Below, in pieces: positions 1-64,000 of a stretch of DNA of 64,000 nt. The stretch comes from Bolinopsis microptera. Its lineage: Eukaryota > Ctenophora > Tentaculata > Lobata > Bolinopsidae. Below the pieces are notes generated by a model. That model made no database searches. It saw only the letters and a list, made by a program, of their open reading frames with translations, and was not told where the DNA came from. The position numbers and the translations under genes were made by a program. Numbering within the stretch: position 1 is the stretch's first letter; every line of letters starts with the position of its first letter. The stretch lies in assembly GCF_026151205.1 (NCBI RefSeq), contig NC_087081.1, forward strand, positions 10,727,113 through 10,791,112, written 5' to 3'.

Positions 1-3000
1 TCGAATAGTCGTTCAGTGTCAGCTAGAGAACGGGTTGAAAAATTTACGTGACAGTGTGTTGACACACACTGTAACCCCTTTCAATCGCGCGCGAAGCGCG
101 CGCGGCTGGCCTGCCGGCCGGCGTACATGCTTCGCGTGCACGAGAGGTATACATGATACAATGTGTAGCAAGTCGAGTGTAGAGTGAATAGTCATCATCG
201 GGGCTTGCCGAAATATTTTGCATTTTCTTTTGGTCCCGTTTGCAACTTTTTTTTAATACAAATAATATCATGTCTAATCTATGAAACAATATTTTTGTAA
301 TCGTTAAGTTACTATATGCATGTTTCTGTATTACAAATTATTAAATTTTACAGAACAATCTTGTTTAATTTGTTCATTGTAGTGAGTCTGATGAAATGCA
401 AAATGGTAAATTATTCCCAATAAGATTAAGCATTTCTCGGCAAGCTTCTTTTTACTTTTAGAAAGTGCTGCAAAGTAATTAAACCGCTTTCTGAGCACGT
501 GCACGGCTTGCACGCCAATTTTTGTTTTATTCAGTGACCAATTATAGTGATCAGTAAAGTATTATTTGTAGCGCGATGCACTAGCAACTAGTGGGCCGCG
601 CCGCGCATCAAATAATTCGCGCCTCAAATTCTTCTCGCAACCGTAGATTGGCAAAATGCACATTGCACTACTGGGCCTCGCCGATCTGGGAAGGATTGAC
701 ATCGTGAATCAAAGTATTATCTATTGTTTGGACTGACCTAGCGCGATATACTACTTTGCAGTATTTTTTCCTTCATTCATATTTCGAAGGAAAGGCCAGT
801 GCTACTAAACACTAAAATAACTTAAACGTGTATCATCCATCAAGTATGGAGGTTGATTCACGATGTCAATCCTTCGCAGCTCGGTGAGGCACAGTGGTGC
901 ATCTCGCCGATCTACCGAAGGATTGATGCATAACAACAAGACACGCGCTAAAGACGCGCATTTTCTGAGTGATGTTAACGATAGCTTTAAATTCACTGAT
1001 GTCATTATTATTCAGCGTGACCGGTAATAGTTTAAAAATCAGAAGGAGAAAACACATGTTTAAATTACTAAAAAAGGAGTATCACTTTACAGGATTGAAT
1101 TTAAATATAGTCATAATAGATAAGAGAGGAATTTGTTTCCCTTTGAATCAATCAAACTAGATGAATTGTTGTAAATACTTAGATCAAACTATCAATCTAC
1201 AGGCTATCGTCAAACATGTTACAAGGCGTCATCTTCAGTGACATAATAGATAAGAGTTTATTAACTATCATGCCAACTTTAGAGACGGTAACCACATTAA
1301 ACTAAAGTTTTCCCAATCAAAATAAAGGGTTTATACAAAATAAAAGGTTTATGCACTAGACTGCGAGACAATTAACCTTATGCAATGCAGGTTAGTATAA
1401 CTATAATATCGGACTGAGTTGAAATTTCTGAGAGCATGATACCCCAAAATAAATATATGCCTGTGTCTGGCAATAGCGTTCAGATGGCTTCCGAACTTGT
1501 GCGGATAAGATAATATAAAAAATACAAATAAACTATAATAACAATCTGAAAATTAATGTATCAGTACAGATCTTATACTCGAAATCAGGCACTTTCAAAA
1601 CATTTCTCTTAAATTATCTTTCTTAACACCGTTCAATTGTAACTTTAAATTAAAATATTATGATGATCCGGACGATGATAAATATTAAATTACAACTGAT
1701 TATATTTATGGATTTCGGCCTGTCGATGCTGGAAGCTGATCAGCTAATCGTTAATCGTTACCATGTGACAAGAATAGTATGATGAACCTCCCAATCAGTA
1801 TCTATGTATCAAAAGAAAATATTGATCTAATTCAACTCGTCGGGAGCCCTTTTGAAACATCTCGAAGTTAGAGTGCAGAGTGCATGATTACTGATTATCA
1901 GCACGATTGGGTGAAACAAAGACGAAACCGTGTGTTGATTAGAATTAAAAGAGGAAGATATTTAGTGATAAAGTGTGCACTCTTGCATTTAAGTTTTAAT
2001 TGTTAGACTTGTTCGATGTAGGGCCTTTAATTTAACCTAATACTAATGCAGTTACTTAATACTTGGTAAGTCTAGGGAAAACAGGTGCTAGTTGTCGGAA
2101 ATGAAATGGAGTCTGTTCCTGATCGAAGTTACATGATGCTGATAGATTTGATGCAGCTCAGCACTCAGCAGCCACTGTCTTCAAATAGAGTGTTCCAGTT
2201 CTGCAATCTGCAGTCTCAAATGTTTCGCGTAGCTTTTCTTTTCATCGTGGTTATAGAAGACAGACCTGAAGAAATACTAGTATAATGATAATATAGGTAA
2301 ACATGTCCAGAATGAGTAAAATTGTATTATCGGCAAATTTACCTTATGTGAAACCTCCCAACAGGGTGGCGCTGGGCCCAGAAGTAACTGCACACAAGCA
2401 ACCCTTTAATGATCACGCACGTAATTTGTGTGAAAATATGTAACTCATTTACGAAGTCAGTGAAAAGAACCCTACCTTTATTACCACTGTCGATTTTTTG
2501 CTTGTGATGAAGTAGTCCTCGCAAATGTGAGATATGTATGCAGTTTGTTTTTAAAAGTAGGATGTAGTCATAGTCGATGTATAGCGACGGTAGTTTACCA
2601 GCAGCTCCCTGTACAAATAGAAATGTGGTTTTTATATAATATACTACTAAATTAATGAGTACAATGCAGGAATAAAAAAATGTGTCTTAAATGTTTTATA
2701 TTAAATGTGTTATAATTATATTAAACACCTTATATTCGTATAATATGTACTCACAAACAATGATAGTCCCAACCTGTTTTTTAATTGCTTATAATTTAAA
2801 CCTTCTTATAAATATTTAGATGACTGTGTCTGATCTAAAATTGCACGAGAAATAGAGAAGGAGAAATTACGGGCTTAAACGAGCAAACCAGATCGACCGA
2901 TAAATATACACCGGCCAGCCGGCATAATCACCGCTCAGCAATATTCGCGACAGTTCTTGATACCGAGTTACCGTAGCACTGCACGGGTTATTCTAGCTTC

Positions 3001-3545
3001 TTAAGCCGATTCTGTGCATCAAGCGAATATGAAGGCATTCAGCTTTTTCGAAATCAAACGTTAATTATTGAAAGTCCAACAATTAACAAATCAATGTGAA
3101 TCACTTTTCCCTGACAAACCTCCTTAATGTAACGAAGTCATCCTCACGACAATCAATAGCGCAGGACATTAGGAGCTCAATCTATAATTTATACTCTAAT
3201 CCACTTCAGGTGAACAATATGGCGACATTCTTTTGACATTGATTTGGTTAACATATGAAATTTTTTAAAATTGGATGGAAGCTGAAAGTAGAGTATTCAT
3301 AAATCGGCTCGCACCAGAAGACTTGTGATGCTACAATCTACATGATGGTGCCAGGCACAAGTAAAACAGAGTTCTCCGGGTAAAGAAAGCATTAATAAAT
3401 GCTATTCAGTATTCATCTATTCAATTATTCAGGTAAGGTGATGTAAACTGTAAAGTGATAAGCTCCAACGTCAACACCATGTTCAATTAAATAAGTTTAA
3501 GTAACCCAATACCAGATCACAGGATTGTTATAGTTACGGAGACTG
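1..3545. other. Intergenic stretch, no gene recognised
   Basis: AT-rich DNA with only short unsupported ORFs. Around 85-150 there is a GC-rich palindromic patch (CGCGCGAAGCGCGCGCG and neighbours). Around 560-935 lie pieces of a dispersed element described separately. No splice-framed coding module, RNA gene or long repeat was seen in the rest. Confidence 0.6.
560..935. repeat. Dispersed GC-rich inverted-repeat element, left copies
   Basis: The words GTAGCGCGATGCACTA (about 569) and GATTGACATCGTGAATC (about 697) recur in reverse orientation as GATTCACGATGTCAATCC (about 853-870). This gives a MITE-like inverted arrangement. Related words occur again near 8,630-8,730 and 10,800-11,140. No coding capacity. 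The exact ends and the family are unknown. Confidence 0.5.
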
Positions 3546-3938
3546 TTGGAAAACGATGCAAACCCAGATCGGACTCCTATCAGAAATAGTCGACCACCGG
3601 TCCAGCCTCCTCAAACTCAAATGCCCCTACCACTACCCCAGACCACATCCACCTCTTCAGCCAGGAACAGCGCTCCCCACTATACCACTACCAGCAGTTC
3701 CTACCGCCTCAGAGGATACACTGCACGTGCCCGTTATTCCTCATGCCTCGTCTTAAATGTCCAGTCCATGAATCCTAGTGCATCAAGTGCGAGTATATGG
3801 GAAGTGCCAAAAATCTCAGCTCTTATTCAGGAGAAATCCAAAAACCACTCGTTACCGTTTATTGCACTTACGGAAACGTGGCTCAAGTCCTACATGTCAG
3901 ACAAATACAAAATGTGCATCACCTCTTTCTCCTGCTGA
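3546..3938 (+). pseudogene. CR1-like non-LTR retrotransposon, 5' endonuclease fragment
   Basis: A 130-codon open frame carries a Pro/Ser/Thr-rich N-terminus followed by LNVQSMNPS, then PKISALIQEK and FIALTETWLK. This is the typical start of the apurinic-type endonuclease of CR1/jockey-group elements. The frame collapses just after YMSD, so the endonuclease is truncated and reverse transcriptase is missing. The same piece is the left part of the 1.25-kb tandem unit. It may belong to the same broad family as the minus-strand element at 41-43.7 kb, which begins with the later part of an endonuclease; I could not align the two. Confidence 0.7.
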
Positions 3939-6900
3939 GCAGAACCTCCCCCTTAAAAGTAAACAAATCTGCATCGCCTCCCAACGACAATCCAGATATA
4001 TTAAGCAGCAGAGACAATCATTTAAGGAGACTTCGATATCTATCAGGATCATGATTATACTGCCTGAGAACTCAGCACTTCAGGATGAAACATATAATAT
4101 TTGGTTTTCTCGATTTCATTCATATTTAGACAGAAGTCCGTGTAGATAATTGGTTATAGAATAATTGGATATAATTTTATGCGAAGTTGTGTCTGCGAAA
4201 ATATACGTGTGAACTGGTCATCCCGCAAATGCTGAAAAAGTAGATGTTACCTATCATAAAATAACCGCTCGCACCGTACAGTGTACACGACAGAGTTGTG
4301 ACTGCGTTTACAAATTCTTTATCATATTGATGTGTTGCCATGGCAACCGAAACTCCATCGGAAGATCGGCCTGTAAGGCATAATGATGATAATACACAGT
4401 ATCAAAACATTGCCATTGATATCATAGCAACATTCCAGAGATTAGATTATGTGTGTGTAAGAAAATGTATGTTATAGTATTATACAGTCTGCTAGAACAT
4501 TCCGTTTACACATGGTGGCCGATAACAACTTGTTTAATTTATCTCCGAATTACACACAAATTTCTGAAAGTTTCGTAGACTTAAATCAATTACAGAGGGT
4601 GTGGCTATTGGCCAGCCCCTCTATTTCACTATTATGGTTGAAACTATAAGAATACAGATTATATTGTTACAGTGATTTTACAAAAGTCGAAACAGTAAAC
4701 ACCAATTTGTAGGATACTTTAAATCACACCAAAATTGGTCCCAGAATGCAATGAAATCTGATGGCGTCTTTTCAGTGAAAAAGAGGCCACACTCTCTGTA
4801 ATTGATTAAAGTTTACGAGACCTTTAGAAAATGAGTTATATAACTTGCAACTTAAACTAAGATAAATTGAGTATTTATACTCAATTTATCTTAGTTGCAT
4901 GAGTAATATATATATATACCTACTACCCACTATACCACTACCAGCAGTTCCTACCGCCTCAGAGGATACACTGCACGTGCCCGTTATTCCTCATGCCTCG
5001 TCTTAAATGTCCAGTCCATGAATCCTGTGCATCAAGTGCGAGTATATGGGAAGTGCCAAAAATCTCAGCTCTTATTCAGGAGAAATCCAAAAACCACTCG
5101 TTACCGTTTATTGCACTTACGGAAACGTGGCTCAAGTCCTACATGTCAGACAAATACAAAATGTGCATCACCTCTTTCTCCTGCTGAGCAGAACCTCCCC
5201 CTTAAAAGTAAACAAATCTGCATCGCCTCCCAACGACAATCCAGATATATTAAGCAGCAGAGACAATCATTTAAGGAGACTTCGATATCTATCAGGATCA
5301 TGATTTTACTGCCTGAGAACTCAGCACTTCAGGATGAAACATATAATATTTGGTTTTCTCGATTTCATTCATATTTAGGCAGAAGTCCGTGTAGATAATT
5401 GGTTATAGAATAATTGGATATAATTTTATGCGAAGTTGTGTCTGCGAAAATATACGTGTGAACTGGTCATCCCGCAAATGCTGAAAAAGTAGATGTTACC
5501 TATCATAAAATAACCGCTCGCACCGTACAGTGTACACGACAGAGTTGTGACTGCGTTTACAAATTCTTTATCATATTGATGTGTTGCCATGGCAACCGAA
5601 ACTCCATCGGAAGATCGGCCTGTAAGGCATAATCATGATAATACAGTATCAAAACATTGCCATTGATATCATAGCAACATTCCAGAGATTAGATTATGTG
5701 TGTGTAAGAAAATGTATGTTATAGTATTATACAGTCTGCTAGAACATTCCGTTTACACATGGTGGCCGATAACAACTTGTTTAATTTATCTCCGAATTAC
5801 ACACAAATTTCTGAAAGTTTCGTAGACTTAAATCAATTACAGAGGGTGTGGCTATTGGCCAGCCCCTCTATTTCACTATTATGGTTGAAACTATAAGAAT
5901 ACAGATTATATTGTTACAGTGATTTTACAAAAGTCGAAACAGTAAACACCAATTTGTAGGATACTTTAAATCACACCAAAATTGGTCCCAGAATGCAATG
6001 AAATCTGATGGCGTCTTTTCAGTGAAAAAGAGGCCACACTCTCTGTAATTGATTAAAGTTTACGAGACCTTTAGAAAATGAGTTATATAACTTGCAACTT
6101 AAACTAAGATAAATTGAGTATTTATACTCAATTTATCTTAGTTGCATGAGTAATATATATATATACCTACTACCCACTATACCACTACCAGCAGTTCCTA
6201 CCGCCTCAGAGGATACACTGCACGTGCCCGTTATTCCTCATGCCTCGTCTTAAATGTCCAGTCCATGAATCCTGTGCATCAAGTGCGAGTATATGGGAAG
6301 TGCCAAAAATCTCAGCTCTTATTCAGGAGAAATCCAAAAACCACTCGTTACCGTTTATTGCACTTACGGAAACGTGGCTCAAGTCCTACATGTCAGACAC
6401 AATAAAAATTGTTCTAGTTTTCTCTGCTGGTCGAACCTCAACACATAAAATAGTTAAAACAAAATCTGCATCGACCTCAACGTACAATACCTATCGATAA
6501 TTAAGCAGCAATGCACTATATCATTAAGGTATAACATTCGATCATATATCAGATCTGAACTTGATAGACTGCCTGAGAACTCAGCATTCGAGATAAACAT
6601 TACGTGATTTCTCGAATATACCAATTCTCATTTAGCAGAGTTTCTATGCTAGAATAATCTCTTTTATAAGAATAATTGTTGATATAAATTCTGTTATCAT
6701 AATTATAGTGTCATGCAATATTGATACCGATGTGACCACTATGGATCCGCTAAATGCTGAAAATGTAGACTCTTACCACCTTATGCAAGATGAGATACCG
6801 TCGCAACGTACAGTTGTGAGGACGACATGGGTTCTTTGACATTTGCTGTAGGTTACAAGTATCTTATCAGATATGATAATGATTGCACACAGTCTGGCAA

Positions 6901-7400
6901 CAGATCTAACTTCATCACGCCGAAGATGGCACTGTATAAGACATAGCCACGATGTAAACAGTATCAAAACATTGTCCATTGATAAAATAGCAAGTACAAC
7001 ACCGAGAGTTAGGTTACTGGTGTCTCGATAATTGATAGTGTTGTTATAGTCAATATAAGTCTGCATAGGTCACAATCCCAGTTTATAGCGAGTCGGACCA
7101 TCAAAACAGATTGCTGAATCTCATAAAACTCTACTACGAATTTACACAGACTAAATTCAAGCGAAAGAATTGTCTGTTAATTATCAATCAAATTAGCACC
7201 GGGGTAGTTGGCTATTGGCAGCCCCTATGTCACTATTACGGTGATAGAAGGAATAAGCAGCACTTTAAGGATTAATTTTATCAGGAACAAGGAGTGGTAG
7301 GTAAGTAAAACAATTGGGTAGAGATACTACTTAAGTACACACCAACTAATCTGGTCCACAGTTTAATGCAATGAATCGATGCGTTATTTGACAATCGTGA
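3676..7400. repeat. 1.25-kb tandem repeat, two near-identical copies plus a degraded third
   Basis: Units start at CCCACTATACCACTACC at about 3,676, 4,926 and 6,173 (spacing 1,250 and 1,247). Units 1 and 2 differ by only a few substitutions and small indels. Each holds the truncated endonuclease start, about 750 bp of noncoding DNA, and a palindrome (AACTAAGATAAATTGAGTA with its inverse, about 4,853-4,892 and 6,102-6,140) followed by a short TA microsatellite at the junction. Unit 3 matches well to about 6,400, then only through frequent small insertions and deletions. Confidence 0.85.
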
Positions 7401-10400
7401 TAGAATTGAGGCAACCCTATGTATAGTTGCAATATACATTATATACAGAGATTCTGAATATATTATATATATTGCTGATACTTAAAATAGATATTTATTA
7501 TTATTTTATTTACTATGAAGTTTCAATCTTACCCTTGCAACCGAGTAATGTCAATAATATATCAACTGCAATCTAATTTATTATTAGACTCAAAACTAAA
7601 TTTTACCAATAATTGCGACATCTTAAGTGAGACAATAAAATAATAAATTTGTGAATCCAGATTATGCCGAGAGAAATTTGCCAACAGACAGTGACGAAGA
7701 ATGTATTACCATACTTCTTAAATTGATATATTAGTCAATCAACACTGAAAATGTTTGATTGTGACAAAGTTTTCTCGAATCCTGGTGTCATACAGTAGAG
7801 TAGCCGCACCAAAATCAACCGTTTATAGTGGAAACATGTAACCATACACACATAACTCATTTCAATTAGCAGCTACTCGAGTGACTGCGGCAGTATTATA
7901 ACATCAAATTCAGCGCAAAAATTGTAAAGCGAACAATTCATGCGGATGTTAATAAATTTCATGTTGAGCTCAAACTCACATGATAATATTTCAATATCGG
8001 ATATTTATAATAATCAATGTACTGGTATTTCGTCACAATGAAACTACAACTTAATAAATTAGTGAAGTTTGAAACAAAGATAACTAGTTTTATCAAACAT
8101 TGAAAAGAAACGATGAAGTTTGCTAGAGATATAGTTTAATTTAAGGGTCATTACTAAAATCTCTATCAACTTGCAATCAAGTGTTAAGTCTAAGATTCTA
8201 CAACCTAAACAAGTACAAAATTACAGCCTTAATTTATGAAATTTTTGATATCAGCCAACATAAGACTTCACAATAATGCATAATGGGTACATACCGATGA
8301 TCGGTTACTAAACATTGATTCATTTATAGTATTGAAGTTTAAAATCTTCTGAATTACTGCTAAGATAACAAAGTTTGAATCACTATATCGTGCATGTCTA
8401 CGAATGAAACCAATATCTAATAATTAAAAAATAGCAGATTCGGTACAAAATAAAGCATACAAATTAAAATCGACAGACTAACTTAAATAATTGAAGAATT
8501 TCGTCGTGAAAGAGTTTATACAGCTATAACGTACGTCTGACTCCATCTAACCAAATATAAGTCGCGTTGAGGAAATTGCACACGCTGTGGTTCATGTTGG
8601 ATTTGCACCACTGTGGTGGAAAGCATTATTGATGCGCGCGCGACCCAGTAGTGCATCGCGCTACAAGTGGGGAGTAACCTTGACGATTAATCTTCCACCT
8701 CGACTCGGCGCCAGTACAATAGGATCGGGTACAAGTAATGACAGTTGAAAATGTCAGAAGGATGGGTATCATTTAGCATTTTTGCTGTAGGTGTAAAGTA
8801 GCTCTTAGTCAAGGAGTATATAAATGACGGCACGACAAGGTTCTGCAACAGATCTCTGAACATGTTATCTTGTGAGCGCCGAGTGAACACTTATAAGAAC
8901 AAGGCCAGCGATGTAAGACAGTATCATTGACTTAGTCCATGCTGGGAGGAAAAAAGCAAGTACAGACGACCGAAAGGAGTCGTGGTTTGGGATCCTGAGT
9001 GGGTCTCGATATTGGATAGTGCTTTTATATATCGGACCATATGATATTCTCAAGGTCACCAAGACGGCACAGTCTTATGGCGGGAGGTAACGGTACCATC
9101 TAAAGAGCAGATTGCTGAATCATACAAGTAAAAACTCTACCGGTACAGCAGTCTTACAGCAGACTGAGATTCAAGCGAAAGAATTGTGCTGTTATAATTA
9201 TGCGGTTAAAGTTCTAGCACCGGGAGTAGTTGTTCGCGGTTTGGAGAGAGCTGAGTAGGCTAGTACGGGATAGAAGGGAAGAAGCAGCTCACTGTTCCAG
9301 ATGGATCTACTTCTTATCAAGGAAGAAGGAGTGGTAGGTATAGTAAGGAAGATTGGAGCCTAAGAGTTAACTTAACATCTAGAGGTACCACAAACTTTAT
9401 CTCGTCGCCAATTGCGAGCTTTAACGGGTTTCCTCAAGTGACTCGATGGTTTAATTGTGACAAATCATGATACGAACTTTGATGAACCCATAATAGTATA
9501 GTGCAATAATACATTATGATTACAGAGGATCTGATATTTAGATATATATTGCTGTGCTGTAAAAATTGACTTTATTTATTTATATTTATTTACTATGATA
9601 GTATTCTCATAAGTTCTACCCTTGCAACCGAGTACAATGTACATACTAAGTGATATCAAGCTGCAATCTAAAATTTATTAATTGAATCTCAAAATAACTT
9701 CAAATTTTACCTAATAATTGCGACATCGTTGGAAGTGAGAAATAAAATACATTAAATTTTAATCCAATTCTGCGAGAGAAGATTTGCCCAGACAGCTGAC
9801 AAGAATGTATTACCATACTTCCTGTAAATGTGGTAGTTATTAGGTCATATCAAACTTGAAAATTATGTCAAAGTTTTTCTCAGTCTCTGGTGTCAATCAC
9901 CAGTAGAGTGCCCAGCCGCACCAAAACAACCTGCGATTTTTACGTGGGAAACATCGTATAATACACATGCTATACACTCTAGTTTTATAGCAGCTACTGA
10001 TATCATGCGGCAGTATTAATAAGCATACAAATTCAGCGCAAAAAATTGTAAAGACGACACAAATTCATGCGGGATGTTAATAAATGTGTCCATGTTGAAC
10101 TCAAACTCCGACAGAATAATATTTCAAATCGGATATATTATAATTAATCAAATGGTATCTGCTCATGTTCCGTCTATATAAACTACAAAACTTAATAAAT
10201 TAGTGAAGTTCTGAAACAAAGATCACGACTAGGTTTTATCAAAATTGAAAAGAAAACCGATCGAAGTGCACTAGAGATATAGTTTAAGTTTAAAGGGTCA
10301 TCATTACTAAAATCTCTTCCTAGCTCCTAGCAATCAAGTTGTTAATCCTAGTTCTACACCTAAACAAGTACAAAATTACAGCCTTACATTTTGAAATTTT

Positions 10401-10950
10401 TCGATATCCAGCTCAACATAAGACTTCGATACCAATAATGCATAATGGGTACATACCGATGATCGGTGTTCGTAAATATTTGATTATTTATAGTATTGAA
10501 GTTTAAAATCTTCCTAATTATGTAAGAATAACAAAAGGAATCACGTACTAGTGTGCTGTTACGAAAAACAACTATTTAATAAAAATAAATTAACAGTATT
10601 CGAGTACAAAATTAAAATACAAACTCTAACATAATCGACAGACAAACTCAATAAATGAAGATTTCGTCGTGAAACGAGCTATATATACAGCTATAACGTA
10701 GCGCTCGACTCCAGTCTGAACCAAAATTAAGTCGCGTTCGTAGGAAATTGACCACCAGCTGCTGGTGGTTCGAATGTTGGTTTGCACACTACTGTGGTTG
10801 CGAGAAGCATTATTTGATGCGCGCGCGACCCAGTAGTGCATCGCGCTACAAGTATGGAGGGAGTAAATTGACGATGTCAATCTTTCCACCTTCGCAGCTC
10901 GGCGCGGCCCAGTACACAATAGTGCATCGGGCTACAAGATAATGACATGC
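6400..10950. repeat. Noisy tandem region, repeat of about 2 kb
   Basis: Blocks near 6,750-8,690 reappear near 8,700-10,850. Examples are TACCCTTGCAACCGAGTA at about 7,532 and 9,617, and the GATGCGCGCGCGACCCAG block at about 8,631 and 10,817. Matches are interrupted every 5-15 bases by indels, while short exact words survive. That pattern resembles uncorrected long-read consensus more than ordinary mutational decay. No intact ORF. Sequence accuracy here should be distrusted. Confidence 0.6.
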
Positions 10951-11430
10951 ATTGCACCAACATTTCCAAACATGCCGTATTGCATATGTTGCATGTGTTT
11001 ACTTACTGAGTGTTTACTCACTTGTAGCGCGATGCGTTATGTGCCGCGCACTCAACTATGCTTCTCGCTAGATCGGTGAAATGCGCTACTGTGCCTCGCC
11101 AAGCTGCGATGAATTGACATCATCAATTAATTACTCACAACTCACGAAACTTTTTCTAATCAGAGCCTTCGCGCTTACTATGTAATAGCGCGCGCCCGCC
11201 GAAGGCGGCAAGGGAAACAAGTGCAACATAAAATAAGCGCGTTTGGTTAGGTGAACACAAAGCCAAATTAATGTTCACCTGACCATGTGCTTTCGCGCCA
11301 CTGCAGGCGCGCATGTTTCACAAGTAGAAACGCCGGGATCAAGTGCATGCGCGCGCGCCACTTTACTTGATACTACAAGCGCAAGGGCTCTGGTTAGATG
11401 TTAGAGCGACCAAAAGTGTGCCGCGCGGCC
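10760..11430. repeat. Dispersed GC-rich element, right copies
   Basis: Contains TGCATCGCGCTACAAG and its inverse GTAGCGCGATGCG, a GATGTCAATC block, and GCGCGC-rich stretches (11,186-11,220 and 11,340-11,365) in otherwise AT-rich DNA. It matches the element at 560-935. No coding potential. Confidence 0.45.
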
Positions 11431-11716
11431 GTCGCTTTTTTTTTCAAGCTTCTAAGTGAGGAAGCGAGCAAGAAACTAAGAAGCTAGGTAAAATAAGCCA
11501 TAGATCAACAGACTTGTTAACTATTGCATGGACAAAGAAAGTAAACCGAGAAAGCATTACAGAATAAAAACACTTGTTGTTACTTCATACTTTTTGACAA
11601 CAGACAAAGGAACAGAAATTTTACAGATTTTAATGATATTTCGATTTAAATGATTAAAACCTTTTTTGTTTTTCATATACTAAACAAAACACATTCATTT
11701 TATCATTTATTGGTAT

Positions 11717-12039
11717 TTAAATTCCCTGACCACTTTGGTGTTGTTCGTGATCCTCACTCCCCCTGACACCACGACACATCGTCCCATGCTGATGCTGCAA
11801 CATGTTGTCCCGTCTACTGAACCGCCTTCCACAGAACGTACAAGTGAAGGGTTTCAGACCCAAATGTACTGATCTGATGTGCCGCTGAAGAGTACCAGGG
11901 CAGGCACTCAAAACTTTACTACAGCGTGGGCATTGTTGCGTAATGTTGGCTCGACCACGGGGGACGACGGGAGCGAGATAAGGGTAGAGGTTAGAACTAG
12001 AAGAAAAGTTTTGAGCATAGTCTTGTTGTAGAGTCGTTC
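11717..12039 (-). CDS. Terminal module 1: two-finger C2H2/C2HC exon
   Basis: Follows acceptor TTTCCTCAG and opens with GA then codons; 106 residues to the stop. A low-complexity lead (QNFSSSSNLYPY) precedes finger 1 (CPRC then RHIRSVH) and finger 2 (CTFCGRRF then H-x5-C, so C2HC-like). A second AG at 11,997 would give the wrong phase, so the upstream acceptor is preferred. An AATAAA lies about 10 nt beyond the stop. This is the leftmost module found; nothing comparable was seen to its left, so it is probably the most distal tail. Expected role: sequence-specific DNA binding in the nucleus. Confidence 0.8.
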
Positions 12040-13732
12040 CTGAGGAAATTGGAGGAATTTAATTTTAATAGAGCTTATTTTATACGCTTCAGAGCATTTA
12101 TTGATTACTATATACTGATAGTGATAGTACAATTTAAATTTCAGCCTTTGTTCAGCTTCAGTGAGTATTTCAACAAGACGGTAGACTGATTAAAATAGGT
12201 TGTTATTAGAGACTTTTTTACGAATTGTAGTCGCGAAAGTTGAAAACAATTGTGCAAAAAATATGCTTAAATTATCTGCTTGTGCCACCTTGCTCATTGC
12301 TGAACTGGGTTTGTACCAGTAAAACAAATATATAAGTGCTATCAATGAAAATGTGAATGTTATAAAATTTCGGCAATGAAATCTTTTTAAACAAATATGT
12401 TAATGTTGGTGTAATTACGTATACGCAACCAAAATTCGGCATGGTGTACGGCATTACAATTACAAACTTTAAATATCATTTTACGAGGCATACAGCAAAT
12501 CGTAACCAAATTGCAAGTTTAAATTTAAAAGTAAAACATAGGATGCATAACGATCTAGGCTTCGAAATCTCATAAACGTGTTGATATGATAAAATAATGA
12601 TGGATTATTTTTTCTAAATTCAGTAGTGCAATATTTAATTAGGTAGTGCGCCATCGACAGTGAGCCGCGCGTGCCGACTGTAGGATGGTTTTTTAGCGCT
12701 AATTTCGGCCAGCACAATTTTCTTCAAACAAATAGATATTAAGTGTTCTTCCCGACCTCCGATTGCAACAAAAATTGGTAAGCTTACTCATAGACTTACA
12801 AGGAAAGTGTCCGAAAAGTTTAAAGCATATCCAACCATCAGACATTATGTTACAGCTAAAAGCAGCGTATTTTGCTCCATTTTGATCACTATATCAACTC
12901 CGATATCCACCAAATTTTTCGGACAGTTGTGAAAGCCCTATTGGAAGGTCTTCGCCAATTTTCAGAATGATCTCATTCAAGGAACTGAAGATATATCCAA
13001 ATAATACGACAAAAATCAACGAATTTGGTCAAATTTGGTCAAATTACGCGAGTTTTACAGCTAATTTTGCTCCAAAAGCCGCGCACCATCAAATATGGCA
13101 TCTAGGCGAAACTCACTGATCTTTCCAAAAAAGTTATGACAAATTTAGTATTGTGAAAATTCTCACAGTCTCTAGAAAACAATGGTACAAAAAATTTTAA
13201 AATCCGAGCAAGTTTATTTTTATGGTGCACCCCCTAATTTAATAATAAATAATTACACATTTCTTATTAGGGCCAGTTACGAACAAAGCATATTGTAATA
13301 TTTTAATAATAAATAATTACACATTTCTTATTAGGGCCAGTTACGAACAAAGCATATTGTAATAATAATATAAATTATCAGAATACTAATCGACCCTTAA
13401 ATTTTAAACTTAGGTAATATGTACTAATTGGCACTAGATATAAAAACTATACCGTTTACTTTTCTTATTTTACGGCGCGTTATAAAGGGAGAATACTGTA
13501 CAGAAAAAATATACTCGCTAACGATTTCTACTCAGATCCGAAAACGTTAACTTATAAGTTTAACCTTAACTTAAAATATTAAATTAACAGTCAGTTTCTG
13601 TTCTTGCTATTGCATTGTCTCTGCTCTGGAGTCTAGCATATGTGTGTCCCGATGAGAGACGATACCAGTAACCAGGCTGAGCACCTGGTCCCTCTCACTA
13701 CTTTCTTCTTAGTGAGAGAAGTGAAATATTAT
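12040..13732. other. Spacer without recognised gene
   Basis: AT-rich DNA. A direct duplication of about 64 bp sits at about 13,237-13,364 (AATAATAAATAATTACAC and following bases repeated once). Short ORFs at 12,272-12,717 show no domain. Nothing else recognised. Confidence 0.6.
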
Positions 13733-14012
13733 AAGTTGAGCAGCTTGTCCCACAGCTACTAAGTTGAGCAGCTTGTCCCACAGCTGCTTAGTTGAGCAGC
13801 TTGTCCCACAGCTGCTAAGTTGAGCAGCTTGTCCCACAGCTGCTAAGTTGAGCAGCTTGTCCCACAGCTGCTAATTTGAGCAGCTTGTCCCACAGCTGCT
13901 AAGTTGAGCAGCTTGTCCCACAGCTGCCAAGTTGAGCAGCTTGTCCCACAGCTGCTTAGTTGAGCAGCTTGTCCCACAGCTGCTAAGTTGAGCAGCTTGT
14001 CCCACAGCTGCT
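13733..14012. repeat. Minisatellite, about 10 copies of a 27-28-bp unit
   Basis: The core GAGCAGCTTGTCCCACAGCT repeats about ten times with CTAAGTT or CTTAGTT joints. The right edge abuts the stop codon of module 2, so repeat DNA starts directly where coding ends. Confidence 0.9.
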
Positions 14013-14113
14013 AAGGGATCGTGTACCACGCTTTCTTTGCTGGAATTCCCCGGAAGGCCTCTGTGTGAAGCTTGACCATGTGATTACGTCGGTGACCGCT
14101 CGTTCCAAACGCC
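14011..14113 (-). CDS. Terminal module 2, second part: rest of finger 2 plus tail
   Basis: Starts after acceptor TCTCAACAG. Its first G completes the codon left open (AA) by the upstream part at 14,479-14,593. Together they give a finger that begins CFFCEK and continues AFGTSGHRRNHMVKLH, a perfect match to the family. A 13-residue tail rich in basic and aromatic residues follows, then TAG at the minisatellite border. This is the only module found to be split by an intron. Confidence 0.75.
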
Positions 14114-14213
14114 CTGTTGAGATAAGAGTTATTAATTACGGCATCAAAAAGAGTCGAAAAATAATTTCGATCAATAGTTCAAGGGGGCTATATTTATGAG
14201 TTGCATTTGAACT

Positions 14214-14392
14214 TGATTTCTCTTGGAGAATTTCTCTTTACACTCTTAACTTGCGAACAAATTGAAGCAGCAGACTTTAAGCTAGAAACTTTCTATTCAA
14301 CTTTCTATTCAATAAAGTTTCTAGCTTAAAGTCTGCTGCTTCAATTTGTTCGCAAGTTAAGAGTGTAAAGAGAAATTCTCCAAGAGAAATCA
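14214..14392. repeat. 79-bp inverted repeat (hairpin) in the module 2 intron
   Basis: Arm 14,214-14,292 is the inverse complement of 14,314-14,392, apparently without mismatch, separated by about 21 bp. It starts TGATTTCTCTTGGAG and ends CCAAGAGAAATCA. It lies inside the 364-bp intron that splits finger 2. It could be a young foldback transposon or an assembly or cloning palindrome. Confidence 0.9.
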
Positions 14393-14478
14393 TGATTTCG
14401 ATCGTTTAAAATTGTCATGTCCGCCTCAAAAAGGTGTAGAGATTACTCAAGAATTTAAAATATCAACTTAGCACTTAC

Positions 14479-14593
14479 TTTTCGCAGAAGAAGCACTTGT
14501 AAGGTTTCAGTTTAAAGTGAACGGTATTCTTGTGACGTTGGAGTTGAGATTTGGAGACCCATTTGTAGCACAAATCGCACATCTTCGACTCCC
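14479..14593 (-). CDS. Terminal module 2, first part: finger 1 and start of finger 2
   Basis: Acceptor ATTTTCTCAG, then GG and codons. Finger 1 is CDLC then QLQRHKNTVH, followed by FKLKPYK and CFFCEK. The frame runs straight into GAAAA|GTAAGTG, a consensus 5' splice site in which an unspliced reading would hit TAA at once. Using the donor and the acceptor at 14,113 restores a complete second finger in frame. If unspliced, the isoform would end after half a finger. Confidence 0.8.
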
Positions 14594-15684
14594 CTGAGAA
14601 AATAATAATTGTTAATTTTAACTTGAATCCTACTTGAATAATAAGAGAGCTTATAATTTAGCAATTATTACTACTATGTATTAGGCTTCGTTCGATTCCT
14701 TCCATAACGTATTGTGTTATTCAACATGTATAGCTACCAAATTATTTTTATTCAGTCAACATATTAGCTAAAATTCTTTAACTTATTTTTGATAAAATAA
14801 TTTATCTTCCTGAGCATTTAAACTAATTTATTTTTAAATAATATGCAACAAAATATCAGGCTTATTTTCTATTTTAATTCGTAAAACCAAGCAATCAGAC
14901 ATATATTTTAAGGTAACCTTAAAGTTAAACAGAGTATAATATTTCATAGATAACAGGTATAATGAAAGGAACAGATAAAATCAGAGCAGACAATAAAAGA
15001 GTATAAAGCTTCTGGAGTTATAAATATACGATTTTTAAAGTCTAAAAATAACTTTTGCGTGCAAAGAAAATAATATTTGAACGATTAAACTAAGAACTAA
15101 AACAGATAAAATTAAATTTGATCGCTCCATTAAATTTCTTAATGAATTAAAATAATACGGCAGAGGTTGAGGTTGCAGACATTTTACTACCCTGCCCATA
15201 AAAAAGGTTTTGAGGGCTAAACGTCATGGGAAGTGTCAACGAAACTGTCTCTGAAATTAATTATCAGTTCCAAGTTTGAAAGAAAATTTGGTAAACTATA
15301 GCCAGTAACTTAAATGAAATAAATCGAGAGTATTCCATATTCTTAAATTGATGATAACATCTTCACTTTTAAAAACAAAATAACAGCAGAAATAATCACT
15401 CTTTTAAATAGAAACTCACAGCGGTGAACAATTAAAATAATTATCCCTAATCCCTATTCAGAAACTCATCACAGAAAAAAAATGTTCAATAAGTTACATA
15501 TCGTCCAACGAAACCCGAAAATATAAATAAATCTCTGTAGCATAGCTCGACAATACAGCTCAGATTTATCCCACGACCATGAGTGCTGAGTTTAATTTCT
15601 TCGGCAACAAATAACATACAGCCATCAATCAGGAGTTTACAGTCTCTGACATTTATTATCCCAGCGATTCGTTGAGTCCAGTTT
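14594..15684. other. Spacer without recognised gene
   Basis: AT-rich (roughly three quarters A+T by eye) with poly-A/T runs. No finger, homeodomain or repeat array seen. Confidence 0.6.
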
Positions 15685-16334
15685 TCACTCTTGATGCATC
15701 TCAGCATGGTCAATTTGCTCGGTTTTTATAGTTTGAGACAATTGTGAGAGGTTGATCTCAAAGTCAATATTGTCTGCATCAAATGGCCCAAACTCCATCT
15801 CGTCCATGTCATTACTAGCACCACCATCACCCTGCGTTATAATATCAATCTCTCCGTCCTGACTGACATTCAGCTCGGTCTCCGTCGCTTTACTTCTTGA
15901 TCTCTTGTTCTTAAAGTATGTCTTAATCTGGTTCATCTTGAGGCCGGTCCTGGCCATGATAACCTCACAGTCATCCACCAAAGGGTACTTTGACTTGGCA
16001 TAGAACATGTCAAGAATAGCCTTTGTGTCGTCATCAAAATAGTTATTAGCAGTAAACTTGGTGGCGGATAGAGTTTTAGGAAGCGGGTTGTTCCTCCGTA
16101 TCCTGTATCTCTGAGCAGGGGTCATGTCTCTCAAGCCTCTCGCTGTCTTGTACTCCTCATAAAGTGAACAATACCATAGGTTCTGTAGGTCAGGCTGGTG
16201 AGCTGCACTGAAGTAGCTGGAGCGGAGGAAGAGGCGGAGTTTGGACCATCTTGCCGCTGAGTAGAGGGACTTGGCGTGAGAGTAAGCGGTCAGCTGACTG
16301 GTCGTGCTGGTAGCAGGGATACGGTACGGCAAAC
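15685..16334 (-). CDS. Terminal module 3: divergent SIX-like homeodomain exon
   Basis: Acceptor CCCCTCCCCGCAG, then GT and codons; 215 residues. Residues 10-90 resemble the C-terminal half of a SIX domain: LQNLWYCSLYEEY and AQRYRIRRNNPLPKT correspond to LQxLWxxAxYxE and KYRVRRKxPLP of the SIX family. Residues 95-150 form a homeodomain ending MNQIKTYFKNKRSRSK. The helix-3 Asn is kept, while the usual Trp of WFKN is Tyr. The last 60 residues are strongly acidic (DMDEMEFGPFDADNIDFE), suggesting an activation region, and contain IKTE, a fit to the SUMO consensus. An alternative is a stand-alone SIX paralogue gene, but no start codon or 5' exon is visible. Confidence 0.8.
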
Positions 16335-17157
<823 letters not shown>

Positions 17158-17449
17158 CATAGAGTGTCAACTGGAAACTTGCCAGTGAAGTTCTCATCAC
17201 GCTGCTTTATGCAATGATGAGTGATATGGATTTTTACTTCACTACATCTTCACATACGATAAGTTCAAGTCCTGGAAGTAATTCGTTTCCTTCAAGTAAA
17301 AATCAAAATATTAAAGTCATGTTCCTTTTCTAAAAATGTAATATAACCCACTGGGCCACTCAGCTGATCTACTCACAGACAACCTATCCACCATTTCCAG
17401 ATTTCTCGTCTTGACTCGGGTTTTGAAGTGCATCTGAAGTGCTCCACCA

Positions 17450-18031
17450 TGAGGCATGATGACTTCTCCTTTTATGGGATCCACGACAGAGCAGAAAGGC
17501 AGCTTCTCGTTGGATATATATCATTCGTATCCATTTCATTCCTAATTGGGGACACGCTCATCTTGGTTGGATCTGTGAGATTCAATGCCAAAAAGCTCCA
17601 CACTGTTCAGTGTTCCGGTTATCTTCATCCGCTATATTGCAGCTGCAGATTTACTGCTGACATTTTCCAGTATTTTACCTGCCGCAGTGTCCTTGGCTGC
17701 AAATGAGTGGATCCTTGGAGACTTCCTATGCTATCTTAATTTCTTTGGAAGATGTAGCAGTGCCCTACTAATCTGCCAGCTGTTTGCTGCTCTAGCTTTA
17801 TCCAAGATGCTCATCGTCAAATATCCTCTGAGAGCAATCCAATTCTCCGGAAAAGCTGCTCATCTTGTAGCTGGCAGCATGTGGTTTTATAGCTTTATCT
17901 TCCCAGCTGCAGCTATTGCTAGAGATAAAGGTGATGTTTACTTCACCTACACAGTCTATAATTGCGATCATGACTGTTCCTGGGGGCATGGAGATGAGAG
18001 GTCTGGGGAGCGGAGAAGATTGCTGGACTGA
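17450..18031 (+). pseudogene. Class-A GPCR-like remnant (TM1-TM4), frameshifted
   Basis: From ATG at 17,450 one frame gives an extracellular start and TM1 (LLVGYISFVSISFLIGD then LILVGSVRF). About 17,595-17,625 the reading must shift by one base to continue into TM2 (VIFIRYIAAADLLLTFSS), TM3 (FGRCSSALLICQLFAALAL, with SKM where DRY normally lies) and TM4 (AAHLVAGSMWFYSFIFPAAA). After YNCDHDCSWG the frame becomes hydrophilic and stops; TM5-TM7 are absent. It is the only host-type ORF on the plus strand and is probably an inserted or retroposed receptor fragment unrelated to the array. The receptor subfamily is not recognised. Confidence 0.65.
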
Positions 18032-18960
18032 ATTACAACTATTGGTAGAACAGCTGCTGATGAACGTGAGAAAAGGACTATAGTTTTAATATTTCGTGAA
18101 CGATCCAGATCAATTACATATACTTATTTACATTACTATTTAAATTGTAGAATATACGATGTAATATTGGAAACTCGAAATCAGTTTAAGAAAGTACTTT
18201 GCGTTTGAACGCTCTGTAACGAAGTGTAATCTTGTCGATAATACCACATTGCATACAACTGTTTTATATTTTTGATTCAATAGTAAATTACTTTACATTA
18301 CAGACATTGCCTATTAAAGTTTTCGTTATACTTATTGCAGTAGTGTTTAACGTAAGCTCCTGAGATATCACAATCAGGAGCAGGAGATTTGTCATATCAA
18401 ATTACTGGTGACCGATTCTTCGATTTATATTTTTTTAACAGATATGATGAACACTGTTAGTGTTATTTTGTACTCCTAGTATTTTCAATGGAATCTGAAC
18501 AAAAAAACAACTATGCAATTTACAAGGGATAAGGATTGTTAATAGTGCGTTTAATAAGCGTGTGCTAAGTTTCAGCGTATTAATCGTGTGTAAATTGAAT
18601 ACTGTGCAGTGTGCGTTAACAGTGCGTCAACCGTTAACAGGGCAATTCGTATATGTCTGTCGGGCGTGCATCAACAGTGTGGTTTAAGTCTTCAACGACA
18701 AATTACTAAAATTACCCGTAGGGGGCAGCTCATGGGAGCCTTAACGGCAGATCGGATAGTTCAAACTGAAAAAGTTACTTATTTCTGGAGGTGTTTAGAA
18801 CTTTAATCTTAAATTTAGAGTCTGAGGTAAAACGTTTTGTGATAAAAAATAGAATGTTAACAATTAACCCAAAAGTGATATATCTGTACCGGGCCGGAAC
18901 ATTAAAACTCAAGAAATGAAATAACAGCGGTCAGTGGTCTCTAGTCTCGCATCCTTTATT
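18032..18960. other. Spacer without recognised gene
   Basis: AT-rich DNA between the GPCR remnant and the 26-bp minisatellite. No module and no ORF with a recognisable domain. Confidence 0.55.
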
Positions 18961-18984
18961 TAAATTAAAAGTAGCGTCGTTCCG

Positions 18985-19432
18985 AGGGTAACCGAGTTAC
19001 GGTTACTACGGGGGTAACCGAGTAACGGTTACTACGGGGGTAACTGAGTAACGGTTACTACGGGGGTAACCGAGTAACGGTTACTACGGGGGTAACCGAG
19101 TAACGGTTACTACGGGGGTAACCGAGTAACGGTTACTACGGGGGTAACCGAGTAACGGTTACTACGGGGGTAACCGAGTAACGGTTACTACGGGGGTAAC
19201 CTAGTAACGGTTACTACGGGGGTAACCGAGTAACGGTTACTACGGGGATAACCGAGTTACGGTTACTACGGGGGTAACCGAGTAACGGTTACTACGGGGA
19301 TAACCGAGTTACGGTTACTACGGGGATAACCGAGTTACGGTTACTACGGGGGTAACCGAGTAACGGTTACTACGGGGATAACCGAGTTACGGTTACTACG
19401 GGGGTAACCGAGTTACGGTTACTACGGTTACT
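18985..19432. repeat. 26-bp palindromic minisatellite, about 17 copies
   Basis: The unit centres on GTAACCGAGTAACGGTTAC, itself a small inverted repeat (GTAACCG and CGGTTAC arms), joined by TACGGGG. Copies differ mainly at GAGTAA versus GAGTTA and GGGGG versus GGGGA. Each unit could form a hairpin. Confidence 0.93.
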
Positions 19433-20104
19433 AACCCTTGCCAGATCTCAAACTCTTACCTATCCTTTAATTCTGACACGTAATTCAAAAGGGAAGGGGC
19501 AAGGAGTTCTACCTGTGGCTACCTATGGGGCTATAAGTATACATTCTCGGTAATGGAGCCTTAGCCAATAAAAATTAACGCCAGATCAGATTCAAACTTT
19601 AACAAAGCGCATCGGTGAACTCCATAACTTATACTTGTTATGCAACTCCACAACTCATAGTTACACTATTCACAAATGGCACCGAGTCTCGGTGACCGAG
19701 GTCACGATAGTGTAAAATGGCTCTCATAAAACTTTCTGTCTGTGTTATTACTACAGCTGTAAGATAACAGCTCTCAGCCAGAGTGGCCACTTAAAGGTGG
19801 TCGGAGCCATGGAAATATAATTAAAGAATGAACCGGTTAAGTTCTGACCATCATCATTTGGCGGTCGCGCGCTACTGCAAGCGAGAGGGAGATGGTTAGA
19901 GCAATCTAACCATCATCATTTGCATGTTCAACTTAAACACGCAAACCATCAGTGGTAATTAACAATTTCACTCTCAGTTGTAATAATAATAATACACTTA
20001 ATATCACATGATCAGTTCTCTTAATCACAGTAATAATTAGTTTCACTTCTAGTTCTAATATCAAAGTTATAGTTTGTAGTTGTCCTTGTTGACACCACTT
20101 ATCT
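19433..20104. other. Spacer without recognised gene
   Basis: Mixed sequence. The words CTAACCATCATCATTTG and GACCATCATCATTTGG occur about 60 bp apart (about 19,846-19,925). No module seen. Confidence 0.5.
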
Positions 20105-20358
20105 AGAAACGGAAGGTGCCCGGTGCGTTACTTTTCTTTTTGAACACCACTTATCTAGAAACAGAAAGTGCCCGGTGCGTTACTTTTCTTTTTGAACACC
20201 ACTCATCTAGAAACGGAAACTGTCCGGTGCGTTACTTTTCTTTTTGAACACCACTCATCTAGAAACGGAAAGTGCCCGGTGCGTTACTTTTCTTTTTGAA
20301 CACCACTTATCTAGAAACGGAAAGTGCCCGGTGCGTTACTTTTCTTTTTGAACACCAC
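20105..20358. repeat. About 51-bp tandem repeat, five copies, overlapping the end of module 4
   Basis: The unit includes ATCTAGAAACGGAAAGTGCC and CGGTGCGTTACTTTTC. On the minus strand one unit encodes the last codons of module 4 (FKKKSNAPGTFRF) and its TAG. The four further copies lie downstream of the stop, so the exon tail was amplified. Confidence 0.9.
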
Positions 20359-20558
20359 TCCATGGATACTCCTTTCGTGAGAGTTCCTGTTGTAGCTGGT
20401 ACCAAAGTACTTTTCACAGAACCTACAGGGGTGGGGTTTAATCTTGAAGTGGACTAGATTCTTGTGTCGTTTAACGTCCAACACGGATTTGTTGCAGATG
20501 TCACATGTTTTGGAGACAAAAACTGCAATGTCTTTGTGGCGCATGCTGAACACCAGCC
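20311..20558 (-). CDS. Terminal module 4: two-finger C2H2 exon
   Basis: Acceptor TCATCTTTCAG, then GG; 81 residues. After a lead with SMRHKDIAVFV come finger 1 (CDICNKSVLDVKRHKNLVH, only nine residues between the second Cys and first His) and finger 2 (CRFCEKYF then NRNSHERSIH). The C-terminal tail and stop lie in the tandem repeat. Finger 2 belongs to the GNRxxHExxVH subfamily of modules 5 and 10-15. An upstream ATG-like frame exists but crosses the acceptor and is intronic. Confidence 0.87.
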
Positions 20559-20663
20559 CTGAAAGATGAAGTAAAAGTAGTAAAATGGAATGGTGATTAA
20601 TTTTTGGATTTGTTTTGTTCTCGTTGACAGTTAGCAAATAGAAGATTCAGAATAGATTTGCTT

Positions 20664-20830
20664 AGGGGTCGTTCACATATTAGACCTAATCACTTTTTGG
20701 CCAATTTTTAACCCCCCTCCCCCCTCCGTAATCAGTTTTACACATAGCTATTGTGTCAAAATTACACTTAGCGTAATCGTTTGGAAACCCCCTTCCCCCT
20801 CGGCTGATTACGTAATATGTGAACGACTCA
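20664..20830. mobile_element. MITE-like palindromic element, copy A
   Basis: The left end GGGTCGTTCACATATTA and right end TACGTAATATGTGAACGAC are inverted. The interior has pyrimidine- and purine-rich stretches (CCCCCCTCCCCCCTCC; CCCCTTCCCCCTCGG) and TGTGTCAAAATTACACTTAGC. It shares these with copies at 24,105 and 34,728. About 165 bp, noncoding. It sits about 100 nt into the intron upstream of module 4. Confidence 0.8.
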
Positions 20831-21493
20831 ACGACCCCTTACTGACATTGTCCAGTGTACATGTCTGACTTATTCGTATGTTCCTAGTATAAAAACTGTA
20901 TTATATTGCGTGTTGACGAATAAGAGATCTTAGAGCAAATTTAATCAAATCATTATTCGATAATTTATCATTTCAGGATGCTTCTTATTTTTTCATTTTA
21001 TTTCATCTGATTTTTCGAAATACGTCACGTCAAAATCTGCTTCCTTCTGTGTTTGTTTGACAGTTTATATAAGAGCACAATTTTTAGTTTATTTTAATCC
21101 TTTAATCAGTTTTGACAATTGCGTCGTGAATTTTAGTACCAGTTTATACTTTATTGCATAGGTAGTCTAAGTAACGAATATAATAGTTACCTATAAATAC
21201 TGTCCTCACTCGAACCTATCCAAGAAAAAAAGCTACAAATTCAATTTAAATTTAAATTAGTTGAACATTGAGATGATAATACTATATAATAATAGGTATT
21301 GCTAACCACCGTACAAAATTAATCCTTACAAATCATACATTGTAAAAACTACTACGTCACGCTGTTAGCATGCATAAAGTTAATAATAATTAATACACCA
21401 GGTACGGACTCGAACTGCAAATTCACAGCAGAGTTTTCAAAAATAAGAATCCGTCTAGCACGTAAAGCCGATTAAACTGGCAAAAATATTTCT
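20831..21493. other. Spacer without recognised gene
   Basis: AT-rich; a TTCAATTTAAATTTAAATT patch near 21,238. Nothing recognised. Confidence 0.5.
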
Positions 21494-21789
21494 TCAGTAT
21501 TGGGAAGACCAAATAAATCCCACGGGGTCCTTATTAAAATGCACATTCTTCTCATGATTCGCCCTATTCCCAGTCGTTCCAAAGCTCTTCTCACAGTATC
21601 CACACGGGAACGCTTTTATTTTCTGATGAACACTGCCAATGTGCCTCTTCAGCTTGCTGAGGGAACTGAACCGTTTATCACACGTGTCACATGGATAAGG
21701 TCTGATGTTGAAGTGGACAGCGTCAAGGTGCCGTTGTAGCTTGTACTTGGTGACTTCTTTCTTGCAGATAGGACAGACCTCGACCAACT
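21494..21789 (-). CDS. Terminal module 5: three-finger C2H2 exon
   Basis: Acceptor CCCGTTTTCAG, then AG; 97 residues. The fingers are CPIC-KLQRHLDAVH (11-residue loop), CDTC-KLKRHIGSVH (12) and CGYC-NRANHEKNVH (12), with linkers FNIRPYP and QKIKAFP. Fingers 2 and 3 are canonical, and the third carries the GTTGNR motif of the local subfamily. The tail DPVGFIWSSQY is unlike its neighbours. Confidence 0.9.
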
Positions 21790-22456
21790 CTGAAAACGGG
21801 GCTGTCACTTGAGAATATTTAGTGTATTATTGTTAACTGCAATGTAAGTTTATTACTTAGTTTGACATCAGACATGTGGGGCATTTAATATAACATTTTC
21901 AAAATTCAAAAGACTTGGCCTGGGTATATTAATATAGATCATATTTAAAGAAAAGAGGATAAGAACTTTAAACGATTGGAAACTTTATACATTAAGTCTG
22001 AACAGGAAAGAGTGATTCAGTTTAAAAAGTCAGCTCAAATTTAAAATACGGTTATGATTAAGTCAAGATTTTTGTTAAGAGTCCGCTAGATAAATAAGTC
22101 AACTTTTCAGATTTTTCCTAATAAAACTGCCACCATCGTCGAATCGAAACTCTTTCACGAACTAATTAGGTATTGCCATCAAATCTAAAGTTTTATGAAT
22201 CAGTTTTATTCAATTTCAGGGGGCTCTCCATTTGGTCGAGTAAATATCAATGCCGGTAGAGCGCTTGTAGAGGGTACCGCTTGGCCAATGGCCATCACAA
22301 TTATGGCACTACAATTCACCCTTCATTTATATTTCACCAAGATACAATTTAATTTCCAGAACCATACCGCTGTTGTCCTTCATCAAGCGTGACAATCGAT
22401 TTTCTAATCAAATCATCTTCTTGATTTTACCTAAGTAGACCTCTCCAGAAACCCCC
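21790..22456. other. Spacer without recognised gene
   Basis: AT-rich. A small ORF at 22,195-22,392 on the plus strand shows no domain and is not supported. Confidence 0.5.
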
Positions 22457-22626
22457 TCACTTGTTGGGGTGTTTGGAGGAGTTGTGTCTAGCAAGATGGC
22501 AGAACAGTCTGTCACAGTAGGGGCAGTAGTGTCGACTAGTCACGTGCAGGGAAATGTAATCCTGTTTAAACCAGTGACAACAAAATCTGCACCACTGGCG
22601 GCCAGGGTTACCAGGGTTACCAGGGT
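22457..22626 (-). CDS. Terminal module 6: compact two-finger exon
   Basis: Acceptor CTTTTGTTTCAG, then AC; 55 residues, too short to be picked up as a typical ORF. It opens with a PGN repeat (three copies encoded by GGTAACCCT-type DNA). Then come a non-canonical finger (CRFCCHWF then SLHVTSRH) and a compact finger (CPYCDRLFCHLARHNSSKH, nine-residue loop), and TGA. The weak first finger suggests divergence. The opening WC resembles modules 7-9. Confidence 0.75.
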
Positions 22627-23123
22627 CTGAAACAAAAGAGGAGTCGTAAAAATAACGGTGATATTTTACATTTACGCCAAATGTCAGCGTGCATGTAGCG
22701 CAGTGACGACTGACGAGCCTCCCCTATGACCTCCCGCTTTCCATGCCTTGATTTTATAAACAGGGGTTGCTACAGTAACAGACTCTGCCAGACTTTATCA
22801 CAGAATCTGCTCAATTAATAATAACACCGTGGCAGATGATTTAAGTATCATCATCATCATCATTTAGAGAATTAGTGGCATTGCTGCATTAGAAGAAAGA
22901 CGATTTTCTTATTAACTAGATAAATAGTAATTGAATAATAGTTACACATAAGGTTAATATTGCAACTATGTGAGTTTTTATTAATAATATTAGAATGTCC
23001 TCAAAACACTATTCATAAGTAAAAAGTGCCGGAAAAACTCAATTTTACTATCAACTTATACAAGATAAATCGTCCATAAAATGGTGTGTCCAATTGTCTT
23101 ATCCCGTCAAATCATGACCAAGT

Positions 23124-23404
23124 TCACTTGGTAATACCGGTGGTATTCATGGTCATGGTATTCATGGTGATGGTATCCTCATGCTGTTTCCGCTCATGAT
23201 GATTCCTGTGCTGAGCTGTACTGAAGAACTTGCCACAGTGTTTACACTGGTGGGGTCTCAGCTTGAGGTGGACCATGTTCCGGTGACGGCGGAGTTTGCG
23301 GACCCACTTGAAGCAGAGCTCGCACCAGTGCCGAGCGTTTCTGTGTCGGATAAGGTTGACGTACCAGTTGCAGCAGAGGTCGCACCATTGCCGCGGTGCT
23401 CCTT
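23124..23404 (-). CDS. Terminal module 7: three-finger C2H2 exon with compact fingers
   Basis: Acceptor TTACTTTAACCAG, then AA; 92 residues. Fingers are CDLCCNWYVNLIRHRNARH and CELCFKWVRKLRRHRNMVH (both nine-residue loops) and CKHCGKFF-QHRNHHERKQH. The tail repeats TMNT, encoded by ATGACCATGAATACC-type DNA. Modules 7, 8 and 9 share the layout W-C-x2-C compact finger, a second compact finger, a long linker, then a normal finger, which marks a local triplication. Confidence 0.88.
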
Positions 23405-23821
23405 CTGGTTAAAGTAATTCTCTAGACAATGCTATTATATTGTATTGATACCGTGATTGTATGGAGAATATTTATGAACTCAAACATGAATATAAGTGAT
23501 ATATTAGGATAAAGTTATTTTTGCTAGAAGATACATTCTGTATTGATGCCGAGGTAGTTTGGAGAAAATATTAAATGGAATCACAAATATACGTAAGCAT
23601 AGTCGATAGATAAGATATACCACTTCTTTTGACTTCAAAGTGTCTGTGATGAGTTTTTTAGAATCTGTGCAACTTAAAAAATATAATCCTGCACTCAGTC
23701 AGATAAACAATGGAAGATCCCAAAAATTATTATCAGAATATAAAAACTAAAAGTTTTTTCACAGGACGTCCGGAAGCCCGACTATTAATCATCATCAATC
23801 TGTATTTATCAAAATTGGTGA

Positions 23822-24096
23822 TTATGTTCCCTGAGTGGGTTCTGAGACCCCTAGTTCCTCCTCTTGATGAGTCCGTCTCTCGTGGTGGTTTCTGTAAGTC
23901 TTTGAACTAAAGTAGCTCCCACAGTACCGACAAGGGTGGCGAGGTCCTCTTATCTTCAGGTGAACTTGGTCCCGATGCCGCTTCAGCTTGGCGACTGATT
24001 TGTTGCATACTTCACACCAGTGGCGGGTTGAGGCGTGACGGAGCAGGTTCTTGTAGAAGGTACCACACAGTTTACACCATTCTGATGTGTCAGTGT
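23822..24096 (-). CDS. Terminal module 8: three-finger exon
   Basis: Acceptor CATTATTTCAG, then AC; 90 residues. DTDTSE precedes CKLCGTFYKNLLRHASTRH and CEVCNKSVAKLKRHRDQVH (compact), a linker lengthened to LKIRGPRHP, and CRYCGSYF-YRNHHERRTH. The tail is acidic (QEEELGVSEP). The open frame runs upstream across the acceptor into a MITE, which is intronic and not coding. Confidence 0.88.
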
Positions 24097-24104
24097 CTGA
24101 AATA

Positions 24105-24220
24105 ATGGGTCGTTCACATATTACGTAATCAGCCGAGGGGGAGGGGGTTTTCCAAATGATTACGCTAGTGTAATTTCGACACAATAGCTATGTGTAAAAC
24201 TGATTACGTAATATGTATTA
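24105..24220. mobile_element. MITE-like palindromic element, copy B, abutting module 8
   Basis: GGGTCGTTCACATATTACG at 24,108 and GATTACGTAATATG near 24,202-24,215 are the inverted ends. The interior is purine-rich GAGGGGGAGGGGG. It ends about a dozen bases before the acceptor AG of module 8, so the polypyrimidine and branch-point region of that intron is element-derived. Confidence 0.8.
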
Positions 24221-24738
24221 CCTTTTACTTTAACAGAAATATTGCTGGTATCTAACATTATGGATTTATGGTAGTTAAAACTTGTCACATAGCATTTGGG
24301 GTGTTCATCATTTAAAGTTTAGTAGAACCAAGCCGTAAACGGCTGAAGCCAAAGAAGCGAATACATATTCTGATCGACTAGCTATTTAAAACAAAACAAT
24401 AATAAACCTAATCTTATCCCTTGTTCAGTCCCAAACCTTGCTCTAACCATAACTCAAGCATTTCGTGTTAGAAATTTCTGGTGATCCCATAAAACCGACC
24501 AACAGAAATTGTTCTTCTCAAGTAAAAGTAACTGTTCAAGAGTTACCTTCACCTGAAAAGAACAGATTCCCTTTGGTCGTATTTACGGAATCATCAGACA
24601 TTTTGAACACTAAACATCACAACTATTCGACTCATAATTTTCCTATCAATCAGGATATTACACTAATTCGACAAACAGACAGGAGGCAAAATTTATATAT
24701 TATATCCATTCCTTATCTATAAATATAACATACATTTC

Positions 24739-24995
24739 TCACTCCAAGGCCATCTCACTCTCCGCACATGGGGCTCTATGATGGTGATCCAAACTAGCTC
24801 TAGAACTGAAGCACCTCCCACAGTACTTGCACTTATAGTTCAAGGGAACACGTCTCTGTTTGAGGTGAACCTCGTTGTAGTGACGTTTCAGCTTGGAGAC
24901 GGACTTGTTGCAGATGTCGCACCAGTGCCGGAGTGTGAGATGCCGGTCTAGGTTCCGCAGCTTGATTCCACACAGCTTGCACCATTCCTGATAGT
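24739..24995 (-). CDS. Terminal module 9: three-finger exon
   Basis: Acceptor GTTATTTCAG, then AC; 84 residues. Fingers: CKLCGIKLRNLDRHLTLRH, CDICNKSVSKLKRHYNEVH, then after a 13-residue linker (QRRVPLNY) CKYCGRCF-DHHHRAPC, which ends in Cys (C2HC). Sister of modules 7 and 8. The stop follows the acidic SEMALE. Confidence 0.87.
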
Positions 24996-25840
24996 CTGAA
25001 ATAACTACACTGAGAGATCGGCTTAAATTTGATCATTTTTATTTGCCTTTCTAGCACCTTGGCTCATCTCAAGATAATTGTTTTTCAGTAGTATTTTATT
25101 TATCAAATTGAGATTATGAGAAATAAAACAACATATCTTACTTAACGAATATAAATGAAATAAGATAAATAAAAATCTGTAGCGTTTTGTTAATCGTTAG
25201 AAATCTTTTACGCAACTTAATTCCTCGATATAAAAGCCAATTGATCAAATAGAGTGAATAAATGAAAAGTAAGAATAATCCAATCATTCAATTTTCATTC
25301 AATCCACTTGCACCATTCGAGCTTTCAGTGCACTTGGTTCAAATAAACTATAGTATGTAGGTTAACGACATTTGACCCCCTAACATTACATCTCAAGACG
25401 ATTTTTAAACTCATTATAAGGCCTTAAATCTTAGCATCATACTATCCTCACCATATTAATAACCCTGACCCAATTAAATACCCTATTTTGAACGGAAATT
25501 AGGAAGATGCTATGTCGAGGTAGGGTTAAATATTTAATATTCGTTTCCAGTTTAAATTTATTATAGATAATTTTGTTTCAAAAATGAAAATAAAACGTCT
25601 TCACACTTGAAGGGAAAACTGTCCCAAAATCAGTCTGTACAGCCACAGTTCACATTCTCAAAATACCTATAATGAGAAATAGCGGAATAATACACGAAAA
25701 TAAAGTTTATCATGAGCTTTCAGACTTGAAAACGGAGAGCTAGGCTGCTTCGTTCAGATTATATAGTGACAGAAATGAGGCATTCGCTTATCATCGCCTC
25801 CCTGCTCCCTGACAGCAAATAGCCTGATCTGGTGGTCATT
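24996..25840. other. Spacer without recognised gene
   Basis: AT-rich, no module. Nothing recognised. Confidence 0.5.
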
Positions 25841-26040
25841 TTACCCAGGTTTACTCGTGAAATCATGGCCATGGACCGACCGCTCATGCGAGGTCCTGTT
25901 CCCTGCAGTGCCAAAGTATTTGATACAGAACCGGCACTGGTACGGTTTCATCTTGAAATGTACCGTGTTTTGGTGCCGTTTCATCTGATACTTTGATATC
26001 CACTTGTGGCAGATCTGACACATGGCAAACCCATGATATT
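25841..26040 (-). CDS. Terminal module 10: two-finger C2H2 exon
   Basis: Acceptor AATGTTTTCAG, then AA; 65 residues. Finger 1 CQIC-QMKRHQNTVH (11-residue loop), linker FKMKPYQ, finger 2 CRFCIKYFGTAGNR-HERSVH, tail GHDFTSKPG. It founds a run of six near-identical modules (10-15) differing mostly at DNA-contact positions, which suggests different binding specificities. Confidence 0.9.
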
Positions 26041-26209
26041 CTGAAAACATTTTATGTCATTTTCTGGGACGCATATTTTCTACGCGTATTTTAGTATATG
26101 GTATGTATTTATTTCAGTTTATACTATTATATATAGCAATGCTCTTCAAAATGAGTTAAGGTGAATCTGTTTCAGGTAATTCATAGGGTTTTCCAAAAAT
26201 TAGCAAACA

Positions 26210-26365
26210 ACATTTTTAACTAACATCACAGTGCACCGACACAATACTTTAACTAACATCACAGTGCACCGACACAATACTTCAGATAGCAGTTTAAACT
26301 AACATAACAGTGCACCGACACAATACATCACAGTGCACCGACACAATACTTCAGATAGCAGAAAG
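26210..26365. repeat. Short tandem repeat, about 4 copies
   Basis: CATCACAGTGCACCGACACA recurs with ATACTTCAGATAGCAG joints; copies are irregular. In the spacer upstream of module 11's tail repeat. Confidence 0.8.
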
Positions 26366-26764
26366 ATAACAAAACGATAAAATATAACACAGTTAAGCTC
26401 TAAAATAACATACAGTTCTGACCTCCTTGGTTAAAATTGCACCATATTCTTGGCATATTCAGGTCTCCTAATACACAGGCTACAAAACACAAAATAAGTC
26501 AAATTATTACACCTGACCGCGACTGGACATACTACTCAACTACATGATGAAATATTTCACAGGTAAGGTATTACTATTTTCCTATCACGGCCATTAAAAC
26601 GGTGGTATACCAGGTCACCATTGGATATGGGTGTAACTAAAAGCGACCTCTAAAATACAAGACTCATTCGGCTGCTATGCAATGAATGCGATGGCGCCAA
26701 TGGTTGGCATAAATGATGAAATCCTATCATAGGAGGCTATGTGGATTGGAATGATCTAGAGGGT

Positions 26765-26945
26765 TATTTTGGCAGGTTGCTAGATGACGGCAGGTTTATT
26801 TTGGCGGGTTGCTAGACGACGGCATGTTTATTTTGACAGGTTGCCAGATGACGGCAGGTTTATTTTGGCAGGTTACCAGATGACAGCAGGTTTATTTCGG
26901 CAGGTTACCAGATGACGGCAGGTTTATTTTGGCAGGTTGCTAGAT
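26765..26945. repeat. About 31-bp minisatellite, six copies, overlapping the end of module 11
   Basis: The core GGCAGGTTTATTTTGGCAGG recurs with TTGCTAGATGAC or TTACCAGATGAC joints. The rightmost copy encodes, on the minus strand, the last residues of module 11 (LPSSSNLPK) and its TAA. Confidence 0.88.
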
Positions 26946-27171
26946 GACGGCAGCTGAACCACAATGAAATTCCCGCGCCCAACAGCAGGTTGTGTCTGGC
27001 GGGGCGCATCGTGCACGTTCCTCTCATGAGCGTTCCTGTTACCGCTCTGTCCGAATGATTTAGAACAGTATGAGCACTGATATGGCCGGTTCCCTAGGTG
27101 CACTATGCTTGTATGCCTCTGAAGGTAGTATCTATCTACCCATTTCCCGCAGATGTTGCACCGAGCCAGGC
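26924..27171 (-). CDS. Terminal module 11: two-finger C2H2 exon
   Basis: Acceptor CACATTTTCAG, then GC-type codons; 81 residues. Finger 1 CNIC-YLQRHTSIVH, finger 2 CSYCSKSFGQSGNR-HERNVH, then a longer tail (APRQTQPAVGRGNF) ending in repeat-encoded residues. The tail is where this module differs from module 10. Confidence 0.88.
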
Positions 27172-27567
27172 CTGAAAATGTGACTGTGGTGACTTGGGTG
27201 GGTAGTAGGTGTTGGGTAGTGTGCACATTGTTGTATTGAATGGGAGTGTCGTGTTCACGTGATGTGAGATAAGAATTTAATTATCCGATGCTTTGGTGAT
27301 CCAAATTTAAAACACTAACAGCTTACAGTTACATGTACTGGTTTTTTGAAAGGATATTTTGATAATTTCGGCCTCAAATATTATATCTTATCTCTTAAAC
27401 TGAAACATATAAAAATTTTAGTCGATTCCTATTAAAGATGCGACACTGACAGTATCCTTTCTAAAAAAAACGGAAGGACAAATCAGTCTATAGCCTTTTC
27501 AAATAATAGTTTAAAAGTGTAAAAGTAAACTGTAAAAGTAACATTAAGCCAATATCTCGACAAAGAG

Positions 27568-27752
27568 TCAAGTCAGTTCCGTTTCCGAAGTGTGCACTTT
27601 TCGTTCGTGAGCGTTTCTGTTCCCCGTCTCCCCGAAAGTCTTTTCGCAGAACCGACACTTGTGAGGTCTCCTTTTAAAGTGCACGGTGTTCTTGTGCCGA
27701 ACAAGCGCAGATCGGGAGATCATCTTGTGGCAGATGTCACACTTTTTCATCT
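27568..27752 (-). CDS. Terminal module 12: two-finger C2H2 exon
   Basis: Acceptor GCCATTCTCAG, then AG; 60 residues, nearly nothing but fingers. CDICHKMISRSALVRH-NTVH, linker FKRRPHK, CRFCEKTFGETGNR-HERKVH, tail TSETELT. Closest to modules 13-15. Confidence 0.92.
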
Positions 27753-28081
27753 CTGAGAATGGCAACATCAACTAATTGTTGTGTTTCGTATATAAAGATA
27801 TGTAGCGTGCTGTTCAGTGGAAATCGTGGCGTGATTGACAAATTTTAGGTTTGTAATAGAATTAGAACTAGCAGGCTAGGTTGCCGAACAAGGAATAATT
27901 GATGGTCTGGTCTAAAATAATAATTCTACATCCCAAAATGATTCTGATTCCTCACTATAATATAGGTCCAAATTATCCTAACAGCAGTAAAAATAGTGCA
28001 ATAAAAAATTATATGTTCTGTTCTCACAGCATCTCGAATTAATCATGATTACTGAAGTTCATCAACAAATGAAAATGTCTC

Positions 28082-28266
28082 TCAATCATCAAACAGTTTC
28101 TCAGCATGCACAGACTTCTCGTGCTGTCGCCTGTTTCCTCCCTCACCAAAATATTTGCCACAATATCTGCACTTGAAGCGTTTGTCTTTGAAATGAACTG
28201 TTCTTTTGTGACGTGGTAGTCCCCCTCTTCTCATGGCCTTGTTACAGATATCACACCAATCAAAAT
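28082..28266 (-). CDS. Terminal module 13: two-finger C2H2 exon
   Basis: Acceptor CTTGGTTTCAG, then AT; 60 residues. CDICNKAMRRGGLPRH-RTVH, linker FKDKRFK, CRYCGKYFGEGGNR-HEKSVH, tail AEKLFDD. Lengths and spacing are identical to module 12, consistent with duplication followed by change in the recognition helix. Confidence 0.92.
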
Positions 28267-28728
28267 CTGAAACCAAGCCAGGCTGAACAAGCGCACATGA
28301 TGGCTACTATGCATATGGTTACTATGTTTTGTGATGTTGTATATTTTCTATGATGCTTTGTATATTTGGATGATTGATTGGTAGTTGGTATGTTTTATAT
28401 TAATGTGCTGTCTCTATTCAAAAAACTAAAAACGATGTGATATAAAAATAATTTAAATTAGTCTCAAGTGCAGCATATCATATTTACAATATATTATCCG
28501 TCCATTATCTTTTATCCGTGATAAGACTATTCGGTATATTGTAGATGTAATCTGTTGCAAAACAGGAGATGCTCAATAAAAAATATCCCGTTCACATAAA
28601 ATCACTTCGCGAATAATAAAATATTACGGTTTAAAATATATTATAAATATAATGATTAGCATGATACGCCGACCAAAATCCAGCCACAAACAGTTCAACA
28701 TCCACAAACATCCGCAGCTCTCTTACTT

Positions 28729-28928
28729 CTACTCATTCCTCCAGGATACTCTTTTGTAATTGTGAGCACTTCTCTCATGTTTGATTTTATTGCCTGCTTC
28801 CCCGAAGGTCTTGTTGCAGAACCCACATCTGAACTTCTTCTCCATGTAATGAACCGTTCTCTTGTGCCGGGCAATCCCTCGTCTGTGTAGCATCTTGTGG
28901 CAGATGTCACATTGTTCCATGTTGGCCG
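28729..28928 (-). CDS. Terminal module 14: two-finger C2H2 exon with twin acceptors
   Basis: Two TTTCAG acceptors lie nine bases apart (CTGTTTCAGCTGTTTCAG) and both keep frame, so use of the upstream one adds three residues. From the inner site: 65 residues, CDICHKMLHRRGIARH-RTVH, linker YMEKKFR, CGFCNKTFGEAGNK-HERSAH. Confidence 0.9.
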
Positions 28929-29229
28929 CTGAAACAGCTGAAACAGCACATGGTTCCATGTTATATCAAGTAGTATTAGACCAGAACTGAGGAAGTTTCA
29001 ATGTAGATGAGTGATATGATATATGGAAATGCACTCAACCAAATTTAGGCCAAAATTATGAAAATTCCATTTCTTCATCTGATATTCTATTTCTAGGGCA
29101 TGCGGGACGACAGTTCGATCCTACAAACGGCAGTTTAATTCTACAGTCTCTCTTTAATTAATTAAACAGAATTTATCTCAAAAACATTCATAAAAATGTT
29201 ATTCAGTCGTACAAAAAGCAGTGGGACGT

Positions 29230-29432
29230 TTACAAATAATCGTTTGGTTCAAGATGACACTGATCTGCGTGGACAGTCCGCTCATGGGTATTCCTGTTGC
29301 CACTTTCTCCGAAGCTCTTCTCACAGAAGCGACATTTGAAGGGTCGTCGTTTGAAGTGGACGGTGTTCCTGTGGCGTCTTAGTTGGTATTTGGAGACGGC
29401 CTTAAAACATATATCACACACTGAGGTAGTAC
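29230..29432 (-). CDS. Terminal module 15: two-finger C2H2 exon
   Basis: Acceptor GCTAACTCTTCAG, then GT; 66 residues. CDICFKAVSKYQLRRH-NTVH, linker FKRRPFK, CRFCEKSFGESGNR-HERTVH, tail ADQCHLEPNDYL. Last of the 10-15 run. Confidence 0.91.
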
Positions 29433-29514
29433 CTGAAGAGTTAGCTATTATTAACAAAGTTGAGTTTTATCATGGAGGAATTTGGATCTACTACGATATT
29501 TTCGTCCCACGAAT

Positions 29515-29590
29515 AAAAAATTCACTGTGTCTGATTACTCAAATATTCACTGTGTCTGATTAGTAATATTCACTGTGTCTGATTAGTGCT
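29515..29590. repeat. Three short direct repeats
   Basis: ATTCACTGTGTCTGATTA occurs three times at about 27-30 bp spacing, in the intron upstream of module 15. Confidence 0.85.
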
Positions 29591-29862
29591 CATTAGGTTG
29601 GGATTACTCGATATACCTCACTACTGACTACGAGTATAATTCCCTCTATTGTTTGCGGAGGTCACCACGTAATATTTGCACCAAATCTTTCTTCAGGACT
29701 TTGTTGCTATCGTGCTGTTCTAGTTCCTCCTGAGCAAATTCGATGGGTTTTATGTAGGATTTCATAATCCAATCATAGGTCTTACAACAAAATACAAGTT
29801 AATCAATGAAGATTTCATCAAATCAATCGATAAATTAATTCATTGATTGATAGTTTAATTAA

Positions 29863-30041
29863 CTACTGATTTACCAAATGGAAGCTCTTCATATGTTTTC
29901 TTCTCTGGCCACTTGTTCCGAACTTTTTCTCACAAAAGAAGCAAATGTAGGGTCTCAGTCTGAGATGGACTGTGTCCTTGTGCCTTTTCAGCTGTGTTCG
30001 TACAATCAGCCGACCACAAATATCACACGGAGAGTGAGTCA
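29863..30041 (-). CDS. Terminal module 16: two-finger C2H2 exon
   Basis: Acceptor CCGTGTCCACAG, then TG; 58 residues. A nearer-looking AG (TAACCAG at 30,057) would break the phase. CDICGRLIVRTQLKRH-DTVH, linker LRLRPYI, CFFCEKKFGTSGQR-HMKSFH. The open frame continues upstream through the TTAC repeat, which is intronic. Confidence 0.87.
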
Positions 30042-30051
30042 CTGTGGACAC

Positions 30052-30235
30052 GGAGCTGGTTACTAAGGTTACTATGGTTACTATGGTTACCATGGTTACC
30101 ATGGTAACTATAGTAACTAAAGTTACTATGGTTACTATAGTTACTAAAGTTACTATGGTTACTAAAGTTACTAAAGTTACTGTAGTTACTGTAGTTACTA
30201 AAGTTACTAAAGTTACTATAGTTACATGGTCGGAG
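30052..30235. repeat. GTTACTATG-type short tandem repeat
   Basis: Repeats of GTTACTAAA, GTTACTATG and GTTACCATG, multiples of three, so both strands look open (MVTMVT-type). It directly adjoins the acceptor region of module 16. Confidence 0.92.
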
Positions 30236-31554
30236 TTACAGGCTACACTGGGCTGGTTACTGTGGTTACAGTTATAGTGGGTTATACAAAATACTGGTGA
30301 CAGGGAACGTTGTAATTGGATGGTATTGGTGTATTAACTGCATCTTACTATATATAAAGCGAGACGATATATATATATATATCTGTGCCATTTTACTGAC
30401 ACCACGGCATCAACTTTAACGCGACTTTCCGCAAAAACCGTAAAAGATATACAACTGGAACTTTTTTGGCTGGGTCAAATGCTTTAATGGCCTTCAAATC
30501 GGCATGAAAAAATAAAAAATTGGCCAAGGAATAATGATTTTAGAGCCGAAAATTTGGGCCCCCAAGTGGTGTCAAAAACGCCGATTAAATAGGTAATAAT
30601 TATTTTAGTATTTTGAGTCTTGACACCGTTTAGGGTTATATTATACGGGTTCCTGCTAGTGAAATTAATGGCTCGCTATTCTACTAATAATATTGATTTT
30701 GTACTGGCTTTGTTCCCGTAATCTGATATACCGTTATCATTATTTCTGGAAGCTTCATGTGGCCATTAGGTGGCAGAAGTTTAGGGAGGACAATTGAAAA
30801 GGGACAAGTTTGATTTTATAAATTAAATGTCCAAACTACTAAATATCATATTAATCCATTATAATTTAAGAGATAATTGTTATTATTGATCAATAGTTAG
30901 TCTATACTTTATAAACTTAAATAAACTAGTGCCTACCCATGTTAAGCTATAACATATTTGCTTCAAAACATTGTGATTTTCATATTTTACAGAATCATTT
31001 GAATTATCGGTCTAAAATCTGTAAAACATTTCCAGCACCTAATAAAACTTTAAAGATCTTCATATAAAAATAAGACTTCAGAAGGCCACGAACAAGTAAG
31101 GATATAGTAGAATACGATTCTATTGTGATAAAAGTTTATAAAATAAACACTTAGCATCTCCATAAAAACATAAAAAATAATGCTAATAAAACAAGCCCGA
31201 TGATTTTTGTGCTGTTTTAAAACAAACAAAAACTTTTAATTAAAAACTATCATTCAAATGCAATTCATTATTAAATTTAAAATCATTGAATTTAACCCAT
31301 TAAATTAATATACTCAATCGGCAATAATTTGGATTGTTGAAATACTGAGACGCAGAACAGTTTGTTCTTTTTAGGAAAAAGCTAACACTGCAAATTTCTA
31401 AAATATTTATCCAGCATGCTATATCTTAATCACAGCACAATCAGGGAGAATAGCTAAACAATAGACTCGGAGTCAGAATCAAGATATAATGTTCATGCGG
31501 GGTACTAATAAATGAAATCAGATACATGCAAGTCCGTTACAACCAAGGAATTCG
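30236..31554. other. Spacer without recognised gene
   Basis: AT-rich, with an (AT)n patch at about 30,368. No module or element recognised in about 1.3 kb. Confidence 0.5.
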
Positions 31555-31795
31555 TAAATGATTCTTCGTTGCAACCAAGGAATCCGTTACAACCAAGGAA
31601 TTCATAAATTGTTCTCCGTACAACCGAGGAATTCGTAAATGGTTCTCCGTACAACCAAGGAATTCGTAAATGGTTCTCCGTACAACCAAGGAATTCGTAA
31701 ATGGTTCTCCGTTACAACCAAGGAATCCGTTACAACCAAGGAATTCGTAAATAGTTCTCCGTTACAACCAAGGAATTCGTAAATGGTTCTCAACA
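31555..31795. repeat. About 30-bp minisatellite, eight copies, near the module 17 3' end
   Basis: Core CAACCAAGGAATTCGTAAAT with GGTTCTCCGT joints, sometimes GGAATCCGTTA. It ends about 40 bp beyond the stop of module 17. Confidence 0.9.
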
Positions 31796-31833
31796 TTATT
31801 CCTCCTGTGTCCTTCCTAAGATCACCCGTCCAA

Positions 31834-32684
31834 CTATAATCCAATCTTATTATAATTAACCATCCTCTTTTTATTCATGGCCATCCTGTCCCTCTGCCTC
31901 CTGTTCTTGAACCAATTGTTGACCTGCGCAAACGTTAACCCGGACTGTTTAGCAATGATGATCTTGAGAGTAGTATCCGGAAACTTTTCCCTGTGGTAAT
32001 GATCCCACAGTATCCTCCGGACCTGCGGAGTAAACAGATCTCTGTTGACCCCGAACAGACAGGACCCACTCCCATCTGATATGCTGACAGGGAGGGGGTA
32101 CTTCTTCCTGACACGGTACTTGTCCACTGCTCCCAGTTTCCTTCCCTTTACCACGGTCTCGTAGTCGTATCTAGCTTCAAACCATAGCCTCTGAAGGGGC
32201 TCCCACGGGATTTCAGTGAAGTTGTTGGACTCCAGGATGTCGAACACGTCCAGATAGTTCTTGCTGTTGAAACTCACCATGACTTTAGCAGCCAGCAGGT
32301 ACTCAGTTACCCCAGACAACTCCTGGGGGATGGACGACACGAACCTTGCCAGGGTGTCCATATTATCCTTGGTTTGGAGCACTACTTGTTTCAGGACAAA
32401 GTCCAGCTGATTCCTAGAGATGTCAGCGGGCTGTGGGAAGACCTGCTGAAAAGAGGAACACTCGAGGGGAACTGTGGGAACCTCCTCTCCACTCTCCAAC
32501 GCAACCTGGAACTCGTGTAGGTAGCTGTGTAGGGTGAGCCCTTGAGGAGGTTTAGCAGGCGGGATGGGTTTATCAAGGGTCTGCTTTTCAAGGGTCTGGT
32601 TTTCAAGGGTTTGGTTTTCAAGGGTCTGCAGCGGAAGAAGGTAGAAAGCTTGTAAGTGTTGCTGGCGTGAAACCAATTCTCCAA
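31834..32684 (-). CDS. Terminal module 17: complete SIX domain plus homeodomain
   Basis: Acceptor CATCTTGTTTCAG, then TT; 282 residues. Residues 20-45 hold an LENQT/LEKQT tandem and a Pro-rich spacer. Residues about 93-200 form a SIX domain (LAAKVMVSFNSKNYLDVF, LQRLWFEARYDYE, LGAVDKYRVRKKYPLP). Residues about 208-268 form a homeodomain ending FAQVNNWFKNRRQRDR, almost identical to the SIX1/2-type recognition helix. In the SIX family these two domains bind DNA jointly and recruit EYA-type cofactors. It is sandwiched between ZF modules on the same strand and in the same phase. An independent SIX gene remains possible if a separate promoter exists. Confidence 0.9.
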
Positions 32685-33238
32685 CTGAAACAAGATGGGT
32701 TATGAATTTAATAGGGATTCGTTGTGCGTTTGTTGTGAAGTTAAATTTAGGGGTGTTATATTTCGTTATCATTTGAATATTCACCAATAGTCTCGCCGTA
32801 GAATATGAATTTCCTTTAAAAAACTGTAGGCTGTCACATAGTTGTTTGTACTTTACACCAGTTTTCAATATTATTCATACTATTGCTAAACCAAGTAATA
32901 CGATCACATTTTAATTTATTTAAATATATAATAGAAATTTGAAATAAAATAAGTGATTAATATTTTTAATCGCCCAAATAAGCAATGATTTACTTAAACA
33001 CTAAAACAAACCGTCTGCAGTCCTACAACACGATCAACTCAGATATATTGTGAACATGAGAAAAACTATAAATAAAGATTAAAGGGAGAGCAGTTAGCTA
33101 AACAGATGTGCTCAAAATAGTGAGATCAACTATAAAATAAGAGAATAAGGCAAAACTCGCTCTAAAGTCGTAAATCACACCACTCAACTTAAACGAATTG
33201 GGGTAAACAAAACGATGCAATGCTATGCTTTATATATT

Positions 33239-33450
33239 TTATTTAACAAACTTGGGATGGGCAGTAGATGGGTGTGGTATGTGGGGTGAAGCGTTCAACA
33301 CATTGTTCCCGTGAACAGTAATCCTAGCAGAGCAGGGCTTGTGGACACATTTCCAGTAGGCTCTGTCGTTTCTGCGCTTGTCTAGCGTGTACCGGTGACC
33401 CTTGTATAGCACGTTCTGTTTGCAGGACTTCCTTCCCGGCACGTATGAGA
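33239..33450 (-). CDS. Terminal module 18: FLYWCH zinc finger exon
   Basis: Acceptor CTCAAACCTCCAG, then TC; 69 residues. VPGRKSCKQNVLYKGHRYT, then YWKCVHKPCSARITVHG and a closing H-x-PHPS/H pattern fit the FLYWCH finger (Tyr-Trp-x-Cys...Cys-x-Ala-Arg...His). The final His pair is loosely placed (ASPHIPHPSTAH). AATAAA overlaps the stop, so a polyadenylation signal may be embedded there. In insects this fold is the variable tail of Mod(mdg4). Confidence 0.85.
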
Positions 33451-33968
33451 CTGGAGGTTTGAGAGTAGGTCAACTTGTGGTCAATTTTAGATCAACTTTA
33501 GATCAACTTTGAGATACTAAATGAGTAGTTTGAGAAGGTGTGATTGTGAAATATAGGGGTATTAACGTTCCATCTACTTGTTTATCACTCATTAACTCAC
33601 CATTTCAAGACATTATCTCACTTTTTAAAAACTACTTCATAATTTAGTAATCTCCAGACACAAAAAATCCCACGAATAATAGTTAAGTACAAATATGGTA
33701 TAAACATAATCATGCATTATAAAAATGCTTTGAGTCTGAGCAGCAGCGTCAGGATAGCACGAATTTAATTGAAATGACGTTATTCAGTGCCCAGCAAAAA
33801 GCGCATACTTTCAGCGCATTGTTCAAGGCTTCATCTACATCATGATGTGCATCAGTCCAAGAGTTCAGAGTCTATTTCAGAATAATGACCAACGTTGGTA
33901 AGTTCAGGTAAGTGTAGGAGGTAGGATGTGACACAGTGTCTCGAGTCCCATGTTTTGCATCCTTGACC

Positions 33969-34300
33969 CTAACCTCGCCGATCACTAACGTGGCGAGACA
34001 CAACATGCCTCTGCAGCTCAGCTCGGGTCATGAAGGTCATAGAACAAAAGTGACACCTGAGCGGGCAATACCGGGTCCCTTTACCCGGTCCCGGGTTCTG
34101 AGTTTGCAGAGAAGTAGGGCGTCTCCGGTGTATAATGTCCATGTGGCGATTCAGAGCCCAGGGGCGCCGGAAGATCTGGCAGCAGTCCTCAATAGGACAC
34201 CTGATGAAACCACCCTGGAGCTGTGGTAGGATGGGTGGAGGGAGACGTTGTAGAGTGTCAGGAGGAGGAGCAGCGGGAGCGGAGGAGTGCAGGTGGTCGG
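33969..34300 (-). CDS. Terminal module 19: two-finger exon with Pro-rich lead
   Basis: Acceptor GATTTACTCCTTAG, then CC; 109 residues. The lead is Pro/Ala/Leu-rich (SSAPAAPPPDTLQRLPPP). Finger 1 is C-x4-C (CPIEDCCQIFRRPWALNRH then DIIH). A 28-residue insert containing PGPGKGTRYC precedes finger 2 (CHFCSMTFMTRAELQRH then VSRH). A CxxxxC finger and long spacer make it an outlier between the FLYWCH module and the long-loop subfamily. An internal CCACAG acceptor is also possible. Confidence 0.78.
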
Positions 34301-34727
34301 CTAAGGAGTAAATCAGTGAATGTGTGATAAGATTTGGGTGAGTTGAAGTTTAGTTAAGTTGTGCGATCAATGTTTTATTCTTTAGATCTTAACATATTAT
34401 CATGGTAATCCGTATTAATTTTCCTTGATGGCATACATGATACAATTACATGTTCTTAAACCAGATTAGAGAAAACCGCCGTCACAATTTACTTAGAGGG
34501 AAAAAAGTTGTCTTAAAAATCGTGGCAAAAACACTGATTTTTTAAACAAACGGTTTGAACATCAACTTAAAGGAAAGTTTAAAACATTATCTTAAAGAAA
34601 AATTACAAAGCGTAAACTATAAAATTGAAGTGAGCATTTGGCCGGCGAATTTAAAATTGTTTATCAATTAAAATGTAACAAACAAGAGCGCTAAAACTGC
34701 TGGGCATTACATAATTGCTGTTAAGAG

Positions 34728-34866
34728 TTCGTTCACATACTACGTTATCACTTTCAGCCAATTTCTAACCCAAAACAACAAGATATTGTGTTGAAATCAC
34801 ACCAGCGTAATCATTTAGAAACCCCCTTTCTCCCCGTCATTGATTACGTAATCTGTGAAGGATCCC
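34728..34866. mobile_element. MITE-like palindromic element, copy C, supplies a stop codon
   Basis: GTTCGTTCACATACTACGTT at the left and GATTACGTAATCTGTGAAGG at the right match copies A and B, with CAGCGTAATCATTTAGAAAC inside. Its right end overlaps module 20, whose last codons and TAA stop are read from the terminal repeat. Confidence 0.8.
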
Positions 34867-35097
34867 TTATTATTGTTTGTCTCTTCAGCCCATCCAAATG
34901 TCTGGGATCAAACTCCTCCGCATGCATCTTAGCCATATGTTCCTTCCTATTTCCAGACTGAGAGAATCTCTTCTCGCAATAGAGGCATTTGTAGGGTTTT
35001 AGTTTGAGATGCACCGCGTTCACGTGCCGCCAAACGTTAGTTTTTGCTTGGGAACCCCGGAAACGTTTGTTGCAGTATCCACAGCCGATACTGGCTA
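34844..35097 (-). CDS. Terminal module 20: two-finger exon, long-loop finger 1
   Basis: Acceptor ACTTCTTTTAG, then TA; 83 residues. Finger 1 CGYCNKRFRGSQAKTNVWRH-NAVH has 15 residues between the second Cys and first His; finger 2 CLYCEKRFSQSGNR-HMAKMH. The tail EEFDPRHLDGLKRQ is shared with modules 21-23. The final DPSQIT and stop come from a MITE end. Confidence 0.88.
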
Positions 35098-35517
35098 CTA
35101 AAAGAAGTTTCATGAAAATCAACACTACGTTCACAATTCACATGTTAATGAAGTAACCAATAATAGCACAGAATCAGTGATGTTCAGGATTTTTATTTTT
35201 CTAGACCTCCAAAAATGGTATTTTTATAGCTCTTAAAGTTTGGCGGAAAATTGCTATTCGGCGGAATTTGGATGGAAAATTTAGTAATGAGCATGATTGA
35301 AATGACAATAAACTACTACGCTTTTAAAAACTATCGTTACCACTTTACTCTTATCGGTTAGCCAATAACTTATTATTAATTTAATAAGTAATATAATTGA
35401 TCGCCAGCTTAATCAAAGACATGACAGCTATATATTTTACGTGTAAAATGTATATATACTCGGGGTTGGAGAGATTGTTTATACACCGGAGAATGAATAA
35501 TAATACACATGAACGTA

Positions 35518-35771
35518 TCAGCGAGGATCGTTAGAATTAAAGTTTATGACTTGTTGTTTCTTGAGTCCGACCAAATGTTCAGGATTGAATTCCGTCTGAT
35601 GTTTCCTAGCCATGTGAGCCTTCCTGTTTCCAGATGTGGAGAATTTCTTCTCGCAATAGAGGCAGTTGTAGGGCTTGAGCTTGCGATGGACTCCGTTGAT
35701 ATGTCGCCAAACTTGAGTGTTAGCGTTGCTGCCACGGAAACTCTTGCCACATAACCCACAGCTTACTGTGC
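35518..35771 (-). CDS. Terminal module 21: two-finger exon, long-loop finger 1
   Basis: Acceptor GAATCTCAAAGCAG, then GC; 83 residues. CGLCGKSFRGSNANTQVWRH-NGVH, linker RKLKPYN, CLYCEKKFSTSGNR-HMARKH, tail TEFNPEHLVGLKKQ. Same length as modules 20 and 22. Confidence 0.88.
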
Positions 35772-36093
35772 CTGCTTTGAGATTCAAGTTAAGGATCACC
35801 ACAAAGTTGTGGCCGTTATTTATTTGTTATTATCAGGGTGAAGTCTGTGCGCATCAAGATTATCTGTAAGCCAGTAAACAATAGGGTTAAATAACTTGTA
35901 CACATATTTAAACAACATTAACAGCTGCTTTGCAAAACATAAACTAAACACTCAGAGCCGAGAACAATATAAAACATAAAATTTCTTCCAAGAAATATAA
36001 AAACAAAAAAAGTCCATCAGGAAAAAGTCTTCAAGTTTTCTAACTCCAAACACTTCTCATCTTCCTCATCAATCTCAGCAGTTTGGTCAGAAC

Positions 36094-36347
36094 TCACTGC
36101 GGCTTGTTCTGATGACTAATGTCTTGATAACGATTGATAACATTAAGTTTAGTCAGCCGTGGAGAAGGATCGAACTGAGGATGTCTCTTCAGGATGTGCT
36201 GTCTCCTGCTACCAGACTGAGTGAAGTTCTTCTCACAGTACGGACAGTCATAAGGTTTGAGCTTGAGGTGGACGGAGTTTATATGTCTCCACAGCCGTGT
36301 CCGGGTACTGGGTCCAGAGAATGATTTGCCGCAGTGCTCACAGACAC
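36094..36347 (-). CDS. Terminal module 22: two-finger exon, long-loop finger 1
   Basis: Acceptor GCTCTCCTCCCGTAG, then GT; 83 residues. CEHCGKSFSGPSTRTRLWRH-NSVH, linker LKLKPYD, CPYCEKNFTQSGSR-HILKRH, tail FDPSPRLTKLNVINRYQ. A second CACCAG 14 nt upstream is out of phase. Confidence 0.88.
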
Positions 36348-37308
36348 CTACGGGAGGAGAGCTGGTGAGCAAGGAAATATTGTGTCGCTTAAAGATAAAT
36401 TCACAAACAAGTTGATGCGACTTAAAGGCGGACTAATATTAATTTGAAGCCTCATTTTGATGGCCATTGCTTGGGCGAGGACCTGGTATATATTGGATAT
36501 TTATTATTCGCGGTGCGGACTTATAATAGAACTTAATTTGCTGCAGATTTGTCTACCTCAGTCCCACTGGTAACTCAACTCAACAAAAGAAGTATTTTAA
36601 CACCCTAGTGGATATCAACCGCCTACAAAGTACAAGAGCCCAAATTCTATAGCCATATCCGATTTAATCGATTATCCACTGGATTTGTCTTTAAATGAGA
36701 TCTGTATAGCCGCCGAGCTGTGATCGGAGCAGTACTGTGGGTAGCATTGCACGTGGGTAGGATTGCACATGGGTAGCATTGCACGTGGGTAGCATTGCAC
36801 ATGGGTAGCATTGCACGTGGGTAGCATTGCACGTGGGTAGCCGTGTTACATACTCGCTATAAGAACTATAGTGCCCGTGATAACTTGCAGGTACTGTACA
36901 ATGCTTATTCACTATTCAGATTGCTCAGATTGATGTACTGCTGTGACAAGCTGATCAGTGACGGAGCTAACTGTTATTATTAGATTATTGCATTTATTAT
37001 TGCATAAGCCTCGTGACCGTGGCGAATTGATTGGTGAGCTGTTGAAATATGAGGTGAGCTTCGAATTGTGATGCCAGAATTAAATTAATTGTGCGAAAAG
37101 AAATAAAATACAATTTTCTCTTTAAAATAAGGTTAAAATTTAAAATAATTTACTGCGTTTGACGCAAAAGTAAACAAATAGGGAAAAAAAAAACAACTCA
37201 ATAATATTTTCGGTAAACTAATTAATCAAACCACGCTTATCTTTAAAATATATTCCTATTATTTTCTGTCCAAACAAGTTTATAAAGATTAAAAACTATC
37301 CAATAATA
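36348..37308. other. Spacer with a short minisatellite
   Basis: Seven copies of a 16-bp unit (GGGTAGCATTGCACGT) at about 36,738-36,842. The remainder is AT-rich with nothing recognised. Confidence 0.75.
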
Positions 37309-37541
37309 TCAAAAATTAAACTTAATAAACTTGTGTTTCTTCACTCTCTTCAGATCCTCCTCATTGAACTGGGTAGGATGACTCCTCATCATGTGCCCCC
37401 TCCGTGAACTAGCCACACTGAAGGAACGGTCACAATAGAGACACTTGTAGGGTTTCAGTTTCAGGTGGACTGCGTTTATGTGACGCCACACTTGGGAGGT
37501 ACCGTTAGCGCCGTTGAATATCTTCCCGCAGTACTGGCAAA
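37309..37541 (-). CDS. Terminal module 23: two-finger exon, long-loop finger 1
   Basis: Acceptor CCTCGTTCCAG, then TT; 76 residues. Begins almost on the first Cys: CQYCGKIFNGANGTSQVWRH-NAVH, linker LKLKPYK, CLYCDRSFSVASSRRGH-MRSH, tail FNEEDLKRVKKHKF. Fourth member of the long-loop block. Confidence 0.88.
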
Positions 37542-37875
37542 CTGGAACGAGGTTAAACTTAAATTTCTTATTTTTTGTAATTGTAATGAGAGGTTTTGTG
37601 ACTTTATTTTTGGAAGTTATTTTCTTAAATTTTATAATTGTAATTTGTTCCAGAAATTTGCCAAAACTAAAAGGTTGATTAGGGCTCGAGAGGGAAATCT
37701 CATTTCACATTTGGAAATAACCGTATTCAGATCTTTAATTTAATCAAGTAAAACAGTCTATTAATAAGGGCATATTAAATTTAAACAAAATACTATCAGC
37801 AAAACACCTTTCAGTTACTCAACAGTTTAAATAAAGTCATTAAATATCTTTGAGAGTTGTTGGTTAAAAGTTCAC

Positions 37876-38204
37876 TTATTTTGCCCCACGGAAACAGACG
37901 CCCCGGCGAGTGTGTGCACGTGCATTGCTCTCATCTTTAAACCCCTTTCCACAGAACTGACACTTGAATGGTCTAAGATCCACCCCCTCCGCATTGGGTT
38001 GCAGCTCACACACTTTAGAGTGCCTGTTCCTGTTTCCCCCGCAGCTAAATTGCCTGCCGCAATACTTGCACAGGAGCCCTTCTCGGGTCGTTCTTGCGTA
38101 TTTAGCAACCGCTTCAGCTTCGGTTAAACCCATGTATTCAGCTGAAGTCATTTTATCAGGTAGGGTCTTCCAAAGGGCATTGGGGATTGCTGCGTTTTTG
38201 TTTA
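37876..38204 (-). CDS. Terminal module 24: two-finger C2HC exon
   Basis: 108 residues if the acceptor ACCAATTGTAG (then TA) is used, or 87 if GACTTCAG at 38,141 (then CT) is used; both keep phase. Lead with AEYMGLTEAEAVAKYA. Finger 1 CKYCGRQFSCGGNR-RHSKVC (C2HC), spacer PNAEGVDLRPFK, finger 2 CQFCGKGFKDESNAR-HTRRGVC. First of the RHSKxC block, modules 24-28. Confidence 0.8.
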
Positions 38205-38824
38205 CTACAATTGGTTGAGTGTAGCTGGTACGTTCAGTCTGAGACACTATGCTACCGAGCGCTTGTACTCTGGGTCTGCTGACTGAAAGGTCACGTGATA
38301 TTGTGCTGACTGAAAGGTCACGTGATATTGTGCTGACTGAAAGGTATCGAATGTGTAGTCAGATTACTCATTACACAGACTACTAGTCTCATAGTCTGGT
38401 GAGAGTGTGACTGTGAGCAATGGGAATTTGAACATTGTACTTTATTTAGGCTGAATCAACTATTGATGTATTTCTTGATTGTAGCAGTATGGTCCAATCA
38501 TGGATAAGGGTAGTGGTTACAAGCCAAACGATAATCTAATTGTGGTCAACTTTTGTACAGGTTCGGTGGCTTCAAATACACATGGAAATTGCGCTGCTAA
38601 AATGGTGCAAGTTTAACAACTTTGACTGTACTAGGTAAAATTAAATAATAAAAGTAAATTGGCGAAAAATCAGACAGTAAAATAATGATAAAATAACATT
38701 TTCAAGAGCCAACTCTAAATAAACATGCGGCTGTCGGTCTAATCTATCTCAACAACACCAGAACAAAATGGTGAACCAGTACTTCCATTTCTTTACTATT
38801 TCACAAGATCGTCCAGAGGCTTGC
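38205..38824. other. Spacer with a small tandem repeat
   Basis: Three copies of GTGCTGACTGAAAGGTCACG-type sequence at about 38,275-38,345. The rest has nothing recognised. Confidence 0.7.
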
Positions 38825-39069
38825 CTAAATATGTTTCCTCCGAGTATGCGATCTACGGTTACTCTCATCATTGAACCTCAATCCACAAATACCACACTGA
38901 TAAGGGTACAAGTCAACCTCAGCCACGTTGGGCTGATGAAAGCAGATCTTGGAGTGCCGCTTCATGTTGCCATAGGTACTGAAACTCTTCCTGCAATGAC
39001 AGCAAAGATGGGGGCCAGGAGGGCGGAGTGTGTGTGGGACAAGGAGCCAAGAGGGGGAGCTGGCCTGGT
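38825..39069 (-). CDS. Terminal module 25: two-finger C2HC/C2H2 exon
   Basis: Acceptor CTCAATTTCAG, then AC; 80 residues. Hydrophobic and Pro-rich lead (SSPSWLLVPHTLRPP). CCHCRKSFSTYGNM-RHSKIC, spacer HQPNVAEVDLYPYQ, CGICGLRFNDESNR-HTRRKH, stop two residues later. Clear sister of module 24, with a His where module 24 has Cys. Confidence 0.88.
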
Positions 39070-39506
39070 CTGAAATTGAGGATTTGCAGTGTGAAAATAA
39101 TTAAGACATCTGTTGCAAATCAGATATCTCTGCGAGATCTGGAATGAGTGGTCAAGGAATCATTGTGGTCAATACTGGCGATCAAAGGTAGATTTCATAT
39201 CATTAGGCCTTTTAATGATACGATAATAAATAGTGGTTAAGCATAATATACTCGCTATTCAATGTGTAAATAAGAAGTGAGTTAAATAATTATTCATCTT
39301 GATCATTAAGCAACAAATATTAACAGGGTGAGTCATTATTCAAGAAAGACCTTGAACAACATCTTGAAGTTAGACGATAAACGAGAAAGATATAAAATAA
39401 GAAAGACATGAGAAAAATCCGTTTGTTTTTTCCATTCTACACTTAAATGTTTTGAGCTAATAAAAAAAATTGTTTCTTGAACTATCAATGCTATAACCCC
39501 AACAGA

Positions 39507-39736
39507 TTAGCTCCTATCAGATCGATCAAACTTCAACATTCTACAGCTTCTCTTGACATGTCTGTCCCGGTTACTCCTGTCATTGAAGTTTTGTCCACAG
39601 AAGTTACAGAAATAAGCAGGTCTGTGAACTGTTCCTGATTTGTCACATATCTTGGCGTGTCTGGTCCTGTTCCCGGCATTGGAAAAGCTCTTGTTACAGA
39701 AGTAACAGTCGTAGGTTTTGTTTAGAAATCGGGTCA
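39507..39736 (-). CDS. Terminal module 26: two-finger C2HC exon
   Basis: Acceptor CCAATTTCTTTCAG, then TG; 75 residues. CYFCNKSFSNAGNR-RHAKIC, spacer DKSGTVHRPAYF, CNFCGQNFNDRSNR-HVKRSC, tail MLKFDRSDRS. Both fingers end in Cys. Confidence 0.88.
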
Positions 39737-39984
39737 CTGAAAGAAATTGGTAAAATTATCAGGGATCGGATGGTCATTTGAGGTTTGGACCTATTTCAAT
39801 ATCGCATCGGATATGAACATTACAATAAAGATTGCTCGGCTATTCATACATCACTAATATGAGGTCAGTAATGGGGTATCCCCTGTGCCTACAGCAGAAC
39901 AAACAAACAAAAACAAAAACATTAACATAACCTAGCAGAAAATATTATTTTAAATATTCACCATCTCAGGACCCATTAAAAAGG

Positions 39985-40078
39985 AGAGCCCTCCTGCCAC
40001 TAGAAAGGAGAGCCCTCGTGACGTCACGTGAGGGAGTGTGACGTCACACTCCCTCACGTGACGTCACACTCCCTCTCA
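39985..40078. repeat. Palindromic TGACGTCA block 3' of module 27
   Basis: Two AGGAGAGCCCTC copies, then CGTGACGTCACGTGAGGGAG followed by its near inverse (CTCCCTCACGTGACGTCACA). The right edge overlaps the stop region of module 27. A similar block recurs near 45,750. Confidence 0.85.
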
Positions 40079-40373
40079 CAATTATCCACACAGCTCTTCT
40101 CATGTCTCCTCCGCTGACTCCCATCCCTAAACCTCCTAGTGCAGTGCTGACACTTATACGGAGTAAGATCCAACCCAGCAACTTTAGGTTGACTAAAACA
40201 CACCCTGCTATGTCTCCGCTGGTTCCCTGTGGAGCTAAAGGAGCGAGGACAGTAGGGACAGGAGTATCGGGTCACCTCCGAATGGTGGGTGTCCATGTGG
40301 AACTGGAGGGACTCTTCCGGGATGAAGCAGCCGCAGACGTAGCAGTTGAGTCGCCGGAGACTCTGTGGTGCCT
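40054..40373 (-). CDS. Terminal module 27: three-finger exon
   Basis: Acceptor ATGTTCCTTTCAG, then AG; 105 residues. CYVCGCFIPEESLQFH-DTHH, then CPYCPRSFSSTGNQ-RHSRVC and CQHCTRRFRDGSQR-RHEKSC (both C2HC) separated by QPKVAGLDLTPYK, tail NCERECDVT. The extra N-terminal finger distinguishes it within the 24-28 block. Confidence 0.88.
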
Positions 40374-41154
40374 CTGAAAGGAACATGGTGACGGGGTGAC
40401 GCAATTAGGAAGTGCTCTTGGAGATACATTTAATGTATTTCTTGGCCGTAATATTTCATGTGAAATGATTTGTCAGATGATGGAATAAATCAGTTGAAAC
40501 TTAAATGCGGGTGAAGGTTTTTTGGTTCTGATATGTTTCCAACAAACTTAGCTCTTGCAGGTTTAAATCATTTGCTCTGGTAGCTCTTCAGCTCATTAAG
40601 TTATGAAGATCATATGTTCATAGGACCGCCTTTTAATGTTTGACCTTACGTGAAAAACATTTCAAATTTCCTTTTGGTACTTTAATTTTCATTACTATTA
40701 CTGTAATAACAAAGGACACTCTGTTTATTAAGTAATTGATCAAATTGTAAAAGATACAGTATAAATGTACACTTACAGTGTTTCACGTTGTATGAATCGA
40801 ATAGAGGATAAGGTAATACGTTTTTTTATTGAAATCTTTCAAATCAGTCAATTACATACAAGTTTACACAATGAATTAGTTAAATATAATATTGTCCTCT
40901 AAGCATGGATTGTCAAAGTTGAAATTGTCTCGGACAAAATGTATGTAACCAAAGGACCTGAGGGTCACCAAAACACAGATATTGAGTGCAAATGCAGCTC
41001 CTGCACAAGCATGGGCCCTTATAAAATTGTAATAAGTTACTTTAAACAAAATCACACACCCATTCAATCAATTCATAAAATATTGTGCTGTGAGATGAAA
41101 TTGAGAAATATGTGAATGCAGACAGCAAGAATAGATAATCTTGAATAAACTATT
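40374..41154. other. Spacer / probable retrotransposon 3' flank
   Basis: AT-rich. It contains whatever 3' untranslated tail belongs to the CR1-like element; no clear poly-A, microsatellite terminus or target-site duplication could be fixed by eye. Confidence 0.5.
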
Positions 41155-43715
41155 TTACGGATTTGTTTCTATTGAATAGTCAAGTTCAGAGTCCGAATCC
41201 ACCGGGATAATTTTCCCCCACATGTAAGTGGAAAGTTTACTTTTAAAATCAGTGATACTCTCTATCTCACGGATATCTAGAGGAATGTGATTCCACTTAG
41301 TGTGGGTCCTATAGAAGAAATTCTTGGCAAAAGCGTTGGAGCTTGCTCGAGGTGAGATAGAGCTTACAAAACATAGAGAGTCCATGTGACTATTTCTGAG
41401 CCTTGAGTGGCCTTGAAATGGTTGCAAATATGAGGGTAAAGTGACAGGTATATGTTGCTTCACAATTTTGAAGAAGAAGATGAGATCCAAGAAGTCAAAG
41501 CGGTCTTCAATCGGCATAATCTTCAGCTGTCTGCATTTTTGAATGTATGTGGATGGTGGATAACTCATATACTCCTCGTGAAGAATCCACTTAATAGCAC
41601 GCTTTTGGAGGCCCTCCAGCTTGCTTATCTGGGATTTTGTGACTGGTCTCCATATAACCGAGCAATGCTCAAATAGGCTCCTCACTAAAGTGAGATACAG
41701 TACTCTACGACGATTTACGTCTTGGACAAAATAACAATTTCTTCTCGCCATGCCTAATTTTTGGTTTGCCTTAGAAAGGACTTTGGAGCACTGATCTTTC
41801 CAATCGAGATTTGATGTCACAATTACACCCAGATCCTTTTCATGATCAACATAGTCAAGTGTGATTCTTCCCATGGAGTATACAAAGTTAAAGAGTGGTA
41901 GGACACTAAGGAGGGAAACTGTTTCGGATATCCTTCCTGCGACGGTGAGGACCTTACATTTGTCGGGATGAAATCTCATTTTATTAGAAAGTGACCAGTC
42001 ATGGAGATAATCAATGTCCTTCTGCAGTCGCAGGATATCAGACTCCGAAACAATCTTACGCCAAATTTTAGTATCATCGGCATACAGTGACAGTTGTGTG
42101 CCTGGTGAAATCCCCACTGATATATCATCAATGAACATAATGAACAGCAATGGTCCCAAAATTGACCCTTGAGGTACACCAGACTGGGCGTTTCTCATAG
42201 AAGAAAACTTGCCACTTATCAAGACCTGTTGTTGCCTGTCTCTTAGATAATCAGTGATGAATTTCAGTAGCCTCCCATCAATACCAAATTTGCTCTTTAG
42301 CTTAAATAATATAAGATCATGGTTAACCGAGTCAAATGCTTTGGCAAAATCAAAGTAGACTACATCTGTTCTCATATTTTCATTCAGTGAGAGCGCTAGG
42401 CTGTCGCACAGTCCGACAAGATTAGTTGCACAAGATCTCTCAGCTCGGAAACCATGCTGTTTGTCATTGATCATGCCATTAGTAAGTGCCAATAACTCAT
42501 CTCTTATTATGCGTTCAAGAACTTTTGTGATTAAGCATGTAAGAGAAATTGGCCTATAATTTGAAACCTCATGTTTATCCCCTTTCTTGAATATTGGTAC
42601 AATGTGCCCCAGTTTCCACTCCCTTGGTAGTGTCCCAATGTTGTAGCATGAATGAAAAAGTATTGATATAGGGTATGCGAGCCCAACCGCACAGTTTTTC
42701 AAAAGTTTCCCATGGATACCATCAGGTCCATAAGCTTTATTTGCATTAATATTGGAAAGGGTTTTGCGAACCCTTCTGTGGTCAAATTCAATATCAAAGC
42801 GCCAATCATTAGAGTAATCTATATCTATGTCATAAGTTGATGCCTCAGAGAACTGCTCGAAGAAAAAGTCATTAAATAGGTTGGCCTGGTCTTCAGGGCA
42901 GTTACGGACAGTGCCTTTGTGGCTTACAAACTCAGGGATACGCTGACTAGCTGTCTTCGATTTGACATAGGACCAAAATTTTTTTGTTATTAAAGCACTA
43001 TCATCAGATTCATTTAATGTTTCCCTCATTTTTTGAGCAACCACATTTTTGAAATTTTTCCTAGCAAGGGAGAATGCAATTTCAGCTCTATCACTTTTAT
43101 GCCTTTCTTTATGTAATCTCACTTTCTTACGCCATGCATCATAACACTCCGAGTCAAACCATGGATCTTGGCCATCAGTCTTGACAGAGCATTTTTTAAC
43201 AAATTTATCTGTGACATTAAAAAGTTTGTCCTTAAATTTTTTCCATCCAATTTCAGGTTCTGTGCCATTGAGCAATGCATCCCAATTCGTGTGTCGGAGT
43301 TCATGGTTTAGCCTCTCCCAGTTCACAGTCTTAAAGTTATAGCACATACGCCTGACTGGCTTCTTCCTACCAACTTTAACGTTGATCTTAAAATTGATGG
43401 GGAAGTGGTCAGACTTGCAAGCACTATCTCTCTCACCTACCATTAGGTCATTAATATTTGACACAGAGTTTGTGAGCAATAGGTCAAGCGTTTTGCCTTT
43501 GCAGTGGGTAGGTGTTAACACACATTGTTGAAGGCCTAGATCAACAAAAGATTCAACAAAAGATTGCTCAATAGGACAGGAGCTGGCCAGGGTAGACCAG
43601 GAAACTCCGGTCAGGTTAAAATCTCCTAGTATGAAGACTTTACTCAGTCCTCTTCTTCTAAGAAGAGTTTTCAAAGACTCAACAATTTTTTCATGATTTA
43701 TAAATATTAAATTAA
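41100..43715 (-). mobile_element. CR1-like non-LTR retrotransposon, 5'-truncated, intact RT frame
   Basis: One continuous frame reads from mid-endonuclease to the C-terminal end without stop or frameshift, so the insertion is young. Codons upstream of 43,674 (NHEKIVESL) still read as endonuclease to about 43,700, where homology appears to stop, giving a 5' truncation typical of target-primed insertion. It lies between modules 27 and 28 in the same orientation as the array. The exact ends are uncertain. Confidence 0.85.
41155..43674 (-). CDS. Endonuclease (partial) plus reverse transcriptase of the CR1-like element
   Basis: 839 codons. Residues 1-95: C-terminal part of an AP-type endonuclease with ILGDFNLTG and SDHFPI. 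Residues about 340-590: reverse transcriptase with IFKKGD-NYRPISLT (363-378), YFDFAKAFDSVNHD (440-453), GVPQGSILGPLLFIMFI (499-515) and the catalytic YADD (531-534). It is followed by a thumb and C-terminal region with the LGV(I) block and a Cys/His-poor tail. This is the standard layout of the second ORF of CR1/jockey-group elements. The N-terminal endonuclease half and ORF1 are missing, so it is not autonomous as it stands. Confidence 0.92.
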   Translation of the reverse strand: MKTLLRRRGLSKVFILGDFNLTGVSWSTLASSCPIEQSFVESFVDLGLQQCVLTPTHCKGKTLDLLLTNSVSNINDLMVGERDSACKSDHFPINFKINVKVGRKKPVRRMCYNFKTVNWERLNHELRHTNWDALLNGTEPEIGWKKFKDKLFNVTDKFVKKCSVKTDGQDPWFDSECYDAWRKKVRLHKERHKSDRAEIAFSLARKNFKNVVAQKMRETLNESDDSALITKKFWSYVKSKTASQRIPEFVSHKGTVRNCPEDQANLFNDFFFEQFSEASTYDIDIDYSNDWRFDIEFDHRRVRKTLSNINANKAYGPDGIHGKLLKNCAVGLAYPISILFHSCYNIGTLPREWKLGHIVPIFKKGDKHEVSNYRPISLTCLITKVLERIIRDELLALTNGMINDKQHGFRAERSCATNLVGLCDSLALSLNENMRTDVVYFDFAKAFDSVNHDLILFKLKSKFGIDGRLLKFITDYLRDRQQQVLISGKFSSMRNAQSGVPQGSILGPLLFIMFIDDISVGISPGTQLSLYADDTKIWRKIVSESDILRLQKDIDYLHDWSLSNKMRFHPDKCKVLTVAGRISETVSLLSVLPLFNFVYSMGRITLDYVDHEKDLGVIVTSNLDWKDQCSKVLSKANQKLGMARRNCYFVQDVNRRRVLYLTLVRSLFEHCSVIWRPVTKSQISKLEGLQKRAIKWILHEEYMSYPPSTYIQKCRQLKIMPIEDRFDFLDLIFFFKIVKQHIPVTLPSYLQPFQGHSRLRNSHMDSLCFVSSISPRASSNAFAKNFFYRTHTKWNHIPLDIREIESITDFKSKLSTYMWGKIIPVDSDSELDYSIETNP

Positions 43716-43962
43716 TAGGAAATCAGTAGGAAAAATGTAAAACTGTAAATTGTTTTACATACAGAATATAAAACAAACAAATAAAGAAGGCCTTGTAAAA
43801 TTTGACAACAATGAACATAAATAAGAAAATAGAGCAAGGAATTTAATAAATCAAGCCCTATTTAATCAAATAATCTATAAAATGTTTTTTAACACTGTCT
43901 GTAGTTAAAGGTTCATTTAATTTGGCCAACACAAAGTTATCAAAACTTTATCCAGGTCCAAT

Positions 43963-44252
43963 TCACGTTCCACTACCCCCACCACCACCACCGCCGAGGC
44001 CACCACCACCACCACCACCACCAACACCACCACCACCACCACCACCACCACCACCGCTACCAAATCGTTTCCATTCATTCAACCTCTTGCAATACTTCTT
44101 AACGTGCCGGTTCCTGTTGCTCTCGTCGTTGAAGCTCTGGTTGCAGTAGGCACAGGGATAAGGCTTCATGTTGAGGTGTTTGGACATGGTATGGAGGAGA
44201 AACCTTTTGTTAGTGCGGAACCCTCGGTCACACCGCGTACAGAAGTAGTTAT
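43963..44252 (-). CDS. Terminal module 28: two-finger exon with polyglycine tail
   Basis: Acceptor CCCTTCCTCTCAG, then AT; 95 residues. CTRCDRGFRTNKRFLLH-MSKH, linker LNMKPYP, CAYCNQSFNDESNR-HVKKYC, then LNEWKRFGS and about 30 residues of nearly pure Gly encoded by (GGT)n, ending SGT. The glycine run is an expanded trinucleotide inside coding DNA. Confidence 0.87.
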
Positions 44253-44840
44253 CTGAGAGGAAGGGAAATTAAATAATTGATAAAATAATTATTGTTTTGT
44301 ATTTGACAAGCCGTGTGAACGTTAAAAGGTGTCTTAAGCTGAAAGTGCCCCTTTGAATAAAGAATGTCCTCTTAAAATACTTATTCGTGAGCAATTTTCA
44401 GGACTAATCGATGGAAGTGGTAAATACGATGTCCATTTGAGCGCATCATTGAGGATCAGAAAGTTTAGTTTCGGTTCAATTTCTTCTGATATTTGAAATC
44501 ATTTCAATACTGCTATAAATTTGTTAACTTAATTTGACCAAAGGAAACTCTTTAATTAAACTAAGTAATAGTAGTAAACACTTGAATATCATACAAACAT
44601 AGAACACATAATAAATCCCCTTTTGCCGGCTGAACAGCACAGCAGCATTGATAATGTGAATAAAACATTAAAACATTTAAACTAAATACCACACATAACA
44701 ACCGTTTAATTAATATAGGATATTTAAATAAAGAGAATAATAAAACTCGGTGGTCCCATAGTGATAGAGAACAGTCAAAATTCATGAAGTGTTGTAGCTA
44801 TGACGACTGAAAATGAGTCGAGAAACTGGACAACTTAATC

Positions 44841-45376
44841 TCAGATTCTGGGCCTGCCGCGTTTAGAAGGTCCCCCAATCAGTGCCCCACTACCTTGATC
44901 AGGATGGCCAGCATCAGAGTAACCACCTCCTCCTCCGCCAGCTCTCCCAACTACCACCACTCCTTCACCTACACTTGAACCAGATGACACCGGGAAACGG
45001 ACACCACTTCCCAACACAGATGCTGTACCCTCAATTGGTCTATCCATCAAACTAGCAGCTACTTGATAGGGGTATCTGTTGACAAGATACCCCGCAGTAG
45101 GACCAGTGATAGTTCTCCGGCTCCCCCAAACCGGGGCAGGTTTCCTCCACTCGTACTGGGCAGCCCGGACGGGAACCTCGTGGTTATGTGCTGGCAAGGG
45201 CGACATCAACTTCCCGTCCTTTAGAGTTACACGAGCTTTACAGCCCTCCCTGAAGGAGCAGCACAGCCAGTATGAGACGTTGTGGCTACGTTTGCTGTTT
45301 GCTGCGAACCTGTACCCGGCTAGGATCAGGATACTTTTACCGGACTTCCGGCCCGGGACAAACCGGAGGAGGGAAC
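44841..45376 (-). CDS. Terminal module 29: FLYWCH zinc finger exon with long tail
   Basis: Acceptor CTTCTCAACCCAG, then GT; 177 residues. Residues 6-70: FVPGRKSGKSILILAGYRFA, then SYWLCCSFREGCKARVTL, then PLPAHNHE give the FLYWCH pattern Trp-x-Cys, Cys-x-Ala-Arg and His-x-His. The 100-residue tail is Gly/Ser/Val-rich (VGRAGGGGGG) and ends GGPSKRGRPRI, an AT-hook-like GRPR core. It is much longer than module 18, whose opening VPGRKS it shares. Confidence 0.88.
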
Positions 45377-45656
45377 CTGGGTTGAGAAGAGGGTGAGGTG
45401 GTGATTTGAGGGGTGGAAAGTGTGGTGATTAATGGTGATTAATGGTGATATCATTTAGAGCCAGGCAGAGAGAAATTCGTCAGACTCACGTCTGATTTTT
45501 GCAAATGCGTCCATTTAAAAATTCATAAAATTATAAACAATTATAAAGCTACTTATCATTTATGATTTAAACTAGTAGAGTCATTTAAATTAAACAGAGT
45601 ACGTATTGAAAAACAAATAATGCCATAATCTAAAAACACATCACAGCTCCGCATCA

Positions 45657-45785
45657 AAAGTATCTATAGTCTCCATTCACTTTAGGAACCGTTGCCTCAG
45701 CTTCATCATAAGACACGTCTTCCTGTGTCTGCACAGGTTAAAAAGGTGAGGCCTCGTGACGTCACACTCCCTCACGTGACGCCAC
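45657..45785. repeat. Duplicated 3' end of module 30 plus TGACGTCA block
   Basis: CCATTCACTTTAGGAACCGT through CTGTGTCTGCACAGGTTA repeats, with small changes, the last codons of module 30 (45,797-45,860), about 125 bp downstream of the true copy. The two are separated by CTCGTGACGTCACACTCC. Confidence 0.88.
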
Positions 45786-45797
45786 TATAGTCTCCAT

Positions 45798-45994
45798 TCA
45801 CTTAAGGAACCGTTTCCTCAGCTTCATAAGACAAGTCTTCCTGTGTCTGCACAGGTTAGCGGGCTGGTTGAAGGAGGCGGAACAGAGCGGACAAGTGTAC
45901 GGTTTCAATCCGAGGTGGACGGCGTTGACGTGGACTTTGAGAGGGTGCTTGGAGTTGAACCCTTTGTTGCAGTATGGGCAGGGGTAGGGTTTGT
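45798..45994 (-). CDS. Terminal module 30: two-finger exon
   Basis: Acceptor TCACTGCTTCAG, then AC; 64 residues. CPYCNKGFNSKHPLKVH-NAVH, linker LGLKPYT, CPLCSASFNQPANL-RHRKTC (C2HC), basic tail MKLRKRFLK. The tail region is duplicated downstream. Confidence 0.88.
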
Positions 45995-47055
45995 CTGAAG
46001 CAGTGATTAATTAATTAGTTGACTAATTAATTAGGGTTTTTTCAGAAGCAGTAATGTGTGAAATAGCGTAGTTTGGCAGAAAGAAAATAATTAGTTCCGG
46101 TATTATGTTAGAGTATAGTGATTTATCGTAGGCTTAGGAAGCATATTATACAATCTTACATAACTTTGCTTTTGTGTTTTCCGCATAAAAAATGGTGTCG
46201 GTGACGTATGCTCATATAAATTTTAATAGCTCCGAACAACTTTTCAAGGAAATATTCATCACCAAAGCACATACTGGTACTGGTAGACCTAACGGACATG
46301 TCTAATTTTTCCGGCCATAATTATAATTAGCTTCAAATCGGAGCAAGATAAATTTCAGTACAATTATACAACTATCCTTGAGAAAACTCCGTATCAATAC
46401 GCTAAAAACCTCATCTTCATCCGCTTCAACTACAGGGTTCTCCTCATCTCTACCAGTATACTATTACACGCACTAATTAGTCACTAATTATTAATTAGAA
46501 ACTAATTAGTCACTAATTATTAATTAGTAACTAATTAGACACTTGTTCGTAGAGTTGATAGCATAGGAAGGTGTCCATTTTAATAACCCGGTTCATAAAA
46601 ACCTCTAACATAACTCCGTAATCCGTATGTATCAATTTTAGAGTTAAGGACAGGTAAGAATATCGTCAGTTCTCGATACGACTACTTGATGCTCAGATAA
46701 AGATTGTGGAAATAGCTAATGAATTATCGATATATTGGTTATAACATACTGATAGGCTATATAGAAAAAGTCAAGGCAAAATAGGACTATCAGAAGAGTC
46801 TCAATAAGATACAATCCACACATTTACATTGTACAATGTATACTGTGAAATGTACACTGTACATTGTACAATGTACATTTGCAGTGGCGAGTTCTAAGTC
46901 AAAAGCCGATCTCGTGAAATAACATTTTCAGACCTAAAATCAGTGACGCCACACCACACGTACACAATCAGAACGTACAAGTTTTGTGGTACACAAATTC
47001 CAGCTTGATCTAATTATGATTAACACAGTCCTTCAGGTGCTTGATATCTAATTAT
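45995..47055. other. Spacer with AT palindromes and a duplicated exon tail
   Basis: ACTAATTAGT-type palindromes (about 46,010-46,035 and 46,470-46,540) and TGTACATTGTACAATGTACA (about 46,856-46,880). At 47,014-47,041 an ATTATGATTAACACAGTCC copy duplicates the module 31 3' end. No gene. Confidence 0.7.
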
Positions 47056-47255
47056 CTAATTATGATTAACACAGTCCTTCAGGTGCCGGCTCCTATCAGC
47101 CGGTTGTTTAAAGGTTCTCTCACAGTTGAAACATTTGAACAGTCTGAGTTTAAAGTGCACGGCGTTCACGTGGGTTTTTAGAGCGTATCTCCACAAGAAG
47201 GACTTAGCACAAATGTGGCAAACGTGAAGTTTATAGCTATCGGCCACTTTGTTAT
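47056..47255 (-). CDS. Terminal module 31: two-finger exon
   Basis: Acceptor CGTCTTTTCAG, then AT; 65 residues. Lead NKVADSYKLHV, CHICAKSFLWRYALKTH-NAVH, linker FKLRLFK, CFNCERTFKQPADR-RHLKDC (C2HC), ending VNHN. Sister of module 30. The last about 28 nt of coding and stop are repeated just downstream. Confidence 0.88.
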
Positions 47256-47807
47256 CTGAAAAGACGAACTTTTGTTAAATATTTGGTACGTTTTACGCTA
47301 GGCCTAGAGCTTGACAATGATTGTAATTTCAATTGGATGGAAACATTGTCTCTTTTTCTCCACTCATTTTTTCACTATATATTGAATTTTCTAATTTAAT
47401 TGGAGGAGCATAGATTGAAAACGATTAACCACAACTTATTAATGAGTATTGAAAGTAAAGTTTATTGACGATTCATAACTATCCTTCTAATCTTAAAACC
47501 TACAACCATACAAGTATAGCTGCATTATAGTTGAAAAGCAGGGAAAAAAACTGATTAAAATTAAACAATGAAAATAGATGCCATTTCAGCTTATTAAACT
47601 AATAATGAACACAGCATAAATATATCGTAGCACACTTCCTTCATAGGTACAAAACACAAGATTAGAGTACAGCATAGCAATATTTCTTTATCTGAGCAGC
47701 TCATACCGCAACTGCTCAAGTTTTGCGGAGGATTGACCAAAATCTGGAACTTGAAAAGCGAGCGAAATTGGAATTTGTAAGTCTACACTTCCAAAGTACA
47801 GAATTCC

Positions 47808-48061
47808 TCAAGTCACACTGTGAAACCGCTGCTTATGTCTTTTAAGATCTGCTTTTGTCCAACAAGACTGTCTACACTCATCACACATGTACGGCAGTAT
47901 CCCCAAATGATGAGCTCGCTTGTGAGCCAAAGCCGAGTGGTTGTCCCTGAACCGCTGTTCACACATGTCACATTTTGCTGGCAGGATCTTCATGTCTACG
48001 GTTTTAACATGACGGTGCAGCAGGGAATTATTGGAGAACTTCCGGTGACAGATATGACAAA
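47808..48061 (-). CDS. Terminal module 32: three-finger exon, finger 1 lacking its last His
   Basis: Acceptor CCTTAAATTTCAG, then TT; 83 residues. Finger 1 CHICHRKFSNNSLLHRHVKTV is followed by Asp where sisters 34 and 35 have His (HVKTVH), so one ligand is lost by a CAC-to-GAC type change. Fingers 2 and 3 are CDMCEQRFRDNHSALAH-RAHH and CDECRQSCWTKADLKRH-QRFH. The shared MKILPAKCDMC opening groups it with modules 34 and 35. Confidence 0.86.
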
Positions 48062-48094
48062 CTGAAATTTAAGGTGTAATGATGGACCGATGGT

Positions 48095-48240
48095 GTTATA
48101 CAGTAAAACCCCGATTTACCGCGCCCCGATATACAGTAAAACCTTGATTTACCGCGCCCCGATTTACTGCAAACCCCGATTTACCGCAAACCCCGATTTA
48201 CCGCAGCTGTTTCCTTTCCCCCAAACTTCGCGGGGTTTTA
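48095..48240. repeat. Short repeat CCCCGATTTACCGC, about six copies
   Basis: Irregular copies of AAACCCCGATTTACCGC with variants; intronic, upstream of module 32. Confidence 0.85.
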
Positions 48241-48560
48241 CTACCAGATATTGGGCTTATTAACTTCCTCATTCTTCTTAGAGACTCTAAATGATAATGT
48301 TTCACGTGCGAAAATACTTTACACGTAAGGACCGAAACTTTCCTTTTTAGGAATGGAAGTTAAAATAAACTATTTTGTCGGTTTAGTCATCAATCCAAAA
48401 AGCCAGAAGTTTTAAAACAATAATTTACCACTATCACTTTAAATTCTATTGGCCCTAAACTGTATGGAACACGGACCCAATAACTCACAATAAAGTGTGT
48501 ATCAGTTAAAGTCTGATGTATAATACCCAGCAAGGGTTGCACTTGCAGATTTAACATGAA

Positions 48561-48672
48561 TACGTGATATTGTAGCACAGTTGCTATATCTGTCCAATGC
48601 GTGATATTGTAGCACAGTTGCTATATCTGTCCAATGCGTGATATTGTAGCACAGTTGCTATATCTGTCCAAG
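48561..48672. repeat. 37-bp tandem repeat, three copies
   Basis: GTGATATTGTAGCACAGTTG with CTATATCTGTCCAATGC repeated three times. Downstream of module 33. Confidence 0.92.
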
Positions 48673-48856
48673 GGATATCACCCTCATTTTTAACATCAAC
48701 TTAATGAGATACTTGAAGTTTAATAAACGAAGAAAATGGTTAAACTGATTCTCTAGTAAAGTGTTTTCCTGCGTCATTTTCAGCACTATTAATTTACAGC
48801 GAGGATAGTGAAACAGTTCAGCACAAAGTCTTCGCCATTTTGCCATTATATCGCCG

Positions 48857-49170
48857 TCAATAGTTCAGAGAAAAAGCATTTTCCTCTCTCTCCTTATCCT
48901 TAGAGTGCACCCTCGTGAAATGTAACATCATCTCCTGGTTGTATCTGAACTTCTTCCCACACACGGGGCACCCCACAGGTAGGATCCTCAAGTGGATGGT
49001 CATGAGATGTCGTTTCAGGGACCCTCGTGAGTAGAACGACTTGTCACAGTATTCACACCTCACCTCGTTCTTGCGGTCCGGACCTTTCCGTTTCAGGTCC
49101 ATGTGGACTTGTTTGAAGTGGGATGCCAGGTTGGATTTGGAGGCGAAGTTGAGGTTGCAGACTGTACAAG
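48857..49170 (-). CDS. Terminal module 33: three-finger exon
   Basis: Acceptor GATGAATTTTCAG, then CT; 103 residues. CTVCNLNFASKSNLASH-KQVH, 15-residue spacer with KRKGPDRKNEV, CEYCDKSFYSRGSLKRH-MTIH, linker LRILPVG, CPVCGKKFRYNQEMMLH-TRVH, charged tail SKDKEREENA. The LRILPV linker ties it to modules 32, 34 and 35. Confidence 0.9.
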
Positions 49171-49724
49171 CTGAAAATTCATCGTTCAGTGATGTTAAAG
49201 AGGATTTGAGGGGCAAGCATTAGGGCTAATCGTGTGATTAAGACTTTCAAGTAATCATAATTTAAATTAATAGCCCAGAATCGCATTAGCAAAAAATTGA
49301 GTGAAGCGAACTTGAAATTTGAGTGAAGTCGTTGTTACTTTGTAAGATTGATTAAAACTTTATCCCATGGGATTTGGGAATAGCTACTCAAAGTTTGGTT
49401 AGGCCTCAATACTGTCCACATTCAACAAATTAAAATCCAAAAACATGCCTTTATAATGTAAGTTAAGCTGTCAAGGAACATAGGGCGCTACCATATAAAA
49501 TCTCAATGAAAAGAAAAAAGAATAACCGTTCAACTATCATCACAAACCAATTGAGTAACGCACTTAAACTATAAGGACGAATATTTGACATTAACCAAAA
49601 CTTTATCAAAGTCCATTTTCACTGAGTTCAAAAATGTCTTAAGATGGGATTGCTATCGCGCAATTTAACATTAACTTCGGCTAATTGACAACAATATCCC
49701 GCTTATAAACTACTGTCTCCAGTA

Positions 49725-50935
49725 CTACAATCCGTCCTATTGTCTCCAGAGTCCGGCACTACACTTCATCCTATTGTCTCCAGAGTCCGGCATCACACTC
49801 CATTCTATTGACTCCAGAGTCCTGTACTACACTATTCTATTGTCTCCAGAGTCCAGCACTACACTTCATCCTATTGTCTCCAGAGTCCGGTACTACACTC
49901 CATCCTATTGTCTCCAGAGTCCAGCACTACATTCCATTCTATTGTCTCCAGAGTCCAGCACTACACTCCATCCTATTGTTTCCAGAGTCCAGCACTACAC
50001 TTCATCCTATTGTCTCCAGAGTCCGGTACTACACTCCATCCTATTGTCTCCAGAGTCCAGCACTACATTCCATTCTATTGTCTCCAGAGTCCAGCACTAC
50101 ATTCCATCCTATTGTTTCCAGAGTCCAGCACTACACTTCATCCTATTGTCTCCAGAGTCCGTCACTACACTCCATCCTATTGTTTCCAGAGTCCAGCACT
50201 ACACTTCATCCTATTGTCTCCAGAGTCCGGCACTACACTCCATCCTATTGTCTCCAGAGTCCAGCACTACACTCCATCGTATGTCATCCTATTGTCTCCA
50301 GAGTACGGCACTACACTCCATCATATTGTCTCCAGAGTCCGGCACTACATTCCATTCTATTGTCTCCAGAGTCCAGCACTACACTTCATCCTATTGTCTC
50401 CAGAGTACGGCACTACACTCAATCCTATTGTCTCCAGAGTCCAGCACTACACTTCATCCTATTGTCTCCAGAGTACGGCACTACACTCCATCATATTGTC
50501 TCCAGAGTCCGGCACTACATTCCATTCTATTGTCTCCAGAGTCCAGCACTACACTTCATCCTATTGTCTCCAGAGTACGGCACTACACTCAATCCTATTG
50601 TCTCCAGAGTCCGGCACTACATTCCATTCTATTGTCTCCAGAGTCCAGCACTACACTTCATCCTATTGTCTCCAGAGTACGGCACTACACTCAATCCTAT
50701 TGTCTCCAGAGTCCGGCACTACACTCCATCCTATTGTCTCCAGAGTCCAGCACTACACTCCATCATATTGTCTCCAGAGTCCGGCACTACATTCCATTCT
50801 ATTGTCTCCAGAGTCCAGCACTACACTTCATCCTATTGTCTCCAGAGTACGGCACTACACTCAATCCTATTGTCTCCAGAGTCCAGCACTACACTCCATC
50901 ATATTGTCTCCAGAGTCCGGCACTACACTCAATCC
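49725..50935. repeat. 37-bp minisatellite, about 32 copies, starting at the stop codon of module 34
   Basis: Units built from CTATTGTCTCCAGAGTCC, AGCACTACAC and TCCATC, with CAG/CGG/ACG and TCC/TTC/TCA variants. Because 37 is not a multiple of three, three units restore phase, and all three plus-strand frames stay open for more than 340 codons without meaning. The right end overlaps the TGA of module 34. Higher-order repeats of variant units are visible from about 50,290 to 50,930. Confidence 0.95.
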
Positions 50936-51095
50936 TTCTTAACATGAATCCTCTTGTGCTCCCAGTAAGCGTGCTTGTCCCTGAATCTCATCCCACAGAT
51001 GTCACATCTAACAGGCAGTATCCGCATGTGTACCGTCTTCACGTGCCGGATTACAGACTGCTTCGTGCTGAACTGACGTTGACAGTAATCGCAGA
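50929..51095 (-). CDS. Terminal module 34: two-finger C2H2 exon
   Basis: Acceptor CCGACATTTCAG, then TC; 54 residues, among the shortest. CDYCQRQFSTKQSVIRH-KTVH, linker MRILPVR, CDICGMRFRDKHAYWEH-RIH, ending VKKD and TGA inside the first minisatellite unit. Confidence 0.88.
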
Positions 51096-51454
51096 CTGAA
51101 ATGTCGGGGACTAAACCAAGAGTTATGTGAATTAATTGGTTGATGAGTCAGGATATGTGGTTAGGACTGTGAAATGAATGGTTGCCAGAGTAACGGAAGT
51201 TACCATCAACCATGGTAACAGAATTCATTAAATGAAGATTATGTGCTATGCAATATTGATGCAGATTGCAGTGTAGTGGTTTTATATTTTGCACTAAATT
51301 TGGCTTCTGTCAAATTACAAACTCCAAAGAACTAGTTATAAGTTTCCTTTTCTAACAAATAACATACCCTCACTTGCACTTGACTACATGTAAAACTAAT
51401 CACACGACCCTAAAAATCAATATTAACATCAGACATATCATCCTTCTTTCTCTT

Positions 51455-51627
51455 TCACTTTCTATAGTGTTTCTTCTTGTGGTCCATAGCGGCATAGTTA
51501 TCCCTGAACCTCATATTACAAAGATCACATTTAACAGGTAAGATCCTCATGTGTACTGTTTTGACGTGACGTAACATGTGGTGTCTTTTAGAGAACTTCT
51601 GGTGACAAACGTTGCAGACTGAGTGAT
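51455..51627 (-). CDS. Terminal module 35: two-finger C2H2 exon
   Basis: Acceptor GGTAAAATTTCAG, then AT; 56 residues. CNVCHQKFSKRHHMLRH-KTVH, linker MRILPVK, CDLCNMRFRDNYAAMDH-KKH, tail YRK. Closest to module 34; same spacing throughout. Confidence 0.89.
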
Positions 51628-52066
51628 CTGAAATTTTACCGTGTTTTTAGGAATAGGCCAGATTATTTTTATATATTTTTCTACAATTTCGACCGGAATT
51701 GTAAAAAAGGAAAGCCATATTTGGGATTTGGAGTCAAAATTTTGTATGATGAGTTCTTAAGTGAAACACTTCTAACTTTTTATTCATGCCTTTACAATAT
51801 GATGAGAATATACTTTATTCAAAATAAAAAGATCATTTTAAAGTGATAATAAAGTATAATTATAAGAGTTTTAGAACAGAGTAAAAAACAATAACAATAA
51901 TTTACTTCAAAAAAACTCATTCTAACCAACTAATCATATTCGTCTGGTGCTACTAAAAGTATGGTATAGTACTATGTTAAGAGTGATAAATTCGTTTAAA
52001 TATTCTGAACATCCAGTCCTCTCTGAGAAACACAACATCATTAATCTATCCTCGTGAACATGCAAA

Positions 52067-52122
52067 CAATCACACAACCACAACCACAACCACAACCACA
52101 ACCACAACCACAACCACAACCA
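52067..52122. repeat. (CCACAA)n hexanucleotide repeat
   Basis: About nine copies of CCACAA immediately beyond the module 36 stop. Confidence 0.95.
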
Positions 52123-52400
52123 CTAATAAGGTGTAAAGAGCGTGCAAGTTCTAGAATGCTCCAGTCCCCTCAACAACTGTCTGAACTCCCTGCCACACAC
52201 CCCGCACACGTGCACGTCACGCGCGGCGTTCTCCTCGTGGTGCACCATCTTCTTGTGGGAGCTGAGCTTGTGGTTGTCTCTGAAGGCCATGTTGCATCTG
52301 TTGCACTTGTAGGGCCGGATGTTGAGGTGGATGGTGCGGAGGTGCCGGGTGAGCGTGGCGGAGGATGCGAACGTTTTACCACACTCCGTGCAGCTGTTTG
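52123..52400 (-). CDS. Terminal module 36: three-finger exon
   Basis: Acceptor CCCAAACTTTCAG, then CA; 91 residues. CTECGKTFASSATLTRH-RTIH, linker LNIRPYK, CNRCNMAFRDNHKLSSH-KMVH, 11-residue spacer HEENAARDVHV, CGVCGREFRQLLRGLEH-RTC (C2HC), stop. Noticeably GC-richer than its neighbours (CACCTCCGCACC-type codons). Confidence 0.9.
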
Positions 52401-52779
52401 CTGAAAGTTTGGGTGAGCTTTTTAAAATTGGCTGAGTTTTAGGAGTGCATGATGACTGTTGATTTACAGGTATATAAAATGGTGGACACCCGGTGGAAGA
52501 GGCTAGAGGTGATTTGGATTTAAAAGTTATTTGATGGCGTGGTCTCTCATAATCTACTTAATTAAGGAGATTGGGAATAATACTTCATTTAAACCTACTA
52601 CAAAAATATTGGCCCATGCATTATACCAATGTAATGTGTAACCAATGTAATGAAATACCGAGTGCTTTAGCCGAACAACATTTTCAAAACGTAAAGAACT
52701 ACAAAAATGATAATATCAACAGTGTCATGGTCTATTCCTCGTGTTCAGATACTTCAAGCTACATCTTTTGGCGTGTCTC

Positions 52780-52830
52780 CTCAACACCACGTGACGTCAT
52801 CACGACATCACGTGACGTCATTCCTCGTGT
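52780..52830. promoter_or_regulatory. TGACGTCA/CACGTG cluster at the module 37 stop
   Basis: Two CACGTGACGTCAT blocks; the right one encodes the NDVT and stop of module 37. A full CRE (TGACGTCA) overlaps an E-box (CACGTG). Function is inferred from motif identity only. Confidence 0.5.
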
Positions 52831-53022
52831 TCAGATACTTCGAGCTACATCTTTTAGAGTGTCTCCTCCGGTTGCTAGGATCACTGAATAACTTGCCACA
52901 AGAGCAGCAAGGGTATGGTTTCAGCTGACGGTGGATGGCGTCGAAGTGGAGTTTAAGTTTCTTGGGCCCAGGGAAACGTTTACCACATAGTTTGCATGGG
53001 TGAAGGAGAAGTTGTGGTGACT
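52808..53022 (-). CDS. Terminal module 37: two-finger exon with triple in-frame acceptors
   Basis: Three copies of a 27-bp unit (CATTTCAG then ATCACCACAACTTCTCC) place acceptors at 53,076, 53,049 and 53,022. Each keeps phase and adds nine residues (SPQLLLISE-type). From the inner site: 70 residues, CKLCGKRFPGPKKLKLH-DAIH, linker RQLKPYP, CCSCGKLFSDPSNR-RHSKRC (C2HC), tail SKYLNTRNDVT. Confidence 0.87.
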
Positions 53023-53409
53023 CTGAAATGAGGAGAAATTGTGGTGATTCTGAAATGAGGAGAAGTTGTGGTGATTCTGAAATGATAACCTCTAGGTTTT
53101 TGAGCTGATAACTGCGTTTCAATCTATCTGCTTAACTTATTGTGTGCAAATTATATTTGTGTATAGTGACAACCTCGTAACTACTTGAAGTTTGTAAATA
53201 GGCGGGAAAATTGAAACAATTAATATTAATTTTTAATAAAACGGTAAAATATGTTATAGTCATACAAAAACTTCGTGATAACAGTTTTTCAAACACTAAC
53301 AGCACCTTTTATACTAACAACAAATGGAGAATATAGTACTATATTAGATACAGCTTGCTTAGTAAACTAAATATAATCTAATCACCACGATTAAAAACAC
53401 ACGTCAAGT

Positions 53410-53505
53410 CACCACAACATCACGTGACGTCATCACGACACCACGTGACGTCATCACGACACCACGTGACGTCATCACAACACCACGTGACGTCATCACA
53501 CCAGA
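53410..53505. promoter_or_regulatory. Tandem CACGTGACGTCATCAC block, about 4 copies
   Basis: ACACCACGTGACGTCATCAC repeated at about 20-bp intervals in the spacer 3' of module 38. It is both a short tandem repeat and an array of overlapping CRE and E-box sites. Confidence 0.6.
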
Positions 53506-53534
53506 AAAGAATTATAATCAAGAAAATTATAAGC

Positions 53535-53725
53535 TCAAATATTGAAGTTATACTGGCATCGGCCATTTTCATGTCTTAATCTACTATTAGGAAAGCTAAA
53601 CTTCTGACCACACTTCCTACAGGGAAAGGGTCGCAGATTAAGGTGCACGGCATTGATGTGATTTTCTAGCTTTCCGGGACCGTGAAAGGATTTGCCATAT
53701 TGAAGACATTCGTGAACCTTACGTC
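53535..53725 (-). CDS. Terminal module 38: finger 1 broken (Cys to Tyr), finger 2 intact
   Basis: Acceptor CTCAATTTCAG, then GA; 62 residues. The first finger reads CLQYGKSFHGPGKLENH-NAVH, with Tyr at the second Cys (TGT to TAT). Finger 2 CRKCGQKFSFPNSRLRH-GRC is intact. Sister of module 37. A single transition would restore the ligand, so this may be recent decay or a single-finger tail. Confidence 0.82.
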
Positions 53726-54019
53726 CTGAAATTGAGTTCTCCATACACCATTTGGAATATTCCTATTATTGGTCGCGTTTAGTTAGTGCTGCGGTGAGAT
53801 GCAATAACTATCAAGTATCAATGTATGCCACTTACTAAATTATTCAAAATGCCTAGCCTTGGCTAGGCTTGAAACTGCTATACACTGACACATCGTCCTA
53901 ACCAGTCAGTTTTCTTGAAAGATGTACTGATTACAAAGTCGTCAAATACATGATTCAATAATTGCATACTCATGATTTAATAGCTACACAATTAAATAAT
54001 CTACCGGAACACCCCGTCT

Positions 54020-54222
54020 CTAGAGAAACTGAGATCTGAGCTTGTACACGCAAGCCTTCCTATGCTTGGCACAATTGCTGGGGTCGCCGAATGATTTACT
54101 GCAGTGAGGACATATAAAGGGTTTCAGGCGGTGATGGACCACGTTTATGTGCAGAACCTGGCGACTACGTCTCTTGAAAGTTTTCATACAGTACTGACAG
54201 GTGTAGATACTGCTCTGGCGAA
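54020..54222 (-). CDS. Terminal module 39: two-finger exon
   Basis: Acceptor CTTTCACTTTCAG, then TT; 66 residues. CQYCMKTFKRRSRQVLH-NVVH, linker HRLKPFI, CPHCSKSFGDPSNC-HRKAC (C2HC), tail VYKLRSQFL. The DPSN helix start groups it with module 37. A (GAAAGT)n run forms the polypyrimidine tract on the coding strand. Confidence 0.88.
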
Positions 54223-54680
54223 CTGAAAGTGAAAGTGAAAGTACGAGCAGAAAGTGAAAGTGCAAGCTTAGAGTGGAGGGTAAAATGCGATGAAGCTGGA
54301 GGTGAAAGTGGAAGTTATTTGTTTCAGTAATGAGTAATCGATATGAAGTTGTCAGGGTGCGACATTATCTTGCCCTTAGTGGTAAGCCTAGTGATTATAA
54401 CCGGATTTAAATTCAAATTTCATCTTTTCATAGTTCACACGAAGGCCGCATACATGTGACCAATAACCGTCATAACTTTTCATCAAAAATTAATAAAAAA
54501 GTTGATCATCAAGTAACGTCCACAAAAAATCAAGATATTTACGAAATGTAATTGAAATCCACTTGAAATAAGCAGTTTCGTACCAAGGATCAGGGCTCAA
54601 TACTTAGCAGTCTCTTAGATTAAGTAAAATTTTCCAATTAAAATCAAACAATGTATCTAGTATAATCCGTTTTGAGGAAT

Positions 54681-54991
54681 TCAGTCTCCTGTCAGATCAG
54701 TAAAACAGGGTCCCATCCTGTACCTCTCCCTCGTCCTCTCCCTCTTGTACCTCGTATACTCCTCCGGGTGCGTCTTCTTCATGTGGGTGTACATGCTCCC
54801 ACTCTGCGCGAACTTGTTATCACAGAACTTGCACTTGATCCCCTTTATCTTGAGATGCACCGTGTTTATGTGACGGTTTAGCACGTGCACGCTGCTGTAC
54901 GGTTTGGTGCAGATGTGGCAGTAGACGGAGGCTTCCGTGGCGATCTGGCCGGGGCGGAGGGGGCCGTAGCGGTAGTCCACGGAGAAGGGAC
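54681..54991 (-). CDS. Terminal module 40: two-finger exon
   Basis: Acceptor ACGACCCCACCCTAG, then GT; 102 residues. Lead VDYRYGPLRPGQIA, CHICTKPYSSVHVLNRH-NTVH, linker LKIKGIK, CKFCDNKFAQSGSMYTH-KKTH, then a basic region (YTRYKRERTRERYR) that could be a nuclear localisation signal or extend DNA contact. GC-rich relative to its surroundings. Confidence 0.89.
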
Positions 54992-55568
54992 CTAGGGTGG
55001 GGTCGTTAGAGGTGGGTGGTGGTGTAGTGGTTCAAATGATCGTGGATTTTAAAGAGAAAAGTGAAGATATAAGTAAAATTGGCCGGAGAGCATTAAGAGA
55101 GACGTGATTAATTAAAGTACAACCGTTTAACTTTTCTAACTGGGCAGTTTAAATTTAAGGGGGGAAATTACGATTATAGTTGCTAAGCCGTTAAATTCTT
55201 GGTAAAATCAAACCAATTTTTCAAAGAATTCAAACAAAAGTCAGACCTCATAAATATAATATTTTTGAAACGAATATGCCACTCAACCATATAAAAATAA
55301 TGTTAATATCTCTCATGAAAACACGGTGCACTAAGAGCGGGTGAGTTTTCTCTGGGCCATACGAACATTTTCCACCTGTCGAACGTTGCCCTCACTCTGA
55401 TAGCGCTCAAGTTCTTATGAGACATCATTATCCGAAATCAGTCAAATTAGTTCAAATAGTCCGGGTAGTTCCAACTATTCCAGCTGAACCGTTCCACAAC
55501 CGTTCTCAACCGTGCTCAACAGTTCCACTTATTCCACTATTCCAGCTCAACAGGTGGACTTATCCCAC

Positions 55569-55804
55569 TTACAGTTTACAGTTGCCATGAACTGGTCTCC
55601 CCTCCCTGTTCCACTCAGTGAGCTCACTCTGGTGTTTCATCTTCATGTGGGAGTACATGCTCCCACTCTGGGAGAACATCTGGGAGCAGAACCTGCACTT
55701 GACCCGTCTTATCTTCAGGTGGACTGTGTCTATGTGCCGTTTCAGGACGGAGGTGGAGTAATATCGCTTGTTGCAGGTTCCACAGATTAGGTCAGGGGGG
55801 AGAA
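55569..55804 (-). CDS. Terminal module 41: two-finger exon
   Basis: Acceptor CCGAATTTCAG, then TT; 77 residues. LPPDLI, CGTCNKRYYSTSVLKRH-DTVH, linker LKIRRVK, CRFCSQMFSQSGSMYSH-KMKH, tail ELTEWNREGRPVHG. Its stop TAA is followed by GTGGG. Paired with module 40 by the SGSMYxHMK helix. Confidence 0.88.
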
Positions 55805-56277
55805 CTGAAATTCGGGGAGGTTTGGTAATTACCTAGTCTGATTACACGAGGTATTTCTAAATGGTTGATTATTAATTTGCCTTTGTATGATTCGACATAG
55901 TAGTTATAATGAATGATGCCGCTTAAATTACTGAGTTAAGAAAATTCAAGCGTTTACAAAAATTGAGGTAATAACGGGGAATGGACATGAAATACTGAAA
56001 TATGGCAGTATCCAAGGAACAGGAGCTGGTCCGGGGACTGGTGACATAATGTTATATTTTATGTTTAAGCGTAGATTTAATGCCATTGCCATAGGCGGAT
56101 CAGATCAGATTGTCAATGGTTTTAATGCTTAAGTTTCAGATTTGACTTCGTGAAGATTCTATTGACTTATTGTAATGATGTTCGCATTGTCGAAGTTCAG
56201 TTTCAATAAATGAAGCGTAGGTGTTAGATAAGTCCAACTAAAAAATAAGAAAAATTGTTTATCAGATGAAAAAACAG

Positions 56278-56615
56278 TCAAGACAAAGGTAGGAGCTTCT
56301 TGTCTTCTCTCATCTGTTTTGCAATCTGAGAGAACATTTTGCTATCTGAGAGGTAGCGTCTGCACTGTGCGGACAGCTGAGCCGAGCTTGTGAACTGTGC
56401 CTGGAGATAGTTGTAGTGGGTAGCATCCACCATCTTCATCTCCGCCATGTACCGCCACTTGTATAAAGATGTTCGTGACATACCAGCTTTTGCTACAGCT
56501 TTGTTGACGGATGTGCCGGAATAAACAGCCTTCACGATTAGAGGATAGTTCTGGTGAATTAGCGCTTCCATTCGATCTCCTCTAGTCTGCTTTGGTAGTG
56601 TGTCCCGAATGGGTC
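56278..56615 (-). CDS. Terminal module 42: helix-turn-helix-like DNA-binding exon
   Basis: Acceptor TTTTCATGATTAG, then GA; 111 residues without any Cys pair pattern. Residues 15-60 read MEALIHQNYPLIVKAVYSG then SVNKAVAKAGMSRTSLYKWR, the layout of a tri-helical HTH (helix, then AVAKAGMSRTSLYKW as turn plus recognition helix) like those in Psq- and transposase-type domains. The remainder is predicted helical and basic (QIAKQMREDKKLLP). No family is recognised with confidence. There is an in-frame ATG at 56,571, so an independent start cannot be excluded. Confidence 0.75.
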
Positions 56616-56859
56616 CTAATCATGAAAATAGTTAATAATATTGATTGTTTAAATATTGGATGATTTGAAAGTAATCGTCACTTATGGTGTGAACCTGCTC
56701 TGATAGTAGTAGTCTGCCGACTGTTTCACTGACTAATCTGCCAAAATATATTTTAAAGATATCAAAACAAACAAATTAATTGTAAATTAAACCTATACTT
56801 CATAATATCTACTGTCTTCTAATATAAAATTACAGTCTCTTTTAGCTGAGTCTCTGATA

Positions 56860-57036
56860 GTGATCAACCGTCACGTGGTTTCTGATAACCTCGCACGGTT
56901 TCTGATGACGCCACGTGGTTTCTGATGACGTCACGCGGTTTCTGATGACGTCACGCGGTTTCTGATGACGTCACGTGGTTCCTGATGACGTCACGCGGTT
57001 CCAGATGACGTCAAGCGGTTCCTGATGACGTCACGT
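56860..57036. promoter_or_regulatory. TGATGACGTCACGYGGTT array, about 8 copies
   Basis: TTTCTGATGACGTCACGCGG and close variants repeat at 21-22 bp, each holding TGACGTCA or a one-base variant. The array ends at the stop of module 43. Possible CREB/ATF-type sites; repeat expansion is equally possible. Confidence 0.6.
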
Positions 57037-57038
57037 GT

Positions 57039-57217
57039 CTACTCAACGCCATGTTTCGTCCTCATATGACATCGCAAGTATTCCCTTCTAGAAAACTGCT
57101 TTCTGCAATACCCACAAATATGTTTCCTTGACCTCTCGTGAACGGATGATACGTGCCTACTAAGCGCACTTTTGAAGGTGAAAGAGTTACCACAGATTGG
57201 ACAGTAGTAGAGTTGAG
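57039..57217 (-). CDS. Terminal module 43: two-finger C2H2 exon
   Basis: Acceptor TACCTCTTTTCAG, then CT; 58 residues. CPICGNSFTFKSALSRH-SSVH, linker ERSRKHI, CGYCRKQFSRREYLRCH-RTKH, ending GVE. The recognition helices are unlike any neighbour. Flanked downstream by the CRE-type array. Confidence 0.87.
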
Positions 57218-57805
57218 CTGAAAAGAGGTACTTACTTTAGGTGTTTAAGGGGTGTAGAGAATTTGACATTGCATTGTGGCGTTTTAATTTCGGATTCACA
57301 TTGTTGGGAAATAGTTCAGCTGCATTATGGCAGTTTTTTAGTTCCGGAATATTTCAATTTGGATAATATATGCTGGATAAAATTGATATTTATCAGTTTT
57401 CAAGTGTTGAGATAAATCACAAAATAAAAAAACTCTTATTAATATTATTTCAAAATAAAAATACTGGATAATGATAATAAAATACAACATCCTGAGTTTA
57501 ACAAATCTGTAAAGATAAACCATGCCAATACTCAATACTCCCTAGTACAAGTTATCTAATATCTAAGAAATTCTGTCTGATAATGTCTTTCTCAAACAAA
57601 TCAATAGGTCCACAATCACAGGCAAAACTACAATTGATTTTCCCTTGCTACGATTATAACAATAATGATAACATAACACATTGTTTTAAACAGCAAATAG
57701 TTCTGGAGTCTCATATATTCCGTTCTCATTTAATCCTAATATTGCTGAGTCAACTCCAGGAAAGAAAATCGGTAACATAACGTAACATAATGACGTAGAA
57801 TCCCT

Positions 57806-58044
57806 TCATTGTAAATAACCTTGTATTAATTTCCCGCATCTTTTCTTATGCCTACTTTTACCGGCAGAATGCCCGAACGTTTGTCCGCATATCTCACATT
57901 TGAAGGGTCTGAGGTGGTAATGAGTGGAACTGATGTGGCCTTTAAGGACGTCGCCCCTACTGAACCGCTTCCCACAGTACGGACAGGTCGGCTTGTGGAC
58001 ACTGTGACCTCGGAGTAGCTTGGCGCCGAAACCTGCCGGATTTT
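57806..58044 (-). CDS. Terminal module 44: two-finger C2H2/C2HC exon
   Basis: Acceptor AAGATTCTCTAG, then AA; an alternative 12 nt further in (AATCCGGCAG, then GT) also keeps phase. 78 residues: lead with FGAKLLRGHSVHKP, CPYCGKRFSRGDVLKGH-SSTH, linker YHLRPFK, CEICGQTFGHSAGK-RHKKRC, tail KLIQGYLQ. Confidence 0.85.
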
Positions 58045-58246
58045 CTAGAGAATCTTATCTTATTAGTGGATGTGGGTGATGATTTACTTTGAGATGACGC
58101 CATCAGTATTCAGTAACTTTATGTGGAGTAACTTTAGGTGGAGTAGCTTTTATATATTACCATGGGCCATTAAAATAAACGATTATATGAATTGAAGTAA
58201 AATCGCCAGATCAACTGATCCAATCAGGTATCAAAATATCGAATCA

Positions 58247-58302
58247 GGGCCAGTAAATAGGGCCAGTAACCAGGGCCAGTAAATAGGGCCAGAAAATAGT
58301 AA
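58247..58302. repeat. GGGCCAGTAAATA short tandem, four copies
   Basis: About 13-bp units with one ACC variant, in the spacer upstream of module 45's tail. Confidence 0.9.
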
Positions 58303-58472
58303 ATAAGTTGCAATTACCCCCACTAAAGAAGAGGCAAGGCGGTTAAGTTATCATTCTTTACATTACGCCGTCTTTTCATAGTCCATAAATGGTATTTATA
58401 ATAAGAATATCGTCACAATAGCAAGACATCGTTTTTCAAGTTAGCAGTAAAATCTCATCTCTAACAGAATGT

Positions 58473-58666
58473 CTACTCGGCAGCCTTCTTAAGGAGGATG
58501 TAATTCTTACACTTCTTCTTATGTCGGGACTTGCTGGACGAGTGGCTGAACTTCTGTCCACATACCTCACAGCTGAACGCCTTGAGGTGGTAGTGGGTTG
58601 AGATAATGTGGGCTCTGAGTAGCTCCTTCCGGGTGTAGACTTTACCACACAGGTGGCAAGAACGTG
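58473..58666 (-). CDS. Terminal module 45: two-finger C2H2/C2HC exon
   Basis: Acceptor CCCCTCCCTCAG, then CA; 63 residues. CHLCGKVYTRKELLRAH-ISTH, linker YHLKAFS, CEVCGQKFSHSSSK-RHKKKC, tail NYILLKKAAE. Strong match to modules 44 and 46. Confidence 0.9.
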
Positions 58667-58979
58667 CTGAGGGAGGGGTTTGTACAGTGGAGTGAGTAAG
58701 TAGTAAAAGTAGTGGAATGGGTTTCATGATTTGACCTTGTTAGTGCAGTGTGATTGTTATCTATCTCATATATCGTATCCACTCATCTAAAATATTAACG
58801 TTCTAAAATAAAATTTGATGAGTAAAAAGGAGACCACTAAATTTAGGTAACAGCAAATTAACTTCATAAACAAGCAAAAATCCATTATATTATTCAGCCA
58901 GCAAAATAAAACATTAAAATAAAACCGAGGGCCTGTCTTTGTCTTGTACCTCCACATTATGACACACCAGTCTACAATT

Positions 58980-59184
58980 GTTGATCTTTAATATTTAATC
59001 TCAGATACTCCCGACACCTCTTCTTATATCTTAACTTTGGTCTGATGACGTCACGTGGTGTTGTGATGACGTCACCAGTTTCTTAATCTTTGATATTTAA
59101 TCTCAGATACTCCCGACACCTCTTCTTATGTCTTAACTTTGGTGTGATGACGTCACGTCGTGTTGTGATGACGTCACCATTTTC
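58980..59184. repeat. Two downstream copies of the module 46 tail with TGACGTCA spacers
   Basis: CTCAGATACTCCCGACACCT with TCTTCTTATGTCTT occurs at about 58,999, 59,101 and inside module 46 at about 59,203. The copies are linked by GATGACGTCACGTGGTGTTG. The unit is about 102 bp, so the last coding stretch of module 46 plus CRE-type sequence was tandemly duplicated. Confidence 0.88.
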
Positions 59185-59405
59185 TTAATCTTTGATATTT
59201 AATCTCAGATACTCCCGACACCTCTTCTTATGTCTTGACTTGCTAGAAGCGTGGTTAAAGGCTTGTCCACATATCTTGAACATCTTCACTTTCTGGTGTG
59301 TCCTCTGGTGATGTGTCTGTAGCTCCTCTGGATCTGTGAAGGCACGACCACAGATGCGGCATACCATGAGCGTACCAAACTGACCAGGTGGGTATAAAAC
59401 AACAC
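59185..59405 (-). CDS. Terminal module 46: finger 1 intact, finger 2 lacking its first Cys
   Basis: Acceptor TCCCCTCATTTTAG, then GT; 72 residues. Lead VLYPPGQFGTLM, CRICGRAFTDPEELQTH-QRTH, then KVKMF-KICGQAFNHASSK-RHKKRC. Modules 44 and 45 have an extra two residues including Cys (AFSCEVCGQ), so a six-nucleotide in-frame deletion removed a zinc ligand. Confidence 0.83.
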
Positions 59406-60087
59406 CTAAAATGAGGGGAACAAATCGTTAGATTGGGGACGGCAGTGCGGGATTTTATGACGTCACGAGTTGTGATGACGTCACGTGGTGTTGTGATGAT
59501 GTCACGTGGTGTTGTGGGGAGGATGACGGTACGTGGTTTGGTGATTGTATTTACACTGCAGACATGTTAATATCGGGAGCAAAGTTGTGATAACATGGTC
59601 TTATCGAACGAACTAGCACATTATTTAGATACCGCAATGCCTTATAATTGCCCAATGAATGCCTCACAAATGGCGTATAAAGTTTTTAAACACTTGCACT
59701 CATAACCCTAAAAGATCAATCCAAACATATAAATTTCATAAACATGTGGAGGTAGCAAAAGGAACAACACCTAGCATAACTACTACTACGTACTACTACT
59801 ACTACTACTAGCATAAGCAATCAATATAGCGGGGTCCACAGTTAACTATCGTATTAAATACAAATAATCTGGTATTATCTAATCATTCCACATGCGGATC
59901 AACATTCTGCTCGAATAAAACTGACTGGAGCTGCCAAGCAGTTCCGACAGTCTGTACTCAGTTCATAGCCAAGTGACTGTTTTATTAGTTTATTGTCACG
60001 TGACTAAAATACTGCTTCTCTATTGGCTAGTTTGAGTCACGTAGCTAGAATACTGCTTTCTTATTGGCTAGTTGGAGTATCCCCGAT
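59406..60087. other. Spacer with CRE-type repeats and a (TAC)n run
   Basis: GATGACGTCACGTGGTGTTG copies at 59,458-59,520; CTACTACTACTACTACTAC near 59,783-59,812; GTCACGTGACT near 59,996 and a related GAGTCACGTAGCT near 60,034. No gene. Confidence 0.7.
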
Positions 60088-60335
60088 TTAAGCTCCTCCC
60101 CCAGACTCATAATAGTTATCCCGACATTGCTGTACCCTGTGATCAGGATTCTCTCTCTTGTGTTGAGCGTACGCTCTAGCATGCATCCTTTTCATGTGTT
60201 TGATCAAGTTCCCACTTTCTCCGGCTCTCATGTCACAGAAGAAACACTTGTAAGGACGTTTACAGAGGTGTTTGATGGCGATGTGGCGGCGTAGAGAAGC
60301 TCGACACGTGTACGTCTTGTGGCAGATCTGGCAAG
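60088..60335 (-). CDS. Terminal module 47: two-finger exon with long tail
   Basis: Acceptor CGTTCCCTTTCAG, then CT; 81 residues. CQICHKTYTCRASLRRH-AIKH, linker LCKRPYK, CFFCDMRAGESGNL-HMKRMH, then a polar tail (YAQHKRENPDHRVQQ) ending SGGGA. The second finger has Ala-Gly in place of the usual aromatic core position (CDMRAG rather than CxxxF). Confidence 0.87.
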
Positions 60336-60734
60336 CTGAAAGGGAACGTGAAAGAGAAAGTGAAAGGAAAAGTGAAAGTGTAAGGCGAGGAGGACTCTTT
60401 GAAAGTGAGATATAGCGATCAAACGATGGCCTCTAAATTTTTAAAGCGAATTTAATTTATCATAATCAATATTCAACTTTGTTCTGGTTCTTGTCAATGA
60501 GGACTGGTTCTTAATGTCATGAAGAAAAAAAAAAATTTGCCTTCTTGATAAACCATAAAGAAAAATAATACCAATCATAATTATAACAAAATAGATTAAA
60601 AATAAATCAGACATTCAAACTTCTGACCATGTTATTGCATTTTAACTAGGACTTGTAAAGTAAACCACTTATATGTTTTACTTAACGACTTTTAAAAACT
60701 TTGCTAATTATTTGAACTTGTAACTTGGTTTTAG

Positions 60735-60968
60735 GCGTAACGGCACGTGGTTTTAGATGACGACACCGGATTAACGATGATGCCACGTGGTTTATGATTA
60801 CGTCACGTGGTTCATGATGACGTCACGTGGTTTATGATGACGTCACGTGGTTTATGATGACGTCACGCGAACTTTATATAAACTGGACGTCACGTGGTTT
60901 CAAATTCACACTACATTACGAGGCTTATGATGACGTCACGTGGTTAATTATGACGTCACGTGACTCAG
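60735..60968. promoter_or_regulatory. ATGACGTCACGTGGTT array
   Basis: Around eight copies of GATGACGTCACGTGGTTTAT or near variants, interrupted by unrelated sequence, in the spacer 3' of module 48. Densest CRE and E-box overlap in the window. Confidence 0.6.
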
Positions 60969-61027
60969 ACTCCCTCCGATAAATCACCTACAACACTGTC
61001 CTTCTCCTCAATAAACCCAAGATGACG

Positions 61028-61230
61028 TCATGTGAGCGTCTCCTCAACAAACCCATGATGACGTTTCATATGCAACTTCCTATTGTTATTAGTCCCGAAT
61101 GCTTTCTCACAGTAAAGACATTTGAAGCGGCGTATCTTGAAGTGGACCAAGTCCATGTGTCTTCGCAGTTTGTACTGGTTACAGGGCCGGTTACAGATAG
61201 GACAAGGCGTCATCTTGTAGTGCTTGCTCT
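61028..61230 (-). CDS. Terminal module 48: two-finger C2H2 exon
   Basis: Acceptor GACCATCTTCAG, then AG; 66 residues. CPICNRPCNQYKLRRH-DLVH (11-residue loop), linker FKIRRFK, CLYCEKAFGTNNNR-HMKRHH, tail GFVEETLT. It resembles the 10-16 block although it lies 30 kb away. Confidence 0.89.
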
Positions 61231-61485
61231 CTGAAGATGGTCATACTGAGCTAGAGGTAGGGTGCTAGGTTGTGATTGATTTGTTTATTGTTCGTACGTT
61301 GAGCGTGAAAATTAAATGTGAGTGTTAAATTATAGCTGTCTAATATTCAGTGGTTACATTCAGACCTTTTGTTGCTCTTTCTCGACAATAAGGTACGCCG
61401 GTACGGGTAAATAATAATTTAACTTCAAAACCGCCCAAAAGGAACAACTTTAAAACAATTTGAGGCTCTACGAATAACAATTCAC

Positions 61486-61715
61486 TTAAATATGGTCGTT
61501 CTGCTTAATGTATGCGTGTATGTGTCTCCGTCTCATGTGGGACTTCTTATTGCTGATTGTTCCAAATGTCTGGAAGCAAAAATCACACTTGTGAGGCTTT
61601 AGCTTAAGATGTACCAGATTGACATGATCGTTCAGATTGTGAGCATCTCCTACCAGCATTTTGGCGCAATAGGGACACTGGTGTCGTTTAAGTGGTCTTT
61701 GACTTCGCTTCCGGG
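61486..61715 (-). CDS. Terminal module 49: two-finger C2H2 exon
   Basis: Acceptor TTCAAATTTTAG, then CC; 75 residues. Basic lead RKRSQRPLKRHQ, CPYCAKMLVGDAHNLNDH-NLVH (13-residue loop), linker LKLKPHK, CDFCFQTFGTISNK-HMRRRH, tail IHAYIKQNDHI. Parent-like sister of the broken module 50. Confidence 0.89.
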
Positions 61716-62111
61716 CTAAAATTTGAATATAAGTGGCATGAACCATTGCTGTGACCAGTGATAGTGGTACAGATGCACATCAAACTCAAGATTTGGACTG
61801 GACTAGCGAAAGTATCGTTTATTTAAAGATCATAAATCATTCCACTCGTGTACACTGTACACATGTCAGCCAAATATATTATATACGACAAGAAAACAGT
61901 ATATTCACAGAAAATCATGTGGCGTCATTCAAACTGAACAGAGTTATAATCAGTGAAAAATACATCTGTACTAGTAGTAGACGTACTTTAAAATGTAACG
62001 TACAAGTACGTACTTTAAGCAAAGTACCGAACGTACTGCTTATCCAAGCTGTGTCCGTAGTTCACTGAATGTACTGAATGTATTGAATGTACTTCTTATA
62101 ATGATACTTCT

Positions 62112-62296
62112 TCATATGGTTTGTCCTCGCGCCCCACAGGCCACAATCCGAAGGTCTTCTCGCAGAATAACACCGATATTAGGCTTTAAGTTCAGATGTA
62201 CCAGATTGACATGCTCGTTCAGATTACAGATCTGCTTGGGACAGTATGGACATTGTGGTTTTTTTAATGATCTTGGGCATGATTTTCGTTTTAGGG
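62112..62296 (-). pseudogene. Terminal module 50: frameshifted two-finger exon
   Basis: Acceptor AAGACACCCCAG, then CC keeps phase. Finger 1 (CPYCPKQICNLNEH-NLVH) and linker LNLKPNI are readable and match module 49. The next Cys-x2-Cys region is disrupted by a missing base (TGTTATTCTGCGAG), and a second indel is needed before the NHMKK-type His region. As it stands the frame ends at 62,112 after finger 1. Either a decaying module or two consensus errors. Confidence 0.75.
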
Positions 62297-62462
62297 CTGG
62301 GGTGTCTTATCAACACGTGGGGTGTCTTCTTAACACGTGGGGTGTCTTCTCAACACGTGGGGTGTCTTCTTAACACGTGGGGTGTCTTCTTAACACGTGG
62401 GGTGTCTTCTCAACACGTGGGGTGTCTTCTCAACACGTGGGGTGTCTTCTCAACACGTGGGC
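62290..62462. repeat. 20-bp minisatellite, about 9 copies, derived from the end of module 51
   Basis: The unit AACACGTGGGGTGTCTTCTC (or TTA variant) is, on the minus strand, the coding DNA for the last residues of module 51 (HVLRRHPTC). The first unit is coding and the rest run on downstream to the acceptor of module 50. Confidence 0.93.
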
Positions 62463-62749
62463 CGTCTTATTACTCTTCGTCTTAAATATGGCATCACAAT
62501 AATCACACTTTACACAAGGCACCAAGTTCAAATGTTTCATCCTCATGTGGGACTTCCTGTTTCCCGTCGTCCCGAAACACTGGTCACAATAGTCACACTT
62601 GTACGGTCTCAACTTGAGGTGCACCAAGTTCACGTGTTCCTGGAGCTTGCTGGGGGATTTGGTTTGCTTGCCACAGTAGGAGCACTGGAGGTGATTGGTC
62701 ACTGGGTATGAGCCGGGTGACCAACGAACTGGATAACGAACGTACTGCA
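62430..62749 (-). CDS. Terminal module 51: three-finger C2H2 exon
   Basis: Acceptor CCTCTCTGGTCCACAG, then TG; 105 residues. Lead YVRYPVRWSPGSYPV, CSYCGKQTKSPSKLQEH-NLVH, linker LKLRPYK, CDYCDQCFGTTGNR-HMRMKH, spacer LNLVPCVK, CDYCDAIFKTKSNK-HVLRRH, ending PTC. The third finger's last helix is the seed of the adjacent minisatellite. Confidence 0.9.
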
Positions 62750-63102
62750 CTGTGGACCAGAGAGGGATTAGTGATGACGTCACATGGGTAATGCTGACGT
62801 CACGTCAGGGGTGGAGGTATTAATAGCTGATTATAATATGATGGTATGATGGTGAGTAGATGAGATTGAGACTGATTGCAGGCATTTATTTTGCTAAATT
62901 TTCTGAGTGTCTCTATTTACCTATTTCTTCGTGTCTTTAATTACAAGATAGATGATTAATCTTACGCAAACAAATAACGATAACAAATAATAAACAAACC
63001 GTAGCTTAGAAAATAATAAGATAATTATGAATAAGCATAAACTAATACTATCATAATGATAGAATAAGTCTGTAAAACAAGTCTACAAAAATGAGATATC
63101 GT

Positions 63103-63371
63103 TTATCGGGGAATATGCCTCCGGTCAGCAATAAATGTCCCTATCTGCTCCACCGTCATCTCGTGGGTGTAAGACAGATGGGACCTCAAATTGGTTAGCA
63201 CTGAAAACTTTTTGCCACACAGAGAACAAGAGTAACGCCAAATTTTGTGATGAACAATCTGGATGTGGGATTTTAGCTGTTTCTTGTGTTTGTAACAATA
63301 GGGACAAACTCCAGAGCTTAAACTTCTCGGGTTCACTGGGAAATCTTGTGGTCTGGCTCTGTTGGATCGGT
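63103..63371 (-). CDS. Terminal module 52: two-finger C2H2 exon
   Basis: Acceptor ATATTACCCCCAG, then AC; 88 residues. Lead RSNRARPQDFPVNPRSLSSG, CPYCYKHKKQLKSHIQIVH (nine-residue loop), linker HKIWRYS, CSLCGKKFSVLTNLRSH-SYTH, tail EMTVEQIGTFIADRRHIP. Nearly identical to module 53, including the intron sequence just upstream. Confidence 0.92.
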
Positions 63372-63379
63372 CTGGGGGT

Positions 63380-63475
63380 AATATAACGTCACGTGTGTAA
63401 TGATGACGTCACGTGGTTAATGATGACGTCACGTGGTTAATGGTTACGTCATTTGGTTGATGATGACGTCGGGTG
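63380..63475. promoter_or_regulatory. ATGATGACGTCACGTGGTTA array, 4-5 copies
   Basis: Units of about 20 bp with decay (ATTTGG, GACGTCGGG variants) in the intron upstream of module 52. The same repeat restarts at 63,970 upstream of module 53. Confidence 0.6.
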
Positions 63476-63672
63476 GTTAGAATTATGGAGTGATTTGAGT
63501 GTTGAACCCTAAGATTATTTATGCTGTCTTCACGCATGGTACATAGTAAAGCCAACTAGAGTTATGACTAAATAACTGAAAAGCTTATAATCTAATTTTC
63601 GGAGAAAACCACAGACAATCTTAAATCTAAATAATTTCCAACAAAAAGATACGGATATAAAGTCAAATTCTC

Positions 63673-63959
63673 TCATAGCGGGATATGTCTCTTTTCCTGA
63701 ATAAACCTCCCTATCTCTTCAGAACTCATCTTGTGGGTGCGCTGTAAATGAAACCTCAAATTGGTTAGCACTGAAAACTTTTTGCCACACAAAACATTAC
63801 CAAACATTAATGAACAAGAGTAACGCCAGATCTTGTGATGAACAATCTGGATATGGGATTTTAGCTTTTTCATGTATTTGAAACAATAAGGACAAACTCC
63901 AGAGGATAATTTTTTCGGTTTCACTGGGAAATCTTGTGGTCTGGCTCTGTTGGATCGGT
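63673..63959 (-). CDS. Terminal module 53: duplicate of module 52 with an insertion in finger 2
   Basis: Acceptor ATATTACCCCAG, then AC; 94 residues. CPYCFKYMKKLKSHIQIVH, linker HKIWRYS, then CSL-MFGNVL-CGKKFSVLTNLRFH-QRTH. The six residues MFGNVL, an 18-nt in-frame insertion, separate the two Cys of finger 2 and should abolish zinc binding unless spliced out. Tail EEIGRFIQEKRHIPL as in module 52. It is the closest module to the expected constant exons. Confidence 0.87.
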
Positions 63960-63969
63960 CTGGGGTAAT

Positions 63970-64000
63970 ATAACGTCACGTGGTTAATGATGACGTCACG
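63970..64000. promoter_or_regulatory. Start of another TGACGTCACG array, cut by the window edge
   Basis: ACGTCACGTGGTTAATGATG then ACGTCACG; a continuation of the spacer motif seen upstream of module 52. Confidence 0.55.

Follow-up and report, generated by a model that had tools for sequence, protein, structure and literature searches.

The 64,000-nucleotide stretch analysed here (the window; positions 10,727,113 to 10,791,112 of chromosome C10 of Bolinopsis microptera, a ctenophore and not an insect) very likely contains the variable half of a minus-strand gene of ~110 kb, in which one shared N-terminus would be spliced to about 130 alternative tails. At the sequence level this reading is supported by the array of modules, their common strand and splice phase, a set of predicted shared exons, the conservation of one of them (exon C), dN below dS in tail pairs, and the database model of a paralogue. 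An earlier note on this DNA had proposed the variable half of a larger, independent or greatly expanded locus, and the array, the predicted shared exons beyond the window and a paralogue with matching layout are in agreement with this proposal, the joints themselves being predicted.

Within the window 53 modules were listed (Table 1), an independent count that equals the one given before and has identical outer limits (11717 to 63959). A text-pattern search for tandem fingers found 35 ORFs and a profile built from these matched 48 window ORFs (E up to 0.5), and all ORFs of both sets lie on the minus strand (35/35 and 48/48). A weak profile match at 14014-14178 (E 0.056) was left off the list. 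Profiles for four domain types yielded 132 modules over ~107 kb of C10 (the HMM set), 51 inside the window, that is the listed modules except 22460 and 62115, and 81 beyond it; without exception, the modules of this set are encoded on the minus strand. The array extends 55 kb past the window, up to C10:10,846,385. The suggested array of more than 50 putative tails is found, its size being about 130 rather than 50. Similarly, the description of the tails as zinc fingers holds for most of them, typically with two fingers per tail, but not for the others, as the 132 modules comprise 121 C2H2, 7 HTH, 2 FLYWCH and 2 SIX modules. The median gap between modules is 392 nt. Two of the 132 matches are ORFs of less than 40 aa, one of these a fragment of an 85-bp repeat.

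Table 1. Modules and related features. Coordinates are window positions unless a chromosome is given; phase is that of the best-scoring AG.
Feature	Coordinates	Strand	Basis
Distal (3') half of putative terminal-exon array	11717..63975	-	53 listed modules, 51 in HMM set
Module 1, C2H2 pair, 2-nt acceptor	11717..12039	-	Pfam
Module 2, C2H2, GTAAGT donor cuts second finger	14475..14593 (ORF 14478-14657)	-	
SIX-2, probable tail: divergent SIX domain + homeodomain, 2-nt acceptor, no ATG before domain	15685..16334	-	Pfam
C2H2	20311..20558	-	profile
C2H2, 3 fingers	21494..21807	-	text pattern + profile
C2HC-like, no good 2-nt acceptor, outside HMM set	22457..22723	-	
C2H2; 2 nt in listing, other phase in HMM-set and cross-validated scorings	23124..23404	-	
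C2H2	23822..24096	-	profile
C2H2; other phase cross-validated	24739..24995	-	profile
C2H2	25841..26040	-	profile
C2H2	26924..27171	-	profile
C2H2	27568..27752	-	profile
C2H2; other phase (28282) in listing and HMM-set scoring	28082..28266	-	
C2H2	28729..28928	-	profile
C2H2	29230..29444	-	profile
C2H2, repetitive linker	29863..30293	-	profile
SIX-1, probable tail: SIX domain + homeodomain; 2-nt acceptor 32684 nearly tied with 0-nt acceptor 32625	31834..32684	-	Pfam
FLYWCH	33239..33450	-	Pfam
C2H2; other phase in listing, HMM-set and cross-validated scorings	33969..34300	-	
C2H2	34844..35097	-	profile
C2H2	35518..35774	-	profile
C2H2; other phase (36361) in listing and HMM-set scoring	36094..36347	-	
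C2H2	37309..37541	-	profile
C2H2	37876..38336	-	profile
C2H2	38825..39069	-	profile
C2H2	39507..39736	-	profile
C2H2, 3 fingers	40054..40373	-	text pattern + profile
C2H2	43963..44252	-	profile
FLYWCH	44841..45376	-	Pfam
C2H2	45798..45994	-	profile
C2H2	47056..47255	-	profile
C2H2	47808..48061	-	profile
C2H2, 3 fingers	48857..49170	-	text pattern + profile
C2H2	50929..51095	-	profile
C2H2	51455..51618	-	profile
C2H2, 3 fingers, several 2-nt acceptors	52123..52556	-	text pattern + profile
C2H2	52808..53022	-	profile
C2H2; other phase in listing and HMM-set scoring	53535..53725	-	
C2H2	54020..54222	-	Pfam + profile
C2H2	54681..54991	-	profile
C2H2	55569..55804	-	profile
HTH, CCDC106-like below Pfam cut-off; 2 nt in listing and HMM-set scoring, tie cross-validated	56278..56615	-	
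C2H2; other phase (57234) in listing and HMM-set scoring	57039..57217	-	
C2H2	57806..58032	-	profile
C2H2	58473..58666	-	profile
C2H2	59185..59405	-	profile
C2H2	60088..60335	-	profile
C2H2	61028..61230	-	profile
C2H2	61486..61715	-	profile
C2H2 half-module, weak, outside HMM set	62112..62305	-	profile
C2H2, 3 fingers; other phase cross-validated	62430..62749	-	text pattern + profile
C2H2, tandem duplicate of neighbour	63103..63371	-	profile
C2H2, tandem duplicate of neighbours	63673..63959	-	profile
N-terminal exon places with modules	C10:10.85 Mb, C3:20.57 Mb, C10:11.56 Mb		

How would such modules be joined to a common N-terminus? As in lola and mod(mdg4), the terminal coding exons of the array share one splice phase. 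When the acceptor of each module was taken as the best-scoring AG, picked without regard to phase, 46 of the 53 listed modules resume the frame after exactly two nucleotides (phase 1), as had been claimed for all, and so do 116 of 131 in the HMM set (44/51 within the window, 72/80 beyond) versus 402 of 1083 non-module control ORFs; one module of the set beyond the window lacks any AG. Phase 1 prevails in 107/120 C2H2, 6/7 HTH and 2/2 FLYWCH modules and in 1/2 SIX modules. Cross-validated weight matrices gave the same overall count (116/131; HTH 5/7), with 45/51 against a null of 80/218 in the window (binomial p 3e-14) and 71/80 against 82/218 beyond it (p 3e-21). Another phase is preferred by 15 of 131 modules in each scoring, partly different ones; among the listed modules the exceptions are 22460, 28085, 33972, 36097, 53538, 57042 and the SIX ORF 31837, with additional slips under the other scorings at 23127, 24742, 56281 (a tie) and 62433. 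The acceptor consensus is TTTCAG/G, with T at -4 in 60% and G at +1 in 42%, two positions that played no part in the score by which acceptors were chosen. Only 35 of 128 modules have an in-frame ATG anywhere upstream of the domain within the ORF, bearing out the observation that most lack a believable start codon. That no module except module 2 has a usable donor is true in part: module 2 has its GTAAGT and most modules contain no internal donor as strong as that of the last shared exon (exon D), but 15 of 128 modules do carry within their coding sequence a donor that equals or exceeds it in score, against about 18.8 sites expected, so that donors are not clearly depleted. The hexamers AATAAA and ATTAAA are not enriched behind module stops (46% within 300 nt versus 43% expected), so that they do not point to own poly(A) sites of the tails; control loci with a long ORF, too few to calibrate the test, had the hexamer in four of eight cases, and three of the remaining four offered less than 210 bases of sequence for the search.

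The predicted shared part lies past the end of the array, at C10:10,846,622-10,849,231, and consists of six exons (A3-A2-A-B-C-D) that would encode ~410 aa, a short conserved N-terminus followed by an acidic, Q/S/P-rich middle. Exon D, the last, is predicted to be 50 nt long with a phase 1 donor. It adjoins exon C and, at the thresholds used, is the sole candidate with a 1-nt start and a phase 1 end in the 7.9 kb that separate exon C from the nearest finger modules; such a candidate occurred in one of 13 control stretches of 8 kb from the array. A lower donor threshold adds one much weaker candidate of this type. Exon C is conserved at the protein level, as judged from its sequence: two proteins match it at 60% and 59%, and both end in ..PGSSRGG(E/D)L at the point where the exon C donor would be read through. 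Exon C of the C10 locus itself was found in no NCBI protein by searches that covered about 167-530 aa and 394-1253 aa (in the latter range, from the best 7999 word-sharing candidates). The earlier note had expected a common 5' exon with a phase 1 end, and had suggested searching the minus strand past position 64,000 for a BTB or other dimerisation exon. Predicted exon D fits the former and the paralogue backs it; the latter expectation failed, as Pfam recognised neither BTB nor any other dimerisation domain in the 410 aa predicted for the shared part, only DUF7553 at E 0.22.

A paralogous locus on chromosome C3 has the same layout as the C10 locus. From it derives the NCBI model LOC134813369 isoform X6 ('uncharacterized protein'; P0134), which aligns with the C10 shared exons in the same order, with an identical A3/A2 junction and an exon C block at 43% (E 3e-16); by plain BLASTP against the shared part without A3, one clear piece only was found (63 residues, 40%, E 1e-6). 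The two loci have in common a homologous shared part, a short phase-1 linker exon, a C2H2-pair tail and a large same-strand downstream array. In the C3 locus exon C' has a phase 2 donor, exon D' has a 1-nt start and a phase 1 donor, and the variable-exon acceptors of the NCBI model, CCCAG/GT and CTTCAG/GA, are both phase 1 and located 130 kb downstream. The C3 locus differs in that a further variable exon, also in frame, precedes the one with the fingers, and its shared part aligns only partly. Finger matches number at least 71 at no fewer than 60 separate places, all on the plus strand among the matches listed, and in 10 kb of this locus 14 of 14 modules are on the plus strand, 10 of 13 with a 2-nt start (matrix trained on C10). 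Furthermore, the conserved N-terminal exon (..EFHF..D..FL.FLLDTAVRVISI) is found at seven places (E<=1e-3), and at the three of these beside which modules were examined it lies upstream of a same-strand module array. The third locus is smaller and looks similar to the C10 and C3 loci.

Taken together, six shared exons would end at the phase 1 donor of exon D, and splicing would connect this donor with a single acceptor out of the roughly 130 that follow downstream, almost all of them in phase 1. The chosen acceptor would open a short exon encoding a DNA-binding domain and then the end of the protein. If these joints are used at the C10 locus, they may mostly be cis choices of an alternative last exon, possibly trans, and different tails would direct the proteins to different DNA targets. 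A spliced leader may be added at the 5' end of the mRNA, just before the ATG of exon A3.

Both SIX ORFs contain a SIX domain and a homeodomain (Pfam), as SIX homeobox proteins do, and SIX-1 matches the SIX1 chimera chain 4egc_A at 1.8e-30. They are probably tails, and that they (15685-16334 and 31834-32684) are instead nested independent genes is a serious, if somewhat less likely, option. SIX domains are scattered genome-wide at 24 places, these two among them, nested genes are described as common in the ctenophore Hormiphora (PMC8527503), and the best AG of SIX-1 is, narrowly, a 0-nt one (10.3 versus 10.2 for the 2-nt AG). Against this, SIX-2 has a good 2-nt acceptor and no ATG ahead of its domain, and when SIX-1 is aligned by BLASTP with a relative of 64% identity, the match begins at the 2-nt acceptor (32684).

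For the array as a whole, trans-splicing of tails made as separate short pre-mRNAs to a shared 5' pre-mRNA, as for mod(mdg4) and partly lola, seems unlikely, albeit with precedent: it is documented at these insect analogues (PMC4667647, PMC1947980), and abundant spliced-leader trans-splicing is reported for ctenophores (PMC8527503). All 132 modules, however, share one strand downstream of the predicted shared exons, as cis splicing requires, and the median gap leaves scant room for 130 promoters. Much less probable still is an ordinary tandem cluster of C2H2 genes or pseudogenes with an unused phase inherited from one ancestral exon. The nearest relative of a module is found within three ranks along the array for 83 of 130 modules, and a common ancestor would account for a common phase among C2H2 modules, but not for phase 1 being best also in the FLYWCH and most HTH modules, which are unrelated to C2H2. 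In addition, the predicted shared exons end in the phase matching the tails, and dN is below dS in 15 of 15 pairs with finite non-zero dS, among 39 best-relative pairs with an identity of 58% or more. The main reading draws further support from the contact residues, which differ in each of the 42 C2H2 modules (among 121) whose finger pair is strictly canonical. About as improbable as the tandem cluster is a polycistronic array of independent small genes whose acceptors take a spliced leader, since despite the good acceptor in front of most modules and a leader on 56% of Hormiphora Iso-Seq reads (PMC8527503), the leader published there, which may not be that of Bolinopsis, has no ATG, only a minority of modules could bring the start codon of their own that genes of a spliced-leader operon carry after the leader acceptor, a non-coding leader would not force a single reading phase, and in the paralogue the tails are attached to a common coding part according to the NCBI model.

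Among known systems, the best-documented cases of one N-terminus with many tails are two BTB-containing insect loci (PMC4667647). Drosophila lola combines a shared N-terminal part with alternative terminal exons in 20 isoforms, 17 of them with C2H2 (PMC1947980, PMC11426971), and mod(mdg4) has at least 31 isoforms in Drosophila and at least 40 in Danaus, with FLYWCH among the tails (PMC4667647). The C10 locus resembles lola in its one shared N-terminal part and many, mostly C2H2, alternative terminal exons, and mod(mdg4) in shared 5' exons, a large variable 3' exon set and FLYWCH tails. It differs from lola in its about 130 tails, HTH, FLYWCH and probably SIX among them, its paralogous loci and its predicted joints, and from mod(mdg4) in having FLYWCH in only 2/132 modules and tails all on one strand. 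Unlike both, its predicted shared N-terminus has no TTK-type BTB, and it belongs to a distant phylum, Ctenophora, and is no arthropod gene by descent. Judged by its sequence, the locus most plausibly operates in the manner of lola or mod(mdg4) without being a member of either.

Arthropod C2H2, HTH and FLYWCH tails go with BTB domains (PMC11426971), and in the ctenophore Mnemiopsis CTEP1 and CTEP2, C2H2 proteins at chromatin loop anchors (PMC12221973), resemble the C10 tails as ctenophore-specific C2H2 proteins. The balance tips slightly towards a lola-like system that evolved independently in ctenophores and was carried further, with a BTB-free N-terminus, at least three loci, few to more than 100 interchangeable tails and up to four unrelated fold classes. 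Much of the lineage's set of sequence-specific factors, possibly including CTEP1 and CTEP2, would then come from only a handful of genes.

Ctenophores are by some placed sister to all other animals. If the proposal is true, the design would be convergent, BTB would not be essential to it, the locus would have several times more tails than the insect loci, and C2H2, HTH and FLYWCH tails could share one array. Ctenophore factor repertoires would then be counted differently, and the C10 locus would be a possible origin, open to test, of the C2H2 architectural proteins peculiar to ctenophores.

The locus on C10 very probably consists of a shared predicted 5′ part spliced to about 130 terminal tails, each coded by a short putative terminal exon (module); our confidence stops short of certainty because the six shared exons are predicted and the pairwise match to a paralogue is patchy. 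The window was drawn from a 264.65-Mb assembly (C10:10,727,113-10,791,112; window coordinate = genome coordinate - 10,727,112), and 53 candidate modules are listed within it. A text pattern for tandem-finger ORFs gave 35 matches in the window, all on the minus strand, and a profile built from these 35 ORFs matched 48 ORFs there, again all on the minus strand (48/48) and one of them weakly. Among the window modules Pfam recognized two FLYWCH ORFs and two ORFs with a SIX domain plus homeodomain, and one more module is HTH/CCDC106-like with a score under the Pfam cut-off. Four profiles applied to the window and 196 kb upstream yielded 132 modules (121 C2H2, 7 HTH, 2 FLYWCH and 2 SIX), 132 of 132 on the minus strand and spanning 10,738,832 to 10,846,385; with the same profiles no module was found in the 20 kb beyond the other side of the array (L029, L030). 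This set includes two ORFs shorter than 40 aa, one of them a fragment of an 85-bp repeat, and leaves out two of the 53 window modules (22460 and 62115); "about 130" is a fair count. The earlier note's claim of more than 50 minus-strand modules stands, and the array continues beyond the window to about 130 modules; zinc fingers of the C2H2 type make up 121 of the 132 modules, the HTH, FLYWCH and SIX modules being of other kinds.

Other sequences lie among the modules. An 855-aa ORF with reverse transcriptase and endonuclease domains sits inside the array and is a non-LTR retrotransposon, and in a repeat of ~85 bp a finger piece recurs in shifting frames. On the plus strand, one ORF has a sub-threshold match to a 7-transmembrane receptor (E 9.7e-7) and may be a fragment of a nested gene. 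Also on this strand, three long open frames overlap; their GC skew is strong, their Pfam matches are odd, and they look repetitive rather than genic.

Do the modules share one splice phase? When the best-scoring AG ahead of each domain was taken with phase disregarded, the exon began with 2 nt in 116 of 131 modules (one further module has no AG), as compared to 402 of 1083 non-module ORFs from the same region (five draws, anchor distances sampled from the modules). The claim that the array is entirely phase 1 is therefore nearly all borne out; the off-phase best AG of the other 15 of 131 counts against it. The preference extends across module types (C2H2 107/120, HTH 6/7, FLYWCH 2/2, SIX 1/2) and persists in cross-validation, each half being scored with matrices from the opposite half (45/51 and 71/80; nulls 80/218 and 82/218). 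The training acceptors were picked by our own score, yet position -4 is also enriched for T and position +1 for G, neither of which entered this score. The null itself favours the 2-nt class slightly (37%), in our opinion because in-frame TAG removes some 0-nt sites, and the observed 89% is far higher. Two further results weigh against the main reading: poly(A) hexamers gave no signal, with no enrichment behind module stops, and donors inside modules are not clearly depleted, being found in 15 modules versus 18.8 sites expected (near background).

The two SIX ORFs are probable tails. SIX-2 has a good 2-nt acceptor and no ATG ahead of the domain; SIX-1 has two acceptors nearly equal in score, and in BLASTP its similarity to a relative (64% identity) starts at the 2-nt acceptor. 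They fall short of certain because SIX-domain matches are scattered over 24 places across the genome, SIX-1 and SIX-2 included, and because nested genes are common in Hormiphora according to passages of PMC8527503. Many of the 24 places are single open frames of 260-395 aa, as though a homeobox class had expanded.

Where would the shared part lie? The earlier note had expected, past position 64,000 on the minus strand, a shared 5′ exon ending in phase 1, and predicted exon D fits. Exon C adjoins the array end at 10,846,385 on the same strand and ends in phase 2. Exon D (50 nt; TATTTCAG/...CCGA/GTAAGT) is, at the thresholds used, the sole candidate behind the array with a 1-nt start and a phase-1 end. 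Taken alone it could also be read with a 0-nt start, ending with 2; the phase of exon C and the paralogue decide for the former. Direct joining of exon C to the tails is ruled out, as its donor is in phase 2 on C10 and in the C3 paralogue, and a GGTAATG inside exon C was dropped as phase-1 donor on the same ground. At the other end, the ATG of exon A3 lies 13 nt past a strong acceptor, a position that would suit the addition of a spliced leader, which we infer. Exon C is matched by two proteins (60% and 59%) that terminate in ..PGSSRGGDL and ..PGSSRGGEL, at the point where, judged from protein sequence, the exon C donor would be read through. It speaks against the reading that no NCBI protein from the C10 locus was found among proteins of ~167-530 aa and the best 7999 candidates of 394-1253 aa. 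Upstream of the shared exons (L016-L017) are near-identical tandem ORF copies, which we take to resemble thrombospondin-type repeats.

Features of the C10 array, its surroundings and related loci
Feature	Location	Strand	Status
Exon A3	C10:10,849,231-10,849,071	minus	predicted
Exon A2	C10:10,848,680-10,848,585	minus	predicted
Exon A	C10:10,848,410-10,848,293	minus	predicted
Exon B	C10:10,848,103-10,847,857	minus	predicted
Exon C	C10:10,847,465-10,846,894	minus	predicted
Exon D	C10:10,846,671-10,846,622	minus	predicted
SIX-1	window 31834-32684	minus	probable tail
SIX-2	window 15685-16334	minus	probable tail
855-aa ORF	window 41158-43722	minus	
~85-bp repeat	C10:10,815,744-10,816,194	minus	
ORF with receptor match	window 17579-18028	plus	
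Three overlapping frames	window 49675-51099	plus	
Tandem ORF copies	C10:10,860,000-10,872,000	minus	
Third locus	C10:11.547-11.558 Mb		
Four-module match	C7:13,884,036-13,885,968	plus	probable copy

The paralogous locus on C3 is represented by P0134, labelled 'uncharacterized protein LOC134813369 isoform X6' by NCBI, whose X-type models as a rule rest on RNA-seq. P0134 matches the predicted shared part at its N-terminal end and across the exon C block, which follow in the same order, and the A3/A2 junction is identical; the exon C block matches the C3 paralogue at 43% (E 3e-16, genome search). The middle is weakly similar, BLASTP without A3 giving one clear piece of 63 residues (40%, E 1e-6). 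Placed on C3, P0134 falls into four pieces of 95-99% identity and a fifth of 67% that spans a joint. Exon 1 has a phase-1 donor, exon 3 a phase-2 donor (ATG AT/GTAAGT), and the short exon D′ has a 1-nt start and ends in phase 1 (CCA A/GTAAGA); an acceptor 130 kb away (CCCAG/GT) and then a finger exon (CTTCAG/GA) follow, both phase 1. Between these joints lie at least 71 finger matches in at least 60 separate places, all matches listed being on the plus strand. A sample of 10 kb holds 14 modules, all of them on this strand, and 2 nt were found in 10 of 13 with a C10-derived matrix. The N-terminal exon occurs in seven genomic places (E <= 1e-3), three of which were checked for modules; a third, smaller locus combines it with three same-strand modules in 10 kb, the best acceptor giving 2 nt in two of three. 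Folded from its single sequence, P0134 has a mean pLDDT of 42, and only blocks in residues 31-70 reach 63-79.

For 83 of 130 modules the closest relative is at most three ranks away, versus 4.5% expected in random pairs, and therefore the array expanded largely through local duplication. Among the 39 best-relative pairs with at least 58% identity, one is identical and 23 are saturated at silent sites; dN is smaller than dS in all 15 remaining pairs. As the eight base-contact residues differ in all 42 modules with two strictly canonical fingers (of 121 C2H2), the tails may address different DNA targets. On C7, the order of four finger modules repeats that of four neighbouring modules of the C10 array (10,797,901-10,799,804), three of them matching with equal scores and one nearly so; they are probably a recent segmental copy.

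The uniform strand of the modules favours joining of the shared part to the tails in cis over joining in trans. The BTB or other dimerisation exon that the earlier note sought beyond position 64,000 was not found: Pfam gave no BTB in the predicted shared part and, in the 410-aa conceptual protein, no domain of note, and among 150 scored of 309 genome-wide BTB candidates none of the 148 matches listed is near the array, the closest of them on C10 being at 11,389,020 on the opposite strand. In open-access literature, the scope of the search, titles and abstract starts among the matches listed mention no such ctenophore array. As described in PMC4667647, PMC1947980 and PMC11426971, insect lola and mod(mdg4) use the mechanism that this array would use; however, the BTB that defines them is missing from its predicted shared part. 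Because of this absence, and because TTK-type BTB was not found outside arthropods according to passages of PMC11426971, we call the ctenophore array a convergent analogue of lola and mod(mdg4).
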